From: Amycolatopsis sp. 2-15
Lineage (GTDB): Bacteria; Actinomycetota; Actinomycetes; Mycobacteriales; Pseudonocardiaceae
Length of the DNA stretch: 64,000 nt
Direction: 5' to 3'
Assembly (NCBI RefSeq): GCF_030285625.1
Contig: NZ_CP127294.1
Location: 9,804,001 to 9,868,000 of the forward strand
Positions 1-64,000 of the stretch are shown in pieces; position 1 is the first letter of the stretch; the number at the start of each line of letters is the position of its first letter. Position numbers and translations under genes: made by a program. The notes under the pieces were generated by a model. That model was not told where the DNA came from, did not search any database, and was given only the letters and a program-made list of their open reading frames with translations.

Positions 1-599
1 GACGCCTCGGTGAGCTCCGGACGGTCGCCACCGACGATCGGCTCGATGCCGGTCACCTTCGCGGACTTCGCCGCGTCCTGCGCCGGGATCTCGACGGTCT
101 CCTCGGCGGCAGCGCCGTCGGCGGCCTCGGCCTCGACGGCGCCCGGACGCACCGAGATCACCGGCGTGCCCTTGGCCGCCTTGGACTTCACGGAGAACGC
201 GCCACCGAAGATGGACTGGTCCACCGAACCGTCGGCGTTCACGCCCACCGCGTCGTAGAGCAGACCGGAGCCCAGCCGCACGGCGACGCGCGCGGCGACC
301 TCCTTGCCCTCGGCGCTGGCGGCGACGAGCACGGCGGCCGGCGAAGCCTGCTCCGCGAGCTTCGTCAGCACGTCGACCTTCGGGGTCACCAGGTAGCTCG
401 TGGCGTCGTCGCCCTCGGCGACGTAGATCTTCGCGGCACCGTGGCCGGCGAGCGCTTCCTTGGCCTTGGCCGCGGTGCCCGTGGGGCCCACGACGACGGC
501 CGAGGGCTCACCCAGCGCGCGGGCGGCGGTCAGCAGCTCGAGCGTGACCTTCTTGACATCACCGTCGACGTGGTCGACGAGGACGAGTACTTCAGCCAT
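1..599 (-). CDS. etfA: Electron transfer flavoprotein alpha subunit, 3' end cut by window edge
   Basis: The reverse strand from the ATG at 599 reads MAEVLVLVDHVDGDVKKVTL, the typical start of an EtfA/FixB N-terminal domain. About 199 residues are present. The FAD-binding C-terminal half lies beyond position 1. With EtfB the protein forms the soluble FAD/AMP heterodimer that passes electrons from acyl-CoA and other dehydrogenases to the ETF:quinone oxidoreductase. A strong ribosome site (GAGGAGG, complement near 606-613) precedes the ATG, and the gene follows etfB by 28 bases, so the two are one operon. The part of the protein seen here is intact. Identification rests on the N-terminal sequence and on the partner gene. 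Confidence 0.93.
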   Translation of the reverse strand, partial: MAEVLVLVDHVDGDVKKVTLELLTAARALGEPSAVVVGPTGTAAKAKEALAGHGAAKIYVAEGDDATSYLVTPKVDVLTKLAEQASPAAVLVAASAEGKEVAARVAVRLGSGLLYDAVGVNADGSVDQSIFGGAFSVKSKAAKGTPVISVRPGAVEAEAADGAAAEETVEIPAQDAAKSAKVTGIEPIVGGDRPELTEA

Positions 600-627
600 T
601 TTTCGTGATCCTCCTCGAAACCGTGTC

Positions 628-1413
628 TCAGATGAGCTTCTGCGCGACCAGGTACTCGGCGACCTTGGTGCCGCCGTCGCCCTCGTCCTCCACCTTCTCG
701 CCCGCGGTGCGCGGCGGCTTGGGAGACGACTCGAGCACGGTGGACCACGCGTTGGCGAGACCGACCTCGCCCGCGTCGATGCCGAGGTCGGCGACGGTGA
801 ACGTCTCGACCGGCTTCTTCTTCGCGGCCATGATGCCCTTGAACGACGGGTAACGCGGCTCGTTGATCTTCTCGCCGACGCTCACGAGCGCGGGCAGGTT
901 CGCCTCGAGGTGGGTGATGCCGTCCTCGGTCTCGCGGTCGGCCTTCACGCTGGTGCCCTCGACGGTCAGCTGGCGCACGTAGGTCAGCTGCGGCAGGCCG
1001 AGCAGCTCGGCGACGATCGCCGGCACGGCGGCGCCGCGGCCGTCGGACGCTTCGTTGCCGGCGATGATCAGGTCGAAGCCCTCGACCTTGCGGATCGCGG
1101 CGGCGAGCACCTTGGCGGTGGCGATGGCGTCGGAGCCGTGCAGCACCTCGTCGGAGACGTGGATGGCCTTGTCGGCGCCCATGGACAGCGCCTTGCGGAT
1201 GGCGTCGGTGGCGCGGTCGGGTCCGACGGAGATCACAGTGACCTCGCCCTCGCCCGCTTCCTTGATCTTCAGCGCCTCTTCGACGGCCTTCTCGTTGATC
1301 TCGTCGAGCACGGCGTCTGCGGATTCGCGGTCAAGTGTGTTGTCGGCACCGGAGAGCTTCCGCTCCGAGTAGGTGTCCGGTACCTGCTTGACCAGGACAA
1401 CGATGTTCGTCAT
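628..1413 (-). CDS. etfB: Electron transfer flavoprotein beta subunit
   Basis: A 261-residue protein starting MTNIVVLVKQVPDTYSERKL, the standard length and N-terminus of EtfB/FixA. An AMP-binding region follows (VSVGPDRATDAIRKALSMGADKAIHV, broken here only by reading), then the conserved EtfB recognition-loop area. The ATG at 1413 is chosen because it begins the conserved sequence; upstream in-frame codons encode unrelated residues. First gene of the etfB-etfA operon. In Mycobacterium tuberculosis the same pair (Rv3029c-Rv3028c) also lies divergent from an Rv3030-Rv3032 polysaccharide cluster, which matches the order seen here. Confidence 0.95.
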   Translation of the reverse strand: MTNIVVLVKQVPDTYSERKLSGADNTLDRESADAVLDEINEKAVEEALKIKEAGEGEVTVISVGPDRATDAIRKALSMGADKAIHVSDEVLHGSDAIATAKVLAAAIRKVEGFDLIIAGNEASDGRGAAVPAIVAELLGLPQLTYVRQLTVEGTSVKADRETEDGITHLEANLPALVSVGEKINEPRYPSFKGIMAAKKKPVETFTVADLGIDAGEVGLANAWSTVLESSPKPPRTAGEKVEDEGDGGTKVAEYLVAQKLI

Positions 1414-1494
1414 GGGTCTTCTTCGACCTCCCGGTTGGGGCCGGCTCTCGGCCGCGGGACAGTGCTCTACTGGCCGGTAGATTAGGGCCATTCA

Positions 1495-1529
1495 GGCGGG
1501 GAGACCCGCCGAGGTGACGGCATTCACCT
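1495..1529. promoter_or_regulatory. Two inverted repeats in the etfB/degV divergent intergenic region
   Basis: GGCGGG-GAGA-CCCGCC (1495-1510) is followed by AGGTGA-CGGCAT-TCACCT (1512-1529). They lie about 80 bases upstream of etfB and about 130 bases upstream of the DegV gene. They could be an operator or a 5'-UTR hairpin. No specific regulator can be named. Confidence 0.3.
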
Positions 1530-1656
1530 GGATGAGCAATCTTTTGAGACCATCGTCCCGGTAGTCCGCCGGTTAACCCGTCCAGCACACCGCTCGCCCG
1601 ATCGGACCAACGGTGGGCTACTGGCAGTAGGCCGACAGGCGTTAACCTCCCGCACC

Positions 1657-2493
1657 ATGCCCGCGCACATCGCCGTAGTCACGGACTCGACCTCGTGCCT
1701 GCCCGACAAACTCGCCGCCCGTTGGGGCATCGGCGTGGTGCAGGTTCAGCTGCACGTCGGGGATCAGACGGACGACGAACACCGGTTCGACCGCAACGAG
1801 CTCATCGCCGCCATGAAGTCCGGCCACAACGTCACCACCTCGCCGCCCGACCCGGGTGCGTTCTTCTGGACGTACCAGGACGCCGCCGCGCGCGGCGCGT
1901 CCGCCATCGTCAGCCTGCACATCTCCGGTCGCCTTTCGGACACCGTGCAGGCGGCGCGCGAGGCGGCGCAGCAGGTCCGGATCCCCGTGCACATCATCGA
2001 CAGCGGAACGGCCAGCATGAGCCTCGGCTACGCAGCGGTGTCGGCCGCGCGCGTCGCCGGCGCCGGCGGTCAGCTCGCGCGCGTGCTCGAGGCCGCCGAG
2101 CGCCGCGTGCGCGCCGCCACCGAGCTGATCTACGTGGACACGCTCGAGTACCTCCGGCGCACGGGACGCGTCGGAGCCGCCCAGTCGCTGGTGGGTACGG
2201 CGTTCTCGATCAAGCCGTTACTCACTGTCCGTAATGGTGAAGTCTCGCCGCTGGCGCGCGTTCCCGGCGCGAAACGCGCGATGAACCGTCTGGTGGACCT
2301 CGCGGTGAAGGCCGCGGGCGACCAACGCGTGGACGTCGCCGTGACGCGCTTCGGCTCGGACGAGACCGAGGTCGTCCGGCGTCTGAGGGACCGGATCCCC
2401 GGTATCACGGACGTCGTGGTCGGCGACGCGAGCACGGTGATCGGCGCGCACGTCGGCCCGGGCGCGCTGAGCATCACGGTGTCGCCGACCTGA
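1657..2493 (+). CDS. DegV family fatty-acid-binding protein
   Basis: A 278-residue protein with the DegV fold signature: N-terminal AVVTDSTSCLPDKLA, central SLHISGRLSDTVQAA and DSGTASMSLG, then EYLRRTGRVGAAQSLVG and IKPLLTVRNGEVSP. DegV/FakB proteins bind a long-chain fatty acid and, in firmicutes, present it to the kinase FakA. No kinase partner is visible here, so the physiological role in this organism is open. The ATG at 1657 directly begins the conserved strand. The 3' end overlaps the tail of the convergent membrane-protein gene by 20 bases. Confidence 0.88.
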   Translation: MPAHIAVVTDSTSCLPDKLAARWGIGVVQVQLHVGDQTDDEHRFDRNELIAAMKSGHNVTTSPPDPGAFFWTYQDAAARGASAIVSLHISGRLSDTVQAAREAAQQVRIPVHIIDSGTASMSLGYAAVSAARVAGAGGQLARVLEAAERRVRAATELIYVDTLEYLRRTGRVGAAQSLVGTAFSIKPLLTVRNGEVSPLARVPGAKRAMNRLVDLAVKAAGDQRVDVAVTRFGSDETEVVRRLRDRIPGITDVVVGDASTVIGAHVGPGALSITVSPT

Positions 2494-2899
2494 CCTCTCG
2501 CCGCCCGGGGACGAACAGCACCACGAGGGGGACCACCACGCTCAGCGCGAGCGTTGAAAGGATCATTACCTGGTCGATTGTCGCGAAGTGGCCGACGTGC
2601 CCGAGGTGGTAGCCGAAGTGCGGCACCGCGAACAGCAGCGCCGCCACGGCCGCCAGGCGCGCGACGGCTGTGGTGCCGATCACGGCGGCGCCGATCAGCG
2701 TCGCCGCCAGGGCCAGGTTGAGGGCGCCGAAGTCGCGGATGAGGTGTTCGTCGAACGCTCCGTCCATGCTGACCCAGCCGTGCCGAAAGCCGGGAAAGTC
2801 CTGGTAGAAGCCCAGGGGCCACAGAAGTGGCCACAGCCCCGTCGCCGCCGTGACGACGCCGAGCAGCACCAGCAGTACGCGCGTGAGGGTCCGTTGCAT
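2474..2899 (-). CDS. Small four-helix integral membrane protein
   Basis: About 141 residues starting MQRTLTRVLLVLLGVVTAAT, with four hydrophobic segments: residues about 6-26, 55-75, 80-95 and 108-130. A conserved-looking GFYQDFPGF motif lies in the first loop and HFGYHLGHVGHF between helices 3 and 4. It resembles DoxX/DUF4345-like small membrane proteins, but I cannot assign a function. The start at 2899 was chosen over one 36 bases upstream because the upstream residues are basic and unlike a membrane protein start. It is convergent and overlapping with degV, and divergent from the methyltransferase gene. Confidence 0.65.
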   Translation of the reverse strand: MQRTLTRVLLVLLGVVTAATGLWPLLWPLGFYQDFPGFRHGWVSMDGAFDEHLIRDFGALNLALAATLIGAAVIGTTAVARLAAVAALLFAVPHFGYHLGHVGHFATIDQVMILSTLALSVVVPLVVLFVPGRREVRSATP

Positions 2900-2952
2900 G
2901 GGGCTGGAACGAGACGGCGGTCGGGAACGTGACACGCGCTAGGGTCGCGCAG

Positions 2953-3726
2953 GTGACCAACGCAGCCACCCGGGCCGAGGCACTGCACCTCACCGGCGAA
3001 CGGACCGTCCCCGGCATCCCCGAGGAGAATTACTGGTTCCGTCGCCACGAAGCCGCCTACGTCGCTCTGCTCCCCCACTGCGCCGGCGCGACGGTGCTGG
3101 AGGCGGGCTGCGGCGAGGGGTACGGCGCGGGGCTGATCGCGAAGACGGCGCGGCGCGTGCTGGCGCTGGACTACGACGTGCCGACGACGGAACACGTCGC
3201 GCGCCGGTACCCGGACGTCGCGGTGGCGCGCGCGAACCTCGCATATTTGCCGTTGAGCGGCGAATCCGTGGACGTGGTCGCGAACTTCCAGGTGATCGAG
3301 CACCTGTGGGACCAGGACGGGTTCCTCGCCGAATGCTTCCGCGTCCTGCGGCCGGGCGGGAAAATGCTGGTCACGACGCCGAACCGGCTGACGTTCACGC
3401 CCGACTCCGACACGCCGCTGAACCCCTACCACACCCGGGAGCTCGCACCGTCCGAATTGGACGGTCTGCTGCGCGCCGCCGGGTTCGTCGTCCAATCGCT
3501 ACACGGGTTGCATCACGGGGAACGGCTGCGCGAGCTGGAACGCGCGTACGGCGGCTCGATCATCGACGCGCAGCTCGAGGTGGTGATGGGCTCGCTGCCC
3601 GGGCAGGCCGTGTGGCCGGCGGGGTTGCTCACCGACGTCGCGGCGATCGGGGCGGAGGACTTCTCCGTCCGCGGTGACGACCTGGACGCGAGCCTCGACC
3701 TGGTCGCGGTGGCGGTGCGCCCGTGA
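2953..3726 (+). CDS. Class I SAM-dependent methyltransferase (Rv3030-like)
   Basis: About 257 residues from GTG 2953; a GTG at 2929 in frame is an alternative. The SAM-binding motif I is TVLEAGCGEGYGAG, motif II LALDYDVPTTEHVA, then VVANFQVIEHLWD and the RVLRPGGKMLVTTPNRL block of Methyltransf_11/25 proteins. It is joined by a 4-base GTGA overlap to the GH57 branching enzyme, and a GT4 transferase follows further on, as in the mycobacterial MGLP locus. This suggests O-methylation of an alpha-glucan or mannan, but the substrate is inferred from context only. Residues near 100 (LPLSGES) are encoded by a copy of the dispersed palindrome at 3247-3264. Confidence 0.85.
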   Translation: MTNAATRAEALHLTGERTVPGIPEENYWFRRHEAAYVALLPHCAGATVLEAGCGEGYGAGLIAKTARRVLALDYDVPTTEHVARRYPDVAVARANLAYLPLSGESVDVVANFQVIEHLWDQDGFLAECFRVLRPGGKMLVTTPNRLTFTPDSDTPLNPYHTRELAPSELDGLLRAAGFVVQSLHGLHHGERLRELERAYGGSIIDAQLEVVMGSLPGQAVWPAGLLTDVAAIGAEDFSVRGDDLDASLDLVAVAVRP

Positions 3727-5255
3727 CTCCGCCTGCCTCGGAAGGCACTTTTTGCCTCGTCCTGCACAGCCACCTGCCCTGGTTGCCGCACCACGGCAGC
3801 TGGCCCGTCGGCGAGGAGTGGCTCTACCAGGCGTGGGCGCATTCGTACCTGCCGGTCGTCGACCTGCTGCAGCGTTTCGCCGCTGAGGGGCGACGCGAGG
3901 TCCTGACGCTCGGCATGACGCCCGTGCTCGCGGCGCAGCTCGACGATCCGTACGCGATCCGTGCGTGCCACGACTGGCTCGGCGACTGGCAGCTGCGCGC
4001 GCGGCACGCGTCGACGCTGTGGGGCGGCGACCCGCTCCTGCGCGACCTGGCCGCGGCCGAGCACCAGACAGCCGTGCGCGCGACGGAGGAGCTGGAGACA
4101 CGCTGGCGCCACGGGTTCTCGCCGATCCTGCGGTCACTTGTGGACAGTGACACGATCGAACTGCTGGGGGGGCCGCTCGCGCACCCGTTTCAGCCGTTGC
4201 TGGACGAGGACGTCCGCGCGTTCGCTTTGCGCGAAGGCCTGGCCGATGCGCAGCTGCGCGTTGGGCGGCGGCCAGAGGGCATCTGGGCGCCGGAATGCGG
4301 CTACGAGCCCGGGATGGAACGGGGTTACGCCGCGGCGGGCGTGCAGCGGTTCCTCGTCGACGGGCCGTCGCTGCACGGCGACACGTCGACGGCGCGCACG
4401 GTCGGCTCGTCGGACGTGGTGTGTTTCGGGCGCGATCTCGAGGTGACGTACCGGGTCTGGTCGCCGAAAGCCGGCTACCCGGGGCACGCGGCGTACCGCG
4501 ATTTCCACACGTGGGCGCACGAAGTGGGGTTGAAGGCTTCGCGCGTCACCGGCAAGCAGGTGCCGCCGCATGAGAAGGCGCCGTACGACCCGGCGCTGGC
4601 GGCCGGCGTGCTCGGTACGCACGTGAAGGACTTCGTCGACACGGTCGTCGCGCGGCTGCGTTCGCTGCGGGAGCAGCACGGACGTGAGTCGCTTGTGGTC
4701 GCGGCGTACGACACGGAGCTGTTCGGGCACTGGTGGCACGAGGGTCCCGCGTGGCTCGAGGGGGTGCTGCGCGCGTTGCCCGAGGTGGGTGTGCGCGTGA
4801 CGACGCTGCAGGGCGCGCTGGAGGCCGGCCATGTGGGGGCGCCGATCGACCTGCCGGCGTCGTCGTGGGGCTCGGGCAAGGACTGGCGCGTTTGGGACGG
4901 CGAGCAGGTGGCCGACATGGTGCAGGACAACACCGCGTTGCAGAAACGCTTGCTGGACCTCGTTTCCGGGCACTTCGGAGAGCACGGGGGGACCGCTCGC
5001 GACACCGTGGCCGATCAGGCCGTCGCGGAGGCGATGCTGGCGTTGTCGAGTGACTGGGCGTTCATGGTCACCAAGGACTCCGCCGCGGATTACGCGCGCC
5101 GGCGCGCCCGCGTGCACGCCTCGCGTTTCGACGAGCTCGCCGGGCTGCTGCGCTCCGGCGACCACGCCCGCGGGCACGAGCTCGCGGCGGAGTACCGCCG
5201 CGCCGATGGACCGTTCGGACAGCTGGACGCACGACAGCTGCTGCCACACAAGTGA
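3723..5255 (+). CDS. GH57 1,4-alpha-glucan branching enzyme (Rv3031-like)
   Basis: A 510-residue protein starting at GTG 3723, inside the stop of the preceding gene. The N-terminal FCLVLHSHLPWLPHHG is the GH57 strand-1 motif. The catalytic nucleophile is Glu191 in GIWAPECGYEPG, and the acid/base is Asp330 in AAYDTELFGHWWHEGP. A C-terminal DUF1957-type helical domain follows, ending in SDWAFMVTKDSAADYA. Length and motifs fit actinobacterial GH57 branching enzymes, which introduce alpha-1,6 branches. Coupling to the methyltransferase points to a methylated storage or lipid-binding polysaccharide rather than bulk glycogen. This assignment is strong for family and moderate for pathway. Confidence 0.92.
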   Translation: MTPPASEGTFCLVLHSHLPWLPHHGSWPVGEEWLYQAWAHSYLPVVDLLQRFAAEGRREVLTLGMTPVLAAQLDDPYAIRACHDWLGDWQLRARHASTLWGGDPLLRDLAAAEHQTAVRATEELETRWRHGFSPILRSLVDSDTIELLGGPLAHPFQPLLDEDVRAFALREGLADAQLRVGRRPEGIWAPECGYEPGMERGYAAAGVQRFLVDGPSLHGDTSTARTVGSSDVVCFGRDLEVTYRVWSPKAGYPGHAAYRDFHTWAHEVGLKASRVTGKQVPPHEKAPYDPALAAGVLGTHVKDFVDTVVARLRSLREQHGRESLVVAAYDTELFGHWWHEGPAWLEGVLRALPEVGVRVTTLQGALEAGHVGAPIDLPASSWGSGKDWRVWDGEQVADMVQDNTALQKRLLDLVSGHFGEHGGTARDTVADQAVAEAMLALSSDWAFMVTKDSAADYARRRARVHASRFDELAGLLRSGDHARGHELAAEYRRADGPFGQLDARQLLPHK

Positions 5256-5270
5256 AAGGGACACCGAGGA

Positions 5271-5759
5271 ATGAGCATTCGCGATATCCCGCTGAAGACG
5301 CTCTCGGGTGATGACACCACCCTGGGCGCGCTCGGCGGCAAGGCGCTGCTGGTGGTCAACGTCGCCTCCAAGTGCGGCCTGACCCCGCAGTACACCGGCC
5401 TGGAGCGGCTGCAGGAACGCTACGGCGACAAGGGTTTCTCCGTCGTCGGGTTCCCGTGCAACCAGTTCGCCGGCCAGGAGCCCGGGACGGCCGACGAGAT
5501 CCAGACGTTCTGCTCCACCACCTACGGCGTCACGTTCCCGCTGTTCGAGAAGCTCGAGGTGAACGGCGACGACCGTCACCCGCTGTACTCCACGCTCACC
5601 CAGACCGCTGACGCCGAGGGTGCAGCCGGCGACGTGCAGTGGAACTTCGAGAAGTTCCTGATCGACTCCGACGGTGAGGTCGTGGGCCGGTTCCGTCCGC
5701 GGACCGAGCCCGAGGACGACACCGTGGTGAAGGCGATCGAGGCCGTGCTGCCTGCCTGA
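5271..5759 (+). CDS. Glutathione peroxidase-family (thioredoxin-type) peroxidase
   Basis: A 162-residue protein with the GPx blocks VNVASKCGLTPQYTGL (peroxidatic Cys35), VVGFPCNQFAGQEPG and WNFEKFLIDSDGEVVGRF, so Cys, Gln and Trp of the catalytic site are present. A further Cys at about residue 81 (FCSTTYGVTFP) is placed like the resolving Cys of thioredoxin-dependent GPx enzymes. The protein probably reduces peroxides using thioredoxin, since actinomycetes lack glutathione (general knowledge). A ribosome site (GAAAGGGAC) precedes the ATG 15 bases after the GH57 gene, so it may be co-transcribed. It is not part of the mycobacterial MGLP locus. Confidence 0.93.
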   Translation: MSIRDIPLKTLSGDDTTLGALGGKALLVVNVASKCGLTPQYTGLERLQERYGDKGFSVVGFPCNQFAGQEPGTADEIQTFCSTTYGVTFPLFEKLEVNGDDRHPLYSTLTQTADAEGAAGDVQWNFEKFLIDSDGEVVGRFRPRTEPEDDTVVKAIEAVLPA

Positions 5760-5778
5760 TTTTCACGGCCGGCGAAGG

Positions 5779-5808
5779 GCGGGGACTCCGTTGGGGTTCC
5801 CGCTTTTT
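5779..5808 (+). terminator. Rho-independent terminator after the peroxidase gene
   Basis: GCGGGGAC / GTTCCCGC form an 8-bp stem around a 9-base loop, followed immediately by TTTTT (5804-5808). This ends the methyltransferase-GH57-GPx transcript. Confidence 0.8.
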
Positions 5809-5812
5809 CGTG

Positions 5813-5830
5813 TCGCCGTTCAGCGGCGAA
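5813..5830. repeat. Dispersed palindrome, consensus copy
   Basis: TCGCCGTTCAGCGGCGAA, the archetypal form of the family, lies just after the terminator and just before the stop codon of the convergent GH2 gene. It can fold into a 6-7 bp hairpin with a 3-base loop. No open reading frame is needed here. Confidence 0.85.
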
Positions 5831-5836
5831 ACGTCT

Positions 5837-7639
5837 CTAGCTGGGGTTTTGTGGCTCCTGGGCGGCTTCGACGGCCGGGAACGAGCCGCAGGTGATGACC
5901 GCGCGGTTGCGGGCGGTCGCGACGTCCGCATCGAGTTTGGTCACGCGGCGGTCGTAGGTGAGCAGGCCGTTGACCTCGTTTTCGACGTCCGTGGTCTGGG
6001 TGTAGATCGCGCCGGAGAGGCCCCATTCGCCGACCAGGGACTCCAGTCGGTTGCTGAGCTCCGCGTAACGGCGCGTGAGGTGATCGGCGTCAGCGGTCAT
6101 CTCGTACGCGTTGGGCGGGCCGGGCCAGCCGTCGTCGTCGAGGACGAGCCCGAGGCCCCCGTACTCACCGTCGATGAGCGCGCGGTGGTCCTGCACGCGC
6201 GGCTCGCCGGGGCCGACGTACGTGTGGTCGTCGTAGACATCGCCGGCGCCTGTGTCGGTACGGGAGAAGCAGCAGTTCACGCCGCTGTTGGCCACGACGA
6301 GGCGAGTTGGGTCGAGCTCCTTCACGACCTCGGCGATTCGCGCCGTGTCGAACTCACCCCAGCCCTCGTTGAACGGCACCCACGCGACGATCGACGGCAC
6401 GTTCCGCAGCAGCCGCACCATTTCGCGCAGCTCGGCCTCGAAGCGTTCCTTGCCCTCGGGCACCGGGTCCGGCGCCGGCCCGGGCGGCCCGTCGAACGAC
6501 ACCACCAGCGACGGCATGTCCTGCCAGACGACCAGGCCCAGCCGGTCGGTCCAGTGGTACCAACGCGCGGGCTCGACCTTCACGTGCTTGCGGACGCAGT
6601 TGAAGCCGAGCTCTTTCGTCTTTTCGAGGTCGAATCGCAGGGCGTCGTCGGTGGGCGCGGTGTAGCCGCCGTCGGGCCAATAGCCCTGGTCGAGCGGGCC
6701 GTGGAGGAAGGTGATCCGCCCGTTGAGGGCGACGCGGGGACGGCCGGCGGAATCCGGGACGAGCTCCACGGTGCGCAGTCCGCCGTAGCTGGTGACCTCG
6801 TCGAGCACGTCGCCGTGGTGGTCGAGCAGGCGCACGGTGAGGTCGTAGAGATACGGATCGTCGGGAGTCCACCAGTGGGGCACCGGGACGTCCGCCCGCA
6901 GCCGCGTGCCGGCGGCCCCGCGGACGCTGACGATCTCGTCGCCGCTGGGTGGCGAAACGCTCAGCTCGACTTGATCACCGCCCTTGGCCTGGGGAAATAC
7001 AGTGAAGCCCGCGAGGTCCGGAGTGATCTGCAGGTCCTCGATGCGGCCGGATGGCACCGGCTCGAGCCACACCGTCTGCCAGATCCCGGACGTCGGCGTG
7101 TAGCAAATGCCCCCCGGCGCGTTGCGCTGCTTGCCGAGCGGGAACGGCGCGATGTCGGTGCGGTCCTCGGCGCGAACGGTCAGCTCTTGCGGCCCGGACG
7201 CACGCAGCGCATCGGTGACGTCGGCCGCGAACGCCGTGTAGCCACCCTCGTGGGTGACCACGAGCTGGTTGTTCACCCAGACCTTCGCTGTCTGGTCGAC
7301 CGCGCCGAAGTGCAGCAGCACGCGTTCACCACGCCAGTCGTCGGGAATCTCGAACAGCCGCCGGTACCAGAGGACCTCGTCGCGCCGGTTGATTCCGGAG
7401 AGTGCCGATTCCGGCGCGAAGGGGACCAAGATGCGCTCCCCGTAGCCGACGGGCCGGGGTTCCTCGGGCGACGACGGCCACCCCGCGTAGTCCCAGACGC
7501 CGTTGAGGTTCAGCCACCGCGGCCGCCTCAGCTGCGGTCTGGGGTACTCGGGGAGCACGTTGGAGCGGCTGACGAGGTCGGTCCACGGCGTCGTCAGGGG
7601 CGGGTCCGCGCGCTGCCACTCGGGCTGGCTGGAAGTCAT
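5837..7639 (-). CDS. Glycoside hydrolase family 2 protein
   Basis: A 600-residue protein from the ATG at 7639 (MTSSQPEWQRADPPLTTPWT), with the GH2 layout: a sugar-binding jelly roll (RPRWLNLNGVWDYAGW ... ERVLLHFGAVDQTAKVWVN), an immunoglobulin-like domain, then a TIM barrel. The acid/base Glu lies in VAWVPFNEGWGEFDT and the nucleophile is probably the Glu in ALIDGEYGGLG. No signal peptide is visible, so it is likely intracellular. Substrate specificity (beta-galactoside, glucuronide or mannoside) cannot be read. It stands on the opposite strand within the MGLP-like gene order. SPPSGDE in the Ig-like domain is encoded by the palindrome at 6939-6956. Confidence 0.88.
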   Translation of the reverse strand: MTSSQPEWQRADPPLTTPWTDLVSRSNVLPEYPRPQLRRPRWLNLNGVWDYAGWPSSPEEPRPVGYGERILVPFAPESALSGINRRDEVLWYRRLFEIPDDWRGERVLLHFGAVDQTAKVWVNNQLVVTHEGGYTAFAADVTDALRASGPQELTVRAEDRTDIAPFPLGKQRNAPGGICYTPTSGIWQTVWLEPVPSGRIEDLQITPDLAGFTVFPQAKGGDQVELSVSPPSGDEIVSVRGAAGTRLRADVPVPHWWTPDDPYLYDLTVRLLDHHGDVLDEVTSYGGLRTVELVPDSAGRPRVALNGRITFLHGPLDQGYWPDGGYTAPTDDALRFDLEKTKELGFNCVRKHVKVEPARWYHWTDRLGLVVWQDMPSLVVSFDGPPGPAPDPVPEGKERFEAELREMVRLLRNVPSIVAWVPFNEGWGEFDTARIAEVVKELDPTRLVVANSGVNCCFSRTDTGAGDVYDDHTYVGPGEPRVQDHRALIDGEYGGLGLVLDDDGWPGPPNAYEMTADADHLTRRYAELSNRLESLVGEWGLSGAIYTQTTDVENEVNGLLTYDRRVTKLDADVATARNRAVITCGSFPAVEAAQEPQNPS

Positions 7640-7718
7640 CACCTCCGATGGTGACAGAGATCGGAGGCGGCGACAGCCGGGCCGCCCGACGGAAGCGACT
7701 GGCGAGTAACCTCTGCCC

Positions 7719-8972
7719 ATGCGCGTGCTGATGCTGTCGTGGGAGTACCCGCCCGTGGTCATCGGCGGGCTCGCCCGGCACGTGCACGCGCTGGCTCGGC
7801 ACCTCGCCCAGCAGGGCCACGACGTGGTGGTTCTCTGCCGCCACCAGGCCGGCACCGACGCGTCGACGCACCCGCGCAGCGACCGCGACGTCGAGGGCGT
7901 GCGGCTGATCCGCGTGGCCGAGGACCCCATGCACCTGACGTTCGAACGCGACCTCGTCGCCTGGACGCTCGCCATGGGCCACGCCATGATCCGCGCGGCG
8001 CAGGACCTGCTGCGCACGTGGCAGCCCGACGTCGTCCACGCGCACGACTGGCTCGTGACCCACCCCGCGATCGCCATCGCCGAGGCCGCGCGCGTGCCGC
8101 TCGTAGGCACCGTCCACGCGACCGAAGCGGGCCGGCACTCCGGCTGGCTTTCGCACCCGCTCAACCAGCAGGTGCATTCCGTCGAGTGGTGGCTGGCCAA
8201 CCGCGCCGACGCCGTGATCACGTGCTCGCAGGCGATGCGCAAGGAAGTGGCGCACCTGTTCGAGATCGAGGCCGCCGAAGTCACCGTGATCCACAACGGC
8301 ATCGAAGAACGCAGCTGGCGCGTCTCGGCCGCCGAAGTGGCGAAGATGCGGGAACGACACAGCCCCGACGGCGCGCCGTTCCTGCTGTTCTTTGGTCGGC
8401 TGGAGTGGGAGAAGGGCGTGCAGGACCTGCTGGCCGCGCTGCCCCGCATTCGTCGCCAGTTCCCGGGCACGCGCGTGGTCGTCGCCGGTAAGGGGCGACA
8501 CCACGACGAGCTGGTCGCGCAGGCGCGCAAGCTGCGGATTCGCCGCGCGGTGGACTTCGTCGGTCACCTGCCCGACCGTGACCTGCGCGCGCTGCTGGCC
8601 GCGGCGGACGCCGTGGTGCTGCCGAGCCGGTACGAGCCGTTCGGGATCGTCGCCCTGGAGGCCGCGGCCGCGAAAGCGCCCCTTGTCGCGTCGACGGCGG
8701 GTGGCCTCGGCGAGGTGGTCGTCGACGGGGAGACGGGCCTGGCGTTCGAACCGGGCGACGTCGCGGGTCTGGCCACGGCGGTCACGACCGTCCTCGGCGA
8801 CGCCGCCGCCGCGACCCGGCGCGCACGAGCGGCCCAGTCGCGCCTCGGGGCGGACTTCGACTGGGGACGCATCGCCGAAGCGACCGTGGAGGTCTACCGG
8901 CGTGCGCGCATGGGCGAACCGATCGAGCTGGGACGCCCGAAGATCGCGACGGGCAACGCGTTCGAACTCTGA
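7719..8972 (+). CDS. GT4 family glycosyltransferase (Rv3032-like)
   Basis: A 417-residue GT-B enzyme. The N-terminal MRVLMLSWEYPPVVIGGLARHV is the acceptor-side glycine loop of glycogen-synthase-like GT4 proteins. The donor site has LLFFGRLEWEKGVQDLL and the E-x7-E motif in SRYEPFGIVALEAAA. In mycobacteria the homolog Rv3032 is the alpha-1,4-glucosyltransferase that elongates MGLP, and partly glycogen. Here it is separated from its methyltransferase and GH57 partners by two unrelated genes and has its own promoter region, divergent from the GH2 gene. Family is certain, pathway inferred from gene set. Confidence 0.88.
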   Translation: MRVLMLSWEYPPVVIGGLARHVHALARHLAQQGHDVVVLCRHQAGTDASTHPRSDRDVEGVRLIRVAEDPMHLTFERDLVAWTLAMGHAMIRAAQDLLRTWQPDVVHAHDWLVTHPAIAIAEAARVPLVGTVHATEAGRHSGWLSHPLNQQVHSVEWWLANRADAVITCSQAMRKEVAHLFEIEAAEVTVIHNGIEERSWRVSAAEVAKMRERHSPDGAPFLLFFGRLEWEKGVQDLLAALPRIRRQFPGTRVVVAGKGRHHDELVAQARKLRIRRAVDFVGHLPDRDLRALLAAADAVVLPSRYEPFGIVALEAAAAKAPLVASTAGGLGEVVVDGETGLAFEPGDVAGLATAVTTVLGDAAAATRRARAAQSRLGADFDWGRIAEATVEVYRRARMGEPIELGRPKIATGNAFEL

Positions 8973-8984
8973 GTGGGCCCGCCG

Positions 8985-9113
8985 TCAGAAGTGGCAGGGC
9001 CGGACGCAGGCGGCGTACGCCTGCTCGGGCGCCGAGACCACCGACGCTGCGGTGAGACCGAGGGCGAAAACGGCCAGCAAAGCAGCGACGACGGCTCTGG
9101 ATCTGCTGGTCAT
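8985..9113 (-). CDS. Possible 42-residue exported peptide with two C-terminal cysteines
   Basis: The reverse strand from the ATG at 9113 encodes 42 residues. It starts with a short basic MTSRSR and continues with a hydrophobic stretch AVVAALLAVFALGLTAASVV. It then has SAPEQAYA, which resembles a signal-peptidase cleavage region, and ends ACVRPCHF. The order (basic, hydrophobic, AxA, small Cys-containing tail) is that of a secretory precursor. I see no clear ribosome site, so the call is tentative. It is convergent with the glycosyltransferase gene and 12 bases from its stop. Confidence 0.4.
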   Translation of the reverse strand: MTSRSRAVVAALLAVFALGLTAASVVSAPEQAYAACVRPCHF

Positions 9114-9340
9114 GACGGATCCGTGGATATCCGGTGGGGTGTTCGAAGCATCCGTCCGTCGCCGCGTGCGAAAGAATAGGGGAAGCAGCAGATAGGCCTA
9201 CCCGAACGCGGCGAGTGACCGGTTCGTCCGGCTTCGTCGCGGGAATGTGGAACGCATGGTGTCGCCGCTCATCGACCACGCGGCCGGGCTCGTTCCGGCT
9301 GTCGTCGGGATGCGTCGTGCGCCAGCTTTTTCGGCCCATG

Positions 9341-9355
9341 GATTGTTGAACAATC
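9341..9355. promoter_or_regulatory. Perfect inverted repeat upstream of the phosphoribosyltransferase gene
   Basis: GATTGTTGAACAATC has 7-bp arms about one central base, 35 bases before the predicted GTG start at 9390. It could be an operator. Apart from this site and the small peptide gene, the 9114-9389 interval holds nothing I recognise. Confidence 0.35.
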
Positions 9356-9389
9356 TGCGTGCCGTCGCGCCTTGGCTGGTGGCGCGACC

Positions 9390-10022
9390 GTGGTGAGGAG
9401 ATTGTTCTACGACCGGATCGACGCCGGCCGGCGACTCGGGCGGATCCTGGCCAGGCAGCCGTGGGTCGAGCCCGTCGTGCTCGGGTTGCCGCGCGGGGGC
9501 GTGCCGGTGGCGGCCGAGGTCGCCCAGGCGCTCGGAGCTCCGCTGGACGTCGTGGTCGCTCGGAAGATCGGGGCGCCCGGGCGGCAAGAGTTCGGTGTCG
9601 GCGCAGTGACGGCGGAGGGGCCGCCCTACTACTCGATGTCGGCGTTGCGCGCGTTCGGGCTCACGCCGAAGGCGATGGAACCGGCGTGTTCGCGCGAGCG
9701 AGCCGAGGCGCGTCGCCGTTTGGCGGCCTATCGCGACGGGCGCCCGCCGGTGGCGGTGGCCGGCCACGACGTGCTCGTGATCGACGACGGACTGGCAACC
9801 GGCGTCACCGCGATGGCCGCCGTCCGCGACCTCCGCGACGCGCGGCGCGTGGTGCTGGCCGTGCCGGTGTGCGCGCCGGACGCCGTCGCCGAGTTCGAAG
9901 GCGAGGTGGACCAGTTCATCGCTGTCGCCGCGCCGAGGCGATTCAGCGCCGTGGGGCATTGGTACGTCGACTTCACCCAGGTGTCGGACGCGACCGTGGT
10001 CAGGCTCCTCGGGAAGGAATGA
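9390..10022 (+). CDS. Phosphoribosyltransferase-domain protein
   Basis: About 210 residues. The PRPP-binding loop is HDVLVIDDGLATGVTAMAAV (two acidic residues, then GLATG), and the N-terminal YDRIDAGRRLGRILARQ and VLGLPRGGVPVAAEVA blocks are typical of the stand-alone phosphoribosyltransferases in dormancy/stress islands of actinobacteria (such as the Rv0571c type). The start is uncertain: TTG 9372, GTG 9390 and GTG 9393 are all in frame, and I chose 9390. The base or compound that is ribosylated is unknown. Confidence 0.8.
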   Translation: MVRRLFYDRIDAGRRLGRILARQPWVEPVVLGLPRGGVPVAAEVAQALGAPLDVVVARKIGAPGRQEFGVGAVTAEGPPYYSMSALRAFGLTPKAMEPACSRERAEARRRLAAYRDGRPPVAVAGHDVLVIDDGLATGVTAMAAVRDLRDARRVVLAVPVCAPDAVAEFEGEVDQFIAVAAPRRFSAVGHWYVDFTQVSDATVVRLLGKE

Positions 10023-10080
10023 AGGGGACCTTCATCCCACTATCCACAACGGACAGTAACAATCGCCGTCGAACGGCGAA
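10020..10080. repeat. Short palindrome plus dispersed-palindrome copy
   Basis: TGAAGG-GGA-CCTTCA (10020-10034) overlaps the stop codon of the phosphoribosyltransferase gene. TCGCCGTCGAACGGCGAA (10063-10080) follows. The second belongs to the dispersed family and the first is a different 15-base palindrome that may act as a weak terminator. Confidence 0.6.
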
Positions 10081-10174
10081 AATCCCTGGCACGATGGGAG
10101 GTTCAGGGCGCAAGGTATGCGTACCTCGCCACCCCGGCGATGGGCCGACGTCGACTACGAGGAGCAGCCCGATC

Positions 10175-10753
10175 ATGGACGTCTGGTTCACCGCCGACAC
10201 CCACTTCGACCACCAGCTCGTGGCCGGCCTGCGCGGGTTCGAGACACCGCCCGAGCACGACGCGTTCGTGGTCGAGCGGTGGAACGCCACCGTGCGGCCG
10301 GGCGACCAGGTGTGGCACCTGGGTGACGTCGGCATGGGCCGGCTGGCGCGGTTCTCCGACACGCTCCGGCAGCTGAACGGCCAGATTCACCTCATCACCG
10401 GCAACCACGACGAGCCGTGGCCCGGACTGCGCCAGGCGCATCGGCACCAACGCGCGTGGCTGGAGCATTTCGCCACGGTGCAAGCGTTTGCGCGCCGCCG
10501 GATCGCGGGGCAGAACGTGCTGCTCAGCCATTTCCCGTACGAAGGCGACCATGTGGGCGAGGACCGCGGGTCGCAGTACCGCCTGCCCGACGAGGGGCTG
10601 TGGCTGCTGCACGGTCACGTCCACAGCGCGTGGCGCAAGCGGGGCCGGCAGCTGAACGTCGGAATGGACGTCAACGACCTTCGCCCCCTGCACCTCGACG
10701 CCGTCACCACCGAGCTGGCCGAGCTCGGAAGCCCCGCGGAAACCGGCCTCTGA
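10175..10753 (+). CDS. Calcineurin-like metallophosphoesterase
   Basis: A 192-residue protein starting MDVWFTADTHFDHQ. Metal-binding motifs appear in order: DTHFDH, WHLGDVG, TGNHD, LSHFP and LHGHVHS, the complete set for the two-metal phosphoesterase fold. A GGAGCAG ribosome site (10160-10166) supports the ATG at 10175. Related small proteins hydrolyse 2',3'-cyclic or other phosphodiesters, but the substrate is not predictable. It stands alone, convergent with the next methyltransferase gene. Confidence 0.85.
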   Translation: MDVWFTADTHFDHQLVAGLRGFETPPEHDAFVVERWNATVRPGDQVWHLGDVGMGRLARFSDTLRQLNGQIHLITGNHDEPWPGLRQAHRHQRAWLEHFATVQAFARRRIAGQNVLLSHFPYEGDHVGEDRGSQYRLPDEGLWLLHGHVHSAWRKRGRQLNVGMDVNDLRPLHLDAVTTELAELGSPAETGL

Positions 10754-10781
10754 ACAGCCAAGACCTGCCACCGGGCACCTG

Positions 10782-10799
10782 TTGCCACTCAGTGGCGAC
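10782..10799. repeat. Dispersed palindrome between convergent genes
   Basis: TTGCCACTCAGTGGCGAC lies in the 51-base space between the stop of the phosphoesterase and the stop of the methyltransferase. Its inner pair is A-T (CCACTCAGTGG) where other copies have G-C (CCGCTGAGCGG). This is a compensatory change that argues for selection on, or inheritance of, a stem. No other terminator is seen here. Confidence 0.8.
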
Positions 10800-10804
10800 A
10801 AGAC

Positions 10805-11587
10805 TCAGGGCACGCGGCCGGTCAGGATCGTCACGCGCACCGGTTCGCGGAACGGCGCGTGGGGCTCGATCGCCGAGCGGATGCGGTCCTCGAAGGCCGG
10901 CCGTTCGCCGCTGGGTGGCAACTCGTCCTCGCCCATGGCCGAGTAGACGCCGCCGATGATCTCGGCCGCGGTGAGGTCGCCGGCGTACTCGACGGTGCGG
11001 AGGCCGACGTCGTAACCGGCGCCGGCCAGGGCGGCGCGGTAACGGTCCTGGCTGGCGTCGTCCGTTCCGCAGGCTGCGGTGAGGGGCTGGCCGAACCAGT
11101 CGGACAGCACGCCGAGCAGCGCTCGCGACCAGTCGCTGTCCTGGAGCCACAGCGGTACGCCGTTGGTGACCACCGCGATGCCGCCGCCCGGCCGGAGCAT
11201 CGGCTTCACGGCGGCGAACAGCGTCGCGTGGTCCATCCAGTGCAGAGCCTGCCCGATGGTGACGACGCCGAGCCCGTCGAGCAGGGAATTCAGCGACGTG
11301 ACGTCGGTGTCGCCGCCCAGGAGCCACGACGCGTTGGTCACGCCGGCGTCGGCCGCGGCACGGCGGGCGCGCGAGAGCATGTCGGGTGAGGGGTCCATGC
11401 CCGCGACCGCGCGGACCCGCGCGGCCATCGGCACGGCGAGCTGGCCCGTGCCGCACCCGAGGTCGAGGACCACGTCGTCCCCGGCCAGGGCGAACTCGGC
11501 GGTGATCGCGTCGAACACCGCCGTCGGGTAGCCGCGGCGGTAGCGGTGGTAGAACTCCGTGACTTCTCCGCTGAATCCCAGGCCCAT
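10805..11587 (-). CDS. Class I SAM-dependent methyltransferase
   Basis: A 260-residue protein. YHRYRRGYPTAVFDAI is followed by motif I VVLDLGCGTGQLAVPMA, motif II VAGMDPSPDMLSRAR, and GQALHWMDHATLFAAVKPMLRPGG, the usual UbiE/Methyltransf_11 architecture. The ATG at 11587 begins MGLGFSGEVTEFY. The substrate is unknown. The C-terminal LPPSGERPAF is encoded by a palindrome copy (10905-10922). It is monocistronic between the phosphoesterase (convergent) and the NTF2-like gene (same strand, 58 bases upstream). Confidence 0.82.
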   Translation of the reverse strand: MGLGFSGEVTEFYHRYRRGYPTAVFDAITAEFALAGDDVVLDLGCGTGQLAVPMAARVRAVAGMDPSPDMLSRARRAAADAGVTNASWLLGGDTDVTSLNSLLDGLGVVTIGQALHWMDHATLFAAVKPMLRPGGGIAVVTNGVPLWLQDSDWSRALLGVLSDWFGQPLTAACGTDDASQDRYRAALAGAGYDVGLRTVEYAGDLTAAEIIGGVYSAMGEDELPPSGERPAFEDRIRSAIEPHAPFREPVRVTILTGRVP

Positions 11588-11645
11588 GGCTGAATCCTGG
11601 CGGCACTTCAGGGAGAAATCACGCGCGTTCGCTCACGGCCGAGGC

Positions 11646-12104
11646 TCAGAAGATCGGGAATTCCTTGCCGTGCTCGGCTTCCGGGCGCTTGCCGAAGATC
11701 CAGCGTTCGCTCTCCGCGATCGGGCGGTCGTTGATGCTCGCCTCGCGGCGGCGCATGAGGCCTTCGTCGCTGAACTCCCAGAGCTCGTTGCCGTAGCTGC
11801 GGAACCACTGGCCCTCGGCGTTGTGCGATTCGTACTGGAACCGCACGCCGATGCGGTTGCCGCGGAAGCCCCACAGTTCCTTGCGCAGCGCGTAGTCGAG
11901 CTCGCGCTCCCACTTCTGGGTCAGGAACTTGACGATCTCCGCGCGGCCGACGACGTACTGGTCGCGGTTTCGCCACACGGAGTCCTCGGTGTAGGCGAGG
12001 GAGACCTTCTCGGGGTCGCGCGTGTTCCAGGCGTCCTCGGCGGCCTGGACCTTCTGGCGGGCGGTGTTCTCGTCGAACGGCGGGAACGGCGGACGCGGTG
12101 TCAT
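11646..12104 (-). CDS. NTF2-like protein, DUF1348 family
   Basis: A 152-residue protein with the DUF1348 sequence pattern: [48 protein letters not shown] and [24 protein letters not shown]. The SnoaL/NTF2 cone fold usually binds a small ligand, and no catalytic set can be named. The gene is divergent from a TetR regulator with two palindromes between them, so it is the probable target of that regulator. Confidence 0.82.
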
Positions 12105-12127
12105 GGCGGGCTCCTGCGCGGATCGCG

Positions 12128-12179
12128 GGAGAACGTCCGTTCTCCCTGGTGTCGGCTAGCATAGAGAACGTTAATTCTC
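12128..12179. promoter_or_regulatory. Paired TetR-type operators between the DUF1348 gene and its regulator
   Basis: GGAGAACGTCCGTTCTCC (12128-12145) is palindromic except for its central two bases. GAGAACGTTAATTCTC (12164-12179) is a second, less perfect copy. The centres are 35 bp apart. The two share GAGAA...TTCTC arms and lie between the divergent starts at 12104 and 12199, as expected for an autoregulating TetR protein. Confidence 0.7.
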
Positions 12180-12198
12180 CACACCAGAGGGACACGAC

Positions 12199-12732
12199 GT
12201 GAACACCGCGGAAGCCACCGAACGGCTACTCGAGGCCGCCGAAGACCTGTTCTACGCCCAGGGCGTGCAATCCGTGGGTATGGACGCCGTGCGCAGCCGC
12301 TCCGGCGTCTCGCTCAAGCGGCTCTACCAGGTGTTCCCTTCCAAGGACGACCTCGTGGCCGCCTACCTGAACACGCGAGATGAACGCTGGCGCCGGTCGC
12401 TGCGCGAGTTCGTCGCCGCGCGGGGCGACGACCCGCTGGCGGTTTTCGACTGGCTGCACGAGTGGTTCAGCGAGCCCGACTTCCGGGGCTGCGCGTTCGT
12501 GAACTCCTTCGGCGAGTTCGGGACGCTCGCACCGGTCGTCGCCGCGGCCATCCACAACCACAAGGACGAAGTGCGCGCGTACCTGCGCCGACTGGTCGCC
12601 GACGACGACCTCGCCGACCAGCTCTTCTCCCTCATGGAGGGGGCCACGGTGCTCGCCGCGATCAAGGGCGACCCCGGCGAGGCCGGCACGGCCCGCGCGG
12701 CCGCCGCGACGCTGTTGGCCGCGCGACGCTGA
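12199..12732 (+). CDS. TetR family transcriptional regulator
   Basis: A 177-residue protein starting MNTAEATERLLEAAEDLFYA. The helix-turn-helix is in VGMDAVRSRSGVSLKRLYQVFPSKDDLVAAYL (residues about 26-57). The C-terminal ligand domain (FDWLHEWFSEPDFRGCAFVNSFGEFG) belongs to the TetR group that controls small adjacent oxidoreductase or NTF2-like genes. The ATG lies within its own probable operator region. It is probably a repressor of itself and of the divergent DUF1348 gene. The inducer is unknown. Confidence 0.88.
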   Translation: MNTAEATERLLEAAEDLFYAQGVQSVGMDAVRSRSGVSLKRLYQVFPSKDDLVAAYLNTRDERWRRSLREFVAARGDDPLAVFDWLHEWFSEPDFRGCAFVNSFGEFGTLAPVVAAAIHNHKDEVRAYLRRLVADDDLADQLFSLMEGATVLAAIKGDPGEAGTARAAAATLLAARR

Positions 12733-13224
12733 TCCGGCGCCCCTGAATTCGCCGATGGGCGGCCACTCGGGCCGTCGCCACTGAACGGCAACCGGCACGT
12801 TCGTCGGCTGCAGACGACGAGGTCCGCTCACCCCTCGGGGTAGAGGCAGGCGTCGGGCACGTCGATCCGGCCGGCGAGGCCCAGCCGCGCGGCGTTGCTG
12901 CGGGCGCAGATCAGGGCACTGGGGTCATGTCGCCGCTCAAAGGCAAGCCGTCCTGTCCCAACGGATACGCACCGGCGATCGCCCCGGCACGGCGAAACAG
13001 CAGCCCAGGAACGTGTCGCCGATCAGCGGCAACAGAGCCATCGCGACCCACGGCCTGACAGACCAAAACCGCCACCCACCAGCACGTAGCCGCTGGACGG
13101 CAACAGACAAAACCCGGGTCCGGTGGCGGGGAGCCTCCGCCACCGGACCCGTCTCGCCGCACCGTCCCAAAGCGGTGCGGGGAAACCGGCCGCCCCGGTC
13201 AGGTCAGGGGCGGCCGGAGCGTAG
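12733..13224. repeat. Gene-free interval with a cluster of palindrome copies and a gene remnant
   Basis: No complete gene is seen in these 490 bases. Palindrome-family copies occur at 12749-12766, 12775-12792, 12930-12947 (degenerate), 12979-12996, 13016-13033 and 13087-13104. Several have the variant end GGCAAC instead of GGCGAC. On the reverse strand about 12828-12947 an open frame ends SNAARLGLAGRIDVPDACL and then YPEG-stop. It has no start and may be the decayed 3' end of a gene I cannot identify. Confidence 0.55.
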
Positions 13225-14832
13225 TCACCGCGCGTCGCACAGGTGGCGGGCGTAGGCGCTGGTCGTGACGAAGCCCGGGAGCTTCTCGCCCAGGGCGGTC
13301 TCGGTGAAGATGGCGCGGGCGTCGTCGAGGCGGTGGCCGGCGGGCAGGTCGGCGCGGACCGACTCGAACTCGTCGTCCAGGAACTCGACCGCCAGCTCGC
13401 GCGTCAACGCCGTGCCGTCCGCGAACTTCGTGCCGTTGCGGATCCACTGCCACACCTGGCACCGCGCGATCTCGGCCGTCGCGGCGTCTTCCATGAGGTT
13501 GTGGATCGCGGCGGCGCCCGTGCCGCGCAGCCAGGAGTCGATGTAGCGCAGGGCAACGTTGATGTTGGCGCGAACGCCGGCCTCCGTCACCTCGCCGCCG
13601 GCGGAGGCGACGTCGAGCAGGTCCGCGGCGGTGACGTCGACGTCCTCACGCAGCCGGCCCAGCTGGTTGGGCCAGCCGCCCAGCACGCTGTCGAAGACCT
13701 CGCGGCAGACGGGGACCAGGCCGGGGTGGGCGACCCACGAGCCGTCGAACCCGTCGCCCGCCTCGCGTTCCTTGTCCTGGCGGACCTTCTCGAACGCCGT
13801 CGCGTTGGCGTCAGGATCCTTACTCGGGATGAACGCCGCCATCCCGCCGATCGCGTGCGCACCACGGCGGTGGCACGTGCGGACCAGCAGTTCGGTGTAG
13901 GCGCGCATGAAGGGGACCGTCATCGTGACCTGCGCGCGGTCCGGCAGCACGAAGTCGGCGCCGTGCTCGGAGAAGTTCTTGATGACGCTGAAGATGTAGT
14001 CCCAGCGCCCCGCGTTGAGGCCGGCGGCGTGCTCACGCAGCTCGAAGAGGATCTCGTCCATTTCGAACGCCGCGGTGATCGTCTCGATCAGCACCGTCGC
14101 GCGGACGGTGCCGCGCGGGATGCCGAGTTCGTTCTGCGCGAACAGGAAAACGTCGTTCCACAGGCGCGCCTCGAGGTGGTTCTCGAGCTTCGGCAGGTAG
14201 AAGTACGGGCCGCTGCCGCGCGCGATCAGCTGGCGCGCATTATGGAAGAAGTACAGCCCGAAGTCGACCAGGCTCGCCGACAGGGGGCGACCGTCGATGC
14301 GGATGTGCTTCTCCACCAGGTGCCAGCCGCGCGGGCGGGCGACGATCGTCGCCGGGTCCTCGCCGATCGTGTAGCGCTTGCCCGACTCGGTGGTGAAGTC
14401 GATGTTGCGGCGGATGGCGTCGAACAGGTTCAGCTGACCGTCGACGATGTTGTGCCACGTCGGCGAAGTCGCGTCCTCGAAGTCCGCGAGCCAGACCTTC
14501 GCGCCGGAGTTCAGGGCGTTGACGGTCATCTTGCGGTCCGTCGGGCCGGTGATCTCCACGCGGCGGTCCTCGAGACCGGGCGCCGGCGGCGCGATGTGCC
14601 AGCCGTCGTCGGCGCGGATTCGGCGCGTCTCCGGCAGGAAGTCCAGCTGCTCCTCCCCCGTCTGCACGCGCTCGCGACGGCGGCGGCGCTCGTCGAGCAG
14701 CTCGCGGCGGCGTCCGGCGAAGGCGTTGTCGAGCTTGGCCACGAACTCCAGCGCGGCCGGGGTGAGGATCTCGGCGAACCGGTCACCGGTGGGGCCGGTG
14801 ATTTCGATGCGGTAGTTCAGCTTGTCGGCCAT
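13225..14832 (-). CDS. aceB: Malate synthase A
   Basis: A 535-residue protein, the usual length of the A-type isoform; it lacks the large insert of malate synthase G. Landmarks are [61 protein letters not shown] (catalytic-site Arg and Glu) and [12 protein letters not shown]. It condenses glyoxylate with acetyl-CoA to malate, the second glyoxylate-shunt step. Start at ATG 14832 ([13 protein letters not shown]) with GGAGGTACG before it. It lies 65 bases downstream of isocitrate lyase on the same strand, so one operon under RamB is likely. Confidence 0.96.
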
Positions 14833-14897
14833 CTCGTACCTCCGCGAGGGAAAGAAGGGGGGCGGGCCGGCGACCGGGTCGCCGGCCCGCGGGAACG

Positions 14898-16187
<1,290 letters not shown>

Positions 16188-16200
16188 CGGACTCTCCCGT

Positions 16201-16325
16201 GTTGCGAAGTTTGCGATTGCTCGCCTTGCCTGGTTACGACCCTGACACGAGCACGAAAAGGCGGTCCATAGCTCCAATTTGCCAATTTATGTGAATGATG
16301 CGTAGCATCTTGCAAAGCTTGCGAA
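16201..16325. promoter_or_regulatory. Candidate RamB-binding repeats between aceA and ramB
   Basis: GTTGCGAAGTTTGCGATTGC (16201-16220), CCAATTTGCCAATTT (16274-16288) and TTGCAAAGCTTGCGAA (16310-16325) lie in the divergent intergenic region. The first and third are 8-bp-spaced direct repeats of TTGCRAA. They resemble the published corynebacterial and mycobacterial RamB consensus (AAAGTTTGCAAA-type, from memory). Site 1 sits about 14-33 bases upstream of aceA, so binding there would block aceA. Site 3 is about 90 bases upstream of ramB and could serve autoregulation. Confidence 0.65.
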
Positions 16326-16416
16326 TCACTGGTTGGCAACCAGGGTGAAAATCCACGGCCTTGATCGTTCACGTAATCGTTCAGGGCCGGAAACCTTCCG
16401 GCCGATCGGAGGAGCG

Positions 16417-17844
16417 ATGGACAAAACTTTCGCCGGGGCGCGGCTACGGCATCTCCGTGAGAGCCGTTCGATGAGCCAGGCCGACCTCGCTCGTGTGCTC
16501 GAGATCTCACCCAGCTACCTGAATCAGATCGAGCACAACTCGCGGCCGTTGACGGTGCCGGTGCTGCTGCGGATCACGCAGGCGTTCGGCGTCGACACGG
16601 AGTTCTTCGCCAACAACGACACGTCTCGCCTGGTCGCGGACGTGAAAGAGGCGCTGCTCGACGAGGTCGTCGGCGTCGAGGTGACCATGAGCGAGCTCAA
16701 CGAGCTGGCCTCCAACCTGCCTTCGATCGCCCAGGCGCTGGTGAAGCTGCACCGCAGCTACCGCAACGCCGTGGAGAGCACGGTCGCGCTGACCACGGAA
16801 AACGGCCTCGGCCTGCACGGCAGCGCCGCCGCGGCGTTGCCGCACGAAGAGGTGCGCGACTTCTTCTACGAGCGCGAGAACTACGTCGCGGAGCTCGACG
16901 AGCGCGCCGAACGCATGGCGGAGGAGATCCCGTTGCGCCGAGGCTCGGCGCTCACATCGCTGAAGGATCGCCTCTGGCAGCGCTATGGCGTGGAGGTGAC
17001 GAGCGAGGGGTTGAACGAAGCCGCAGGTCAGCAGCACCGTTACGAGCCGGCGACCCGTGTGTTGCGGCTCGCGCCGAGCTTGCGCGTGGGGCAACAGGCG
17101 TTCCGGATGGCTTCGCAGATCGCGTTGCTGGAGTACGACGACCTGATCACCGAGCTGGCCGACTCGTGGGCGTTCTCGGGGCCGGCCGCGCGGACGCTGG
17201 CGCGCGTGGGCCTGGCGAACTACTTCGCCGGCGCGCTGATCCTGCCGTATGGCCCTTTTCTGGCCACGGCGGAGAAGTTCCGCTACGACATCGAGCGGCT
17301 GTGTGACCACTTCGGCGTCGGTTTCGAGACGGTGTGCCACCGGCTTTCGACACTTCAGCGGCCGAAGCAGCGGGGTATCCCGTTCTCGTTCGTGCGCGTG
17401 GACCGGGCGGGGAACATGTCGAAACGCCAGTCCGCCGCGGGGTTCCACTTCTCGCGAGTGGGTGGCGCGTGTCCGTTGTGGAACATCTACGAGGCGTTCG
17501 CTTCGCCTGGCAAGATCCTGACACAGATCGCGGCCCTGCCCGACGGCAAACGCTACTTCTGGGTCGCGCGCACGGTCTCGCGCAACATCGGCGGCTTCGG
17601 CAGCCCGGGCAAGACGTTCACCGTCGGCCTCGGCTGCGAACTCCGGCACGCGGGCCGGCTCGTCTACTCCACCGGCCTCGACCTGGACGAGCCCGCCGCG
17701 GCGACGCCGATCGGAATGGGCTGCAAAGTCTGTGAACGCCCGGCGTGCTCACAGCGCGCGTTCCCCGCGATCGGCAAGCCGCTGACGGTCGACGAGAACA
17801 CCAGCACGTTCGTCCCGTACCCGGCGGTGCCGAAGAGTTCATGA
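16417..17844 (+). CDS. ramB: RamB-like regulator of acetate/propionate metabolism
   Basis: A 475-residue protein. It has an N-terminal XRE helix-turn-helix (LRHLRESRSMSQADLARVLEISPSYLNQIEHNSRPLTVPVL), a central IrrE/ImmA-like domain around residues 230-320 (ATRVLRLAPSLRVGQQAFRMASQIALLE) and a C-terminal ScfR/DUF2083-type domain with cysteines in MGCKVCERPACSQRAFP. Length and order match RamB of Corynebacterium and Rv0465c of Mycobacterium, which respond to carbon source and control aceA/aceB. The ATG at 16417 is preceded by GGAGGAG. Divergent placement next to aceA-aceB strongly supports the name. Confidence 0.92.
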   Translation: MDKTFAGARLRHLRESRSMSQADLARVLEISPSYLNQIEHNSRPLTVPVLLRITQAFGVDTEFFANNDTSRLVADVKEALLDEVVGVEVTMSELNELASNLPSIAQALVKLHRSYRNAVESTVALTTENGLGLHGSAAAALPHEEVRDFFYERENYVAELDERAERMAEEIPLRRGSALTSLKDRLWQRYGVEVTSEGLNEAAGQQHRYEPATRVLRLAPSLRVGQQAFRMASQIALLEYDDLITELADSWAFSGPAARTLARVGLANYFAGALILPYGPFLATAEKFRYDIERLCDHFGVGFETVCHRLSTLQRPKQRGIPFSFVRVDRAGNMSKRQSAAGFHFSRVGGACPLWNIYEAFASPGKILTQIAALPDGKRYFWVARTVSRNIGGFGSPGKTFTVGLGCELRHAGRLVYSTGLDLDEPAAATPIGMGCKVCERPACSQRAFPAIGKPLTVDENTSTFVPYPAVPKSS

Positions 17845-18223
17845 GCTGCGGAGGCGGATATAGGTGTTCGAGGCGGGCAGGTAAGCGAGCACGACGCCGA
17901 TGAGTGGCAACACGCCGACCATGAGATCGAGGACGCCGATGCTCGGCAGGGCGTGGCCGTCCACCAGGGCGCTCACCGCCGTGTAGCCGGGCAGCAGCGA
18001 AGGAATCGTGAGCACGGTGAGCGTGATCCGGCCCCAGCGCCCGCCGAGCCAGAGCCGCACCACTGAATACGCGAGCGCCAGGCACCAGGGGACAGCGAGC
18101 AAGCCGATGCCACCCGACGCCGACGGCTGTGCGCCCATGGCCACAAGCACCGCGATCTGGCCGATGAAGAAGGCGGCGGCAAGCGACCGAGGCCGGCCGG
18201 CCCGGCTCGTCCGAAACGTTCAT
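17839..18223 (-). pseudogene. Small four-helix membrane protein, 5' end apparently frameshifted
   Basis: From GTG 18150 the reverse strand encodes 103 residues with three hydrophobic helices and the tail YLPASNTYIRLRSS. The same frame continues upstream without a start codon and encodes another hydrophobic segment (SLAAAFFIGQIAVLVAMG), which would be helix 1. The only good ATG (18223, MNVSDEPGRPAS) is in a different frame. A 1-2 base indel in the GC-rich stretch 18181-18215 would join them. Either the gene is broken, or the sequence has an error, or translation begins at GTG 18150. Function unknown. The 3' end overlaps the end of ramB by six bases. Confidence 0.5.
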
Positions 18224-18330
18224 GGCTGCGCAAGTTAGGCCGTTCCCCCGACGCTCGGTGGCAGCTGACCGCAAGCTGCCGCCCGCACCGCCTCGGGCGT
18301 CACGATGAGCGGGAAGTACATTCAACGATC

Positions 18331-19587
18331 GTGCAACGGATCGATACCGTCAGTGCCCAGATGGTGGAACAGGCCGCCGAGCGGCTCACGGGTGTGGTCA
18401 CCCGGACGCCGCTCGAGCCGAACGCCCGGCTCTCGTCCCGCGTGGACGCGCGGGTGTGGCTCAAGCGGGAGGACCAGCAGACCGTCCGCTCGTACAAGAT
18501 CCGCGGCGCCTACAACTTCATCGTGCAGCTCAACGAGGCCACGCGCTCGCGCGGCGTCGTGTGTGCGAGCGCCGGCAACCACGCGCAGGGCGTGGCGTAC
18601 GCGTGTCGCCGTTTGGGGGCGAACGGCCGCGTGTACGTGCCGGGCACCACGCCGCGGCAGAAGCGCGAGCGCATCGCGACGCTGGGCGGCGCGCACATCG
18701 AGGTGATCGTCGTCGGCGAGACGTACGAGGACGCGTTCGCCGCCGCCAACGAAGACGCCCAGCGCACGGGCGCGACGCTCGTACCCGCTTTCGACGACCC
18801 CCGCACCGTCGCCGGCCAGGGCACGGTGGCGCTGGAGGTCGTGGACCAACTCGGCTTCGTCCCGGACGTGCTCGTGGTACCCGTCGGCGGCGGTGGCCTG
18901 CTGGCCGGCATCGCGACGTGGGTGCGTGAGCGGCACCCGGAAATCCGCGTCGTGGGCGTCGAGCCGGCCGGCGCGATGTGCATGGCCGCGGCGCTGGAGG
19001 CCGGCGAGCCGGTGCGGATCGACGCGGTGGACTCGTTCGTGGACGGCGCCGCGGTCCGTGAGGCCGGCGGCGTGACCTACCCGCTCGTGCGCGACAGCGG
19101 CGCCGAGCTCACGTCCGTGCCCGAGGGCGCGGTGTGCACGGAGATGCTGGCGATGTACCAGGCGGACGGTGTGATCGCCGAGCCCGCGGGTGCGCTGGCC
19201 TCGGCCGCGCTCGGGACCACGGTGCTGGTCGAACCCGAGCAGACGGTGGTCTGCATCGTCTCGGGCGGCAACAACGACGTCAGCCGCTACAGCGAAATCC
19301 TCGAGCGCTCGCTGATGCACGAAGGGCTGAAGCACTACTTCCTCGTCAGCTTCCCCCAGGAGCCGGGCGCGCTGCGGCGGTTCCTCGACGAGATCCTCGG
19401 ACCGGAGGACGACGTCACGCGCTTCGAGTACGTGAAGCGCAACAACCGCGAGCTCGGGCCGGCACTGATCGGCATCGAGATCCCGCGGCCGGCCGAGCTG
19501 CCCAGCCTGCTCAAGCGGCTCGAGGCGAGCCCGCTGCAGGTCGAGCAGGTGGAGCCGGGAAGCCCGCTGTTCCACTTCTTGCTCTGA
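18331..19587 (+). CDS. ilvA: Threonine ammonia-lyase (threonine dehydratase)
   Basis: A 418-residue fold-type II PLP enzyme. The Schiff-base lysine is in VRSYKIRGAYNF, the substrate/PLP loop is SAGNHAQGVA and the phosphate-binding glycine loop is VPVGGGGLLAG. A single C-terminal ACT-like regulatory domain starts near residue 325 (HYFLVSFPQEPGALRRFL). It deaminates threonine to 2-oxobutyrate, the first step to isoleucine. The one-ACT form is usual in actinobacteria. Start at GTG 18331. It stands alone, convergent with the NTF2-like gene. Confidence 0.94.
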   Translation: MQRIDTVSAQMVEQAAERLTGVVTRTPLEPNARLSSRVDARVWLKREDQQTVRSYKIRGAYNFIVQLNEATRSRGVVCASAGNHAQGVAYACRRLGANGRVYVPGTTPRQKRERIATLGGAHIEVIVVGETYEDAFAAANEDAQRTGATLVPAFDDPRTVAGQGTVALEVVDQLGFVPDVLVVPVGGGGLLAGIATWVRERHPEIRVVGVEPAGAMCMAAALEAGEPVRIDAVDSFVDGAAVREAGGVTYPLVRDSGAELTSVPEGAVCTEMLAMYQADGVIAEPAGALASAALGTTVLVEPEQTVVCIVSGGNNDVSRYSEILERSLMHEGLKHYFLVSFPQEPGALRRFLDEILGPEDDVTRFEYVKRNNRELGPALIGIEIPRPAELPSLLKRLEASPLQVEQVEPGSPLFHFLL

Positions 19588-19609
19588 CGTTTCCGCAGGT
19601 CAGAAGCAT

Positions 19610-19627
19610 TCGCCGCTGAACGGCAAT
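19610..19627. repeat. Dispersed palindrome between convergent genes
   Basis: TCGCCGCTGAACGGCAAT lies in the 45-base gap between the stop of ilvA and the stop of the NTF2-like gene. It may act as a bidirectional terminator hairpin, though it has no T-run. Confidence 0.75.
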
Positions 19628-19632
19628 GGGGT

Positions 19633-19977
19633 TCAGGCGAGTTCTGCGCTGCCTTCGCGATAGATCTTGGCAGCAGCGATGCAGCCGTTGCGAACGCGGT
19701 AGAACGCGGCGATCGGGAAGGTGCGCTCCTCGCCGTCGTGGGTGAGCCGCTCGGTCAGCTGGGCGGCCACGCGGTCGCCGTCGAGCAGGATCTCGTCGAT
19801 GGTCAGCGTCGGCAGGAGCCGGGTCATGGCGCTCTCGAAAAGGTCGGCCAGCTCGGCGCGGCCACGGGCGACCGTCGTGCCCGTGACCCAGACGGCGTCG
19901 TCCGTGAAACCCGCGAGCAGAGCGCTGACGTCGCGGTTGTTGAACGCGGCCACGTGACGCCGCAGGATCTCGCTCAC
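19633..19977 (-). CDS. SnoaL/NTF2-like protein
   Basis: A 114-residue protein: LRRHVAAFNNRDVSALLAGFTDDAVWVTG, then RGRAELADLFESAM and TFPIAAFYRVRNGCIAAAKIYRE. This is the standard sequence layout of small SnoaL-like proteins, some of which are isomerases or cyclases. No specific catalytic residues can be assigned. It is followed by a palindrome on each side (19610 and 20010) and by the S33 peptidase gene upstream on the same strand. Confidence 0.75.
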   Translation of the reverse strand: MSEILRRHVAAFNNRDVSALLAGFTDDAVWVTGTTVARGRAELADLFESAMTRLLPTLTIDEILLDGDRVAAQLTERLTHDGEERTFPIAAFYRVRNGCIAAAKIYREGSAELA

Positions 19978-20009
19978 GAGGTGAGGGTATCCGCGGCGTC
20001 ACGTGGGTT

Positions 20010-20027
20010 TCGCCGTTCGGCGGCTAC
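20010..20027. repeat. Dispersed palindrome at the 3' end of the S33 hydrolase gene
   Basis: TCGCCGTTCGGCGGCTAC overlaps the last codons and stop of the hydrolase (stop at 20024). Degenerate right arm (GGCTA). Confidence 0.6.
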
Positions 20028-21484
20028 GCCTTCGGTGCCGGGATCGGCTCGCCGGGGCAGGACTGTGTGGTCGTCTGGCCGGTGTCGAAGAACGTCACGG
20101 CCGCGGCCGCGCAGGGCAGGCTCGAGAGCGAGCCGTGGGCGTCGTCCTCGATGGTCATGAGCGAACCGCCGATTCGCCGCTGCATGGCGAGAGCCCAACC
20201 GATCGGCGTGACCGGCTCGAAAGCATGGCCGACGAGCTGCAGCGGGCTCTTGCCGGCACTGAACTGCCAGTGCGTCGCGGGCACGGGCCAGCCGACGCAC
20301 ATCTGTTCGTAGATGCCGAACGAGCCCGCGACCGGGTTGGCCTTGATGCGGTCGACGCGGTGCTGCCAGACCGTGTCGAAGTCGCGGGGGCTGGGTGATT
20401 CGTTGCAGAGCAGGGCGTTCTGCTGAAAGAAGTTGCCACCGGTCCGTTCGGTGTCCCAGCCGAAGCCGGTTTTCGGCGCGACCGCGGCGTCGGGCTGTGC
20501 CGGCGGAGTGCCGCCGTCACGGATGGCGGCGAGCTGGCCGGCGGCCTCGACCCACTGGCGGCGCGGGTAGGCGAAGAACTGGTTGACGGTTTCGCCGTTC
20601 AGTGGCGAACCGTCAGGACCGGTGCGAGGGTGCGCGGCGAGCTCGGCGCGCAGGTCGAGCAAAGCCTTCTCGACCTGCGGTTCGATGCCGCCGAAGTGGT
20701 AGACGGAGTCGTAGCGCGCGACCCACGCGGCGAACTCCCGGAACGTGTTCTCCCCCGCGGCGGCCTGGTCGTCGTCCATGGTCGTGACGCTCAGCTCCGG
20801 CGGCATGACGGAGTCGAGCAGCATCTTGTCGACATGGCTGTCGAAGAGCGTCCGGTACTCGGCGCCGAGGGCGGTGCCCCAGGAGACGCCGTAGTAGCCG
20901 ATCTTCTGTTCGCCCAGCGCTTCGCGGATTCGGTCGACGTCGCGGGCGATGTTGGGCGTGGTGAACGACTTCACGAGCGCGGGGTCCTTCGCGAAGCACG
21001 CCGCGTTGGCCGCGGCCTTGTGGTCGGCGAGGAACCGCGCCTGGTCCTTTTCGGACAACGACGGGTCGGGCTGGGCGTCGTCCTCGTCGCACTGGAGGCT
21101 CGTGCTGTAGTCGACGCCGCGCGGGTCGAAGCCGATGAGATCGTGGTGCTCCAGCAGGCCGGACGCCTTGCTCTCCGACATGGTGAGCGGCATCTTCATG
21201 CCCGACTGGCCCGGGCCGCCGGGGTTGAACACGATCGCGCCCGTGCGTGTGCCCGTCGCGCGGATTCGGCTGACGGCGATGTCGATCGTGCGGCCGCCGG
21301 GGTCGGAGTAGTCAAGTGGCACGGTCACCATCGCGCACTCGGTGCGCTGGTCGTCGGCGTCCCAACCTTTCGCGATGGACACGCAGGGTTTCCAGTCCAG
21401 CCCTTGCGCGGACGCGAGCGCCGGCACGAGGGGGACCATCGCGACGGCCGCGACAACCGGGACGAGTAAACGGAACTTCGGCAT
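20024..21484 (-). CDS. Secreted alpha/beta-hydrolase, tripeptidyl-aminopeptidase (S33) type
   Basis: About 486 residues. The signal peptide is MPKFRLLVPVVAAVAMVPLVPALASA (an ATG at 21496 is also possible). The oxyanion region is IVFNPGGPGQSGMKMP and the nucleophile elbow GYYGVSWGTALG. The C-terminal His is in EDDAHGSLS, in the TAP-like C-terminal domain. Family members release tripeptides or act as esterases outside the cell. Oddity: the acid normally found as Asp in a G-x-x-DPVTP motif is Glu here (HAFEPVTP, codon 20216-20218). DGSPLNGE is encoded by a palindrome at 20592-20609, and another copy-like element lies at 20174-20191. Confidence 0.85.
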   Translation of the reverse strand: MPKFRLLVPVVAAVAMVPLVPALASAQGLDWKPCVSIAKGWDADDQRTECAMVTVPLDYSDPGGRTIDIAVSRIRATGTRTGAIVFNPGGPGQSGMKMPLTMSESKASGLLEHHDLIGFDPRGVDYSTSLQCDEDDAQPDPSLSEKDQARFLADHKAAANAACFAKDPALVKSFTTPNIARDVDRIREALGEQKIGYYGVSWGTALGAEYRTLFDSHVDKMLLDSVMPPELSVTTMDDDQAAAGENTFREFAAWVARYDSVYHFGGIEPQVEKALLDLRAELAAHPRTGPDGSPLNGETVNQFFAYPRRQWVEAAGQLAAIRDGGTPPAQPDAAVAPKTGFGWDTERTGGNFFQQNALLCNESPSPRDFDTVWQHRVDRIKANPVAGSFGIYEQMCVGWPVPATHWQFSAGKSPLQLVGHAFEPVTPIGWALAMQRRIGGSLMTIEDDAHGSLSSLPCAAAAVTFFDTGQTTTQSCPGEPIPAPKA

Positions 21485-21584
21485 GATGATGATCATCGGG
21501 CCCGCGCGCGATGACTCGGATCAGCCGATCGGCTGATGTGCGTCACCGATGAGCCGGGATCAGTCCGTAGTGGACCGTCGCGCG

Positions 21585-22310
21585 TCAGGAACCTGACACG
21601 TCCGGCAGACCGACGAACATCGTCCGGTGCAGATCCCCGACGTGGGCGCGGGTCATGATCGCCGCCTCGTCGGGGTTGCGCGTGGCGATGGCGCGGACGA
21701 GCACCTCGTGCTCCCGGTTGGATGCCCGCAGTGCCGACATCCGGTACGGCAGGTAGAAGCGGTACAGCTCGCGCAGCACGAGTTCGTACTGCTTCACCGC
21801 CGCCGCCGGCGCGCCCGAGGCGGCCACGGCGAGGTGGAACTCGGCGTCGAGCTCGTGGAACTCGGCCCACCCGGCGGCTTCGTCCATGCGGCGGACGAGG
21901 TCGCGCAGCCGTTCGACGTCCTCCTCGGTTCGCCGCGTGGCGACCAGCTGGACCAGCCCCGCCTCGATCACCAGCCGGTGGTCGATCAGGTCGTGGACCT
22001 CGTCCGACGACTCGCGGTACGCGCTCACCGCGCCGACCCGGCCCGCCGGCGCGTCGGGGGCCACGCTCGTGCCGCCGTTGCGGCCACGGCGGCGCACGAG
22101 CACGCCGTCTTCGCACAACGACACAAGAGCCCGGCGCACGGTGATGTCGCCGACGCCCAGCGCACGAGCGATTTCGCCGTTGGGCGGCAACCGCTCCCCC
22201 GGACGCAGGAGGCCGAGCTCGATCGCCAGGGCGATGCGGGCCCGCACCGTGTCGAGCGCGGACAGGCGCCGGATGCCCGTCAGCGCCGGCGAACCCAGGT
22301 CGGCAGTCAT
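21585..22310 (-). CDS. GntR/FadR-subfamily transcriptional regulator
   Basis: A 241-residue protein. The winged helix is LRPGERLPPNGEIARALGVGDITVRRALVSL (residues about 33-65), followed by an all-helical FCD domain with the metal/ligand residues in EFHELDAEFHLAVAASG and REHEVLVRAIATRNPDEA. It is divergent from a nitrilase-permease pair, which it probably represses or induces in response to the transported amine or amino acid. LPPNGE, in the helix-turn-helix lead-in where most relatives have a P-S-E-R-E-like sequence, coincides with a palindrome copy (22174-22191). Confidence 0.9.
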   Translation of the reverse strand: MTADLGSPALTGIRRLSALDTVRARIALAIELGLLRPGERLPPNGEIARALGVGDITVRRALVSLCEDGVLVRRRGRNGGTSVAPDAPAGRVGAVSAYRESSDEVHDLIDHRLVIEAGLVQLVATRRTEEDVERLRDLVRRMDEAAGWAEFHELDAEFHLAVAASGAPAAAVKQYELVLRELYRFYLPYRMSALRASNREHEVLVRAIATRNPDEAAIMTRAHVGDLHRTMFVGLPDVSGS

Positions 22311-22335
22311 GCGGAGACCCTACCGAATAAAACAT

Positions 22336-22366
22336 CTCAAAGTGAGCACTATTGTTTAAGTGAGCA
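22336..22366. promoter_or_regulatory. Candidate GntR operator: direct repeats AAGTGAGCA
   Basis: AAGTGAGCA occurs at 22340-22348 and 22358-22366, 18 bases apart. The first overlaps an inverted repeat CTCA-AAG-TGAG (22336-22346). The region lies between the GntR start (22310) and the nitrilase start (22388) and is unusually AT-rich for this genome. Confidence 0.5.
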
Positions 22367-22387
22367 AGATGGACTATTTTTCGGCGC

Positions 22388-23269
22388 ATGCCCCGCCCCC
22401 TGCCGATCGCGCTGGCACAGCTGCCACCGCGCCCGTACACCGACTCCGTCGCGGCGTTCGCGGACCAGGTCGGAACCGTGCTGGCCGAACACCCTGGAAC
22501 CCGACTCGTCGCCTTTCCCGAGCTACACCTCTGCGGGGTCGAAGGGACCGCTGCCGAACGCACCGAGCAACTCAACGCCGCCGCGCAGCCGCTCGAAGGC
22601 CCGAGAACCCGTGAACTGGCCCAGCTGGCCGGCGACCTCGGCGTGTGGCTTTCGCCGGGCAGCGTCTGCGAACGCGGGGACCACGGCGAACTGTTCAACA
22701 CCGCCCTTGTCTTCTCCCCTGGAGGCGAGCTGGCCGGCAGCTACCGCAAGGTGTTCCCGTGGCGGCCGTATGAGCCTTATGACCCGGGTGACCGTTTCGT
22801 GGTCGCCGATCTCGCCGATGAGGGGCGAATCGGCTTCTCGATCTGCTACGACGCCTGGTTCCCCGAGGTCACGCGCCACCTCGCCTGGCTCGGCGCCGAG
22901 CTCGTGCTCAACCCGGTGCAGACCACCACGCCCGACCGCGCGCAGGAGCTCGTGCTCGCGCGCGCCAACGCGATCACCAACCAGGTTTTCGTGGCGAGCG
23001 TGAATACTGCCGGGCCCGTCGGGGTAGGAGACAGCATCCTGGTCGACCCCGAGGGCACCGTGCTCGGCGAGCTGCCGGGCGACGCGTCCGGCGTGCTCGC
23101 GAGCACGGTCGACCTGGACGAGGTCGCCCGCGTCCGTCGCGAAGGGACCGCTGGCGTCAACCGGATGTGGGACCAGTTCACGCCGGGTGACAAACCGCTG
23201 GAACTCCCCCTGTACGGGGGCCGCATCGAGCCGGACCGGTGGCGTCCGCGAGGAGAAGGAGCCCGATGA
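22388..23269 (+). CDS. Carbon-nitrogen hydrolase (nitrilase superfamily)
   Basis: A 293-residue protein with the Glu-Lys-Cys triad of the superfamily: Glu in VAFPELHLCG, Lys in GSYRKVFPWRP and Cys in GFSICYDAWFPEV. The motif context fits an aliphatic amidase or N-carbamoyl amidohydrolase rather than a true nitrilase. It is translationally coupled (ATGA overlap) to an APC permease and divergent from a GntR regulator. The cassette probably imports and deamidates an amino-acid-like or amine compound. Substrate unknown. Confidence 0.9.
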   Translation: MPRPLPIALAQLPPRPYTDSVAAFADQVGTVLAEHPGTRLVAFPELHLCGVEGTAAERTEQLNAAAQPLEGPRTRELAQLAGDLGVWLSPGSVCERGDHGELFNTALVFSPGGELAGSYRKVFPWRPYEPYDPGDRFVVADLADEGRIGFSICYDAWFPEVTRHLAWLGAELVLNPVQTTTPDRAQELVLARANAITNQVFVASVNTAGPVGVGDSILVDPEGTVLGELPGDASGVLASTVDLDEVARVRREGTAGVNRMWDQFTPGDKPLELPLYGGRIEPDRWRPRGEGAR

Positions 23270-24600
23270 GCACCACGAAGGTGACCCCCGGAGCCAAGCT
23301 CGAACGACGGCTCGGGCTGCCCGGTGTCGTCCTTTTCGGACTCGCGTACATGGCGCCGCTGATCGTCCTGGGCACGTTCGGCGTCGTGGCGACGACGACC
23401 GCGGGCACAACGCCGTCGGCGTACGTCGTGGCACTGGTCGCGATGCTGTTCACCGCCGCGAGCTACGGCAAGATGGCCGCGACGCACCCCGTCGCCGGCT
23501 CCGCTTACACGTACGTGCGCAAGGCCATCGACTCCCGGCTCGGCTTCCTCGTCGGCTGGGCGGTGCTGCTCGACTACTTCTTCCTGCCGATGGTGATCTG
23601 GCTGATCGGTGGTGCGTACCTGTCGGCGCAGTTCCCCGACGTGCCGAGCTGGCTGTGGCTGATCGCGTTCATCGCGCTGACGACCCTGCTCAACGTGCTG
23701 GGCATCAAGATCGCCGAGAAGGCCAACTTCGTCCTCATGGCCTTCCAGGTGCTGGTGATCGTGTTCTTCCTGGTGCTTTCGCTCAAGCAGGTGCTCGCCG
23801 ATGGCCACTCAGTGGCGAGCAGCGACCCGTTCTTCCACCCGGGCAGCACGTTCGGCACGATCTCGGGCGGCGCCGCCGTGGCCGCGTACTCGTTCCTGGG
23901 CTTCGACGCCGTGACGACGCTGACAGAGGAAGCCGTGGAGCCGAAGCGGACGATCCCGCGCGCGATCCTGCTGACTGCCCTCATCGGTGGCGGCGTGTTC
24001 ATCGTGCTCGCTTACGTCACCCAGCTCGTGCACCCGGGTTTCCGGTTCGACGACGAGTCGTCGGCCGCGTTCGAGATCGCGCGCCACATCGGTGGCTCGC
24101 TGTTCGGGGCGTTCTTCCTGGCGGGGCTGGTGGTGGCGCAGTTCGCGTCGGGCATCGCCGCGCAGGCCAGCGCGTCTCGGCTGATGTTCGCGATGGGCCG
24201 CGACGGCGTGCTGCCGCGGGTCTTCGGCCGGTTGCAGCCGAAGCTGAACACGCCGGCGTTCGCGATCGTGCTGACGGGCGTCGTCGGGCTGATCGCGCTG
24301 GCGCTGGACGTGACCACGTCGACGTCGTTCATCAACTTCGGCGCGTTCACGGCCTTCACGATGGTCAACGTGAGCGTGATCGCGACCTGGATCCGCACGC
24401 GGCACACGACTTCACGCAACGTGCTGACGTGGATGGTCGCTCCGGTGATCGGTGCGCTGGTGGACCTGTGGCTGCTGGTGAACCTCGACGGGCTCGCCCT
24501 GACCTTCGGCCTGGTGTGGTTGGGGATCGGGATCGTCTACCTCGTCGTGCTGACGCGTGGGTTCCGCCGGCCGCCGCCGGAGATGTCGTTCGAGGAGTGA
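23266..24600 (+). CDS. APC family amino acid/amine permease
   Basis: A 444-residue protein with about 12 hydrophobic helices. The N-terminal GLPGVVLFGLAYMAPLIVLGTFGV and the conserved helix-6 region YSFLGFDAVTTLTEEAVEPKRTIPRAI identify the APC superfamily. The start ATG 23266 overlaps the nitrilase stop. DGHSVASSDPFFHP, in a loop after about helix 5, contains a palindrome (23802-23819) read in a frame different from that used in other genes. It is probably the uptake partner of the nitrilase. Confidence 0.92.
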   Translation: MSTTKVTPGAKLERRLGLPGVVLFGLAYMAPLIVLGTFGVVATTTAGTTPSAYVVALVAMLFTAASYGKMAATHPVAGSAYTYVRKAIDSRLGFLVGWAVLLDYFFLPMVIWLIGGAYLSAQFPDVPSWLWLIAFIALTTLLNVLGIKIAEKANFVLMAFQVLVIVFFLVLSLKQVLADGHSVASSDPFFHPGSTFGTISGGAAVAAYSFLGFDAVTTLTEEAVEPKRTIPRAILLTALIGGGVFIVLAYVTQLVHPGFRFDDESSAAFEIARHIGGSLFGAFFLAGLVVAQFASGIAAQASASRLMFAMGRDGVLPRVFGRLQPKLNTPAFAIVLTGVVGLIALALDVTTSTSFINFGAFTAFTMVNVSVIATWIRTRHTTSRNVLTWMVAPVIGALVDLWLLVNLDGLALTFGLVWLGIGIVYLVVLTRGFRRPPPEMSFEE

Positions 24601-24606
24601 CGAGTT

Positions 24607-24714
24607 TCGCCGCTGAATGGCTACGGGTTGCCGTTCAGCGGCGAAAGTCATGGCTACGGCTGGGGTCGTTGCCGTTCAGCGGCGACAACCAGGGCGTCGC
24701 CGCTGAGTGGCGAA
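24607..24714. repeat. Cluster of four dispersed palindromes between convergent genes
   Basis: Copies at 24607-24624 (TCGCCGCTGAATGGCTAC), 24628-24645 (TTGCCGTTCAGCGGCGAA), 24669-24686 (TTGCCGTTCAGCGGCGAC) and 24697-24714 (TCGCCGCTGAGTGGCGAA) fill the whole 118-base gap between the stops of the permease and the acyltransferase. Spacers of 3, 23 and 10 bases show short similarity (ATGGCTACGG-like). Confidence 0.88.
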
Positions 24715-24718
24715 ACCT

Positions 24719-25474
24719 TCAGCTCTCGCCGAGCGTCTTCTGCAGGGCCTTGTTCGCCTTGCGCGCCATGTCGGCGACGGCTTCGCGGCGGGCGGCGTCG
24801 GCGGCGTAGTCGTCCTGGCGGTTGCGCACCACGCGCGCGGGCGAGCCCACCGCGATGGAGTAATCCGGGATGTCGCCGCGGACCACGGCGTGCGCGCCGA
24901 GCACGCAGCCGCGGCCGACGCGCGTTCCCTTGAGGACACTGACCTTCGTGCCGAGCCACGTGTCCGGACCGATGCGCACCGGCGACTTCACGATGCCCTG
25001 GTCCTTGATGGGCACGTGGATGTCAGCCGTCACGTGGTCGAAGTCGCAGATGTAGACCCAGTCGGCGACGAGGGTGGCGGCGCCGAGCTCGATGTCCAGG
25101 TAGCAGTTGATCACGTTCTGGCGCCCGAACACGGACTTGTCGCCGATGCGAAGGGACCCTTCGTGGCAGCGGATCGCGTTTCCGTCACCGATGTGGACCC
25201 AGCGGCCGATCTCGAGCCGCCCGTAGCCGGGGCGGCAGTGGATCTCCACGTCCTTCCCGAGGAACACCATGCCGCGCAGGATGATGTGGGGGTTGGCGAG
25301 CCGGAACTTGAGCAGGCGAAAGTACCGCACGAGGTACCACGGCGTGTACGCCCGATTGCGCAAAACCCAACGCAGCGAGTCGCGCGTCAGGAACTTCGCC
25401 TGGTGCGGGTCGCGCCGGGCCCGCCGCCAGGCGCGCACGCGGGACAACGCGGGCGCACCCCACATCGACGTCAT
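24719..25474 (-). CDS. Left-handed beta-helix (hexapeptide) acyltransferase, Rv3034c-like
   Basis: A 251-residue protein. Residues about 70-210 are hexapeptide repeats (RLEIGRWVHIGDGNAIRC, RIGPDTWLGTKVSVLKG and TRVGRGCVLGAHAVVRGDIPD), ending in the YSIAVGSPARVVRNR cap common to maltose/galactoside O-acetyltransferase relatives. The N-terminal part (RDSLRWVLRNRAYTPWYLVRYFRLLKFRL) is basic and helical. A gene of this kind (Rv3034c) belongs to the mycobacterial MGLP locus. Here it lies 16 kb away from the presumed partners. Acyl donor and acceptor are inferred only. Confidence 0.82.
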   Translation of the reverse strand: MTSMWGAPALSRVRAWRRARRDPHQAKFLTRDSLRWVLRNRAYTPWYLVRYFRLLKFRLANPHIILRGMVFLGKDVEIHCRPGYGRLEIGRWVHIGDGNAIRCHEGSLRIGDKSVFGRQNVINCYLDIELGAATLVADWVYICDFDHVTADIHVPIKDQGIVKSPVRIGPDTWLGTKVSVLKGTRVGRGCVLGAHAVVRGDIPDYSIAVGSPARVVRNRQDDYAADAARREAVADMARKANKALQKTLGES

Positions 25475-25527
25475 GCCGTTGACCGTAACCTGTGCGGGGA
25501 CGCCCGCCACAGGCAAGGGGAGCACGG

Positions 25528-26475
25528 ATGGGGAGCAAGCTGATCATCGACACCGACCCCGGTGTCGACGACGCTTTCGCGATCGCGCTGGCGGCGGTTT
25601 CCGCCGACGTCGAGCTGCTGGGGGTGACCACGGTCTTCGGCAACGTGCCGCTGACCAGCACCACCGCCAACGCCCGGCGCCTGCTTCAGCTGTGCGACCG
25701 CCCCGACGTGCCGGTCGCCGCCGGCGCTTCGCGGCCGTTGGTGCACCTGAACAAGCGCGGTTCGAGCCACGTCCACGGCAACGACGGGCTCTCCGGTCAC
25801 GCCGGCTCGCTGCCCGAGGCGACGCGGCCGTTGGAGTCGCTGGACGCCGTGGGGCTGATGGTCTCGCTGCTGGAAGCGTCCGACGAACCGGTGACGATCG
25901 CGCCGATCGGACCGCTTACGAACATCGCCGCGCTGCTCGCCGCGCACCCGGGCATCAAGTCGAAGATCTCGCGCATCGTGCTGATGGGCGGCGGCGTCGC
26001 GCGCGGCAACAGCACGGCCGTCGCCGAGTTCAACATCTGGGCGGACCCGGAGGCCGCGCACCGCGTGATCGCCGAGGACGACGTGCCGTGCGTGATGGTC
26101 CCCCTCGACCTCACCCACCGCTGCGCCGTGGACAGCGCGTGGCTGGCGAAGCTCGCCGCGTCGGGGCCACTGGGCCGAGCGCTGGACGGGCTGACGCCCG
26201 ACTACCTCGCCCACTACCGGCAGGTCCTGGGCTTCGACGGCATCGTGATGCACGACGCGGTGGCCGTCGCGGAGGCGATCAGCCCCGGGATTCTCCGGAC
26301 GGAGACCTACCCGGTGGACATCGACGTGACCGCGGGGCCCGCGCGCGGCATGACCCTCGTCGACCGCCGGGCGCTGCCGATCGATCCGACCGGACGGCCG
26401 ATCGAGGTCGCGGTCGACACCGACCTCGACGGGCTGCGGGAGTTCGTGCTTTCGAGACTTGCCGGGGGTCGGTGA
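25528..26475 (+). CDS. Inosine-uridine preferring nucleoside hydrolase family protein
   Basis: A 315-residue protein with the hallmark N-terminal IIDTDPGVDDAFAIALA (Ca2+-binding Asp cluster), then GVTTVFGNVPLTSTTAN, HGNDGLSG, PIGPLTNIAALL, LMGGGVARGNSTAVAEFNIWADPEAA and MHDAVAVAEAI. It cleaves the N-glycosidic bond of ribonucleosides for salvage. The ATG at 25528 follows AAGGGGAG. Its stop overlaps the start of the following cell-wall hydrolase (TGATG), so the two are translationally coupled although functionally unrelated. Confidence 0.93.
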   Translation: MGSKLIIDTDPGVDDAFAIALAAVSADVELLGVTTVFGNVPLTSTTANARRLLQLCDRPDVPVAAGASRPLVHLNKRGSSHVHGNDGLSGHAGSLPEATRPLESLDAVGLMVSLLEASDEPVTIAPIGPLTNIAALLAAHPGIKSKISRIVLMGGGVARGNSTAVAEFNIWADPEAAHRVIAEDDVPCVMVPLDLTHRCAVDSAWLAKLAASGPLGRALDGLTPDYLAHYRQVLGFDGIVMHDAVAVAEAISPGILRTETYPVDIDVTAGPARGMTLVDRRALPIDPTGRPIEVAVDTDLDGLREFVLSRLAGGR

Positions 26476-27929
26476 TGGCGGGGCCGTCGGAGGGTTCGCA
26501 GCCGTCGCCGATGAGTGGCGACGACGAGAACGCGGTTTCGCCACCGAGCGGCGACGGCCAGGTCAGTGGACCTTCGCCGATCAGTGGCGACAACCCGGGC
26601 GGCGCCGAGTCGCCGGCCAGGGGCGACGACCAGACCACCACCGCATCGCCGGTCACCGGCGATGGTTCAGCGACCGGCGAATCGTCGCTCGTCAGTGGCG
26701 ACGGCCAGGTCGGGCGCGAGTTTTCGGGTCCGGTTGAGCCGTTGGCACCGTTCTCCGCGGCGATGACGGAGCACGTGTCGCCGCTGAGTGGCGACGGTGA
26801 GAAGCCCCAGGTCGGGAAGCGGAAGTCGCGGCGGGGGCGGGCGGTTGTGGTGGTCGCGGCGGTCGTCGTGGCTGTCGCGGCGTTGGTGGTGGCCGTGCAG
26901 TTCGCGCCGGGGTCGGGGCAGCCGGCGACGACGGCCGCGGAGGCCTCGTCGCCGGCGCAGGCGCCCGTGCCGTCGGTGGCCGCGTCGAGTGCGGTGGTGC
27001 CGACGACGCAGCCGAACGTGCCGCAGCCCAGCGAGTTCGACGCGTGGGCGTCGAAGACGAGCCAGTGGCTGGACATCCCGCTGCGGGCGATGACGGGGTA
27101 CGCGGAGGCGACCGTCACGCTCACCAAGGAACAACCCGCGTGCCACCTGTCGTGGGTGACGCTCGCGGCCATCGGCAAAGTCGCGAGCGACCACGGGCGC
27201 GCGCAGGGCAACCACGTCGGTACCAACGGCGAGCTGGCCAAGCCGCTGGGCACCGTCGAGGTTCGCGATTTCTACGGCCGCGTCGTGTCGACGGCCAACG
27301 CGTCCGGGCCGATGCAGCTGGCGCCGGCGGTGTGGTCGAAGTGGCAGCGCAGCGCGTCGGGTGGCAAGCCCGATCCGCAGAACATCGACGACGCCGCCCT
27401 CACCGCGGGCCACGCGCTGTGCGCGGGTGGCCGCGATTTGGCGACGGACTGGTGGAACGCCGTTTCGTCATTGCAGGGCGCGCCCGTTTCGCTGCACCGG
27501 ATCCTGGCAACGGTGAACGTCTACGGCACCGTCGGGCAGGGCAGCCAGGCACCGAACCCCGCCGTGCTGAGCGCGGTCGACTTCGCGATCGACCAGATCG
27601 GCCTTCCCTACGTCTGGGGCGGCAACGGCAGCGGCGACCCGGATCCGGGCTTCGACTGCTCTGGCCTGACGACGGCCGCGTACGGCAGCGCGGGCGTGAA
27701 GCTCATGCGCACGGCGGACACGCAGTTCCACAGCGTCCCCCACGTGAGTGAACCCCAGCTGGGCGACCTGATCTTCTACGGTGAACCCACCACCAAGATC
27801 CACCACGTCGGCCTCTACATCGGCAACCAGCAGATGATCGACGCCCCGCAGACGGGCCAGGCCGTGCAGGTGCACCCGTACCGCAAGCCCGGCGACGACT
27901 ACGCCGGCGCTGGGCGACCAACGGCCTGA
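26475..27929 (+). CDS. Membrane-anchored NlpC/P60 peptidase with transglycosylase-like domain and repetitive tail
   Basis: A 484-residue protein. Residues 1-115 are a cytoplasmic Ser/Pro/Gly/Asp tail with seven SP-x-SGD-like repeats. Residues about 118-122 are basic (KSRRGR region) and 123-143 form one membrane helix. After a Ala/Pro linker comes a lytic-transglycosylase-like domain (SWVTLAAIGKVASDHG, then SGPMQLAPAVWSKW). The C-terminal NlpC/P60 domain has catalytic Cys in DPGFDCSGLTTAAYG and His in TKIHHVGLYIG. It probably cuts peptidoglycan glycan and stem peptides outside the membrane. The tail exists because an array of the dispersed palindrome is translated in frame. Confidence 0.88.
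   Translation: MAGPSEGSQPSPMSGDDENAVSPPSGDGQVSGPSPISGDNPGGAESPARGDDQTTTASPVTGDGSATGESSLVSGDGQVGREFSGPVEPLAPFSAAMTEHVSPLSGDGEKPQVGKRKSRRGRAVVVVAAVVVAVAALVVAVQFAPGSGQPATTAAEASSPAQAPVPSVAASSAVVPTTQPNVPQPSEFDAWASKTSQWLDIPLRAMTGYAEATVTLTKEQPACHLSWVTLAAIGKVASDHGRAQGNHVGTNGELAKPLGTVEVRDFYGRVVSTANASGPMQLAPAVWSKWQRSASGGKPDPQNIDDAALTAGHALCAGGRDLATDWWNAVSSLQGAPVSLHRILATVNVYGTVGQGSQAPNPAVLSAVDFAIDQIGLPYVWGGNGSGDPDPGFDCSGLTTAAYGSAGVKLMRTADTQFHSVPHVSEPQLGDLIFYGEPTTKIHHVGLYIGNQQMIDAPQTGQAVQVHPYRKPGDDYAGAGRPTA
26505..26795 (+). repeat. In-frame array of seven dispersed palindromes inside the cell-wall hydrolase gene
   Basis: Copies start at 26505, 26538, 26574, 26610, 26646, 26685 and 26778. Spacings are 33, 36, 36, 36, 39 and 93, all multiples of three. 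Each encodes SP(M/P/I/A/V/L)-(S/R/T)-GD or a near variant (SLVSGD at 26685). Example: TCGCCGATCAGTGGCGAC (26574-26591). Confidence 0.92.
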
Positions 27930-27932
27930 CAG

Positions 27933-29533
27933 TCACGGCACGTCGGTCCCCGCAATCCAACCCCAGGTCAGGGCCGACGCGATGGTGATGCCGCCGGCGA
28001 TGGTGCCCGGTCCGAAGACGGCCGCGGCGGCGTTGCCGGCCGCGTACAGCCCGGGGATGGGCTGACCGGTCCAGTCGAGCACGCGGGCGCGGTGGTCGGT
28101 GCGGGCTCCGCCCTTGGTGCCGACCGCGCTCGCGTGAACGGGGAGCGCGAAGAACGGCGGTTCGGAAACCGTGCCGAGGTTGGGGTGGGCCGCGGTGGCG
28201 TCGCCGAAGGCGCGTTCGTAGGCCGTTTCGCCGCGGTGGAAGTCGTCGTCGCGGCCGGCGTCGGCGGCCGCGTTGAAGCGGCTGACGGTGTCCTGCAGTG
28301 CGGCGGCGTCGATGCCGACCTGAGTGGCGAGCTTGTCGAGGCTGTCGGCGCTGGGAAGCCAATCGGGTAGCGGCTGGTGGGGCGGCACGCCGCCGACGGG
28401 GTAGCGGGCGTGGAACTGCGCGTCGCCGATCGCCCAGGCGGGGAGGTTGCGCGGGCGGTGGGTGTTGGCGTCGAGCTCGGCAAAGGCGCCTGCGCAGTTG
28501 TGGCTGGCCTCGTTGACGAACCGCCGGCCGGCCGCATTCACCCAGATCACGTGCGGCAGGTAGCGCTCGGCCATCACGAGCTGGGCCTGCGGGGTGGCGG
28601 CGTCGTCGGGCCAGCTCCGGCCGGGTGCTTGGAAGGCGGGCCAGGACCAGTATTCGCCAGTGCGGGACAACTGCGCCCCGGCGTCGGCGGCCAGCCGCAG
28701 GCCGTCGCCGTGCTGGACAGGCGGGGTGACAGGGTGGCTGAGCGGGCCCGCGAGCAGCTGTGACCGCAGGTCGGGATCGTGCTCGAACCCGCCGGTCGCG
28801 AGCACGACGCGGCGCGCGTGCAGCCGCCACGGGGCGCCGTCCCGTTCGGCCTCGACGCCGGTGATCTGTCCGTCGGTCCGGATCAGCCGTCGCACACGGC
28901 AGCCACGGACCAGTTCCACGCCGGCGGCCCGGCAGCCGCGCAACAGCCCGACGACAAGACCCGCGCCGAGCGCGACCTCCCCCGCGGCGAGCCGACGCTC
29001 CATCAGCTCGAAGGGCGGCGTGCCGCCGGCGAACATGCGGTGCTCGAAGAACTCGTCGTTGGTGAGCACAGCCGCGCCGTACGGCGGGGGCCACAGGAGC
29101 TCGTCGGGCGCGCCGAGGCCGTCGATGCTCAGCGGCCGAGCCTCGAGGTGCCGGGCGGGTTTGCCGCCGGGGAGCTCGGCGAACGTGTCGGGGTAGCCAT
29201 GGACCACGGTGAAGCGGATCGGGCTGTTTTCCTCGACGAAGTGGACCGCCGCCGGCACGGACCGCACGAAGGTCTCGACCAGCTCCGGATCGCGGCCGGG
29301 CGCGGCGGCGCCGCAGTAGGCCAGAGCCTCGTCCTCGCTGTCGGCGAAGCCGGCTTCGGCCTGCAATGGTTGTTCGGCGCCCAGACCTGGCCGCCGGACA
29401 CCGCCGTCGACCCACCCCAGCGCTGCGACGCCTCCAGCACGACCACGTCCTCGCCGCGGCCGGCGGCAGCCAACGCGGCGGCCAGCCCTGCGGCGCCCGA
29501 GCCGACGACCACGACGTCCGTCTTGTCTCTCAT
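27933..29533 (-). pseudogene. FAD-dependent oxidoreductase (3-ketosteroid dehydrogenase/fumarate reductase type), frameshifted
   Basis: The N-terminus from ATG 29533 reads MRDKTDVVVVGSGAAGLAAA and then VVVLEASQRWGGSTAVSGGQVWAPNNH, a complete dinucleotide-binding site. The rest of the enzyme (LQAEAGFADSEDEALAYC through FVNEASHNCAGAF to ending FGPGTIAGGITIASALTWGWIAG) is in another frame. The switch is at about 29365-29366, where CATTGCAG would need one more base (CATCTGCAG-like) to stay in frame. The remaining about 475 codons are otherwise undamaged, so this is a recent mutation or a sequencing error. It lies downstream of a TetR gene on the same strand, with an operator-like palindrome between them. 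Confidence 0.75.
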
Positions 29534-29550
29534 GGACCACACCTCTCAGG

Positions 29551-29570
29551 TTTGCGTACTAGTACACAAA
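29551..29570. promoter_or_regulatory. TetR-type operator upstream of the FAD oxidoreductase
   Basis: TTTGCGTACTAGTACACAAA is a 20-base palindrome with one mismatched pair, centred on GTACTAGTAC, a core common in TetR operators. It is 18 bases before the oxidoreductase ATG (29533) and just after the stop of the TetR gene (29586). Confidence 0.7.
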
Positions 29571-29585
29571 TCTGGGAGAATGATG

Positions 29586-30245
29586 TCAAGCGCGCGGGAG
29601 GAGGCCGTCCAGCAGGGCGTCGAGGCCTGCGGCGTAGTTGTCCCAGGCGTGGGGCCATTCGCCGGCCAGGGACGAGATCAACGGAAGCTCCTCGGGGTGG
29701 GCGTCGAGGACCATGGTGCGTTGCACCTGCGGAGCGTCCTGGTCACGCTCGGCCGCGTGCGTCGTCGTCGCGTGGCGAATGGTCAGCACGCCCACCGTGT
29801 ACTGCCAGACGATCCGGTACGCGGCGGCGGCCTGCCGGGGAGCGAGACCGGAGGCGACGAACCCGGCCAGAATCTCCTCCACCAGCCACAACACGGACGG
29901 GCCGGCCAGGTCGCCCTGCGCCAGCACACCGACCACCCACGGGTGCTCCGCCAGGGCGTCGTGCAGCTGTCGCCATAAAACGACCAAACGCCGGCGCGCG
30001 TCTTCCGGCAGCGTCGGCCGGGGCAGCGTGGCGGCGGTGTGGTCCAGCAGGAGCAACAGAAGCTCGTCTTTGTCGCGGACGTGCCGATAGAGCGCCATCG
30101 GGGAACAGCCGAGCTCGCGGGCGACGCGGCGCATGGTCAGCGCGTCGACGCCCTCGGTCGTGACGATCCGGCCGGCCGCCTCGACGATGTCGTCGCGCGA
30201 CCAGCGCGCGGGACGGCCCGGCCGGCCTGGTGCTGTCTCAGCCAT
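29586..30245 (-). CDS. TetR family regulator (TetR_C large-type)
   Basis: A 219-residue protein starting MAETAPGRPGRPARWSRDDI. The helix-turn-helix is in VDALTMRRVARELGCSPMALYRHVRDKDELLLLLLDH, the typical TetR class with the C-terminal TetR_C domain (WRQLHDALAEHPWVVGVL). It lies upstream of the frameshifted FAD oxidoreductase on the same strand and divergent from a second TetR gene. It may bind the GTACTAGTAC palindrome at 29551 and/or the pair at 30282-30317. Confidence 0.88.
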   Translation of the reverse strand: MAETAPGRPGRPARWSRDDIVEAAGRIVTTEGVDALTMRRVARELGCSPMALYRHVRDKDELLLLLLDHTAATLPRPTLPEDARRRLVVLWRQLHDALAEHPWVVGVLAQGDLAGPSVLWLVEEILAGFVASGLAPRQAAAAYRIVWQYTVGVLTIRHATTTHAAERDQDAPQVQRTMVLDAHPEELPLISSLAGEWPHAWDNYAAGLDALLDGLLPRA

Positions 30246-30281
30246 GGGCGCAGTCTCGCACCGTTCGGTCACTCGGTCCGA

Positions 30282-30317
30282 CTATACGAGCGTATAGTCG
30301 ACTACACAACTGTGTAG
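30282..30317. promoter_or_regulatory. Tandem 16-bp palindromic operators between divergent TetR genes
   Basis: CTATACGAGCGTATAG (30282-30297) and CTACACAACTGTGTAG (30302-30317) share the consensus CTAYACRASYGTRTAG. Each is palindromic except at the central two bases, and the centres are 20 bp apart, about two helical turns. They sit 37 bases upstream of the left TetR and 13 bases upstream of the right one. Confidence 0.78.
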
Positions 30318-30329
30318 CGAGAGGATGCC

Positions 30330-30941
30330 GTGGCCGAACCCGACGATCGGACGGCGCGCGCCCGGATCCGCGACGCGGCCATGCAGCTCTTCGGCGAGCA
30401 CGGGTTCGAGGGCGCGACGATCCGTGGCATCGCGGAGGCGGCGGGCGTCTCGTCGGGCCTGGTGCAGCACCACTTCGGGTCCAAGCAGGCGTTGCGCGAG
30501 GCGTGCGACGCCCATCTGGTGAAGCTGATCCACCGCCTCAACGATCAGGCGCTCGCGGGCGCGGGCGGCAATCACGTGGCGGCCGCGCGGATCGCCGTCG
30601 GGCCGTACCAGGCGTACCTCGCGCGGGCGTTGGTGGACGGCGGTGCCGCGCCGTTGTTCGACGAGATGGTGCGGCTGGGGGCGCGGTGGCTCGCCGACGT
30701 CGATCGGACGCGGCCGGACGCGCCGGACGTCGCGCCCGAAGTGCGGGCGGCGGTGAGTACCGCAATGGCGCTGTCGATCACGGTGCTGCACGAGCACGTG
30801 TCGCGCGCCATGGGTGTCGACGTGTTCAGCCCCGAGGGCGACGTGCTGCTCGCACGCGCCCTGATCGACCTCTATTCACACCCGATGCTCAGCGCCGACG
30901 ACGCGCGAAAGGCGCTCGACGGGATCGAGCGGCATCGGTGA
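30330..30941 (+). CDS. TetR family transcriptional regulator
   Basis: A 203-residue protein from GTG 30330 (GAGAGG ribosome site at 30319-30324). The helix-turn-helix is in GATIRGIAEAAGVSSGLVQHHFGSKQALREACDAHL. The ligand domain has no assigned ligand. It is followed after 18 bases by the carboxymuconolactone-decarboxylase-like gene, probably in one operon that it represses through the 30282-30317 operators. Confidence 0.9.
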   Translation: MAEPDDRTARARIRDAAMQLFGEHGFEGATIRGIAEAAGVSSGLVQHHFGSKQALREACDAHLVKLIHRLNDQALAGAGGNHVAAARIAVGPYQAYLARALVDGGAAPLFDEMVRLGARWLADVDRTRPDAPDVAPEVRAAVSTAMALSITVLHEHVSRAMGVDVFSPEGDVLLARALIDLYSHPMLSADDARKALDGIERHR

Positions 30942-30959
30942 CTTTGGGAGGAACCTGTC

Positions 30960-31862
30960 ATGCCTCATGCGACCCATGCCCGGATCACGCCGCTTCCATT
31001 GGCGGAACTGGCTCCCGAGGAGCAGAAGCTCGCGAAACTCGGTGCCGACGAGGTGATCCGGGTGCTCGCGCGGAACCCGTCGTTGATGAAGGCTTCGTCG
31101 GGTCTCGGCGAACACCTGCTGTCTCGAGGCAAGCTCCACCCGCGGGTCCGGGAATTGGTGATCTTGCGGGTCGCGCTGCGGTGTGAAGCGCCGTACGAGT
31201 GGGCCAACCACGTGCCCGCCGCGCTCGGCGCCGGCGCGACGGCAGAGGAGATCAACGCGCTGTCGGATCCGGCCGCGGTGTGGCCGCCCGGGGACGACGC
31301 GGTGCTCCGCGCGGCCGACGAGTTGTGCGCCGAGGCGTTCGTCTCGGACGAAACGTGGGCGGCTCTCGCGTCGACGCTCGATGAGGCGACGATCCTCGAG
31401 GTGCTGTTCCTCGTCGGCTATTACCGGATGATGGCGGGGTTCCTGAACTCCGCGGGCGTTGAGGTGAAGCCGGGGCAGCCGGTGCTGGGCGAGCGCGTGG
31501 CGCCGATGGTCGCGGCGGGACCGGTCGTGGCCGACGCGTTGCCGTTCAGCGGCGAAACCGGCGTCGACGGAACGTGGCACATCACCTTCACGCACCCCGC
31601 GGGGAGCAAAGAGCTGGTGCTGGACCTCGAAACCGGGGACGACGGCGTGACTGGGTCCATCGTGGACACTCAGCTGGGCGTGACGGTCCCCATCGTGTCG
31701 GGCGGTGTCGACGGTCACCGTCTGGACTTCACCGCCGTGGTGACCGATCCAGCGCGGTTCGACATCGGTGTGGTAGGCACAGTCGACGGCGACGTGTTCA
31801 CCGGATCGGTGACGATTTCGGGTGGCGGGACGTTCCCGTTTTCGGGTGTCCGCGCGGGGTGA
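30960..31862 (+). CDS. Carboxymuconolactone-decarboxylase/AhpD-like domain fused to a C-terminal beta-rich domain
   Basis: A 300-residue protein. Residues about 30-165 are the CMD/AhpD-like helical domain (SSGLGEHLLSRGKLHPRVRELVILRVALRCEAPYEWANHVPAA). The usual C-x-x-C pair is reduced to a single Cys in RCEAPYEW, with His as in non-peroxidase CMD proteins. Residues about 200-300 (DGTWHITFTHPAGSKELVLDLE to GGGTFPFSGVRAG) are a repetitive beta pattern like a small lipocalin- or streptavidin-like barrel. The hinge ADALPFSGETGVDG contains a palindrome copy (31539-31556). Ribosome site GGGAGGA. Typical family members stop near residue 185. Confidence 0.8.
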   Translation: MPHATHARITPLPLAELAPEEQKLAKLGADEVIRVLARNPSLMKASSGLGEHLLSRGKLHPRVRELVILRVALRCEAPYEWANHVPAALGAGATAEEINALSDPAAVWPPGDDAVLRAADELCAEAFVSDETWAALASTLDEATILEVLFLVGYYRMMAGFLNSAGVEVKPGQPVLGERVAPMVAAGPVVADALPFSGETGVDGTWHITFTHPAGSKELVLDLETGDDGVTGSIVDTQLGVTVPIVSGGVDGHRLDFTAVVTDPARFDIGVVGTVDGDVFTGSVTISGGGTFPFSGVRAG

Positions 31863-31946
31863 AGGCGCGGAAATGGCGCGCTTGACATGGTGGTCGGCTG
31901 CTAGCGTCGGATTCGTTCGTTCCGACTCCCGGATGGAATCCGCACT

Positions 31947-32303
31947 ATGCGCGCCAGCCTTCGTGCCGGCCTGAAGACGGCACTCAAGAACCGCGACCGC
32001 GTCGCCACCACCGCCCTGCGCTCGGCACTGGCGGCGATCGACAACGCCGAGGCCGTGCCGGTCGATCAGCTGTCCACGGGGACCGGGACGGACCACGTCG
32101 TGGGTGCGGCGCTGGGCGTCGGCGCCGCGGAGGCCGAGCGTCGTGAGCTGACGGAAGCCGACCTGCGGTCGATCGTCGAGAACGAGGTGCTCGAGCGCAC
32201 GACTGCCGCGGACGAGTACGAGCGGCTCGGCCGGACCGAGGCCGCGGAGCGGCTGCGCGCGGAAGCCGACGTGCTGAGGGAGCACCTGGAGCCGGCCTCC
32301 TGA
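31947..32303 (+). CDS. Short GatB/YqeY-domain protein
   Basis: A 118-residue protein: MRASLRAGLKTALKNRDRVATTALRSALAAIDNAEAV, then LTEADLRSIVENEVLERTTAADEYERLGRTEAAERLRAEADVL. The helical YqeY domain is related to the tRNA-binding tail of GatB. It is shorter than the usual ~150 residues, which is seen in other actinomycetes. Function unknown, possibly tRNA-linked. The interval 32304-32508 holds only a degenerate palindrome (32354-32371). Confidence 0.75.
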   Translation: MRASLRAGLKTALKNRDRVATTALRSALAAIDNAEAVPVDQLSTGTGTDHVVGAALGVGAAEAERRELTEADLRSIVENEVLERTTAADEYERLGRTEAAERLRAEADVLREHLEPAS

Positions 32304-32508
32304 GGTCGGATCCGGCGACGGCCGCGGGGCGGAAATGGGCACTGACCTCGGTGTCGCCGATTTCCGGCAACAGCACCAGCCGTTTGCCGGTCACGTCGGC
32401 TTCCCTTTCGCCGTGGGGTCGTCCACGAGGCCCGAAGGCTGATCTGCCTGCGGTGATACCGCGTGGACAGCACCGTTGGGAAGTCTGAGCGGCCGGTACC
32501 GTGGTGAC

Positions 32509-33330
32509 GTGAGCGGCAACGAGCTGGGAGATTTCCTGCGTGCGCAGCGAGCCCGGCTGGCGCCCGAGGACGCGGGCGTGACCGGTCATGGCCCGAGGAG
32601 GGTGAGCGGGCTGCGGCGCGAGGAGGTCGCGGTGCTGGCGGGCGTCAGCGCGGACTACTACGCGCGCCTCGAGCAGGGGCGTGAGCGCAACCCGTCCGGG
32701 CCGGTCCTGGACGCGCTCGGGCGGGCGCTGCGGCTGAACGCCGATGGCCTCTGGCACGCCTACCGTCTCGCCGGCCTCGTGCCACGGGTAGCCGAGCACC
32801 GGCGCGACGACGTCTCCCCCCAGCTCTTGCGGCTCATGGGCACCTTTCCCAACGCGGTCGCATACGTCACCAATCGGCGCCTCGACCTGCTGGCGACCAA
32901 CGCGCTCGCCGACGCGCTCCTGTCCCCCGTCGGCAAGCCGGCGAACATGGTGCGCACGCTGTTCCACAACCCGGCGGCGCGCGAGCTTTTCGTGGAGTGG
33001 GACGACATCGTGGCCAGCGCCGTCGACGCGTTGCGGCTCGCGAGCGGCTACGACCGCGAGGAGGTCGGTGAGCTCGTGGACGAGCTGCTGGCCACGAGCG
33101 AGGAATTCGCCGTTCTGTGGCGAAACCACGGTGTGAAGGGGCTCGCCGGGACGCGCAAGACGTTCCACCACCCCGCCGTCGGTCGGCTCGTGCTGGACTA
33201 CCAGACGTTCGACGTGCGCGACGCGTCCGGCCAGTACCTGCTGGTGGGCATCGCGGAGCCGGACAGCGCGAGCGCCGACGCACTGGCGTTGCTGGGGTCG
33301 TTGCCCGCGCTGGCCGGCCGGCCGCGGTGA
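32509..33330 (+). CDS. XRE family regulator with MmyB-type ligand-binding domain
   Basis: A 273-residue protein from GTG 32509. The N-terminal helix-turn-helix has the classic motif VSGLRREEVAVLAGVSADYYARLEQGRERNPSGPVLDALGRAL. The C-terminal MmyB-like PAS domain follows (RRLDLLATNALADALLSP, NMVRTLFHNPAARELFVEWDDI). Such regulators usually stand next to an SDR gene that they control, and here an SDR follows at 33447. A GGTGTG-C-CACACC palindrome lies just after the gene. Confidence 0.9.
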   Translation: MSGNELGDFLRAQRARLAPEDAGVTGHGPRRVSGLRREEVAVLAGVSADYYARLEQGRERNPSGPVLDALGRALRLNADGLWHAYRLAGLVPRVAEHRRDDVSPQLLRLMGTFPNAVAYVTNRRLDLLATNALADALLSPVGKPANMVRTLFHNPAARELFVEWDDIVASAVDALRLASGYDREEVGELVDELLATSEEFAVLWRNHGVKGLAGTRKTFHHPAVGRLVLDYQTFDVRDASGQYLLVGIAEPDSASADALALLGSLPALAGRPR

Positions 33331-33340
33331 GCTCAGCCAG

Positions 33341-33353
33341 GGTGTGCCACACC
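33341..33353. promoter_or_regulatory. Palindrome upstream of the SDR gene
   Basis: GGTGTGCCACACC has perfect 6-bp arms, in the 116-base gap between the XRE regulator and the SDR gene. It is a candidate operator for the regulator. Confidence 0.45.
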
Positions 33354-33446
33354 TAGGCAACGGCGTCCTTCCGGAAGCGTTTCGCCGCGGGCAGCCTCGA
33401 GGTCACGACGGTCCCCACGACCGCGCAGACCTCACGAGGAGTACGC

Positions 33447-34167
33447 ATGAACGGCAAGATCGCGCTGATCACGGGCGCGAGCAGCGGCATCGGCGAGGCC
33501 ACCGCCCTGCGCCTGGCCGCCGACGGTCACCACGTCGTCCTGGGCGCCCGCCGCACCGACCGGCTCGCGGCGCTCACGGAGAAGATCCGCGCGAACGGCG
33601 GCAACGCCGATTTCCGGCAACTGGACGTGACCAGTCTGGAGAGCGCGCGCGTTCGTGACGGCCGCGCACGGGAGCCACGGCCGGGTCGACGTGCTCGTGA
33701 ACAACGCCGGCGTGATGCCGCTGTCCACTCTGGACAAGCTCCGCGTCGTCGACTGGAACCGGATGATCCACGTGAACCTGCGCGGCACGCTGCTCGGGAT
33801 CGCCGCCGTGTTGCCGCTGATGGGCGAAACCGGGGGCCACATCGTGAACGTCGCGTCGACGGCCGGCCTGCGCGTGGACCCGACGGCGGCCGTGTACTGC
33901 GCCACGAAGTTCGGGGTACGGGCGCTTTCCGAAGGCCTGCGCCAGGAGAACACGAACGTCCGTGTCACCATCGTCAGCCCGGGCTTCACGCACTCCGAGC
34001 TCGCCGGCCAGGGCGGGGATCCCGAGACGCAGGCGGCGGCGCGCGCGGCGAGCGAGCAGCTGGGCATCCCGGCTTCGGCTATCGCGGACGCCATCGCCTA
34101 CGCCGTGAGCCAGCCGGCGGCGGTGGACGTGAACGAGATCGTGGTGCGGCCGACGGCCCAGACCTGA
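33447..34167 (+). pseudogene. Short-chain dehydrogenase, split by a GC-dinucleotide frameshift
   Basis: The 5' part (MNGKIALITGASSGIGEATA through RTDRLAALTEKIRANG to LDVTSLES) carries the cofactor glycine motif. The remainder (FVTAAHGSHGRVDVLVNNAGVMPLS, catalytic NVASTAGLRVDPTAAVYCATK with Ser, Tyr and Lys, ending VVRPTAQT) is in another frame. The break is in GCGCGCGCG at 33643-33651. One extra GC would give an in-frame SLES-A-R-A-F-V-T junction. Both halves look functional, so this is either very recent, phase-variable, or an error. Total would be about 241 residues, normal for an SDR. Confidence 0.78.
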
Positions 34168-34185
34168 GCCGTTGCGGAACCCTCC

Positions 34186-34320
34186 CGGCGCGGCGGGGTC
34201 CGTCGTGCCGATCCGGCGCGGCGGGGCCCGTCGTGCCAATCCCTGCGCGGCGGGACCTGTCGTGCCGAGCGGGCGCGAAGGGACCGGTCGTGCCCATCCA
34301 GCACGGCGGGTCCCGCCGCG
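34186..34320. repeat. GC-rich tandem repeat, about 28-29 bp period, four to five units
   Basis: CGTGCC recurs at 34204, 34232, 34261 and 34289 within a unit like GCGCGGCGGGGCCCGTCGTGCC. The last copy, near 34310, is degenerate. The array fills the space between the SDR stop and the SRPBCC stop (convergent genes). No gene is recognised in it. Confidence 0.75.
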
Positions 34321-34371
34321 ACACCGGATCCGGCCCGAGCAGAACCCGTTGCCGCAGAACAAGTCCGCGAA

Positions 34372-34866
34372 TCAGGCCAGGGACGCGGCCAGCTCCTCCA
34401 GCAGGTCCATCTGCTCCTGCATGCCACCCTCCATACCGGACTCGATGATGGCGTCGCGGACCTCGCGGCTGCCCGTCTCCATGAGGATCGACAGGCTGGT
34501 GCGGTCGCCCGAGCCGGCGAAGGTCGTGGTGGTGATGGCGGCGTCGTCGTCGGACGCGCCGGGGGTTTCGTAGACCTCGGTGCTGACGAGGCGTTCATCG
34601 GGCACGATCTCGCGGTACTCACCGTGGAACGCGACCTCGAAACCACCGTTGGCGTCGAGGACGTAGCGCCACCGGCCGCCGACGCGCAGGTCGATCTCGA
34701 CGGACCGCATGGTGCCACGGCGGCCCGCCCAGAAGCGCTTGACCAGATCGGGCGTGGTCCACGCGCGGTAGACGAGGCGCCGCGGGGCGGCGAACTCGCG
34801 GGTGATCAGGATCTGGTCATCGGCCGGCAGGGTCACCTTCGCCGTGCCCGTTGTCGTCTCGGTCAT
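34372..34866 (-). CDS. SRPBCC (AHSA1-like) domain protein
   Basis: A 164-residue protein: ILITREFAAPRRLVYRAWTTPDLVKRFWAGRRG, then VGGRWRYVLDANGGFEVAFHGEYREIVPDERLVSTEVYE and SILMETGSREVRDAIIESGMEGG. This is the START-like fold of the AHSA1 subfamily, which commonly pairs with an ArsR regulator. The ATG at 34866 lies inside the ArsR coding region (50-base overlap), so translation is coupled. The ligand is unknown. Confidence 0.88.
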   Translation of the reverse strand: MTETTTGTAKVTLPADDQILITREFAAPRRLVYRAWTTPDLVKRFWAGRRGTMRSVEIDLRVGGRWRYVLDANGGFEVAFHGEYREIVPDERLVSTEVYETPGASDDDAAITTTTFAGSGDRTSLSILMETGSREVRDAIIESGMEGGMQEQMDLLEELAASLA

Positions 34867-35224
34867 GGTCGCTCTCCTCGCCCGTGGATCGGTCGTCGGT
34901 GTGTTCGAGTTCCTCCAGCACGGAGTCCAGCAGCTCGAACCGCTCCTCCCAGGAGCGCTCGAACTGCCGAACCCAGTCGTGGATCGGTTTCAGGGCGCGG
35001 CCATTGAGCCGGTACAAGCGCTGACGCCCTTCGTCCCGGACGTCGACCGCACCCACTTCGCGCAGCACGCGCAGGTGTTTCGACACCTGCGGCTGCCCCA
35101 TGCCGAGCAGCCGGACGAGGTCGTTGACGGGGTACTCGCCACCGGCGAGCACATCGAGGATCTCCCGTCGCCGCGGTTCGGCCACGGCGTTGAACACGTC
35201 GGTCGTCGTCGCTGCTCGTGCCAC
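34817..35224 (-). CDS. ArsR family transcriptional regulator
   Basis: About 135 residues from GTG 35224 (VARAATTTDVFNAVAEPRRR). The winged helix is LAGGEYPVNDLVRLLGMGQPQVSKHLRVLREVGAVDVRDEGRQRLYRLN. No metal-binding Cys pair is seen, as in the ArsR proteins that accompany AHSA1 genes. The acidic C-terminus (SDHDRDDNGHGEGD) overlaps the SRPBCC start. It probably represses the two-gene operon from the palindrome at 35237-35252. Confidence 0.9.
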   Translation of the reverse strand: MARAATTTDVFNAVAEPRRREILDVLAGGEYPVNDLVRLLGMGQPQVSKHLRVLREVGAVDVRDEGRQRLYRLNGRALKPIHDWVRQFERSWEERFELLDSVLEELEHTDDRSTGEESDHDRDDNGHGEGDPAGR

Positions 35225-35236
35225 GCCGACTATCGT

Positions 35237-35252
35237 ATTCCCATATGGGTAT
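35237..35252. promoter_or_regulatory. ArsR operator-like palindrome
   Basis: ATTCCCATATGGGTAT is palindromic over CCCATATGGG and lies 12 bases upstream of the ArsR GTG start, a position that would block its promoter. Confidence 0.65.
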
Positions 35253-35255
35253 GTG

Positions 35256-35849
35256 TCAAGAGGGCGCCGGACGGGCGCGGACGTGGAACCGCTCCCCCTG
35301 TGGTCCGAAAAGGGCGAGAACCTCGCACGGCACGTCGCCGGGGTTGCCGAACCAATGCGGAACGTGCGTGTCGAACTCCACGACTTCACCCGGTTTGAGG
35401 ATCACGTCGTGCTCGCCGAGGATGAGCCGCAACTGGCCGGAAAGGACGTAGGCCCACTCGTACCCCTCGTGCACGCGCGGATCGGGGTCCGTGTCGGGCC
35501 AGTGCGGCGGGAAGATCTGCTTGTACGCGCGCAGCCCGCCGGGCCGGCGCGTGAGCGGGAAGAACGTGATGCCGTGACGCACGAAGGAGTTCGTGTGCAG
35601 CCGCGGGTCGCTGGTCGGCGCGGTGCCGACGAGCTCGTCGAGCGGCACCTGGTGGGCGCGCGCGAGGGCGAGCAGGAGCTCGAGCGTCGGCTTGCGCTGC
35701 CCGGATTCGAGGCGCGAGAGCGTGCTCACGGAGATGCCGGTGGTCTCCGACAGCTGGGCGAGTGTGGCGCTGTTCTGCTGGCGGAGCGCGCGCAGCCGCG
35801 GACCCACCGATTCGAGGACGCCGTCAACGTCCGGGAGTTCACCGTCCAT
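35256..35849 (-). CDS. XRE-cupin transcriptional regulator
   Basis: A 197-residue protein. The N-terminal helix-turn-helix is LRALRQQNSATLAQLSETTGISVSTLSRLESGQRKPTLELLLALA. The C-terminal cupin_2 is HEGYEWAYVLSGQLRLILGEHDVILKPGEVVEFDTHVPHWFGNPG. The ATG at 35849 (MDGELPDVDGVLE) is preferred over one 36 bases upstream. It is divergent from the thioredoxin-reductase-like/methyltransferase pair, a conserved actinobacterial arrangement, and so is probably its regulator. Confidence 0.9.
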   Translation of the reverse strand: MDGELPDVDGVLESVGPRLRALRQQNSATLAQLSETTGISVSTLSRLESGQRKPTLELLLALARAHQVPLDELVGTAPTSDPRLHTNSFVRHGITFFPLTRRPGGLRAYKQIFPPHWPDTDPDPRVHEGYEWAYVLSGQLRLILGEHDVILKPGEVVEFDTHVPHWFGNPGDVPCEVLALFGPQGERFHVRARPAPS

Positions 35850-35856
35850 GCCTCCA

Positions 35857-35873
35857 TTTGCTACTTCGGCAAA
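35857..35873. promoter_or_regulatory. Inverted repeat upstream of the XRE-cupin gene
   Basis: TTTGC-TACTTCG-GCAAA lies 8 bases upstream of the regulator ATG and about 70 bases upstream of the divergent reductase gene. Possible autoregulatory operator. Confidence 0.4.
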
Positions 35874-35939
35874 CACTTTTGTCAAGTCGGCGACTTCTGC
35901 GCATAGTCCGAGGGGAGGGACGAACTACAGGAGGACCAG

Positions 35940-36944
35940 GTGAACGAGAACTACGACGTCGTGGTGGTCGGCGGCGGTGCCGCAGGCCTCAGCGGCGCGG
36001 TGGCGCTGGCGCGCTCACGGCGTTCCGTGCTGGTGGTGGACGCCGGCGAGCCACGCAACGCTCCGGCCGGCCACGTGCACAACTACCTCGCCCGCGAGAG
36101 CACGCCGCCCGGCGAGCTGCTGGCATCCGGGCGTGAAGAGGTCATCGGGTACAGGGGCGAGATCGTGGCCGGGGCGGTGACCTCGGCCGCCGCGCTGGAC
36201 GGCGGGGGGTTCGTCGTGACCCTCGCCGATGGGAGGACCACGCGAGCGCGTCGCCTCCTAGTGGCGACGGGGCTCGTCGACGAACTGCCGGACATCCCGG
36301 GCGTCGCCGAGCGGTGGGGCCGCGACGTGCTGCACTGCCCGTACTGCCACGGCTGGGAGGCACGCGACCAGGCGATCGGCGTGCTGGCGACGAACCCGAT
36401 GGCCGTCCACCAAGCGCTGATGTGGCGGCAGCTGTCGGACGACGTGGTCGTTTTCCGGCACACGGCTGCGTTCGACGAGGAGCAGATCGCGCAGCTGACC
36501 GCGCGCGGGATCCGGATCGTCGGCGGCGAGGTGACGGCACTTCGGGTGGAGGACGACGCGCTCACCGGCGTGGTGCTGCGCTCGGGTGAGGTGGTGGCGC
36601 GGGAGGCCGTGGTGATCGCGCCGCGGTTCACGGCGCGGGCCGACGTGCTCGTGTCGCTGGGGCTGGAGCCGGTGGAACTGGAGGTCGACGGGCACGTGAT
36701 CGGCAGTTCGGTGCCGGCGGACGCGAACGGCGCCACCTCGGTGCCCGGGGTGTGGGTGGCCGGGAACGTGACCGACATGAAGTCGCAGGTGGTCGTGTCC
36801 GCGGCGGCCGGGCTGACGGCCGGCGCGATGATCAACGGCGATCTCGTCGCCGAGGACGTACGACGGGCGCGGGACCCTTTCGCGCACGACATGGAACGGC
36901 AGGTTGCCGCGCTGGTCGGCGACTCGACGAAACACGGGGTGTGA
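35940..36944 (+). CDS. Thioredoxin-reductase-like FAD/NAD(P)-dependent oxidoreductase
   Basis: A 334-residue protein from GTG 35940 (AGGAGGA ribosome site). The FAD site is YDVVVVGGGAAGLSGAVALA and the redox-active pair is in DVLHCPYCHGWE. ATGLVDELPDIPG and the C-terminal GVWVAGNVTDMKSQVVVSAAAG complete the fold. It lacks the full-length thioredoxin-reductase NADPH GxGxxA motif (LATNPMAVHQALMW instead), as in the DUF-type TrxR-like proteins that pair with a small methyltransferase. Physiological substrate unknown. Confidence 0.88.
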   Translation: MNENYDVVVVGGGAAGLSGAVALARSRRSVLVVDAGEPRNAPAGHVHNYLARESTPPGELLASGREEVIGYRGEIVAGAVTSAAALDGGGFVVTLADGRTTRARRLLVATGLVDELPDIPGVAERWGRDVLHCPYCHGWEARDQAIGVLATNPMAVHQALMWRQLSDDVVVFRHTAAFDEEQIAQLTARGIRIVGGEVTALRVEDDALTGVVLRSGEVVAREAVVIAPRFTARADVLVSLGLEPVELEVDGHVIGSSVPADANGATSVPGVWVAGNVTDMKSQVVVSAAAGLTAGAMINGDLVAEDVRRARDPFAHDMERQVAALVGDSTKHGV

Positions 36945-36946
36945 CG

Positions 36947-37576
36947 ATGGCTGAGCAGCACGAAGAAGTCCCGTTCGACCAGGATTCCTGGGACGAGCGG
37001 TACCGGTCGAAGCCCGCGATCTGGAGCGGGCGGCCCAACGCGCAGCTCGTGACGGAAGTCGCCGGCCTGCGCCCGGGCAGCGCGCTCGACGCCGGCTCCG
37101 GCGAAGGCGGCGACGCGGTGTGGCTCGCGCAGAACGGCTGGCGCGTGACAGCCGCGGACTTCGCGGCCACCGCCCTCGACCGGGGTGCGGCACAGGCGGC
37201 CGAGCTGGGCCTGGGCGACCGGATCCGGTGGCTGACGACCGACCTCACGACGTGGGTGCCGGACGAGAAGTACGACCTCGTCACTTCGCACTTCCTGCAC
37301 TTGCCGACGGCCCAGCGCGTCCCGATCTTCGCGCGGCTCGCGGACGCGGTGGCGCCGGGCGGGACGTTGCTCATCGTCGGCCACCACCCGACGGACGTGG
37401 AGGGCGCCGCGCACCGGCCGAATGTGCCGGACATGTTCTTCCTGGCGGAGGATGTGGCGGCGACGTTGGACGAGTCGTGGGAGTCCGTGGTGACCGATGC
37501 ACGGGAGCGGGCAAACGTGATCGAGGGGCACGAAGTGTCCATTCGCGACACTGTGTTGGTGGCGCGGAAGCAGTGA
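36947..37576 (+). CDS. Class I SAM-dependent methyltransferase (TehB-like)
   Basis: A 209-residue protein: FDQDSWDERYRSKPAIWSGRPNAQLV, then motif I SALDAGSGEGGDAVWLAQNGWRVTAADF, and SHFLHLPTAQRVPIFARLADAVAPGG. This resembles tellurite-resistance TehB or thiopurine methyltransferase relatives. It starts 2 bases after the reductase stop, so the pair is an operon and probably acts on one xenobiotic or redox-active substrate, under the XRE-cupin regulator. Confidence 0.88.
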   Translation: MAEQHEEVPFDQDSWDERYRSKPAIWSGRPNAQLVTEVAGLRPGSALDAGSGEGGDAVWLAQNGWRVTAADFAATALDRGAAQAAELGLGDRIRWLTTDLTTWVPDEKYDLVTSHFLHLPTAQRVPIFARLADAVAPGGTLLIVGHHPTDVEGAAHRPNVPDMFFLAEDVAATLDESWESVVTDARERANVIEGHEVSIRDTVLVARKQ

Positions 37577-37596
37577 GTTCCTTGGTCGGGCGCCTG

Positions 37597-37890
37597 TTGC
37601 CATTGGGTGGCGACGGGTGTCCGGCCAGGTTTCGCCGGTGAATGGCGGTTGTCGCCGTGCGGTGGCGACGGCTCGCGCGATTCGCCGGTGAGCGGCGACG
37701 GCATTCGCCAGTGCATGGCGACAGGTCGCACCATTCGCCGTTCAGTAGCGACAGCTCGCGCGATTCGCCGCTGGGCGGCCACGGCATTCACCAGTGCATG
37801 GCGACAGGTCGCACCGCTCGACTTTCAGTGGCGACGGGTCGCGCCGTCGCTCGCCGTTGGGCGGCGAGGTGTTCGCCCGTGAGTGGCGAA
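37597..37890. repeat. Array of about eleven dispersed palindromes with an 83-bp higher-order duplication
   Basis: Units start at 37597, 37632, 37652, 37682, 37705, 37735, 37765, 37788, 37818, 37851 and 37873. The pattern 30-23-30 repeats: 37682/37765, 37705/37788 and 37735/37818 are each 83 bases apart, with matching linkers (such as ACAGGTCGCACC). The array is intergenic, between the methyltransferase stop and the YjbR start. The remaining bases 37577-37948 contain no gene. Confidence 0.92.
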
Positions 37891-37948
37891 TAGCTGGTGG
37901 AAGCCCGAAACGGCGCCGAGCGGGGGCGGCCGGGCTAGCCTTGGCGGC

Positions 37949-38344
37949 ATGGCGACTTGGGAAGACGTGGCGCGACTGGGGGCACGGCTGCCGGGGACGG
38001 AGCTGGTCGTCAAGCGGGATGCGCGGTCGTGGGGCGTGAAGGGCAAGGCGTACGCGTGGGAGCGACCCTTGCGAAAGACCGATATCGACGCGCTCGGGGA
38101 CGCGGCGCCGGAGGGCGACGTGCTGGCGGTTCGGGTGCCGGACGTCGGGGCGAAGGAGGCGTTGCTGGCGGACGAGCCGGGCGTTTTCTTCACCACGCCG
38201 CACTTCGACGGGTACCCGGCCGTGCTCGTGCGGCTGGCCGAGATCGATCTGGCGACGCTTGACGAGGCACTCGTCGAAGGGTGGCTCTGCCGGGTGCCGA
38301 AGAAGGTCGGGAAGCAGTACCTGGAGGAGCGCGGCACCGGCTGA
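37949..38344 (+). CDS. MmcQ/YjbR family DNA-binding-like protein
   Basis: A 131-residue protein: MATWEDVARLGARLPGTE, then SWGVKGKAYAWERPL and PGVFFTTPHFDGYPAVLVRLAEIDLATLDEALVEGWLCRVPKKV. Length and motifs fit the YjbR fold (CyaY-like), whose function is unknown. The ATG at 37949 was chosen over one 66 bases upstream because the upstream codons overlap the palindrome array and are not family-like. Single gene. Confidence 0.82.
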   Translation: MATWEDVARLGARLPGTELVVKRDARSWGVKGKAYAWERPLRKTDIDALGDAAPEGDVLAVRVPDVGAKEALLADEPGVFFTTPHFDGYPAVLVRLAEIDLATLDEALVEGWLCRVPKKVGKQYLEERGTG

Positions 38345-38445
38345 CATTGTCCAGCCCTCCTTAACGATTCGTCCAAGATCTTTCACCTGCCCTGTCAATC
38401 GGGGCTGGGGCAGCGTGGAAAGCGAACCGATCGGGGGGAGCGCGG

Positions 38446-38690
38446 ATGAGCGGCACCGTGGTGCGGATGGCGGCGCTGGCCGCGCTCTGGGGCTCGACGT
38501 TCCTGTGGATCAAACTCGCCCTCGAAGGCTTTTCGCCAGCAGTAGTGACGGTGATCCGGTGCGCGCTCGGGTCGCTGGTGCTGCCCGGGATCGCGATGGC
38601 GGCGCGGCAGAAGCTGCCCCGAGACCGGACGACGTGGGGACGGCTGACGGTCGCGGCGTTGTTGTGCAACGTGGTGCCGTTCGCGCTGCG
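38446..38690 (+). pseudogene. EamA-family transporter, 5' fragment only
   Basis: ATG 38446 begins a good EamA start, MAALAALWGSTFLWIKLALEG, followed by VVTVIRCALGSLVLPGIAMA and WGRLTVAALLCNVVPFAL, about three of the ten helices expected. After PFAL (38692) the sequence becomes unrelated, with no hydrophobic character, and stays open into the chitinase frame. The remaining 200 residues or more are missing, so this is a truncated remnant. Confidence 0.75.
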
Positions 38691-38954
38691 GCCCGAATGG
38701 ACATGCGGCCGAAGCCGCGACGCGCGCGGACTGACTGCGAAGGCCGTCGAGCGGGCGCGGAGTTGCCGAGCGAAGGACGCCGGGGGGAGCGGGAGCCGAG
38801 CGGGGAGAGCTCGGATAGAGCTGCGGCGGATGTCGGCGGAGTCGGGGCGGAGCTGGGCGGACGGGTGGCCCGAACGGAAAGCGCAGGTCAGCGGCAGCGT
38901 TGCCGGTGGTCGGGACAGTGTGGCATCCGAATGGCGTATGGCCCGAGTCACGTT
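38691..38954. other. Gene-free, purine-rich stretch after the EamA remnant
   Basis: No gene, hairpin or repeat is recognised. The + strand is strongly G/A-rich (GGGGGGAGCGGGAGCCGAGC-like). The + frame stays open by chance from the EamA fragment to the chitinase. Confidence 0.5.
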
Positions 38955-38970
38955 ATTGGTCTATACCATT
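38955..38970. promoter_or_regulatory. DasR-responsive (dre-like) element upstream of the chitinase
   Basis: ATTGGTCTATACCATT contains TGGTCTATACCA, one base from the palindromic dre core TGGTCTAGACCA known from streptomycetes (from memory). It lies 49-64 bases upstream of the chitinase ATG. DasR would repress until an amino-sugar phosphate is present. Confidence 0.72.
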
Positions 38971-39018
38971 TGGACAAGGTTTCCCCGCTCTCCAGGTCCC
39001 CGCTGTGGAGGTTTCACC

Positions 39019-40011
39019 ATGAGGCTCCCCTCTCCCCGGAAGTTGATTGCCGCGTTGGGTGGATTGGCGGCGGTGGCCGCTGGGTTGGCTGCGCCGGCGG
39101 GTGCGGTGTCAGCGGCGCCCGCGGCGGCTGGGTCGCCGGTGCCGGTGGCGCCGTATGTGGATATGGGGGCGTGGCCGACGCCGGTGCTCTCGACGATGTC
39201 GTCGAAGGGTGGGGCGAAGGGGTTCACGCTCGGGTTCGTGACGGGCGCCGGGTGCAAGGCCAGCTGGTTCAACGCGTATGACCCGCGCTCGGCGTGGCAG
39301 GCGGATGAGATCGCGAAGATCCGGTCGGGCGGGGGTGATGTAAAGGTGTCGTTCGGTGGTGCGTCGGGGATTGAGCTGGCGCAGGCGTGCAGCAGCGTGT
39401 CGTCGCTCGCGGCGGAGTACGACGCGGTGGTGAAAGCGTACGGCCTGAAGTACATCGACCTCGACATCGAGGGGGCCGCCGTGGCCGACACGGCGTCGAT
39501 CCAGCGGCGGTCGCAGGCGCTCAAAACCGTGCAGAACAACAACCCCGGCCTGAAGATCTCGCTGACGCTGCCGGCGTTGCCCAACGGGCTCGACAGCAAC
39601 GGCCTCGGTGTGGTCAACGCCGCCAAGGCGGCGGGCGTGAACCTGGACCTGGTCAACGTGATGGCCATGGACTACTACCAGGGCGCGGGCGACCAAGGAG
39701 CGAAGGCGATCTCGGCCGCCAAGGCGACGCAGGCGCAGCTCAAGTCCATCTTCGGGCTGTCGGACGCGGCCGCGTGGAAGAAGGTCGGGCTGACGCCGAT
39801 GCTGGGCGTCAACGACTCGCAGAACGAGATCTTCTACCAGAAGGACGCCACCGCGGTGGTGAACTTCGCGAAGAGCGTGCACCTGGGCATGCTGTCGTTC
39901 TGGGAAGCCGGCCGCGACGCGAACGCGTGCAACGGCGCGCTTTACCGCTGCACCAACGTTTCCCAGCAGCCCTACGAGTTCTCGAAGATCTTCTCCGGGT
40001 ACAACGGCTGA
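39019..40011 (+). CDS. Secreted GH18 chitinase
   Basis: A 330-residue protein with a long signal peptide (MRLPSPRKLIAALGGLAAVAAGLAAPAGAVSA). The catalytic motif is KYIDLDIEG, with the general acid Glu151. VKVSFGGASG is the substrate-cleft strand of GH18 chitinases of the bacterial single-domain type, and NVMAMDYYQ supplies the conserved Met/Tyr. It has no carbohydrate-binding module. It hydrolyses chitin or acts as an endo-N-acetylglucosaminidase-like enzyme. The ribosome site is GGAGG (39007-39011). Expected DasR control from the dre-like element. Confidence 0.93.
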   Translation: MRLPSPRKLIAALGGLAAVAAGLAAPAGAVSAAPAAAGSPVPVAPYVDMGAWPTPVLSTMSSKGGAKGFTLGFVTGAGCKASWFNAYDPRSAWQADEIAKIRSGGGDVKVSFGGASGIELAQACSSVSSLAAEYDAVVKAYGLKYIDLDIEGAAVADTASIQRRSQALKTVQNNNPGLKISLTLPALPNGLDSNGLGVVNAAKAAGVNLDLVNVMAMDYYQGAGDQGAKAISAAKATQAQLKSIFGLSDAAAWKKVGLTPMLGVNDSQNEIFYQKDATAVVNFAKSVHLGMLSFWEAGRDANACNGALYRCTNVSQQPYEFSKIFSGYNG

Positions 40012-40018
40012 CCGGTGG

Positions 40019-40055
40019 CCCGGCCTGGGTGTCCACTGAGGACGCCCAGGCCGGG
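40019..40055. terminator. Bidirectional terminator hairpin between convergent genes
   Basis: CCCGGCCTGGGTGTCC (40019-40034) pairs with GGACGCCCAGGCCGGG (40040-40055) around a 5-base loop, followed by TTT. It serves the chitinase and, on the other strand, the acid phosphatase. Confidence 0.85.
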
Positions 40056-40064
40056 TTTACACCG

Positions 40065-40826
40065 TCAGGGCAGGTAGTACATCGGGTTCGGCAGCTTGAC
40101 CGGGTGATCGGCGTAACCGCCCTCGAGGTCACTGAACTGGTCCCCCAGGTTGAGTACGATGTGGGCCCCCGTCGCCTGGATGTGGGCGCGGGTGCCCGAC
40201 TTGTACTGGATCGTGGTGCAGGTCAGGCCGCACGGCAGGTAGTCCGGCGCCGTGCCGGCCGGCTTGAAGAACGCGCCCGCCGGGGCCGGGTAGCCCTCGT
40301 TCGCGAGGTTCTTCAGCGACTGCGGGCCCTGCGGGGTGCTGCGGCCCGTCAGGAAATAGACCTTCACGCCGCGCTGCGCGGCCCAGTTCGCCAGCTCCAG
40401 CACGGGCTTGTTGGCCACGAACGTGCCGTTGTCGATCGCCTGCTGCTGCTTGACCGGGTCGAACCCGAAGTCGTTGTCGGCCTCCCAGCCGTAGGTGACC
40501 TCGGACGTGTCGTCGACGTCGAGCACAATGGCCGGGCTCTTCACCGTGCCGAGCTTCTGCGTGAGGTAGCGCTTCGAGTCGGCCACGACACGCTTGGTGT
40601 CGGTGACGAACCGGCTCGAGTCCGAGTAGTGGTGTTTGCCCGACGCGTCGAGGTAGTCGCCGTAGTAGGCCTTCACGTCGTTCTTGACCTGGCCGATGTT
40701 CGCCGGCTCCCGACCGTGGGCGGCCGTCACGGCGTCGGAGCCGGCCAGCGCGGTCGCGCCACCCGCGACGGTGGCGCCGATCGCCGCGGCGGCGGCGAGC
40801 TTGAACAAGACGGGAAAACGGGACAC
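40065..40826 (-). CDS. Secreted HAD-superfamily acid phosphatase
   Basis: A 253-residue protein with signal peptide MSRFPVLFKLAAAAAIGATVAGGATALA. The HAD motif I is IVLDVDDTSEVTY, motif II is KVYFLTGRST, and the C-terminal VLNLGDQFSDLEGGYADHPVKLPNPMYYLP is typical of the class B/acid phosphatase (plant VSP-like) family. It releases inorganic phosphate from organic esters outside the cell. Monocistronic, with its own start region at 40827-40880. Confidence 0.9.
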   Translation of the reverse strand: MSRFPVLFKLAAAAAIGATVAGGATALAGSDAVTAAHGREPANIGQVKNDVKAYYGDYLDASGKHHYSDSSRFVTDTKRVVADSKRYLTQKLGTVKSPAIVLDVDDTSEVTYGWEADNDFGFDPVKQQQAIDNGTFVANKPVLELANWAAQRGVKVYFLTGRSTPQGPQSLKNLANEGYPAPAGAFFKPAGTAPDYLPCGLTCTTIQYKSGTRAHIQATGAHIVLNLGDQFSDLEGGYADHPVKLPNPMYYLP

Positions 40827-40880
40827 GGCGACCCCTCCAAGGTGAACTTCAGGTTAAGTGCGCCCGAAATCTACGCCACC

Positions 40881-42077
40881 TCAGGCCTCAGGAGAACCCT
40901 CCGAAGGGATGCGTTCGGCGCGGCAGACGAAGGCCACCGGCGATCGGCCGATGCGCGTGAGCACCACAGTGGACTCGGCGCCACCCCGCGGTTTCAGGCG
41001 GCGGCGCAAGGCGTCCGGGTCGATGTCGAGGCCGCGGACGAGGATCTCCAGACGGCCGACGTCGTGGCGCTTCAGCGTGGCGCGCAGGGCTTTTTCGCTG
41101 TACGGGCCGTGTTCCAGCACGCGGAAGGCGCGCACACCCGGAGGCGCGGTGTCACCGGTCAGGTACGCGATGCGTTCGTCCAGCTGCCACAGGCCGTGGC
41201 GCGCCGCGTAGTGACGGACGAGGCCGGCGCGGACGACGGCGCCGTCCGGGTCGACGATCCACTCCCCCGGCGGCGAACCAGGCAGGTCGTCCGGCTCGGT
41301 GTCGGTGACCGTCCACTGAGTACCGTCCGAACGCAACACCGTGGCGCGGCGGGAGACGCCGGTGTTCAAGCCCCGCCACAGACAGGCCTCGCGGACGTGG
41401 CCGTCGAGGGAGACCAGCTCCACCTCCTCGGCCCACGGCGCGATGGCGAAGTCCAGGCCTGGCGAGCACTTCACCGACAGAGCGCGTCCGGCGTAGGCGT
41501 CAACGAGCTCGTCCAGCGGCGGCAGGAAGTCGGCCGGTTTCCAGGTCCGACGCCCGGCCGAGTCGCGGCGGGCCGGGTCGGCGACCACAACCGTGTCCCG
41601 GCTGACGGGCCGCAATGCGTCGGCCTGCACCACGCCGACCGAAACCGAAGCGGCGGAAGCGTTGTGTCGCGCCATCTCCAGCCGCACACGGTCCACATCG
41701 GACCCCAGCGCCCGAGACGCGACCCGCGCCAGCTCCACCAGGTCGGCGCCGACTGAGCACGTCACGTCGTGCACATCGCGGCCGGCCAGCCGGGAAGCCC
41801 GGTGCCGCGCCACCGCCGTCGCGCTCGCCTGTTGCAAGGCGTCGCCGGTGAACAGCCACGAGTCCGCGTCCACGAGCTTCAGCGCGGATTTCCGCCGCAG
41901 CACCACCGTTTCCAGGACCGCCGCGGCGAACCGCTCCCCCACCGAGCGGCGCACGGCGGCGACGTCGGTGATGCGGGACGCGTCCGTCAGCGGCAGCGCC
42001 GCGCAGTCGGCGAGCGCCGCCCGTCCCGCGGCAGAGCGCAGGAAGGCGACGTCGTCGAGCGAGAAACCGTAGGCCAA
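40881..42077 (-). CDS. THUMP-like-domain class I SAM methyltransferase
   Basis: A 398-residue protein. The N-terminal YGFSLDDVAFLRSAAGRAAL and LRRKSALKL lead to a SAM-binding core (DVHDVTCSVGADLVELAR) and VVVADPARRDSAGRRTWKPADFLPPL, followed by a C-terminal THUMP-like domain (FRVLEHGPYSEKALRATLKRHDVGRLEILVRGLDID). Relatives are presumed RNA methyltransferases. It begins one base after the stop of the upstream methyltransferase, so it belongs to the enoyl-CoA hydratase operon. Confidence 0.85.
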   Translation of the reverse strand: MAYGFSLDDVAFLRSAAGRAALADCAALPLTDASRITDVAAVRRSVGERFAAAVLETVVLRRKSALKLVDADSWLFTGDALQQASATAVARHRASRLAGRDVHDVTCSVGADLVELARVASRALGSDVDRVRLEMARHNASAASVSVGVVQADALRPVSRDTVVVADPARRDSAGRRTWKPADFLPPLDELVDAYAGRALSVKCSPGLDFAIAPWAEEVELVSLDGHVREACLWRGLNTGVSRRATVLRSDGTQWTVTDTEPDDLPGSPPGEWIVDPDGAVVRAGLVRHYAARHGLWQLDERIAYLTGDTAPPGVRAFRVLEHGPYSEKALRATLKRHDVGRLEILVRGLDIDPDALRRRLKPRGGAESTVVLTRIGRSPVAFVCRAERIPSEGSPEA

Positions 42078-42078
42078 C

Positions 42079-43044
42079 TCAGGAAGGCCGTTTGGTCCCG
42101 GTGATCATCACGTTGTAGAACAGCTCACGCGGCAGCACCTTCGCGAGCACCTTCTTGTCCAAAGCGGACAGCCGCAGCCACAGGTGGTAGGCGAACATGC
42201 GCCACCTGACCGTGAGCTTCTCCTGAGGCACCGCGGCCTCGAACGTGCGGATCGGCCACCCGGCCAACGCGGCCGAGAACTCGTCTGTCACGGCGCGCAC
42301 GTCCTGCGCACCGGCGCCGCGCGCCATCCCCTCGAGCTCGGACGGGTCGAAGGTGTGGATGTCCACCACGGCTTCCAGCGCCGCCGCGCGCGAGGATTCG
42401 TCCAGTTCGGACTGCGGGCGCCGCCAGCCGTTCAGCGCGGGCAGCTTCGTGACGCGCGTGGTGAGGTACCAGGTGATCTGGCCCAGCTTGCGCGCGTAGA
42501 AGTCGCCGACCTTGGTCGGCTCACCCGCGAAGACGAACCGCCCGCCGGGCTTCAGCACGCGCAACACCTCGCCGAACGCCTGGCGCACGTCCGGGATGTG
42601 GTGCAGTACGGCGTGGCCCACCACGAGGTCGAAAGTGTTGTCCTCGTACGGGATCCGCTCCGCGTCGGCCACGCGGCCGTCGACGTCGAGGCCCAGCTTC
42701 TCCGCGTTGCGCAGCGCCACCTTCACCATGCCGGGCGAAAGGTCGGTGACGGAGCCCTTCTTCGCGACGCCGCCCTGCATGAGGTTCAGCAGGAAGAACC
42801 CGGTGCCGCTGCCCAGCTCCATCGCGTGGGTGTAGGGCTGGCCGTCCTCGCCCGCGACGGCGTTGAACACGTCGGTGGCATACGAGATGCAGCGCTCGTC
42901 GTACGAAATCGACCACTTCTCGTCGTACGTCCCGGCTTCCCAGTCGTGGTAGAGCACATTGGCGAGCTTCGGGTCGTCGTAGGCCGCCTTGACCTCGTCG
43001 GCCGTGGCGTGCGGGTTCGGGGCCGGGTCGGTCACGGCCGTCAC
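42079..43044 (-). CDS. Class I SAM-dependent methyltransferase
   Basis: A 321-residue protein from GTG 43044, which overlaps the stop of the enoyl-CoA hydratase (GTGA). Motif I is HAMELGSGTGFFLLNLMQGG, followed by SVTDLSPGMVKVALRNAEKLGLDVDG and GHAVLHHIPDVRQAFGEVLRVLKPGGRFVF. The C-terminal half (SALDKKVLAKVLPRELFYNVMITGTKR) is conserved among actinobacterial homologs. The substrate is unknown. It is the middle gene of a three-gene coupled operon. Confidence 0.88.
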   Translation of the reverse strand: MTAVTDPAPNPHATADEVKAAYDDPKLANVLYHDWEAGTYDEKWSISYDERCISYATDVFNAVAGEDGQPYTHAMELGSGTGFFLLNLMQGGVAKKGSVTDLSPGMVKVALRNAEKLGLDVDGRVADAERIPYEDNTFDLVVGHAVLHHIPDVRQAFGEVLRVLKPGGRFVFAGEPTKVGDFYARKLGQITWYLTTRVTKLPALNGWRRPQSELDESSRAAALEAVVDIHTFDPSELEGMARGAGAQDVRAVTDEFSAALAGWPIRTFEAAVPQEKLTVRWRMFAYHLWLRLSALDKKVLAKVLPRELFYNVMITGTKRPS

Positions 43045-43820
43045 TTCCCCTCGAAAGTGGCCTTGCCGGGGCCGTTCTCGATGAAGGACTTCATGCCGTT
43101 CTTCTGGTCCTCGGTCGCCCACAGCGCCGTGAACAGCTGCGTCTCGATCTTCAGGCCGGTGGCCAGGTCGACGTCGAGGCCCGAGTCGATGGCGGCCTTG
43201 GCGGCCTTGAGCGCCACGGCGGGACCGTTCACGAACTGCGCGGCCCACTTGTGCGCGGCGGCGTACACGTCGTCCGGCGCGACGACCTCGTCGACGATGC
43301 CGAGCTTCAGCGCTTCGTCGGCCTTCACGAACCGGCCGGTGTAGATGAGGTCCTTGGCCTTGCTCGGGCCGATCAGGCGCGAAAGCCGCTGCGTGCCGCC
43401 GGCGCCCGGGATGATGCCGAGCTGGATCTCCGGCTGGCCGACCTTCACGTTGTCGCCCGCCACGCGCCAGTCGGCGGTGAGCGCCAGCTCCAGGCCGCCG
43501 CCGAGGGCGTAGCCGGTGATGGCGGCGACGACCGGCTTCGGGATGGCCGCGACGAGCGAGCAGGACGCGGTGAGCTCGGCCCCGAACTTCGAGATCTCCG
43601 GGTAGGTGCGGTCGCCCATCTCCTTGATGTCCGCGCCGCCGGCGAAGGTCTTCTCGCCGCCGTAGAGGATCACCGCACGCACGTCTTGGCGGTTCGAAGC
43701 CTCGCGCGCGGCCTCGGCCAGCTCGGTCTGCAGCTGGTTGTTGATCGCGTTGACCGGCGGCCGGTTCAGGCGGATCGTGCCGACCCCGGCCTCGACCTCG
43801 AGGTTTACGAACTCTCCCAC
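43041..43820 (-). CDS. Enoyl-CoA hydratase/isomerase family protein
   Basis: A 259-residue crotonase. The oxyanion-hole segments are KTFAGGADIKEMGD and ALGGGLELALTADWRVAG. The two catalytic acids of hydratases are seen at Glu in GQPEIQLGIIPGAGG and at the conserved position in the preceding helix. It hydrates trans-2-enoyl-CoA in beta-oxidation. ATG 43820 is preceded by AGGAGGAAG. It opens the coupled operon with two methyltransferases. Confidence 0.93.
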   Translation of the reverse strand: MGEFVNLEVEAGVGTIRLNRPPVNAINNQLQTELAEAAREASNRQDVRAVILYGGEKTFAGGADIKEMGDRTYPEISKFGAELTASCSLVAAIPKPVVAAITGYALGGGLELALTADWRVAGDNVKVGQPEIQLGIIPGAGGTQRLSRLIGPSKAKDLIYTGRFVKADEALKLGIVDEVVAPDDVYAAAHKWAAQFVNGPAVALKAAKAAIDSGLDVDLATGLKIETQLFTALWATEDQKNGMKSFIENGPGKATFEGK

Positions 43821-43875
43821 GCGACTTCCTCCTCGTTGACGGATGCCGGCAGGCTACCGGCCGGTACGCCCGAAC

Positions 43876-44688
43876 TTACCGGCGCCGGGCGAAGAACCGC
43901 TCGCCCGAACGCTGCAGCACCAGGTCCTGGTCGAACGTCTTCGACAGGTTCTCGCTCGTGATCACGTCGTCCATCAGGCCCGCGACCACGGCGTGCCCGT
44001 CGCGCAGCAGCAACGCGTGGGTGAAGCCCGGGGGGATCTCCTCGACGTGGTGCGTGACGAGGACCATGGCCGGCGCGTCCGGGTCCATCGCGAGGTCGGA
44101 CAGCCGCGCCACGAGGTCCTCACGCCCACCCAGGTCCAGACCCGCGGCCGGCTCGTCGAGCAGCAGCAGCTCCGGGTCGGTCATCAGCGAACGCGCGATC
44201 AGCACGCGCTTGCGCTCGCCTTCGGACAGCGTGCCGAACGTGCGCTTCGCCATGTGCGCGATGCCGAGCGTGCCCAGCAGCTCGGCGGCGCGGTTGAGGT
44301 CGAGGCTGTCGTAAGCCTCGCGCCAGCGGCCCATCACGGCGTAGCCGGCGCTCACCACCACGTCTTCCACGCGCTCGTCACCCGGGATGCGCTGCGCGAT
44401 GGCGGCGGAGGTGAACCCGATGCGGGGGCGCAGGTCGAAGATGTTCACGCGGCCGATGCGGTCGCCGAGCAGGTCGACGGTGCCGGCGGTGGGGTGCAGC
44501 TCCGCGGCGGCCAGCCGCAGCAGGGTCGTCTTGCCCGCGCCGTTGGGCCCGAGCACGACCCACCGTTCGTCGAGTTCGACGCTCCAGTCGAGGTCCGCGA
44601 GAAGGTCGTTTCCGCTGCGGCGGACGCCGACACCGGACATCCGCACCACGAGGTCGTTTAGGTCGCTGGGCAGGATCGGCTCGCTCAC
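43876..44688 (-). CDS. ABC transporter ATP-binding protein (ModF-like)
   Basis: About 270 residues from GTG 44688. Walker A is VVLGPNGAGKTTLLRLAAAEL, the signature LSEGERKRVLIARSL, Walker B ELLLLDEPAAGLD, and the H-loop VTHHVEEI. There is no permease gene nearby, as with the stand-alone ModF-like ATPases of actinobacteria, so the transported substrate, if any, is not inferable. It is 55 bases upstream of the enoyl-CoA hydratase on the same strand and could share a transcript. Confidence 0.9.
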   Translation of the reverse strand: MSEPILPSDLNDLVVRMSGVGVRRSGNDLLADLDWSVELDERWVVLGPNGAGKTTLLRLAAAELHPTAGTVDLLGDRIGRVNIFDLRPRIGFTSAAIAQRIPGDERVEDVVVSAGYAVMGRWREAYDSLDLNRAAELLGTLGIAHMAKRTFGTLSEGERKRVLIARSLMTDPELLLLDEPAAGLDLGGREDLVARLSDLAMDPDAPAMVLVTHHVEEIPPGFTHALLLRDGHAVVAGLMDDVITSENLSKTFDQDLVLQRSGERFFARRR

Positions 44689-44830
44689 GAGCCCATTGTG
44701 GCCGTCCACGCGCGCGCGTCCGCACCCGCCCGGGGTTGACAACGCACCCGCGCGCGTGTGCCCCCGCGACGGCGTCCAGCGGATGGGACGAAGCAGCGTA
44801 CAAAGCGCGCGCTGTGGCACGATCGGTGAC

Positions 44831-44950
44831 GTGTCCAGGTCCGCGTCCGCCGCCGTCCCCGCAGCCCGGGGCTCGTTCTGGCGCCGGCGCACGATCGACC
44901 TGCTCCTCGTGGCCTCGTGCGGGTGTAAGCGAGCGCGGCGCGCCTGCTGA
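44831..44950 (+). CDS. Cysteine-containing leader peptide upstream of cysteine dioxygenase
   Basis: A GTG at 44831 starts a 39-residue peptide whose centre reads RRRTIDLLLVASCGCKRARR and which ends AC-stop. The R-R-x-(I/V)-D-L-x-x-V-A-S-x-x-C pattern is that of the putative leader peptides annotated before sulfur-metabolism genes in streptomycetes and relatives; polycysteine leader ORFs act as cysteine-responsive attenuators in mycobacteria (established knowledge). It lies 66 bases upstream of the dioxygenase start. A small hairpin, GAAAC-GCGG-GTTTC (about 44950-44963), follows the stop. There is no clear ribosome site, so translation may be leaderless. Confidence 0.75.
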   Translation: MSRSASAAVPAARGSFWRRRTIDLLLVASCGCKRARRAC

Positions 44951-45016
44951 AACGCGGGTTTCGTGCCGCGCTGTGCCGTCTTGCCAGCCGTCACCCCTGC
45001 TTGAGGAGCACCCGCG

Positions 45017-45562
45017 TTGACCACATTGATCACCCGTCCCGACTTCGAGATCCACCCCCGTCTCACCGATCCGCTGCTGGCGCAGCTGCTGCAGCCCGAG
45101 CGGCTGCTGTGGACCCCGCGTGAGCTGGCCGACCTCACGAAGACCGTGACCACCGAGCTCACCTCCAGCCTGCGCGAGGTGCTGCGCTTCGACGAACAAG
45201 GCCGCTGGTGGGCGCGGCTCGCGCTCACCGACGGGCTGGAGCTGTGGCTGCTGTCGTGGCTGCCCGGCCAGCACACGAAGCCCCACGACCACGGCGGCGC
45301 GGCCGGCTCGTTCACCGTGCTGCAGGGCGAACTGGGTGAGGAATACCGCTACCCCGGCGGCCCGATCCGGCGCCGCACGCACAAGGCGGGCGAGGTCATC
45401 GGCTTCGGCGCCGGGCGCGCGCACCAGGTCACCGGCCTCGGCGACGAGCCGGCCGCCAGCGTCCACGCGTACTCGCCGCCGCTGGTGGCCACGCGCGAGT
45501 ACGCGTCGCTGGCCGACGTGCCCGGCGAAATCCCGCCGCTGCCGGTCATACTCGGCCGATGA
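45017..45562 (+). CDS. Cysteine dioxygenase (type I, cupin)
   Basis: A 181-residue cupin. The start is the TTG at 45017 with GAGGAGC 9-14 bases upstream. The metal-binding HxH is in GQHTKPHDHGGAAGSF and the third His in GRAHQVTGLGDEPAASVHAYSPPL. It oxidises L-cysteine to cysteine sulfinate, the first step of cysteine catabolism. It is coupled to a rhodanese by ATGA overlap (45559) and preceded by a Cys leader peptide, which suggests cysteine-dependent expression. Confidence 0.93.
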   Translation: MTTLITRPDFEIHPRLTDPLLAQLLQPERLLWTPRELADLTKTVTTELTSSLREVLRFDEQGRWWARLALTDGLELWLLSWLPGQHTKPHDHGGAAGSFTVLQGELGEEYRYPGGPIRRRTHKAGEVIGFGAGRAHQVTGLGDEPAASVHAYSPPLVATREYASLADVPGEIPPLPVILGR

Positions 45563-45954
45563 GCTCGATCGACGACTTCCTCGCCGGCGCCCGGTCCTCC
45601 CTGGACCGGGTTTCGCCGGAGCGCGCGTCTTCGCTGCAGGCCGAAGGCGCGCTGATCGTGGACATCCGGCCGCACGCCAACCGCGCCGCCGAGGGCGAGA
45701 TCCCCGGCGCCGTGGTCGTCGAGCGGATCCACCTGGAATGGCGGCTCGCCCCGGACAGCGACTGGCGGCTGCCGGGTGTGACTCCTGACACGACGGCGAT
45801 CGTGGTGTGCAACGAGGGCTACTCGTCGAGCCTGGCGGCGGCGGATCTGCAGCGGTTGGGGTTGAAGAACGCTACGGACCTCGCGGGTGGGTTCCGGGCG
45901 TGGGCGGAGGCGGGGTTGCCTGTGGTGGAGGGTGGGTCGCCGGCGGTGCCGTGA
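45559..45954 (+). CDS. Rhodanese-domain sulfurtransferase
   Basis: A 131-residue single rhodanese domain: GALIVDIRPHANRAAEGEIPGAVVVERIHLEWRL, with the active-site loop IVVCNEGYSSSLAAADL (catalytic Cys in VCNEGYSS). It overlaps the dioxygenase stop by four bases. It probably transfers or detoxifies persulfide sulfur arising in cysteine catabolism. Confidence 0.92.
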   Translation: MSSIDDFLAGARSSLDRVSPERASSLQAEGALIVDIRPHANRAAEGEIPGAVVVERIHLEWRLAPDSDWRLPGVTPDTTAIVVCNEGYSSSLAAADLQRLGLKNATDLAGGFRAWAEAGLPVVEGGSPAVP

Positions 45955-45973
45955 CGGCGGTTCCGCGCGATCC

Positions 45974-46047
45974 GAAGTGGCGTTCGGTGCGTCCAGCGCA
46001 CCCAATGTGGCGTTCGGTGCGTTGAGTGCATCGAACGCCACATTGGG
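45974..46047. terminator. Long hairpin repeat, bidirectional terminator
   Basis: CCCAATGTGGCGTTCGGTGC (46001-46020) pairs over 20 bases, with one G-T wobble, with GCATCGAACGCCACATTGGG (46028-46047) around a 7-base loop. A half copy (GAAGTGGCGTTCGGTGCGT, 45974-45992) precedes it. It lies between the convergent rhodanese and glycogen phosphorylase genes. Confidence 0.82.
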
Positions 46048-46058
46048 GCCGCTCCGGG

Positions 46059-48602
46059 TCAGGCGAGGACGACTCGGGCCAGCTCCGCCGGGCTCGCCAG
46101 CAGGGGGTGCTTCGGCAGCACCCGCACCGTGTAGCCCACCGAGCCCGCGCGCGGCAGGCGCAGGGAGGCGGAGAACGCGCCGATGCCGTCGCCGTGCATG
46201 GGGACCGTGACGGTGTCCGTGAGTTCGTCGCCGTCGCCGACCTGGCCGACGACGGCCTGGATGTCCACTTCGGACGGGTTCAGGCCGGCGAGGTCGATGC
46301 GGGCGCGGACGGCGACCTCGGTGCCGACGACGAGCCTTGCGGTGTGGTCGTAGAGCAGCTCCGAGTCGAAGATCCGCACGCGGGGCCACGAGACCTCGAG
46401 CTTGGTGCGGTAGTCGGCGAGCGACAGCGCGCCGACGTACCCGTTGCCGACGGCGGCGGCGACCATGCGTGACGCGGGCAGGTAGCCGGAGTCCACGTAC
46501 TCGCGGACCATCCGCGACGCCTGCACGCGAGGGCCGAGCGTTTCCAGCGTGTGCCAGACCATGGACAGCCAGCCGGACGGGACGCCCGAAGCGTCCTTGT
46601 CGTAGTAGAGCGGCGCGATCTGCTGGCCGAGCAGGTCGTAGAGCGCGGCGGCTTCGAGGTCGTCGCGGCGCAAGGGATCCGTGACGCCGTCGGCGGTCGG
46701 GATGGCCCAGCCGTTGGAGCCGTCGTAGCACTCGTCCCACCAGCCGTCGCGGATGGAGAGGTTGAGGCCACCGTTGAGCGCCGACTTCATGCCCGAGGTG
46801 CCGCACGCCTCCAGCGGCCGCACGGGGTTGTTGAGCCACACGTCGCAGCCGCGGTAGAGGTAGCGGGCCATGGACATGTCGTAGTCGGGCAGGAAGACGA
46901 TGCGGTGGCGCACGGCGGGGTCGTCGACGAACCGCACGATCTGCTGGATGAGCTGCTTGCCGTTCTCGTCGGCGGGGTGCGACTTGCCGCCGATCACGAT
47001 CTGGATCGGCCGCTTCTCGTCGAGCAACAGCGCGCGCAGGCGATCCGGGTCGCGCAGCATCAGCGTGAGGCGCTTGTACGTGGGCACGCGGCGGGCGAAG
47101 CCGACGGTCAGCACGTCGGGGTCGAACACGCGCTCCGTCCAGCCCAGTTCCAGCGCCGACGCGCCGCGCTGCATCCACGCCGCCCGCACACGCCGGCGCA
47201 CCTCGGCCACGAGCTTCTCCCGCAGCTCGCGGCGTAGCGCCCACAGCTGCTGGTCGGTGACGCCGTCGCGCAGCGAGCTGTCCGGCGTGCGGCCCTCGTG
47301 GCCGAACTCGTCGTGGTTGCCGCCCAGCAGCGCGCTCAGCTCGCGCGCGACCCACGTGGGCCCGTGCACGCCGTTCGTGATGGACGAGACCGGCACCTCG
47401 TCGTCGTCGAAACCTGGCCACAGGCGGGAGAACATGCGCCGGGTGACGCGGCCGTGGAGCTCGGAGACGCCGTTGGCGCGCTGGGCGAGCCGCAGCCCCA
47501 TGTGGGCCATGTTGAACAGCCCCGGGTTGTCCTCCGCACCCAGCTGCAGCACGCGGCGCACGTCGATGTCGGGCACGAGCCGGCCGTCGGAGAAGTAGCG
47601 CTGCACGAGGTCGACGGGGAACCGGTCGATGCCGGCGCTCACCGGCGTGTGCGTGGTGAACACCGTGCCCGCGCGCACGGCCGGGAGCGCCTCGTCGAAG
47701 CCGAGGCGGTCGGCCTGGATGATCTCGCGGGCGCGCTCGAGACCGAGGAACCCGGCGTGGCCCTCGTTGGTGTGGAAGACGTTCGGCTGCGGGTGGCCGG
47801 TGAGCTCGCAGAACTTCCGCACGGCCCGGAAGCCGCCGATGCCGGCCAGGATCTCCTGGCGGATGCGGTGGTCGGCGTCGCCACCGTAGAGCCGGTCGGT
47901 GACCGGGCGCAGGTCCTCGTCGTTGTCCTCGATGTCGGTGTCGAGCAGCAGCAGCGGGATGCGGCCCACGCGGGCGCGCCAGATCTGCGCGTGCAGCGTG
48001 CGCCCGCCCGGCATGGCGACCTCGACGAGCACCGCGCGGCCGCCGTCGGTCACCAGCTCCAGCGGGAACGCGTTGGGGTCGATCACCGGGTAGTGCTCGA
48101 CCTGCCAGCCGTCGAGCGACAGGCTCTGGCGGAAGTAGCCCGACCGGTAGAGCAACCCGACGCCGACCATCGGCACGCCGAGGTCCGAAGCCGCCTTCAG
48201 GTGGTCGCCCGCGAGCACGCCGAGGCCGCCCGAGTAGTTGGGCAGGGCCTCGGTGACGCCGAACTCCATCGAGAAGTACGCGACGGCCGAGGGCAGGCCT
48301 TCGTCGGTGCGCCGCTGGTACCAGCGCGGCTCGGTGAGGTACTGCTCCAGCCCCGCCGCGGCCTCGTGCGTGCGGCTCAGGAAGTCCTCGTCCACGGCCA
48401 GCTCGTCCAGGCGCTCGGGCGGCAGGGCGGTGAGCATCCGCAACGGGTCGCGAATGGAGTCGAAGAGCTCGGCGTCCATCGACGCGAACAGGTCGCGAGT
48501 CGGTGGGTGCCACGTCCAGCGCAGGTTCGTCGCGAGCGCGCCAAGGCCCGCGAGCGATTCCGGCAGGCTGGCTCGGACGGTGAACCGGCGGACAGCACGC
48601 AT
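46059..48602 (-). CDS. glgP: Alpha-glucan (glycogen) phosphorylase
   Basis: An 847-residue protein of the GT35 family, actinobacterial type with an N-terminal DUF3417 extension (SLPESLAGLGALATNLRWTWHPPTRDLF). Other landmarks: AYFSMEFGVTEALPNYSGGLGVLAGDHLKAASDLG, FHTNEGHAGFLGLER, SSITNGVHGPTW, and the PLP lysine in EACGTSGMKSALNGGLNLSI. It releases glucose-1-phosphate from alpha-1,4-glucans. The ATG at 48602 (MRAVRRFTVRASLPESL) is the best start. Divergent from the metallopeptidase lipoprotein. Confidence 0.95.
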   Translation of the reverse strand: MRAVRRFTVRASLPESLAGLGALATNLRWTWHPPTRDLFASMDAELFDSIRDPLRMLTALPPERLDELAVDEDFLSRTHEAAAGLEQYLTEPRWYQRRTDEGLPSAVAYFSMEFGVTEALPNYSGGLGVLAGDHLKAASDLGVPMVGVGLLYRSGYFRQSLSLDGWQVEHYPVIDPNAFPLELVTDGGRAVLVEVAMPGGRTLHAQIWRARVGRIPLLLLDTDIEDNDEDLRPVTDRLYGGDADHRIRQEILAGIGGFRAVRKFCELTGHPQPNVFHTNEGHAGFLGLERAREIIQADRLGFDEALPAVRAGTVFTTHTPVSAGIDRFPVDLVQRYFSDGRLVPDIDVRRVLQLGAEDNPGLFNMAHMGLRLAQRANGVSELHGRVTRRMFSRLWPGFDDDEVPVSSITNGVHGPTWVARELSALLGGNHDEFGHEGRTPDSSLRDGVTDQQLWALRRELREKLVAEVRRRVRAAWMQRGASALELGWTERVFDPDVLTVGFARRVPTYKRLTLMLRDPDRLRALLLDEKRPIQIVIGGKSHPADENGKQLIQQIVRFVDDPAVRHRIVFLPDYDMSMARYLYRGCDVWLNNPVRPLEACGTSGMKSALNGGLNLSIRDGWWDECYDGSNGWAIPTADGVTDPLRRDDLEAAALYDLLGQQIAPLYYDKDASGVPSGWLSMVWHTLETLGPRVQASRMVREYVDSGYLPASRMVAAAVGNGYVGALSLADYRTKLEVSWPRVRIFDSELLYDHTARLVVGTEVAVRARIDLAGLNPSEVDIQAVVGQVGDGDELTDTVTVPMHGDGIGAFSASLRLPRAGSVGYTVRVLPKHPLLASPAELARVVLA

Positions 48603-48697
48603 GGTCAGCGACCATATCGGGCCGCCGGTCCCAGCGCTCGCGACCCGTTCGGGGATAACGCTCACATCGGGCAGACCCGCTGGGTAGGGTCCCGGGC

Positions 48698-50125
48698 GTG
48701 ATGAGGCGAGGGGGAGCGCTGCTGGCGCTCGCGGTGGTGGCCGCGCTGGGCGCGGCGGCGTGCGGTGACAGTTCGGCCGGACCGGTGACGCCCGGGGCCG
48801 GCAACGTCGCGGGCCTGCCGGTGACCCACTTCGACAGCGGCCTGAAGAGCGGCGCGCCGAAGCCGAACCTGACCGTGAAGAACGCCGAGGGCGGCCAGGA
48901 CGACCAGCTCGCCACGGCCGCGATCGCCGACGTCGAGGCGTACTGGGGCGAGGCGCTGCCGACCGACTTCGGGCAGGACTTCAAGCCCGTGACGTCGCTG
49001 CTGTCCTACGACTCGCACACCGACACCGAGCAGACCGCGTGCGGCAGCGTGAAGAAGCTCGTGAACGCGTTCTACTGCTCCGCCGACGACTCGGTGGCCT
49101 GGGACCGCGGCGTGCTGCTGCCGATGCTGCGCCAGCGCTTCGGGCCGATGTCGGTGGTCACCGTGCTGGCGCACGAGTTCGGCCACGCGATCCAGTACCG
49201 GCTCGGGTCGAAGGCCGGCATCACGAAGAGCACGCCGAGCGTGGTGAAGGAGCAGCAAGCCGACTGCTTCGCGGGCAGCTACTTCCGCTGGGTCGCCGAG
49301 GGGAAGAGCAAGTACTACCAGGTATCGACGGCCGAGGGCCTCGACCAGATCATGGCCGCGATGTTCTTCATCCGCGACCAGGCCGGCACGAGCGCCACCG
49401 ACCGGCAGGCGCACGGCACGGCGTTCGACCGGACGTTCGCGTTCCAGTCCGGGTTCGAGAAGGGCCCGAAGGAGTGCGCGGGCATGAACGCGCAGAACGT
49501 GCAGGCGCGCCTGACGGAGCGGCCGTTCGACAGCAAGGACACGGGCAAGGGCGACGCGAAGATCTCCGAACAGACGCTGTCGCTGCTGAAGAAGAGCCTG
49601 GACTCGGCCTTCGGTGGTGCGGGCGTGAAGGCGCCGACGATCGTGCCCGGGAGCGGCAGCTGCTCGGGTGGGCCGTCGACGCCGCCCGCGTCGTACTGCC
49701 CTTCGGACAACACGGTGAACATCGACGTTTCGCGGCTCACCGCGCTGGCGCAGCCCGTGGACTCCGACGCCGAGGCGTCCGGGCAGCAGAGCACGGGGCT
49801 GGGTGACTTCGCGGCGTTCGCGGAGGTGGCGTCGCGCTACGCGATGGGGATCCAGAAGGGCGTGGGGGCTTCGCTGGACAACCCGAACGCGGGGCTGCGG
49901 ACGTCGTGTCTGGTCGGAGCCTGGGCCGCGTTCACGAACCGGCCCGGCTCGCTGCGCCTGTCCGCCGGCGACCTCGACGAGGCCATCGCCGACCTGCTGC
50001 GCCCGGAGGGCCTGGTGTCGGCGGATGTGAACGGCAAGCGCCCGGACAGCGGTTTCGACCGCGTCGAGTCGCTGCGGCGGGGGTATCTCGAGGGTTCCGC
50101 GGTGTGCTCGAAGCAGTACGGCTGA
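48698..50125 (+). CDS. Zinc metallopeptidase-like lipoprotein (neutral metallopeptidase family)
   Basis: About 475 residues with a lipobox signal sequence (ALAVVAALGAAACGDSS, Cys as lipidation site; GTG 48698 or ATG 48701). The zinc-binding motif is VLAHEFGHAIQYRLG, followed by VVKEQQADCFAGSYFRWV, which matches the YpfJ/neutral zinc metallopeptidase family. A C-terminal Cys-containing region (SCSGGPSTPPASYC) is probably disulfide-linked outside. It is a cell-surface protease with unknown substrate. Family members are often annotated as predicted metalloproteases. Confidence 0.88.
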   Translation: MMRRGGALLALAVVAALGAAACGDSSAGPVTPGAGNVAGLPVTHFDSGLKSGAPKPNLTVKNAEGGQDDQLATAAIADVEAYWGEALPTDFGQDFKPVTSLLSYDSHTDTEQTACGSVKKLVNAFYCSADDSVAWDRGVLLPMLRQRFGPMSVVTVLAHEFGHAIQYRLGSKAGITKSTPSVVKEQQADCFAGSYFRWVAEGKSKYYQVSTAEGLDQIMAAMFFIRDQAGTSATDRQAHGTAFDRTFAFQSGFEKGPKECAGMNAQNVQARLTERPFDSKDTGKGDAKISEQTLSLLKKSLDSAFGGAGVKAPTIVPGSGSCSGGPSTPPASYCPSDNTVNIDVSRLTALAQPVDSDAEASGQQSTGLGDFAAFAEVASRYAMGIQKGVGASLDNPNAGLRTSCLVGAWAAFTNRPGSLRLSAGDLDEAIADLLRPEGLVSADVNGKRPDSGFDRVESLRRGYLEGSAVCSKQYG

Positions 50126-50169
50126 CCGTCCGGCGGCGGGTTTTCCACCTGGGCTGGAAAATCAGCGTG

Positions 50170-50202
50170 GACGGAGTTTCCAGGAATGCTGGAAACTCCG
50201 TC
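50170..50202. terminator. Terminator hairpin between convergent genes
   Basis: GACGGAGTTTCCAG (50170-50183) pairs perfectly with CTGGAAACTCCGTC (50189-50202) around a 5-base loop. It lies between the metallopeptidase and the SDR gene. Confidence 0.82.
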
Positions 50203-50211
50203 GGCTGGAGT

Positions 50212-50958
50212 TCAGCCGAACCCGGGCGCGTTCCAGGTGACACCGTTGTCGTCGTCGAGCAGGTGGTCGAGCAATCCCGCCGCAGAGACCTCCGGGGTGA
50301 TGAGGACGCCGTTTTCGTACGCGTCGGCGAACCCGCGGCGGACGGGCTCGGCGAGGCCACGGCCGAGGTCGCCGCGGATGTCCGTCTGCATCGCGGTGTC
50401 GATCATGCCCGGCTGGTAGATGTTCACGGTCACGCCCGTGCCCGCGAGCTCCGCGGCGAGGTTGCGGCTGTGGGCTTCCAGCGCGGCCTTGGTCGTGGTG
50501 TAGGCGTTGCCACCGATGAGCGAGCCGGGGTGCGTGGCGGCGCCGCTGGACACGTTGACGACGCGACCCCAGCCGCGGGCGAGCATGCCGGGCAGCACGC
50601 CGATGGTGAGCGTGATGGGCGCGGTGAGGTTGGTGGCGAGCGCGGCGGCGAAGTCGGCCGGGTCGACCTCGGCCGTGGGGGCGACGGGCCGGGTCACGGC
50701 GGCGTTGTTGACCAGCACGTCGACCGAGCCGGTCCGCTGCACGAGCGCGGCGACTTCGGCGGGACTGCCGAGGTCGGCCGGGACCACCCGGGTGGGGCCG
50801 GCGGCGAGCTCGGCCGTCTTCGCGAGTTCCGCTTCGGAACGAGCCACGAGGACGACTTCGGCGCCGCGTTCGGCGAGGCCCAGGGCGAGGGCGCGGCCCA
50901 GCCCGCGGCCGGCACCCGTGACCAGGGCGGTTTTTCCCCGCAGGCCGGAGCTGCTCAT
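50212..50958 (-). CDS. Short-chain dehydrogenase/reductase
   Basis: A 248-residue classical SDR: KTALVTGAGRGLGRALALG (NAD(P) glycine motif), VDVLVNNAAV, catalytic Ser in VVNVSSGAATHPGSL and Tyr/Lys in NAYTTTKAALEAHSRNLA. The substrate is unknown. It is monocistronic, flanked by terminator hairpins on both sides (50170 and 51001). Unlike the SDR at 33.4 kb it is intact. Confidence 0.92.
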   Translation of the reverse strand: MSSSGLRGKTALVTGAGRGLGRALALGLAERGAEVVLVARSEAELAKTAELAAGPTRVVPADLGSPAEVAALVQRTGSVDVLVNNAAVTRPVAPTAEVDPADFAAALATNLTAPITLTIGVLPGMLARGWGRVVNVSSGAATHPGSLIGGNAYTTTKAALEAHSRNLAAELAGTGVTVNIYQPGMIDTAMQTDIRGDLGRGLAEPVRRGFADAYENGVLITPEVSAAGLLDHLLDDDNGVTWNAPGFG

Positions 50959-51000
50959 GTCCGCGAGCGTAGCGGGTCATGATCGTTCGCCGCTGCACGA

Positions 51001-51033
51001 CGAAGGCCCCCGATCACGGATCGGGGGCCTTCG
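51001..51033. terminator. Strong terminator hairpin
   Basis: CGAAGGCCCCCGATC (51001-51015) and GATCGGGGGCCTTCG (51019-51033) form a perfect 15-bp stem with a 3-base loop. It is placed after the TPR-thioredoxin gene (stop at 51046, reverse strand). Confidence 0.92.
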
Positions 51034-51045
51034 TGGTGGAACGGC

Positions 51046-52014
51046 TCAGAACAGGGCGCTCGCCAGGTTGCGGCGGGCCTTCATCACGCGCTCGTCGGCC
51101 GGGTCGAAGAGGTCGAAGAGCGCGACCAGGTGTTCGCGGACGCGGTTGCGGTCGTCGCCGGCGGTGCGGCGGACGGTGTCGATCAGGCGGTTGAACGCGG
51201 CGTCCACGTCCTGCTCCGCGATCTCCAGGTCGGCGGCCGCGAGCTGGGCGTCGAGGTTCGACGGGTCGGCGTCGGCCTTGGAGCGGGCGTCCGGGTCGGC
51301 CGCTTCGGCGCGGGCGGTGAACTTGACCTGGGCCAGGGCGTTCTTGGCCAGCTCGTTGGCGGGCTCGGCGTCGAGGATGCGCTCGTAGGCGGCCTGCGCG
51401 GCGGCGAAGTCGCCCTGTTCGAAGGCTTCCTCGGCCTCGGTGAAGCGCGGGTCCTCGGGCTCCTCGATCGGGCCGCGGACCTCCTCGGCGGCGCGGGTGC
51501 CGGGGAGCTTGTCGCGCAGGGCGTCGAGCAGCGCGCCCAGCCACTTGCGGATCTCGGGCTCCGGCAGGGCGCCGGAGAACGCGTCCACGGGCTGGCCGCC
51601 GCCGATCGCGACGACGGTCGGGATCGACTGGGCGCCGAACAGCTGCGCGATGCGCGGGTTGGCGTCCACGTCGACGCGGGCGAGCACCCACGCGCCGGCC
51701 GCTTCGGTGGCGAGGCGCTCCAGCACGGGGCTGAGCTGCTTGCACGGGCCGCACCAGTCGGCCCACAGGTCCACCAGCACGAGCTGGTTGAGCGAGCGCT
51801 CGACGACGTCGGTCTGGAACGTGGCTTCCGTCACATCCATGATGACGTCCGACGGCGGCGCGCCGCCCCCGGCCGGCGCCGCACCCGCAGGCGGCGCGGA
51901 GGGCTGGCTCCGGGACGCTTCCGCCCGGGCCTTGAGCGCGGACAGGTCGACCGCGCCGGACAGTGCGGCGGACATGGCCGCTGAGTTCGCTGCAGATCCG
52001 CGTGGGTGTGTCAC
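51046..52014 (-). CDS. TPR-repeat thioredoxin-like protein (Rv1324-like)
   Basis: A 322-residue protein from GTG 52014 ([20 protein letters not shown]). The thioredoxin domain has [22 protein letters not shown] with the redox WCGPC, then [25 protein letters not shown] (cis-Pro in IPT). The C-terminal half is a helical repeat domain ([24 protein letters not shown] and later [20 protein letters not shown]) resembling co-chaperone-type thioredoxins. In M. tuberculosis Rv1324 also lies close to glgP (Rv1328), so the order is conserved. Confidence 0.9.
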
Positions 52015-52140
52015 GCCCTCCATCCTGGCACGAGGCGGCAGGACATTTCACCGCCGGTGCCCGGGTGGCGCACTCGCGCCGCGATTGGCAGGAGCGCCCG
52101 GCTCGTGCATGCTCACGGCGGAAAGATCAGGGAGGCCGTG

Positions 52141-52545
52141 ATGCTGAGCCGGCGCAACGTCACCGTGGCGGTGGCCGTCGGGGTGGGTGTGGCGTGGGTC
52201 GTGGCGATCACGGTGCTCATCGCGAACCAGCCGGACCCGGGCGCGCCCTCGCCCGTCGCACTGCGTGATTCGCTGCGCGGCGCCCTGGTCGCCCGCGACT
52301 CCGGTGAGCTCGAAGAGCTGCTCGACTACCCGGGCTCGGGCGCCTCCGACTTCGCCGACGACTACGTGGCCGTGCTCGGCGAAGAGGACGTGCGCGACAT
52401 CGCCGTGCAGCTCGTCCCCGACGACCACGCTCCGACCCGCGCGGTGGTCAGCGGGGTGACGCACGGGTCGCGGTTCACCTACTCCCTGGCAGTGACCAGG
52501 GAGGAAGGCCGGTGGACCGTGGCGTTCACCCCGCCGCTGCCGTAG
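52141..52545 (+). CDS. Small membrane-anchored or exported protein of unknown function
   Basis: A 134-residue protein. The N-terminal MLSRRNVTVAVAVGVGVAWVVAITVLIANQ is a signal anchor. The rest is a compact soluble domain (SLRGALVARDSGELEELLDYPG and RAVVSGVTHGSRFTYSLAVTREEGRWTVAFTPPLP) that resembles NTF2-/lumazine-binding-like small secreted domains. I do not recognise the family. ATG 52141 is chosen because it opens the hydrophobic anchor. Confidence 0.6.
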   Translation: MLSRRNVTVAVAVGVGVAWVVAITVLIANQPDPGAPSPVALRDSLRGALVARDSGELEELLDYPGSGASDFADDYVAVLGEEDVRDIAVQLVPDDHAPTRAVVSGVTHGSRFTYSLAVTREEGRWTVAFTPPLP

Positions 52546-52549
52546 CCGC

Positions 52550-52855
52550 TCAGCCCTCGCGCAGGTGCGCTTCCACGCGGTCGACCTTTGCGGTGAGCTG
52601 GCCGGTGTCGTAGCCCGGGCGGATGTCGGCCTTCAGCACGAGGCCGACGCGCGCCGAGCCCTCCCCCGCGGCGTGCACGGCCTGCTTCACGACGGCCATC
52701 ACCTCGTCCCACTCGCCTTCCACGTTCGTGAACATCGCGTTGGTGGAGTTGGGCAGCCCGCTGTCGCGGACGACCTTCACGGCGCGGGAGACGGCCTCGC
52801 TCACGCCCGCGTCCGGGTCGCCGCCGGAGGGGCTCACGCTGAACGCGACGATCAT
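52550..52855 (-). CDS. Thiamine-binding (MTH1187/YqgV, DUF77) family protein
   Basis: A 101-residue protein: MIVAFSVSPSGGDPDAGVSEAVSRAVKVVRDSGL, then TNAMFTNVEGEWDEVMAVVKQAVHAAGEGSARVGLVLKADIRPG. The ferredoxin-like fold of PF01910 is clear; members bind thiamine or a related pyrimidine. It is divergent from a MarR gene (88 bases apart). Confidence 0.85.
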   Translation of the reverse strand: MIVAFSVSPSGGDPDAGVSEAVSRAVKVVRDSGLPNSTNAMFTNVEGEWDEVMAVVKQAVHAAGEGSARVGLVLKADIRPGYDTGQLTAKVDRVEAHLREG

Positions 52856-52942
52856 GTCGGGATCCTTTCGTCGAGGGAAAACAATGGCGGCTGAACAGGG
52901 CGATCGCCGTCTTCCGGGTACCCGCTGGTAACTTCGTTTGTC

Positions 52943-53443
52943 ATGAACCGACCGCTGCCGTTCGACCCGATCGCCCGTGCGGCCGAGCTCTGGGAGGACC
53001 GGATCGGTCCCGCCGGAACCATGGCCGCGGTCACCGGACTGATGCGGGTACAACAGATCATCCAGTCGGCGGTCGACGGCTCACTCAAGCCGCACGGCCT
53101 CACGTTCGCCCGCTACGAGGCGCTCGTGCTGCTCACCTTCGCCCGCAACGCGCGGCTGCCGATGCGAGTGATGGGCGAACGGCTGCAGTTGCACCCCACC
53201 AGTGTCACCAACATAGTCGACCGCCTCGAGCGCGACGGGCTCGTGAAACGCGTGCCGCACCCCACCGACCGCCGCACGACGCTGGTCGAGATCACCGACG
53301 ACGGCCGCGCGCGCCGCGAAGCCGCGACGGCCGCGGTGACGGGCATCGACTTCGGGCTCACGGGGCTCACCGAGCGGCAGGTCGAGCAGCTCACCGACCT
53401 GCTCACCAAGGTCCGCCGCTCGTCGGGCGACTTCAGCGAATAG
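52943..53443 (+). CDS. MarR family transcriptional regulator
   Basis: A 166-residue protein. The winged helix is LTFARYEALVLLTFARNARLPMRVMGERLQLHPTSVTNIVDRLERDGLVKRVPHPTDRRTTLVEIT, with the recognition helix and the DRR wing as in MarR proteins. The ligand is unknown. The likely target is itself and the divergent thiamine-binding-like gene. Confidence 0.92.
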   Translation: MNRPLPFDPIARAAELWEDRIGPAGTMAAVTGLMRVQQIIQSAVDGSLKPHGLTFARYEALVLLTFARNARLPMRVMGERLQLHPTSVTNIVDRLERDGLVKRVPHPTDRRTTLVEITDDGRARREAATAAVTGIDFGLTGLTERQVEQLTDLLTKVRRSSGDFSE

Positions 53444-53542
53444 TCCCGCCGGCGGCAAGGCGGCCGCGATCGTCTCAGCGGCGCCGAGGCCGGCACAGCC
53501 CGACATCGCACGACCTGGCGAACACCGGCCGGGCAAACGCGA

Positions 53543-53577
53543 ACGGGCCCGCACGACACGAGGTCGTACGGGCCCGT
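53543..53577. terminator. Terminator hairpin between convergent genes
   Basis: ACGGGCCCGCACGAC (53543-53557) pairs with GTCGTACGGGCCCGT (53563-53577), with one mismatch and a 5-base loop, between MarR and the DUF3817 gene. Confidence 0.82.
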
Positions 53578-53591
53578 CGAAAGCGGGAAAC

Positions 53592-53963
53592 TCAGGCGTT
53601 CACGGTCTCCGGCACGCGGACCTCGAACAGGCCGACACCGCCGTGGGTGAGGCGCTGGGGGCCGTCGAGGCGGCCGTTGCGCAGGGCCCACTTCTCGAAG
53701 ATCCAGGTGAACAGCGGCGGGATGCTGGACAGCAGCGCGAGCACCAGGGTCTTCGGGCGCCAGCCGAGCGGCTTGGCGACGGACAGGGAGACCACGACGT
53801 AGAGCACGAAGATCACGCCGTGGACCATGCCGATGACGGGAACGCCGCCCTCACCGGAGGAGTGCACGACGTACTTGAGAAACATCCCGATCAGCAACGC
53901 GGCCCAGGACAGGGCTTCGGCGACTGCGGCCACGCGGAACACGAGAGCGGCCTTGCTGGACAC
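53592..53963 (-). CDS. DUF3817 integral membrane protein
   Basis: About 123 residues from GTG 53963 (VSSKAALVFRVAAVAEALSWAALLIGMFLKYV), with three hydrophobic helices and the family motifs GMVHGVIFVLYVVVSLSVAKPLGW and IPPLFTWIFEKWALR. These DUF3817 proteins are also found as domains near transporters. Function unknown. Confidence 0.85.
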   Translation of the reverse strand: MSSKAALVFRVAAVAEALSWAALLIGMFLKYVVHSSGEGGVPVIGMVHGVIFVLYVVVSLSVAKPLGWRPKTLVLALLSSIPPLFTWIFEKWALRNGRLDGPQRLTHGGVGLFEVRVPETVNA

Positions 53964-54198
53964 GACTTTCCTCCTGTGCGTCACACGGGTGCGTGCTGCC
54001 TGCACACACAAAAACGCGTCCGGTGCACTGTCCAAGGGGGACTACCCGCTTGACGTCAACAGCACTGTCGGACGCGTATGACACCAGTGTGAGGCGTGAC
54101 GGCCCTCACCGGAACACCGGGGCCCGTGACTATCCTCACGGACCCTCCCGAATATGGTCTGAACCACTGTCGGGATCGGTGGGGAAATGCCCGGAAAA
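53964..54198. other. Gene-free interval
   Basis: About 235 bases upstream of the DUF3817 gene. I see no open frame with gene-like content and no repeat except short C/G-rich inverted stretches. It must contain the DUF3817 promoter, which I cannot place. Confidence 0.5.
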
Positions 54199-54247
54199 CC
54201 GTGAAGGCCCCTTCCCGGTCTCGCATTCCGGGAAAGAGCCTTCACGG
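54199..54247. terminator. Terminator hairpin downstream of the GH92 genes
   Basis: CCGTGAAGGCCCCTTCCCGG (54199-54218) pairs with CCGGGAAAGAGCCTTCACGG (54228-54247) with two internal mismatches and a 9-base loop, 18 bases past the stop of the first GH92 gene. Confidence 0.7.
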
Positions 54248-54265
54248 ATAGTCCTCAATCGGACA

Positions 54266-56665
54266 CTAACCGGCACAAGGTGACGGCGGCGCCGACGAAG
54301 GTGACGTTGCCCACGTGGCCTGCGTGGCGTCGGCGGTCAGCGTGAAGTCCAGTGTGGTCCCGCGCCGCAGCTGCTCGACGCTCACGTAGGACGTGTCCGA
54401 AGGCCGCGCCTGCCACCCGTCGCCCACCTTCAGGCCGCGGACGTACTGGAGCTTCGCCCCGTCGGCGCCCGGCGCCTTGATGGTGACCGAACGCCCGTTC
54501 TGCAGGTGCAGCACGGACTTGGCGAACTGCGGCGCGTTGAGCACGAAGTTCCCGGTACCGGGCACGGCCGGGTAGAGGCCGAGCGCGCTGAAGACGTACC
54601 ACGCCGACATGGTGCCGAGGTCGTCGTTGCCCGTGACGCCGTTGGGGGCGTTCGTGAACAGCGTGTGGGCCGCGCGCACTACCGCGGAGGTCTTCCACGG
54701 CTGGCCGGTGAGCGTGTACATCCACGGCGAGTGCAGGTCGGGTTCGTTGTTGGGGTTGTAGCGGAACTGGTTGTAGTAGGAGTACGGCCCCACGACCCAT
54801 TCCTCCCGGACAGTCTTCGCCGGGTCCTTCACGAGGTCGTCGTAGGCGAAGAAGTCGTCGAGGCGCTGGTGGGTGTTGTCGGCGCCGCCCATCTCCTTCA
54901 GCAGGCCGGGCACGTCCTGCTGCACGAGCCACTGGTACTGCCAGGCGGTGCCCTCGTGGAAACCGTCCTGGCTCTGCGGGCTGTAGGGCTGGCCCGCGGG
55001 CGTGAACCAGTCGCCGCCAGTGACCTTCGGGCGGAAGAAGCCCGTGAAGCCGCGGTCGGTCACGGTCGGGTCCCACAGCGTCTGGTACGTGCGCCCCTTC
55101 GCGGCCAACGCGGCCGCGTCCTGCTTCTTGCCCAGCGCGGCGGCCATCGCCGAGAGCGAGCAGTCGCCGAGCGCGTACTCGAGGGTGGCCGAAGCGCCGT
55201 GGTTCGGGTCGGTGTCCTGGCCCTTCTTCGGGAAGTTCGGGTCGTACTGCACGAACCCGTCGGCCTGGTAGCTCGCGTTGCCCGAGCGGCCCTGGAACGG
55301 CGACGACGCCGGTGGGATCTGCTGCGAGTTCTGCAGCAACGCCTGATAGGCCTCGACTTCGTCGCCCTTCAGCGCGCCGAAGCGCCACAGGTCGACCAGG
55401 AACGGCGTGACCGGGTCGCCGGTCATGGTGTTCGTCTCCTGGCTCGCATACGCCCAGCGCGGCAACCAGCCGCCCTGCTCGTGGATCGCGAGGATGCTCT
55501 TCGCGATGTCGCGGGCCCGGTCGGGCTTCAGCAGCGCGAGCAGCTGGTTCTGGCTGCGGTAGGTGTCCCACAGCGAGAAGAAGTCGTAGTACGTCCAGCC
55601 GATCGCACGGTGGATCTTCTTGTCGAAGCCGTAGTAACGGCCGTCGGCGTCGTTGGCGGTCAGCGGCTGCAGGAACGCGTGGTAGAGCGAGGTGTAGAAC
55701 ACCGTGCGCTCGTCGGGCGTGCCGCCGGTGATGTCCACACTGGACAGCTCCTGGCGCCACGTGCGCTGCGCGTCGGCCTTCACGGCTTCGAACGGGCGCA
55801 CGCGCGAGGCGGCGAGGTTCACGTCGGCGCCGTGGGCGTCCACCTGGGAGATCGAGGTGGTGGCGGTGATCTGGTCACCCTTCGGGAAGGTCAGCCACGC
55901 GCCGCGCAGGCCCGCGCCGCCTTCCGAAGTCTTGCTGCCGGGCGTGCCGCCGGTGGGCGACCAGGTGCCGTAGCTCGTGAAGGGCTTGTCGAACTTCGTG
56001 GTGAAGTACGTCGTGTAGGCCTTGCCGCCGCAGAACGCCTGCGCTTCGACCGTGCCCGCGATGGTGTGGTCGTCGACCACGCGCACGCTGCTGCCGGTCA
56101 CGGGCTCCTTGGCATTGGCCTGCCCGACGTTCACGAACACGTTGGCGGGACCGGACTTGTCGAACGTGTAGCGCTCGACGCCGCTGCGGGTCGAAGCCGT
56201 GGTCTCCACGTCGACGCCGCCGTAGCCCGTGAGGTGCACCTTGTAGTAGCCGGGTTTGCCGACCTCGCCGTCGTGGGTGTAGGGCGCGGCGTAGTTCGCG
56301 TTGTCGAACGTGGTGGGCTTGGTCGTGTCGAAGGCGGCGCCCGGGCCGACGTCGCCCGTGGTCGGCAGGGTGGACACCAGGCCGCCCTGCTCCCAGCAGC
56401 CCGCGCCGGACAGGAAGAAGTGGCCGAAGCCGCGGATCGCGGTGTCGGTGTAGAGGTACCCGGCGTAGTGGGTCGTTTGTGGACTCACCTGCGTCATGCC
56501 GAACGGCACCGACGCGCCGGGGAACGTGTTGCCCTCGTCCTGCGTGCCGATGAACGTGTTCACCGACTCCAGCGCGTCGGCCGGTCGGGCCGAGGCGGTC
56601 ACCGGCGTGAGGCCGGCCGCCACGACGGCGAGCGCGACCGCGCCCGCCAGTGTTCTGCTCCTCAT
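54266..56665 (-). CDS. Secreted GH92 alpha-1,2-mannosidase-type enzyme
   Basis: A 799-residue protein with signal peptide MRSRTLAGAVALAVVAAGLTPVTASA. GH92 landmarks: FIGTQDEGNTFPGASVPFGMTQVSPQT near the start, FFLSGAGCWEQGGLVSTLP, YTSLYHAFLQP, the catalytic-region EGTAWQYQWLVQQDVPGLL, and GVTGNDDLGTMSAWYVFSALGLYP. These Ca2+-dependent exo-mannosidases remove mannose from high-mannose N-glycans or yeast mannan. The final residues (TSPSSAPPSPCAG) look like an unusual tail. It follows the second GH92 gene on the same strand, across a hairpin. Confidence 0.93.
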   Translation of the reverse strand: MRSRTLAGAVALAVVAAGLTPVTASARPADALESVNTFIGTQDEGNTFPGASVPFGMTQVSPQTTHYAGYLYTDTAIRGFGHFFLSGAGCWEQGGLVSTLPTTGDVGPGAAFDTTKPTTFDNANYAAPYTHDGEVGKPGYYKVHLTGYGGVDVETTASTRSGVERYTFDKSGPANVFVNVGQANAKEPVTGSSVRVVDDHTIAGTVEAQAFCGGKAYTTYFTTKFDKPFTSYGTWSPTGGTPGSKTSEGGAGLRGAWLTFPKGDQITATTSISQVDAHGADVNLAASRVRPFEAVKADAQRTWRQELSSVDITGGTPDERTVFYTSLYHAFLQPLTANDADGRYYGFDKKIHRAIGWTYYDFFSLWDTYRSQNQLLALLKPDRARDIAKSILAIHEQGGWLPRWAYASQETNTMTGDPVTPFLVDLWRFGALKGDEVEAYQALLQNSQQIPPASSPFQGRSGNASYQADGFVQYDPNFPKKGQDTDPNHGASATLEYALGDCSLSAMAAALGKKQDAAALAAKGRTYQTLWDPTVTDRGFTGFFRPKVTGGDWFTPAGQPYSPQSQDGFHEGTAWQYQWLVQQDVPGLLKEMGGADNTHQRLDDFFAYDDLVKDPAKTVREEWVVGPYSYYNQFRYNPNNEPDLHSPWMYTLTGQPWKTSAVVRAAHTLFTNAPNGVTGNDDLGTMSAWYVFSALGLYPAVPGTGNFVLNAPQFAKSVLHLQNGRSVTIKAPGADGAKLQYVRGLKVGDGWQARPSDTSYVSVEQLRRGTTLDFTLTADATQATWATSPSSAPPSPCAG

Positions 56666-56686
56666 CGAGGTCCCTCCGGAAACGGG

Positions 56687-56723
56687 TCCGTGGAGGGCTC
56701 CCTCATCGGGCGCCCTCCACGGA
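56687..56723. terminator. Hairpin between the two GH92 genes
   Basis: TCCGTGGAGGGC (56687-56698) and GCCCTCCACGGA (56712-56723) form a 12-bp perfect stem with a 13-base loop. It could be a partial terminator or RNA-stability element between the upstream (56741-59977) and downstream (54266-56665) GH92 genes. Confidence 0.65.
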
Positions 56724-56740
56724 ACACGGACTGGCGAAGA

Positions 56741-59700
56741 TCAGCCGACGGCGATGGCGAACACGTGCATCACGCCACCGCTGACGTTCGACGGCAACGT
56801 CACGCTCGCCACCGTCTTACCGGCGTCGAGGGTGATCGGCGCGGTGCCGAACACCATCGTGCGAATCTGCTGCGGGTCGGTGCCCGAAGCGTTGCGGTAC
56901 GGCGTGGACAGCACGATCCGGTTGCCGAACGACGGCTGCGCACCGCCGCCGCCGAGCGTCCAGTCGGACACGCCGACCGTGGCGGTGGACGTGGTGCCGT
57001 CGGTGTAGGTGACGGTGAGCGTGCCCTGCGCGTTGCCGTTGGAGCCGGACCCGAGCAGTGCGAGCCGGCCCGAGCCGGTCACGGTCACCTTCTGGCCGTT
57101 GGCCACGACGTTGTCGGGGTCGCCCGCCGGGAACGAGGGCCAGGTGAAGTTCAGGCCGTCGCTCGTCACCGTGCCGCCCGGCTTGGCGCCGGCCGCGGCG
57201 AGCGCGTCGGCCGAGTAGCTCCAGCCGCCGCCGTCGAAGTTGGCCTTCGTCGAGTCGGAGTCGGGCGAGATGCCGGCGTTGTCCACTGTGGCCAGCCAGC
57301 TGCCCGGCTGCCCCACGAGCACCGTGAGCACGGCCTCGGTGCTCGCCAGCCCCGGCGCGGAGAACGTGACCGGGATGCGGCGGGCGCCGTCGGCGGTGCC
57401 CGCGGGAACGGTCACGTTGACCGTGGCCTGCGCCTTGCCGTTGGCCGGCACGGCGACCGAGCCCGACGCCGGCGACAGCGTGATGCCGTCGGCGCTGCCC
57501 GCGGTGTAGGTCCACGTCTTCGCGGTGCCGGACAGGTCCTGCACGCCGACGCTCGCCGTCGCGGTCGAGCCCGCCGGGGTCACCACGCGGGCCGGGTTGG
57601 CGAACGCCAGGCTCGGCTTCTCCTGCTCGCGGAACGACGGCGGGGCATCGGCCGCCGCGGCGCCCCACTGGGTGGCCGTGGCCGAGCGGGTGAAGTCGAG
57701 CGTGCCGCCCGTCGAGATCAAGGCCTCGGGCAGCCACGACTTCGCGGCCGCGCCACCGTTGACCTTCAACGAGCCGACGTAGTCACCGGTGCCCGGCGCG
57801 TTGATCGTGATCTTCTTTCCCGCGCCGGTCGTGAGCACGGCGTGCTCGAACCGCGGCGTGGACAGCAGCACCTCGGCACGGCCCGGGATCTCCGGGTAGA
57901 CACCCAGCGCGGACCACACGTACCAGGCCGACATCTGGCCGAGGTCGTCGTTGCCGATCAGGCCCTCGGGACGCGGGTTGTAGAGCTCGTCCATGGACCG
58001 GTGCACGATGGACTGGGTCTTGGCCGGGGCACCCGCGTACGAGTAGACGTAGGGCGCGTTGGAGTTCGGCTCGTTGCCCATGAAGGCGAACGGCTCCTGC
58101 GTTCCCGCGTTCAGCTGCGTGAAGAAGGTGTCCAGCCGCGACTGGGTCGCCGTGTCGCCGCCGAACGCCGAGACGACGCCGCCGAGGTCGTAGGGCACCA
58201 TCCACTCGTACTGCGCGCCGTTGCCCTCGACCCAGCCCTGCGAGCTGGCCGGGTCGTACGTACCGGCGAACGAACCGTCGGCGTTGCGCGGCTGCAGGTG
58301 CCCGGTGCCCGGGTTGTAGAGGTTCTGCCAGTTCTGCGCCCGCTTCATGAACGTGGTGTAGGTGGCGCTGTCGCCGAGGCGCTTCGCGAACTGCGCGATC
58401 GCGAAGTCGGCGCTGGTGTACTCGAGCGTGTCCGCGCCGGCCCCGGGCACGTAGCCGAGGCGCTGGTAGTCGGCGAGGCCGGGCCGCTCGGTGTAGCCCT
58501 GGGTGGGCTGCGTGGCGCCCTTGATCATCAGGAGCAACGCCTTCTGGGCGTCGAAGTCACGCGCGCCGAAGGCATACGCGCTGGAGACGATGATGTGGTA
58601 GGGGTCGCCGTTCATCACGCCGGTGTAGTCGTTGGCCACGGTCCAGCGGTCCCACGAGCCGCCCTGCTCGGCGTAGGCCATCATCGAGCGCACGATGTCC
58701 GACGTCTGGGCCGGATCGATCGTGGCCAGCAGCGGGATCTCCGAACGGTAGATGTCCCAGCCGGAGAAGTTGGTGTACATGGCGTGACCCTTGTCCGCCT
58801 TGTGGATCCGGCCGTCGAAGCCCGGGTAGGAACCGTCCACATCGGAGAACACGTTCGGCTGGATCAGCGAGTGGTACAGCGACGTGTAGAACGTGGTCAT
58901 GTCCGCGTCGGAGCCGCCGCTGACCGCGACCTTGCCGAACTGGTCGTTCCACGCCTTGCGCGCGCCCGCCGCGATCTGGTCGAAGGACTTCTTGCCGTTG
59001 TTCTCGGCCTTCAGGTTCGCCTTCGCGCCGTCCACGGACACGAACGACAGGCCGACCTGCACGTTGACCTGCGCGCCGTTGAGGTTCGCGAAGCTCACGT
59101 AGCCGCCGCTGCCGGGGCCGCTCACGGTGGTGTCCTGCGTCTTGGCCTTGGCCGGGCGCGCGATGGCGGCGTTCACGCCGTTGGGCTGCGCCACCTTCGC
59201 GCGAGCCCCGCCGGTCTCCGACGTCTTGCCGGGCGTCACCGCGCCGTTCTTCCACGTGCCGGTCGAGGCGAACGGGGTGTCGAACTTGGCGGAGAAGTAC
59301 ACGCGGTAGGTGTTCTGCGCGCCGCAGAAGCGGCCGCTGGTCGCCCAGCCGCTGATGGTGTCCTTGCCGATGGTGATCGACGCGTCGTCGGTGCCGTTGA
59401 CCGAGCCGGACGTGTTGACCAGCAGCGTCGAGGACGCGCCGGCGGGGTAGGTCAGGCGCGCGGAGCCGGTGCGCTGCGTCGCACTCAGCTCGACCTTCGC
59501 GCCGCTGTCGAGGGTGACGTCGTACTCGCCCGCGGTGGCGTGCTCGTTGTCGTGGCTGAACTTCGACGTGTAGTGGCCCGGGTCCGTCGCGGGCGAGGTG
59601 CTGACCTCGCCGACGTACGGGATGAACGGGATGTCCTCGTACGTCGAGCAGCCCGCACCCGAGAGGTGCGTGAGGCTGAAGCCCGTGAGGGCGTTGTCGT

Positions 59701-59977
59701 CGTAGAAGTAGCCACCCGGCTGCGACTTCACCGTGTCCGGGCTCCACTGCACCATCCCGAACGGCGCCACCGCGCCCGGGAACGTGTTGCCGGCACCACC
59801 ACCGGTGCCGTGGTCCTCGCCACCCGGCCGAGTTCCGACGAAGGGGTTCACCCACTTCGCGAAATCGGTGTCCGGGGCTTTCGCGGCCACGGCCGCGGTG
59901 GCCGGCGCGACCGCCGCCACCACCGCCGTGGTCAGGAAGATCAGTCCGGCTCTCCAGCGCGCTCGCGCCATCGCCAT
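56741..59977 (-). CDS. Large secreted GH92 alpha-mannosidase with C-terminal accessory domains
   Basis: A 1078-residue protein from ATG 59977 (MAMARARWRAGLIF, signal peptide to about AAVAA). Residues about 35-720 are GH92: GGGAGNTFPGAVAPFGMVQWSPDT, LTHLSGAGCSTYEDIPFIPYVG, YTNFSGWDIYRSEIPLLATI, WVEGNGAQYEWMVPYDLGG, and GLIGNDDLGQMSAWYVWSALGVYPE. An NEW3/Ig-like domain follows (LSGTAKTWTYTAGSADGITLSP), then a beta-sandwich typical of carbohydrate-associated modules (GWSYSADALAAAGAKPGGTV). It is longer than its neighbour because of these modules. A LacI-type operator sits 55 bases upstream. Confidence 0.93.
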   Translation of the reverse strand: MAMARARWRAGLIFLTTAVVAAVAPATAAVAAKAPDTDFAKWVNPFVGTRPGGEDHGTGGGAGNTFPGAVAPFGMVQWSPDTVKSQPGGYFYDDNALTGFSLTHLSGAGCSTYEDIPFIPYVGEVSTSPATDPGHYTSKFSHDNEHATAGEYDVTLDSGAKVELSATQRTGSARLTYPAGASSTLLVNTSGSVNGTDDASITIGKDTISGWATSGRFCGAQNTYRVYFSAKFDTPFASTGTWKNGAVTPGKTSETGGARAKVAQPNGVNAAIARPAKAKTQDTTVSGPGSGGYVSFANLNGAQVNVQVGLSFVSVDGAKANLKAENNGKKSFDQIAAGARKAWNDQFGKVAVSGGSDADMTTFYTSLYHSLIQPNVFSDVDGSYPGFDGRIHKADKGHAMYTNFSGWDIYRSEIPLLATIDPAQTSDIVRSMMAYAEQGGSWDRWTVANDYTGVMNGDPYHIIVSSAYAFGARDFDAQKALLLMIKGATQPTQGYTERPGLADYQRLGYVPGAGADTLEYTSADFAIAQFAKRLGDSATYTTFMKRAQNWQNLYNPGTGHLQPRNADGSFAGTYDPASSQGWVEGNGAQYEWMVPYDLGGVVSAFGGDTATQSRLDTFFTQLNAGTQEPFAFMGNEPNSNAPYVYSYAGAPAKTQSIVHRSMDELYNPRPEGLIGNDDLGQMSAWYVWSALGVYPEIPGRAEVLLSTPRFEHAVLTTGAGKKITINAPGTGDYVGSLKVNGGAAAKSWLPEALISTGGTLDFTRSATATQWGAAAADAPPSFREQEKPSLAFANPARVVTPAGSTATASVGVQDLSGTAKTWTYTAGSADGITLSPASGSVAVPANGKAQATVNVTVPAGTADGARRIPVTFSAPGLASTEAVLTVLVGQPGSWLATVDNAGISPDSDSTKANFDGGGWSYSADALAAAGAKPGGTVTSDGLNFTWPSFPAGDPDNVVANGQKVTVTGSGRLALLGSGSNGNAQGTLTVTYTDGTTSTATVGVSDWTLGGGGAQPSFGNRIVLSTPYRNASGTDPQQIRTMVFGTAPITLDAGKTVASVTLPSNVSGGVMHVFAIAVG

Positions 59978-60031
59978 CGCCTCTCCAGTCGTCGGCGCGA
60001 CTCGGCCGTCAGGGCCGCGGAGGAGTGGGAT

Positions 60032-60043
60032 GACAACCTTGTC
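60032..60043. promoter_or_regulatory. LacI-type operator upstream of the large GH92 gene
   Basis: GACAACCTTGTC, one base off the palindrome seen at the divergent lacI-like gene, lies 55-66 bases before the GH92 ATG. A possible -35 (TTGACG, reverse strand, 60095-60090) is further upstream. Confidence 0.65.
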
Positions 60044-60190
60044 GCGCACACCGTCGATGCGGGCAACCTTGGGCAATCGTTCACGAAAACGTCAAGTCGT
60101 GCGTGGAAGCCTGTCTGGTTCCGGACACGGTGATCAGCCATCTGCCTCACAACTTTCGCAGGCTGAATCCCATTCGGCGCGAAGCGGGCA

Positions 60191-60244
60191 TTGACAGCGA
60201 CCCGGGCTTTGGTGTGCAATCTGCGCCACTATGACAACGTTGTC
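60191..60244 (+). promoter_or_regulatory. Promoter and operator of the LacI-family gene
   Basis: TTGACA (60191-60196) and TGCAAT (60215-60220), spaced 18 bases, form a sigma-70-like promoter that would begin transcription close to the ATG at 60231. The perfect palindrome GACAACGTTGTC (60233-60244) overlaps the start codon, giving tight autoregulation. Confidence 0.65.
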
Positions 60245-61283
60245 TCCTCATGGCCGGGAAGCGGACGGGCTTCCCCGCCCGGCGAGCCGACGGGCCACGA
60301 TGAGCGATGTGGCCCGGCTCGCCGGCGTCAGCATCAAGACCGTGTCCCGGGTGGTCAACGACGAGCCCGCGGTGCACCCCGACACCGCCGAGCGCGTGGT
60401 GGCGGCCATCGAGCAGCTCGGGTTCCGCCGCAACCTCGGCGCCCGCAACCTGCGTCGCGGCTCGACCACGGGCACGATCGGCCTCATCGTCGAAGACGTC
60501 GGCAACCCGTTCTACTCCGAGCTCAACCGCGCGGTGGAGCGCATCGCCACGTCGTTCGGCCGCCACGTGCTCACCGGTTCGTCGGAGGAGAACTCCGACC
60601 GCGAACGCGAGCTGGCGCTGGAGTTCTGCGCGCGCCGGGTCGACGGGATCCTCGTGGTCCCGGCGGGCATGCAGCACGGTTACCTCGTACCGGAGATGCG
60701 CGCGGGCACGCCGGTGGTGTTCCTCGACCGCCCGGCCGGCGACATCGTGGCCGACACCGTGCTCGTCGACAACCTCGGCGGCACCATCGACGCGGTCACG
60801 CACCTGGTGCGGCACGGGCACCGCCGGATCGCGTTCCTCGGTGACAGCCCCGACATCTTCACCGCGGCCGAGCGTCTGCGCGGCTTCCGCGAAGGCTGCG
60901 TGCGCAACGGTGTGTCCTACGACGAGAGCCTCGTGGTGATGCGCACGCCCACGCCCGAGACGATCGCCCACGCCGTGGCGACGCTGCTGTCGGGTCCGTC
61001 GGCCGCGACCGCGGTGATCGCGGGCAACAACCGCGTGGCCGTGCACCTGTTGCGCGCCCTGTCCCACGCCGAGCACCGGCCCGCGATGGTGAGCTTCGAC
61101 GACTTCGAGCTGGCGGACCTGCTGGACCCGCCCGTGACGGTCGTCGCCCACGACGTCAGCGCCCTGGGGCACGCGGCGGCAGAACTGCTGTTCGCGCGGA
61201 TCCAGGGGGATCAGTCCGCACCCAGAAAGGTAGTCCTGCCCGTGCATCTCGTAGCCCGTGGTTCCGGTGAGGTCGCCCCGTGA
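60231..61283 (+). CDS. LacI family transcriptional regulator of the mannan/GH92 locus
   Basis: A 350-residue protein. The helix-turn-helix starts at MSDVARLAGVSIKTVSRVVNDEPAVHPDTAERVVAAIEQLGF (residues 24-65), followed by the periplasmic-binding-like domain (TIGLIVEDVGNPFYSELNRAVERIA, then VDNLGGTIDAVTHLVRHGHRRIAFLGD). It is divergent from the large GH92 gene and first in an operon with a phosphomannose isomerase-like gene and sugar ABC genes. It probably binds GACAACSTTGTC. The inducer is a sugar such as mannose (inference). Confidence 0.93.
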   Translation: MTTLSPHGREADGLPRPASRRATMSDVARLAGVSIKTVSRVVNDEPAVHPDTAERVVAAIEQLGFRRNLGARNLRRGSTTGTIGLIVEDVGNPFYSELNRAVERIATSFGRHVLTGSSEENSDRERELALEFCARRVDGILVVPAGMQHGYLVPEMRAGTPVVFLDRPAGDIVADTVLVDNLGGTIDAVTHLVRHGHRRIAFLGDSPDIFTAAERLRGFREGCVRNGVSYDESLVVMRTPTPETIAHAVATLLSGPSAATAVIAGNNRVAVHLLRALSHAEHRPAMVSFDDFELADLLDPPVTVVAHDVSALGHAAAELLFARIQGDQSAPRKVVLPVHLVARGSGEVAP

Positions 61284-62317
61284 GCACGCACCTCGAACCG
61301 ATCCGGCTCCCGGCCAACCAGCCGCCGCAGTTCTACCGCGGTGGCGACGCGATCGCCGCGCTGCGCGGTGCCACCGGTACGGACTCGAAGTTCGGCCCGG
61401 AGGACTGGGTCGGCTCCGTCACCACGATGTTCGGCCAGGACACCAACGGCCTCACGAAGCTGCCCAGCGGCGTCTGGCTGCGCGACGCCGTGCGCGAGAA
61501 CGCCGAGGCGTGGCTGGGCGCCGAGCACGTGGCCAAGCTCGGCGACTCCACCGGCCTGCTGGTGAAGCTGCTCGACGCGGGCCAGCGGCTGCCCGTGCAC
61601 TTCCACCCGAGCAACGCGTTCGCGAAGCAGCACTTCGACTCGCACTTCGGCAAGGCCGAGGCGTGGATCGTGATCGGCACCTACGGTGACGACCCGCGGG
61701 TGTACCCGGGGTTCAAGGAGACGCTGAGCAAGGACACCGTCGCCGAGTGGACGCGGGAGCAGGACACGCCGAGCATGCTGGGCGCGCTCAACAGCGTTTC
61801 CGTGCAGGCCGGCGACACCGTGTACATCCCGGCGGGCCTGCCGCACGCGATCGGCGAAGGCGTGTTCGTGGTGGAGCTGCAGCAGCCCACCGACTTCTCG
61901 CTGACGATCGAGTGGCGCGACTTCCTGGCCTCGCCGGAGAAGGGCCACCTCGGCCTCGGGTTCGACACCGCGCTCGACGCGCTCGACACGTCCGGCTGGG
62001 ACGCCGAACGGCTCACCACGATCGTGACGCACACCGCCGACGACAAGGACACCTCGGTGGACCTGCTCGCCGCGGGGTCGGACGAGTTCTTCCGCGCCGA
62101 CCGCGTGCAGCTGACCGGCAGCTCGCTGGCGCTCGACCCGTCGTTCGCGGTGCTCGTGGTGCTCGACGGCGCCGGCACGCTGCGCACGGAACACGGCGGC
62201 GAGTTCTCCCTGGCCAAGGGCGAGACCTACGTGGTGCCGTTCGATGCCGGGCAGGTCGAGGCGTCGGGCACGCTCACCGCGATCCGCTGCCGCCCGCCCG
62301 CACCCGAGAAGAGGTAG
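61280..62317 (+). CDS. Class I mannose-6-phosphate isomerase-like cupin protein
   Basis: A 345-residue protein; the GTG at 61280 overlaps the LacI stop. The metal-site residues are in RLPVHFHPSNAFAKQHFDS (HxH), KAEAWIVIGT (Glu) and PAGLPHAIGEG (His), as in type I PMI. FVVELQQPTDFSLTIEWRDF follows. It would convert mannose-6-phosphate to fructose-6-phosphate, which fits the mannosidase regulon. Some relatives have other aldose substrates. The catalytic Arg region is conserved only loosely. Confidence 0.88.
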   Translation: MSTHLEPIRLPANQPPQFYRGGDAIAALRGATGTDSKFGPEDWVGSVTTMFGQDTNGLTKLPSGVWLRDAVRENAEAWLGAEHVAKLGDSTGLLVKLLDAGQRLPVHFHPSNAFAKQHFDSHFGKAEAWIVIGTYGDDPRVYPGFKETLSKDTVAEWTREQDTPSMLGALNSVSVQAGDTVYIPAGLPHAIGEGVFVVELQQPTDFSLTIEWRDFLASPEKGHLGLGFDTALDALDTSGWDAERLTTIVTHTADDKDTSVDLLAAGSDEFFRADRVQLTGSSLALDPSFAVLVVLDGAGTLRTEHGGEFSLAKGETYVVPFDAGQVEASGTLTAIRCRPPAPEKR

Positions 62318-62322
62318 GCCCC

Positions 62323-63087
62323 ATGAGCGAGATCCTGCTGGACGCGGTGGACCTCACGAAGCACTACGGCTCGGTGGAAGCCCTTCGCGGCGCTTCCTTC
62401 CAGGCCCGCGCGGGTGAGGTCACGGCCCTGATCGGCGACAACGGTGCCGGCAAGTCGACGCTCGTGAAGTGCCTTTCCGGCGCCGAGCAGCCGACGTCCG
62501 GCAGGATCCTGCTCGACGGCTCCGAAGTGCGGCTCGACTCCCCCGTGACCGCGCGGCGGCTCGGGATCGAGACGGTGTACCAGGACCTCGCCGTCGCACC
62601 GGAGCTCGACCCGGCGGCGAACCTGTTCCTGGGCCGGGAGATCCACCGCAAGGGTTTCCTCGGCAAACTGGGCATGCTCGACAAGGCGGAGATGCGCCGC
62701 CAGGCCGTGGCGGAGTTCCAGCGGCTCGGTGTGACGCTGCAGAGCACCGACGTGCCCATCGGCTCGCTTTCGGGCGGGCAGCGCCAGAGCGTGGCCGTGG
62801 CGCGGTCGGTGGTGTGGGCGTCGAAGGTCGTGTTCATGGACGAGCCGACGGCGGCGCTGGGTGTGGTGCAGCGCGAACGCGTGCTCGACGTGATCAAGAA
62901 GGTGCGGGACAAGGGCATCGCCGTGGTGCTGATCAGCCACAACATGCCCGAGGTGCTGTCGGTGTCCGACCGCATCGAGGTGCTGCGGCTCGGCAAGCGC
63001 GTAGCTCGGTTCGTCGGCAGGGACACGAAGCTCGAAGACCTCGTGGCGGCCATGACCGGCGCCCTCGTTCAGGAGGAGGCGGCATGA
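62323..63087 (+). CDS. Sugar ABC transporter ATP-binding protein
   Basis: A 254-residue single ATPase domain: Walker A ALIGDNGAGKSTLVKCLSG, signature GSLSGGQRQSVAVARSV, Walker B KVVFMDEPTAALGVVQ, H-loop VLISHNMPEVL. It is of the CUT2 type (RbsA/FrcA-like) but with only one nucleotide-binding domain, as in FrcA. It is coupled by ATGA overlap with the permease gene. Confidence 0.94.
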   Translation: MSEILLDAVDLTKHYGSVEALRGASFQARAGEVTALIGDNGAGKSTLVKCLSGAEQPTSGRILLDGSEVRLDSPVTARRLGIETVYQDLAVAPELDPAANLFLGREIHRKGFLGKLGMLDKAEMRRQAVAEFQRLGVTLQSTDVPIGSLSGGQRQSVAVARSVVWASKVVFMDEPTAALGVVQRERVLDVIKKVRDKGIAVVLISHNMPEVLSVSDRIEVLRLGKRVARFVGRDTKLEDLVAAMTGALVQEEAA

Positions 63088-64000
63088 GCACGCCCACGAA
63101 GGACATCCAGACCACTGTGGACGGTGGGTTCGGCAAGGTGCCGCTGGGCAAGCGGCTGGTGGGCGCCAACACGTTCTGGATCGCGCTGGTGCTGCTGGCG
63201 TTGATCATCGTGTTCACGGCGCTCGCGCCGGCCGAGTTCGCGACGCTGTTCACGCTCCAGACGACGCTGATCGAGACTTCGGTGCTGCTGGTGCTCTCGG
63301 TGGGCATGACGTTCGTGATCATCACCTCCGGCATCGACCTGTCCGTCGGGTCCGTGCTGATCTTCTCCGGCATGGTCGCCGGCAAGACGATGGAAGCGCT
63401 CAGCGGTGGCAACGCGACGAACGCGGGCTGGGGCGTGATCATCGTCGGGCTGGTCGCGGCGGTGATCGCGGGCACGATCTGGGGCTTGATCAACGGCTGG
63501 CTCATCGCCGTGGCGGACATCCCGCCGCTGATCGTCACGCTCGGCACCTTGGGCGCGGCGCTCGGCGCGGCGTTGCTGCTCGGCAGCGGCTCGGACGTGC
63601 GCAGTGTGCCGACCGCGCTGAACAAGACCCTGGGCTACGGCACGTCGTTCGGCGGGATCCCGAACCTCGTGCTGGTGGCGGCGGTGATCACGCTGATCGG
63701 CGCGTGGCTGCTGCACACCACGAAGTTCGGCCGCTACACCTTCGCGATCGGCTCCAACGCCGAAGCCGCGCGGCGCTCGGGGATCGGCGTGACCGCTCAC
63801 CTGCTCAAGGTGTACACGCTGACCGGGTTCCTGGCCGGGGTGGCCGGTTTCCTCTCGCTGGCCTACTACTCGTCGACCACGGTCGCGTCGCACTCCACGG
63901 ACAACCTGAACGCCATCGCCGCCACGGTGATGGGCGGTACGAGCCTCTTCGGCGGTGTCGGAACGGTGCTGGGCACGGTGATCGGCGTGTTCATCCCGGC
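63084..64000 (+). CDS. CUT2-type sugar ABC permease, cut by the window end
   Basis: At least 305 residues from ATG 63084 (MSTPTKDIQTTVDGGFGKV), open at the right edge. It has eight or so hydrophobic segments and the BPD_transp_2 motif FVIITSGIDLSVGSVLIFSGMVAG. GRYTFAIGSNAEAARRSGIGVTAHLLKVYTLTGFLAG is the cytoplasmic EAA-like coupling loop. The binding-protein gene is expected just beyond position 64000. Confidence 0.93.
   Translation, partial: MSTPTKDIQTTVDGGFGKVPLGKRLVGANTFWIALVLLALIIVFTALAPAEFATLFTLQTTLIETSVLLVLSVGMTFVIITSGIDLSVGSVLIFSGMVAGKTMEALSGGNATNAGWGVIIVGLVAAVIAGTIWGLINGWLIAVADIPPLIVTLGTLGAALGAALLLGSGSDVRSVPTALNKTLGYGTSFGGIPNLVLVAAVITLIGAWLLHTTKFGRYTFAIGSNAEAARRSGIGVTAHLLKVYTLTGFLAGVAGFLSLAYYSSTTVASHSTDNLNAIAATVMGGTSLFGGVGTVLGTVIGVFIP

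Follow-up and report, generated by a model that had tools for sequence, protein, structure and literature searches.

A 17 bp interrupted palindrome, TCGCC-N7-GGCGA, is concentrated in one segment of about 170 kb of the 10.05 Mb Amycolatopsis chromosome, and we consider it fairly probable (roughly 0.6, judged from sequence comparisons) that this word is the recognition site of a putative dimeric protein, which would bind the DNA and mark or organise the segment in a manner similar to MatP and matS. Support comes from the confinement of the word, its orthologous position within one clade, the conservation of its half-sites, the fixed spacing between them, the turnover of individual sites, their density in convergent gaps, and the near-absence of the word in a species nested within the clade (G049).

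The word and its confinement

The window, i.e., the whole stretch of 64,000 nt that was analysed, contains 26 exact copies of TCGCC-N7-GGCGA, compared with a mean of 0.59 and a maximum of 3 in 100 dinucleotide shuffles, and 69 copies with at most one mismatch compared with 13.1 (maximum 21). Hence, the dispersed repeat family proposed in an earlier sequence-only reading is real, and its estimate of less than one exact copy expected by chance in 64 kb was correct. The coordinates that it listed match as well, with one mismatch at 26685 (in the 26505-26778 group) and in some copies at 37652-37873. At a score cut-off of 10, a position-weight scan of the window yielded 51 profile sites; Table 1 lists the 49 within 3247-37889, and the other two lie beyond, at 50987 and 58155.

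The consensus is approximately TYGCC-R-Y-T-S-A-R-Y-GGCRA, that is, two 5 bp half-sites TCGCC exactly 7 bp apart. The spacer is strictly maintained: in five carrier genomes TCGCC-Nk-GGCGA occurs 62, 56, 49, 64, and 53 times at k = 7 and at most 11 times at any other k between 0 and 15. Inner positions show weak preferences, and no strong conservation extends around the sites beyond 17 bp. When flanks were included, iteration of the profile drifted towards codon periodicity, and this approach was abandoned.

Table 1. Profile sites within positions 3247-37889 of the window
Positions	Sites	Location and remarks
3247-3893	2 (3247, 3877)	inside methyltransferase gene and GH57/branching-enzyme-like gene
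5813-5829	1	convergent gap; directly after a separate terminator-like hairpin (by eye)
6939-6955	1	glycosyl hydrolase family 2 gene
8482-8498	1	glycosyltransferase gene
9925-10079	2 (9925, 10063)	close to the end of a phosphoribosyltransferase gene and beyond it
10782-10921	2	10782 in convergent gap; 10905 in methyltransferase gene
12749-13032	array, 5	convergent gap of 493 bp; in G049 the gap is 684 bp with no site
14274-14290	1	malate synthase gene
18606-18622	1	PLP-dependent (threonine dehydratase-like) gene
19610-20190	3	19610 and 20010 intergenic; 20174 coding
20592-20608	1	coding, read SPLNGE; alpha/beta hydrolase gene
22174-22828	2	coding; 22174 in GntR-type gene, 22812 in carbon-nitrogen hydrolase gene
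23802-23818	1	coding; amino acid permease gene
24607-24713	array, 4	convergent gap of 119 bp; 14 bp without site in G049
26505-26794	array, 7	N-terminal coding part of NlpC/P60 protein (26475-27929)
29659-29675	1	coding, weak (score 10.0)
31539-31555	1	coding; carboxymuconolactone-decarboxylase-like gene
33107-33123	1	coding
33811-33827	1	coding; gene with short-chain dehydrogenase match
36251-36267	1	coding; pyridine nucleotide-disulphide oxidoreductase-like gene
37597-37889	array, 10	co-directional gap; part of the array is an 83 bp tandem repeat (37652-37844); right edge of the genomic cluster

The segment of about 170 kb holds 122 profile sites, compared with 6 in the remaining 224 kb fetched around it. 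Approximately two-thirds of exact copies genome-wide (62/92) are located at 9.67-9.85 Mb; the reversed control word occurs 35 times genome-wide. The right edge of the genomic cluster coincides with the end of the stretch covered by the sequence-only reading, and from there to 10.00 Mb no further exact copy occurs. A stricter word, counted in six carrier genomes, lies mostly in the orthologous segment, with a few strays outside; the control gives 0-1 copies per genome. In genomes of 6.9-11.1 Mb that were assumed to be circular, the distance from dnaA to the NlpC end of the cluster is 1.55-1.9 Mb, so that the cluster is probably not the terminus.

Conservation of half-sites

The arms of the sites differ less between relatives than their surroundings, with values for arms, inner positions, and flanks of 0.030, 0.154, and 0.135 for G000/G051 and 0.044, 0.170, and 0.187 for G012/G026 (0.050, 0.176, and 0.177 in the reverse direction). 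The arms were also compared with matched control words, composed of the same letters, chosen in the same way, and situated within 300 bp. Intergenic arms remained conserved against these words in all three comparisons (0.039 vs 0.107, 0.044 vs 0.107, and 0.049 vs 0.104). For coding arms the values were 0.015 vs 0.047, 0.042 vs 0.068, and 0.055 vs 0.060, the last being the one comparison of three without arm conservation over the control words.

The variant half-site TTGCC is frequent on one side of the palindrome (15+24 occurrences in G000, 9+23 in G009, and 19+37 in G012), whereas two-sided TTGCC-N7-GGCAA was found 1, 0, and 0 times in these genomes, compared with 5.8, 4.2, and 11.0 expected if the halves were independent (1 vs 21 in total). 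The two-sided variant is also rarer than expected in G051 (3 vs 8.4) and G026 (0 vs 9.6). Thus, one weakened half is tolerated, two hardly ever.

Called coding sequence contains 41 of the 122 profile sites. Its 22 exact copies exceed the counts for all 139 permuted or respaced control words (mean 0.8, largest 8); the coding-only count with one mismatch, 65, was reached by 5 of the 139 controls and does not discriminate. At coding sites, synonymous differences have a mean codon preference of -1.20 against G049 (55 differences; background -0.117) and -0.90 against G029 (31 differences; background -0.121). This leans toward selection, yet the signal is partly ascertainment, because A and T are built into the word.

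Search for a binding protein

Searches of carriers and relatives for MatP, ParB_N, and Y1 transposases produced no candidate binder. MatP (PF06303) had no match in 14 genomes, while the E. coli control matched. The Y1 transposase of the RAYT type (PF01797) had no match at E 0.001 in any of the 29 genomes searched, with matches in 5 of 14 control genomes. For ParB_N, all 29 genomes have a single strong match, and a weak second one is present in six, namely, carriers G034, G012, and G024 and non-carriers G056, G052, and G013; no ParB copy in the 29 genomes tracks the motif.

Genes of the segment that are present in carriers and missing from the extended G049 stretch encode ABC transporter pieces, an MFS-type transporter, a histidine kinase, and a protein of 312 aa that G029 has as well. 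Neither of the latter two tracks the motif, and the kinase was rejected as a partner: it is partial in G049, 11 of the 12 other non-carriers have a match of full-length type to it, and carrier G001 has only a 44% paralog-type match. The carrier-specific genes at 9.758-9.760 Mb were also rejected, being ABC transporter pieces (translations judged by eye).

Clade history and turnover of sites

In a tree of 27 genomes, the 14 carriers form one clade, which also contains the non-carrier G049, a nested species that nearly lacks the word and keeps one exact copy. A. dendrobii appears to be among the carriers. Relatives carry the cluster in the orthologous segment; individual sites turn over, and the cluster as a whole stays. 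The site at 3877 has the same sequence in G000, G051, G012, and G026; in G009 one inner position is changed. When 123 sites of G000 were compared with G049, 83 were unaligned and 14 met an indel. The other 26, all of them coding, aligned gap-free, and 22 of these correspond to non-sites in G049 that differ by substitutions.

Intergenic gaps with sites have a median length of 343 bp, compared with 92 bp for the same gaps in G049 (18 gaps), while gaps without sites have 69 and 76 bp, respectively (101 gaps). The intergenic arrays involve added DNA, and arrays grow partly by its addition and by tandem duplication; a pure binding-site model would not require such growth. The array in the NlpC/P60 gene is in frame and reads mostly S-P-x-S-G-D; this tail is missing from G049 and G029.

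No relics of sites were seen in the G049 gaps that were read, and decay alone might have left some. A switch to another motif was considered and rejected, as the best other inverted words reach z-scores of 7.5 in G049 and 8.7 in G029, compared with 23.9 for the motif in G000. In the right flank (9.84-10.0 Mb), none of 126 ORFs has a G012 match above 55%, and none matches G049. The comparison of the dnaA region was uninformative, since many G000 ORFs in a row have no match in the G049 stretch, which most likely does not cover the same genes. Plasmids had no match to the array at 37590-37900, and on viral contigs at least 80 loci had one palindromic site each.

The lengthened gaps, the unaligned or indel-associated sites, the 83 bp tandem repeat, and the in-frame array would all be natural for a selfish or amplifying short repeat, either REP-like or expanding in arrays by duplication, whose spread is purely local and which serves no function in the host. 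REP elements, too, are dense between convergent genes. We regard this explanation as unlikely, given that no Y1/RAYT match was found, clear conservation is limited to 17 bp, the arms are conserved relative to control words, the word is confined to the orthologous segment across the examined carriers, and coding sites differ from their non-site counterparts by substitutions. All of these points except the arm conservation also speak against the REP-like mobile element suggested by the sequence-only reading, although the intergenic arrays do involve added DNA, and of its three readings the protein-binding site is the best fit. Regional confinement, clade history, and selection on the arms were not visible to that reading.

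Positions relative to genes

As had been noted from the sequence, sites occupy gene ends, convergent gaps, and coding regions. In five carriers their density per kb is 4.3-5.9 in convergent gaps, 1.5-2.8 in co-directional gaps, 0.15-1.0 in divergent gaps, and 0.19-0.27 in coding regions. Divergent gaps with a site number 1/33, 3/29, 1/23, 2/21, and 3/20, and co-directional ones, in the same order of genomes, 10/73, 10/63, 9/59, 5/49, and 4/44, so that, judged by gap counts, only G000 and G009 show a clear difference. A palindromic, dimer-type site under selection could be the operator of a regulator of the segment's own genes; such a local regulon is improbable, since the promoter-holding divergent gaps have the lowest intergenic density, subject to the above limit by gap counts, and the genes of the segment are varied and largely metabolic.

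Location at gene ends is also compatible with an RNA hairpin acting as a terminator, mRNA end, or processing signal, and of six site-containing stretches, five fold better than shuffled sequence (z from -2.3 to -8.5) and one does not (31519-31575, z 0.43). However, the co-variation of inner positions described in the sequence-only reading is not confirmed: Watson-Crick pairs at positions 6-12, 7-11, and 8-10, counted over 138 distinct exact-arm sites from G000, G009, and G012, number 57, 34, and 60, compared with 58.8, 44.5, and 55.0 under shuffling. The pairing-restoring T2-A16 pair is avoided. Moreover, the spacer is fixed, two gaps read by eye hold separate terminator-like hairpins beside the sites, and an Rfam search of the window gave no match at the gathering score. 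In positions 1-20000 of the window, a terminator scan found 7 terminator-like sites (8.1 expected), one of which (10079-10063) is a copy of the motif; a stem followed by a T run, as in intrinsic terminators, is not a general feature of the sites in this region. A hairpin, which would leave the confinement to about 170 kb unexplained, is therefore very improbable. Equally remote is the possibility that the word directs a sequence-specific nuclease, methylase, or recombination/transfer system to the segment: the interrupted palindrome with its exact spacer may resemble bipartite restriction sites, but the sites are enriched rather than avoided, and regionally only, and inner positions have weak preferences.

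Comparison with known systems

Dispersed palindromes bound by one protein are exemplified by the RacA sites of Bacillus and the KorB sites of plasmid RK2. Few bacteria are known to have domain-specific chromosome organisers. The closest likeness is to matS, a 13 bp word with 23 copies in the Ter region of E. coli that was found by an in-silico search for scattered domain-specific targets (PMC3116907), as was the Amycolatopsis word. Both are short palindromes of odd length whose numerous scattered copies keep to a single chromosomal domain. The Amycolatopsis word differs in sequence, is 17 bp long, has about 120 copies in about 170 kb, and occurs in genomes without a MatP match (14 genomes). 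SlmA sites of E. coli, described in the same source as 12 bp long with 50 copies and none in Ter (PMC3116907), are likewise palindromic with a domain-biased distribution, but are spread over non-Ter DNA and represent another word, whereas the Amycolatopsis word is packed in one segment.

Sites of parS/ParB are also palindromes clustered in one region; parS-type words, however, lie near dnaA at 1.639 Mb, and the ParB copies do not follow the Amycolatopsis motif. REP/RAYT systems share dispersed short palindromes at gene ends, but the Amycolatopsis word is regional rather than dispersed genome-wide in extragenic DNA, is partly coding, and lacks stem covariation. Literature searches by motif strings and by topic revealed no such cluster, and its novelty is stated on the basis of those searches only.

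Proposed role and implications

We infer protein binding, a dimeric state, and domain organisation rather than another segment-wide function. A putative dimeric, sequence-specific protein would recognise the 17 bp word, and the roughly 120 sites would make the segment its target, which the protein would most likely compact, tether, or otherwise mark, as MatP/matS does in the E. coli terminus. Tentatively, this may be a novel actinomycete chromosome-domain system, in which a dimeric protein occupies about 120 evolvable sites spread over ordinary genes of a mid-arm segment. An Amycolatopsis clade would have acquired the system once, one of its members would have dropped it completely, and selection would have placed sites even within coding sequence.

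The dense clade-specific cluster and the natural loss species G049 offer a direct comparison of carriers with a non-carrier, and raise the question of why a stretch of ordinary genes would need marking. If the proposed role is true, selection for a DNA-binding word would shape coding sequence, including an in-frame protein tail built from the word.

A palindrome cluster confined to one chromosomal segment

The window (bases 9,804,001–9,868,000 of a single 10,050,063 bp contig) contains 26 exact copies of TCGCC-N7-GGCGA, compared with 0.59 in shuffled sequences, which confirms the excess over chance claimed by the sequence-only reading. The whole genome (G000) has 92 exact copies, versus 35 for the word read backwards. 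All 62 exact copies observed between 9.60 and 10.00 Mb fall within 9.67–9.85 Mb. A profile trained on these 62 copies (cut-off score of 10) identifies 122 sites at 9.67–9.846 Mb, the segment considered below, and 6 in the remaining 224 kb, from which 4.7 would be predicted for the segment. Clear conservation is limited to 17 bp; outside, G or T is preferred before the site and C or A after it. The cluster is broken by an almost siteless stretch, and its right edge is sharp in G000, as well as in the carriers G012 (3 profile sites over the next 160 kb) and G009 (none over the next 80 kb).

Distribution among relatives and evolutionary history

By GatB, the closest named species belong to Amycolatopsis (93–94%), which is taken as the genus. 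Among 80 genomes of the genus, TCGCCRNTSANYGGCGA is present in at least five copies in 16, in three copies in one, and in 0–2 copies in 63, the control word occurring 0–1 times; in a family sample of 200 genomes, those outside the genus have at most four copies each. Copies of a stricter word in six carrier genomes are mostly localized in the orthologous segment by the NlpC/P60 gene, with few strays (control, 0–1). Within 20 kb at this locus, nine further carriers have 9–17 exact copies and eleven non-carriers have none. Stretches of 200–220 kb around the gene contain 123 (G000), 119 (G051), 102 (G009), 141 (G012), and 127 profile sites (G026, whose stretch is short by 20 kb). The non-carriers G049 and G029, the latter syntenic only from about 9.742 Mb, have 7 and 13 profile sites and one exact copy each.

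In a 27-genome tree (8.5 kb; carriers G064 and G069 left out), 14 carriers and G049 form one clade, with G049 as sister to G000 and G051 (support 100 for both); a seven-genome tree (51.8 kb) yields the same placement of G049. Judging from these trees, both built from this segment alone, the simplest history would be a single gain of the cluster and a single, almost total loss. The lack of relics in those gaps of G049 that were read would fit loss of a putative binder, with deletion and codon drift thereafter.

Selection and turnover

Divergence between G000 and G051 is 0.030 in the arms, 0.154 in the inner bases, and 0.135 in the flanks (0.044, 0.170, and 0.187 for G012 and G026), the arm values being lowered by the choice of sites in one genome alone. 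Because of this effect, arms were compared with a fair control, nearby unattached TCGCC or GGCGA words picked likewise. Intergenic arms diverge by 0.039 versus 0.107 in control words for G000/G051, and by 0.044 versus 0.107 for G012/G026 (0.049 versus 0.104 in the reverse direction). The coding values are 0.015 versus 0.047, and 0.042 versus 0.068 (reverse, 0.055 versus 0.060). Hence, intergenic arms show about 2.1- to 2.7-fold conservation; in the coding sequence of G012/G026, where samples are smaller, it is weaker or absent. Single sites turn over at longer evolutionary distances: from G000 to G009, 17 of 45 placeable sites are kept, and 78 of 123 are unalignable.

Placement relative to genes

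Copies had been noted between convergent genes and in coding sequence, and both locations hold. With genes placed by homology, site density per kb in five carriers is 4.3–5.9 in convergent gaps, 1.5–2.8 in co-directional gaps, 0.15–1.0 in divergent gaps, and 0.19–0.27 in coding regions (0.04–0.11 in coding regions of two non-carriers); gene calls were made for this analysis, some starts are wrong, and the array at 26505 is partly counted as intergenic, although it lies in frame within the NlpC/P60 gene. Counted by gaps holding a site, divergent and co-directional gaps differ clearly in G000 and G009 only.

Gaps with sites measure 343 bp versus 92 bp for the same gaps in G049 (18 gaps), and gaps without sites 69 versus 76 bp (101 gaps). 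Since site-bearing gaps are longer than in G049, added DNA and duplication contribute to the arrays. Coding sites differ by substitution; the one at 3877 is the same across four carriers and altered at a single inner base in G009, and G049 and G029 have a common, different codon choice.

The genes of the segment are ordinary. Those in the window include malate synthase, isocitrate lyase, a ScfRs-domain regulator, and a permease; leuD, two hup copies, ilvC, serA, and leuB lie outside it (translations, by eye). In ten genomes, a distance of 1.55–1.9 Mb separates the NlpC end of the cluster from dnaA, always on the same side, assuming circular chromosomes wherever the path wraps. The cluster is not the origin, and at this distance it is not likely to be the terminus.

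Coordinates of features in G000 (chromosomal unless marked as window)
Feature	Position	Remarks
Coding site 3877	9,807,877	
Near-siteless stretch	9.72–9.75 Mb	
dnaA	1.632 Mb	
parS-type words	1.639 Mb	
Tandem array	9,740,748–9,741,347	beside a hup gene; ~120 bp spacing; four 110 nt copies, 76–100% alike to reference; few palindromes in that part
hup genes (HU-like, by eye)	9,742,317–9,742,985; 9,747,804–9,748,406	inverted, near-identical, with a leuD-like gene between them; the stretches of G051, G009, G012, G026, and G049 have two copies as well, and a single copy was found in that of G029
Short-repeat run	about 9,750,000–9,751,000	frames read (SG)n, (EP)n, (SQ)n; close to genes for tRNA-Glu and tRNA-Gln
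Broken ABC transporter gene pieces	9,757,931–9,760,334	matched in G009, G012, G026, some in G051; no match in G049 and G029 stretches
28/57 bp tandem repeat	window 34183–34315	no relation to palindromes

Hairpin or protein-binding site

A mobile REP-like element had been suggested; as the sequence-only reading had it, no RAYT-type transposase is visible, and none was matched in 29 genomes. Terminator-like hairpins do adjoin sites in two gaps (by eye), as structures separate from the palindrome. An RNA stem would be expected to show covariation, and the claim that inner positions co-vary fails: covariation is absent at the inner pairs. TTGCC on one side only is a common variant, and the matching change on both sides at once, which would re-establish the pair, was seen once versus 21 expected in G000, G009, and G012 together (3 versus 8.4 in G051; 0 versus 9.6 in G026). 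Read from sequence, such a deficit is the signature of a two-fold binding site subject to an affinity limit, under which one weak half would be tolerated but hardly ever two. The spacer length is exactly 7.

None of three protein families (Y1/RAYT transposase, ParB_N, and MatP) both tracks the motif and binds DNA, nor does any gene of the segment or its right flank. Although not a member of the MatP/matS family (no MatP match in 14 genomes), the cluster is proposed to work by analogy with matS: the palindromes would be recognition sites of a putative dimeric protein, which may mark or organise the segment.
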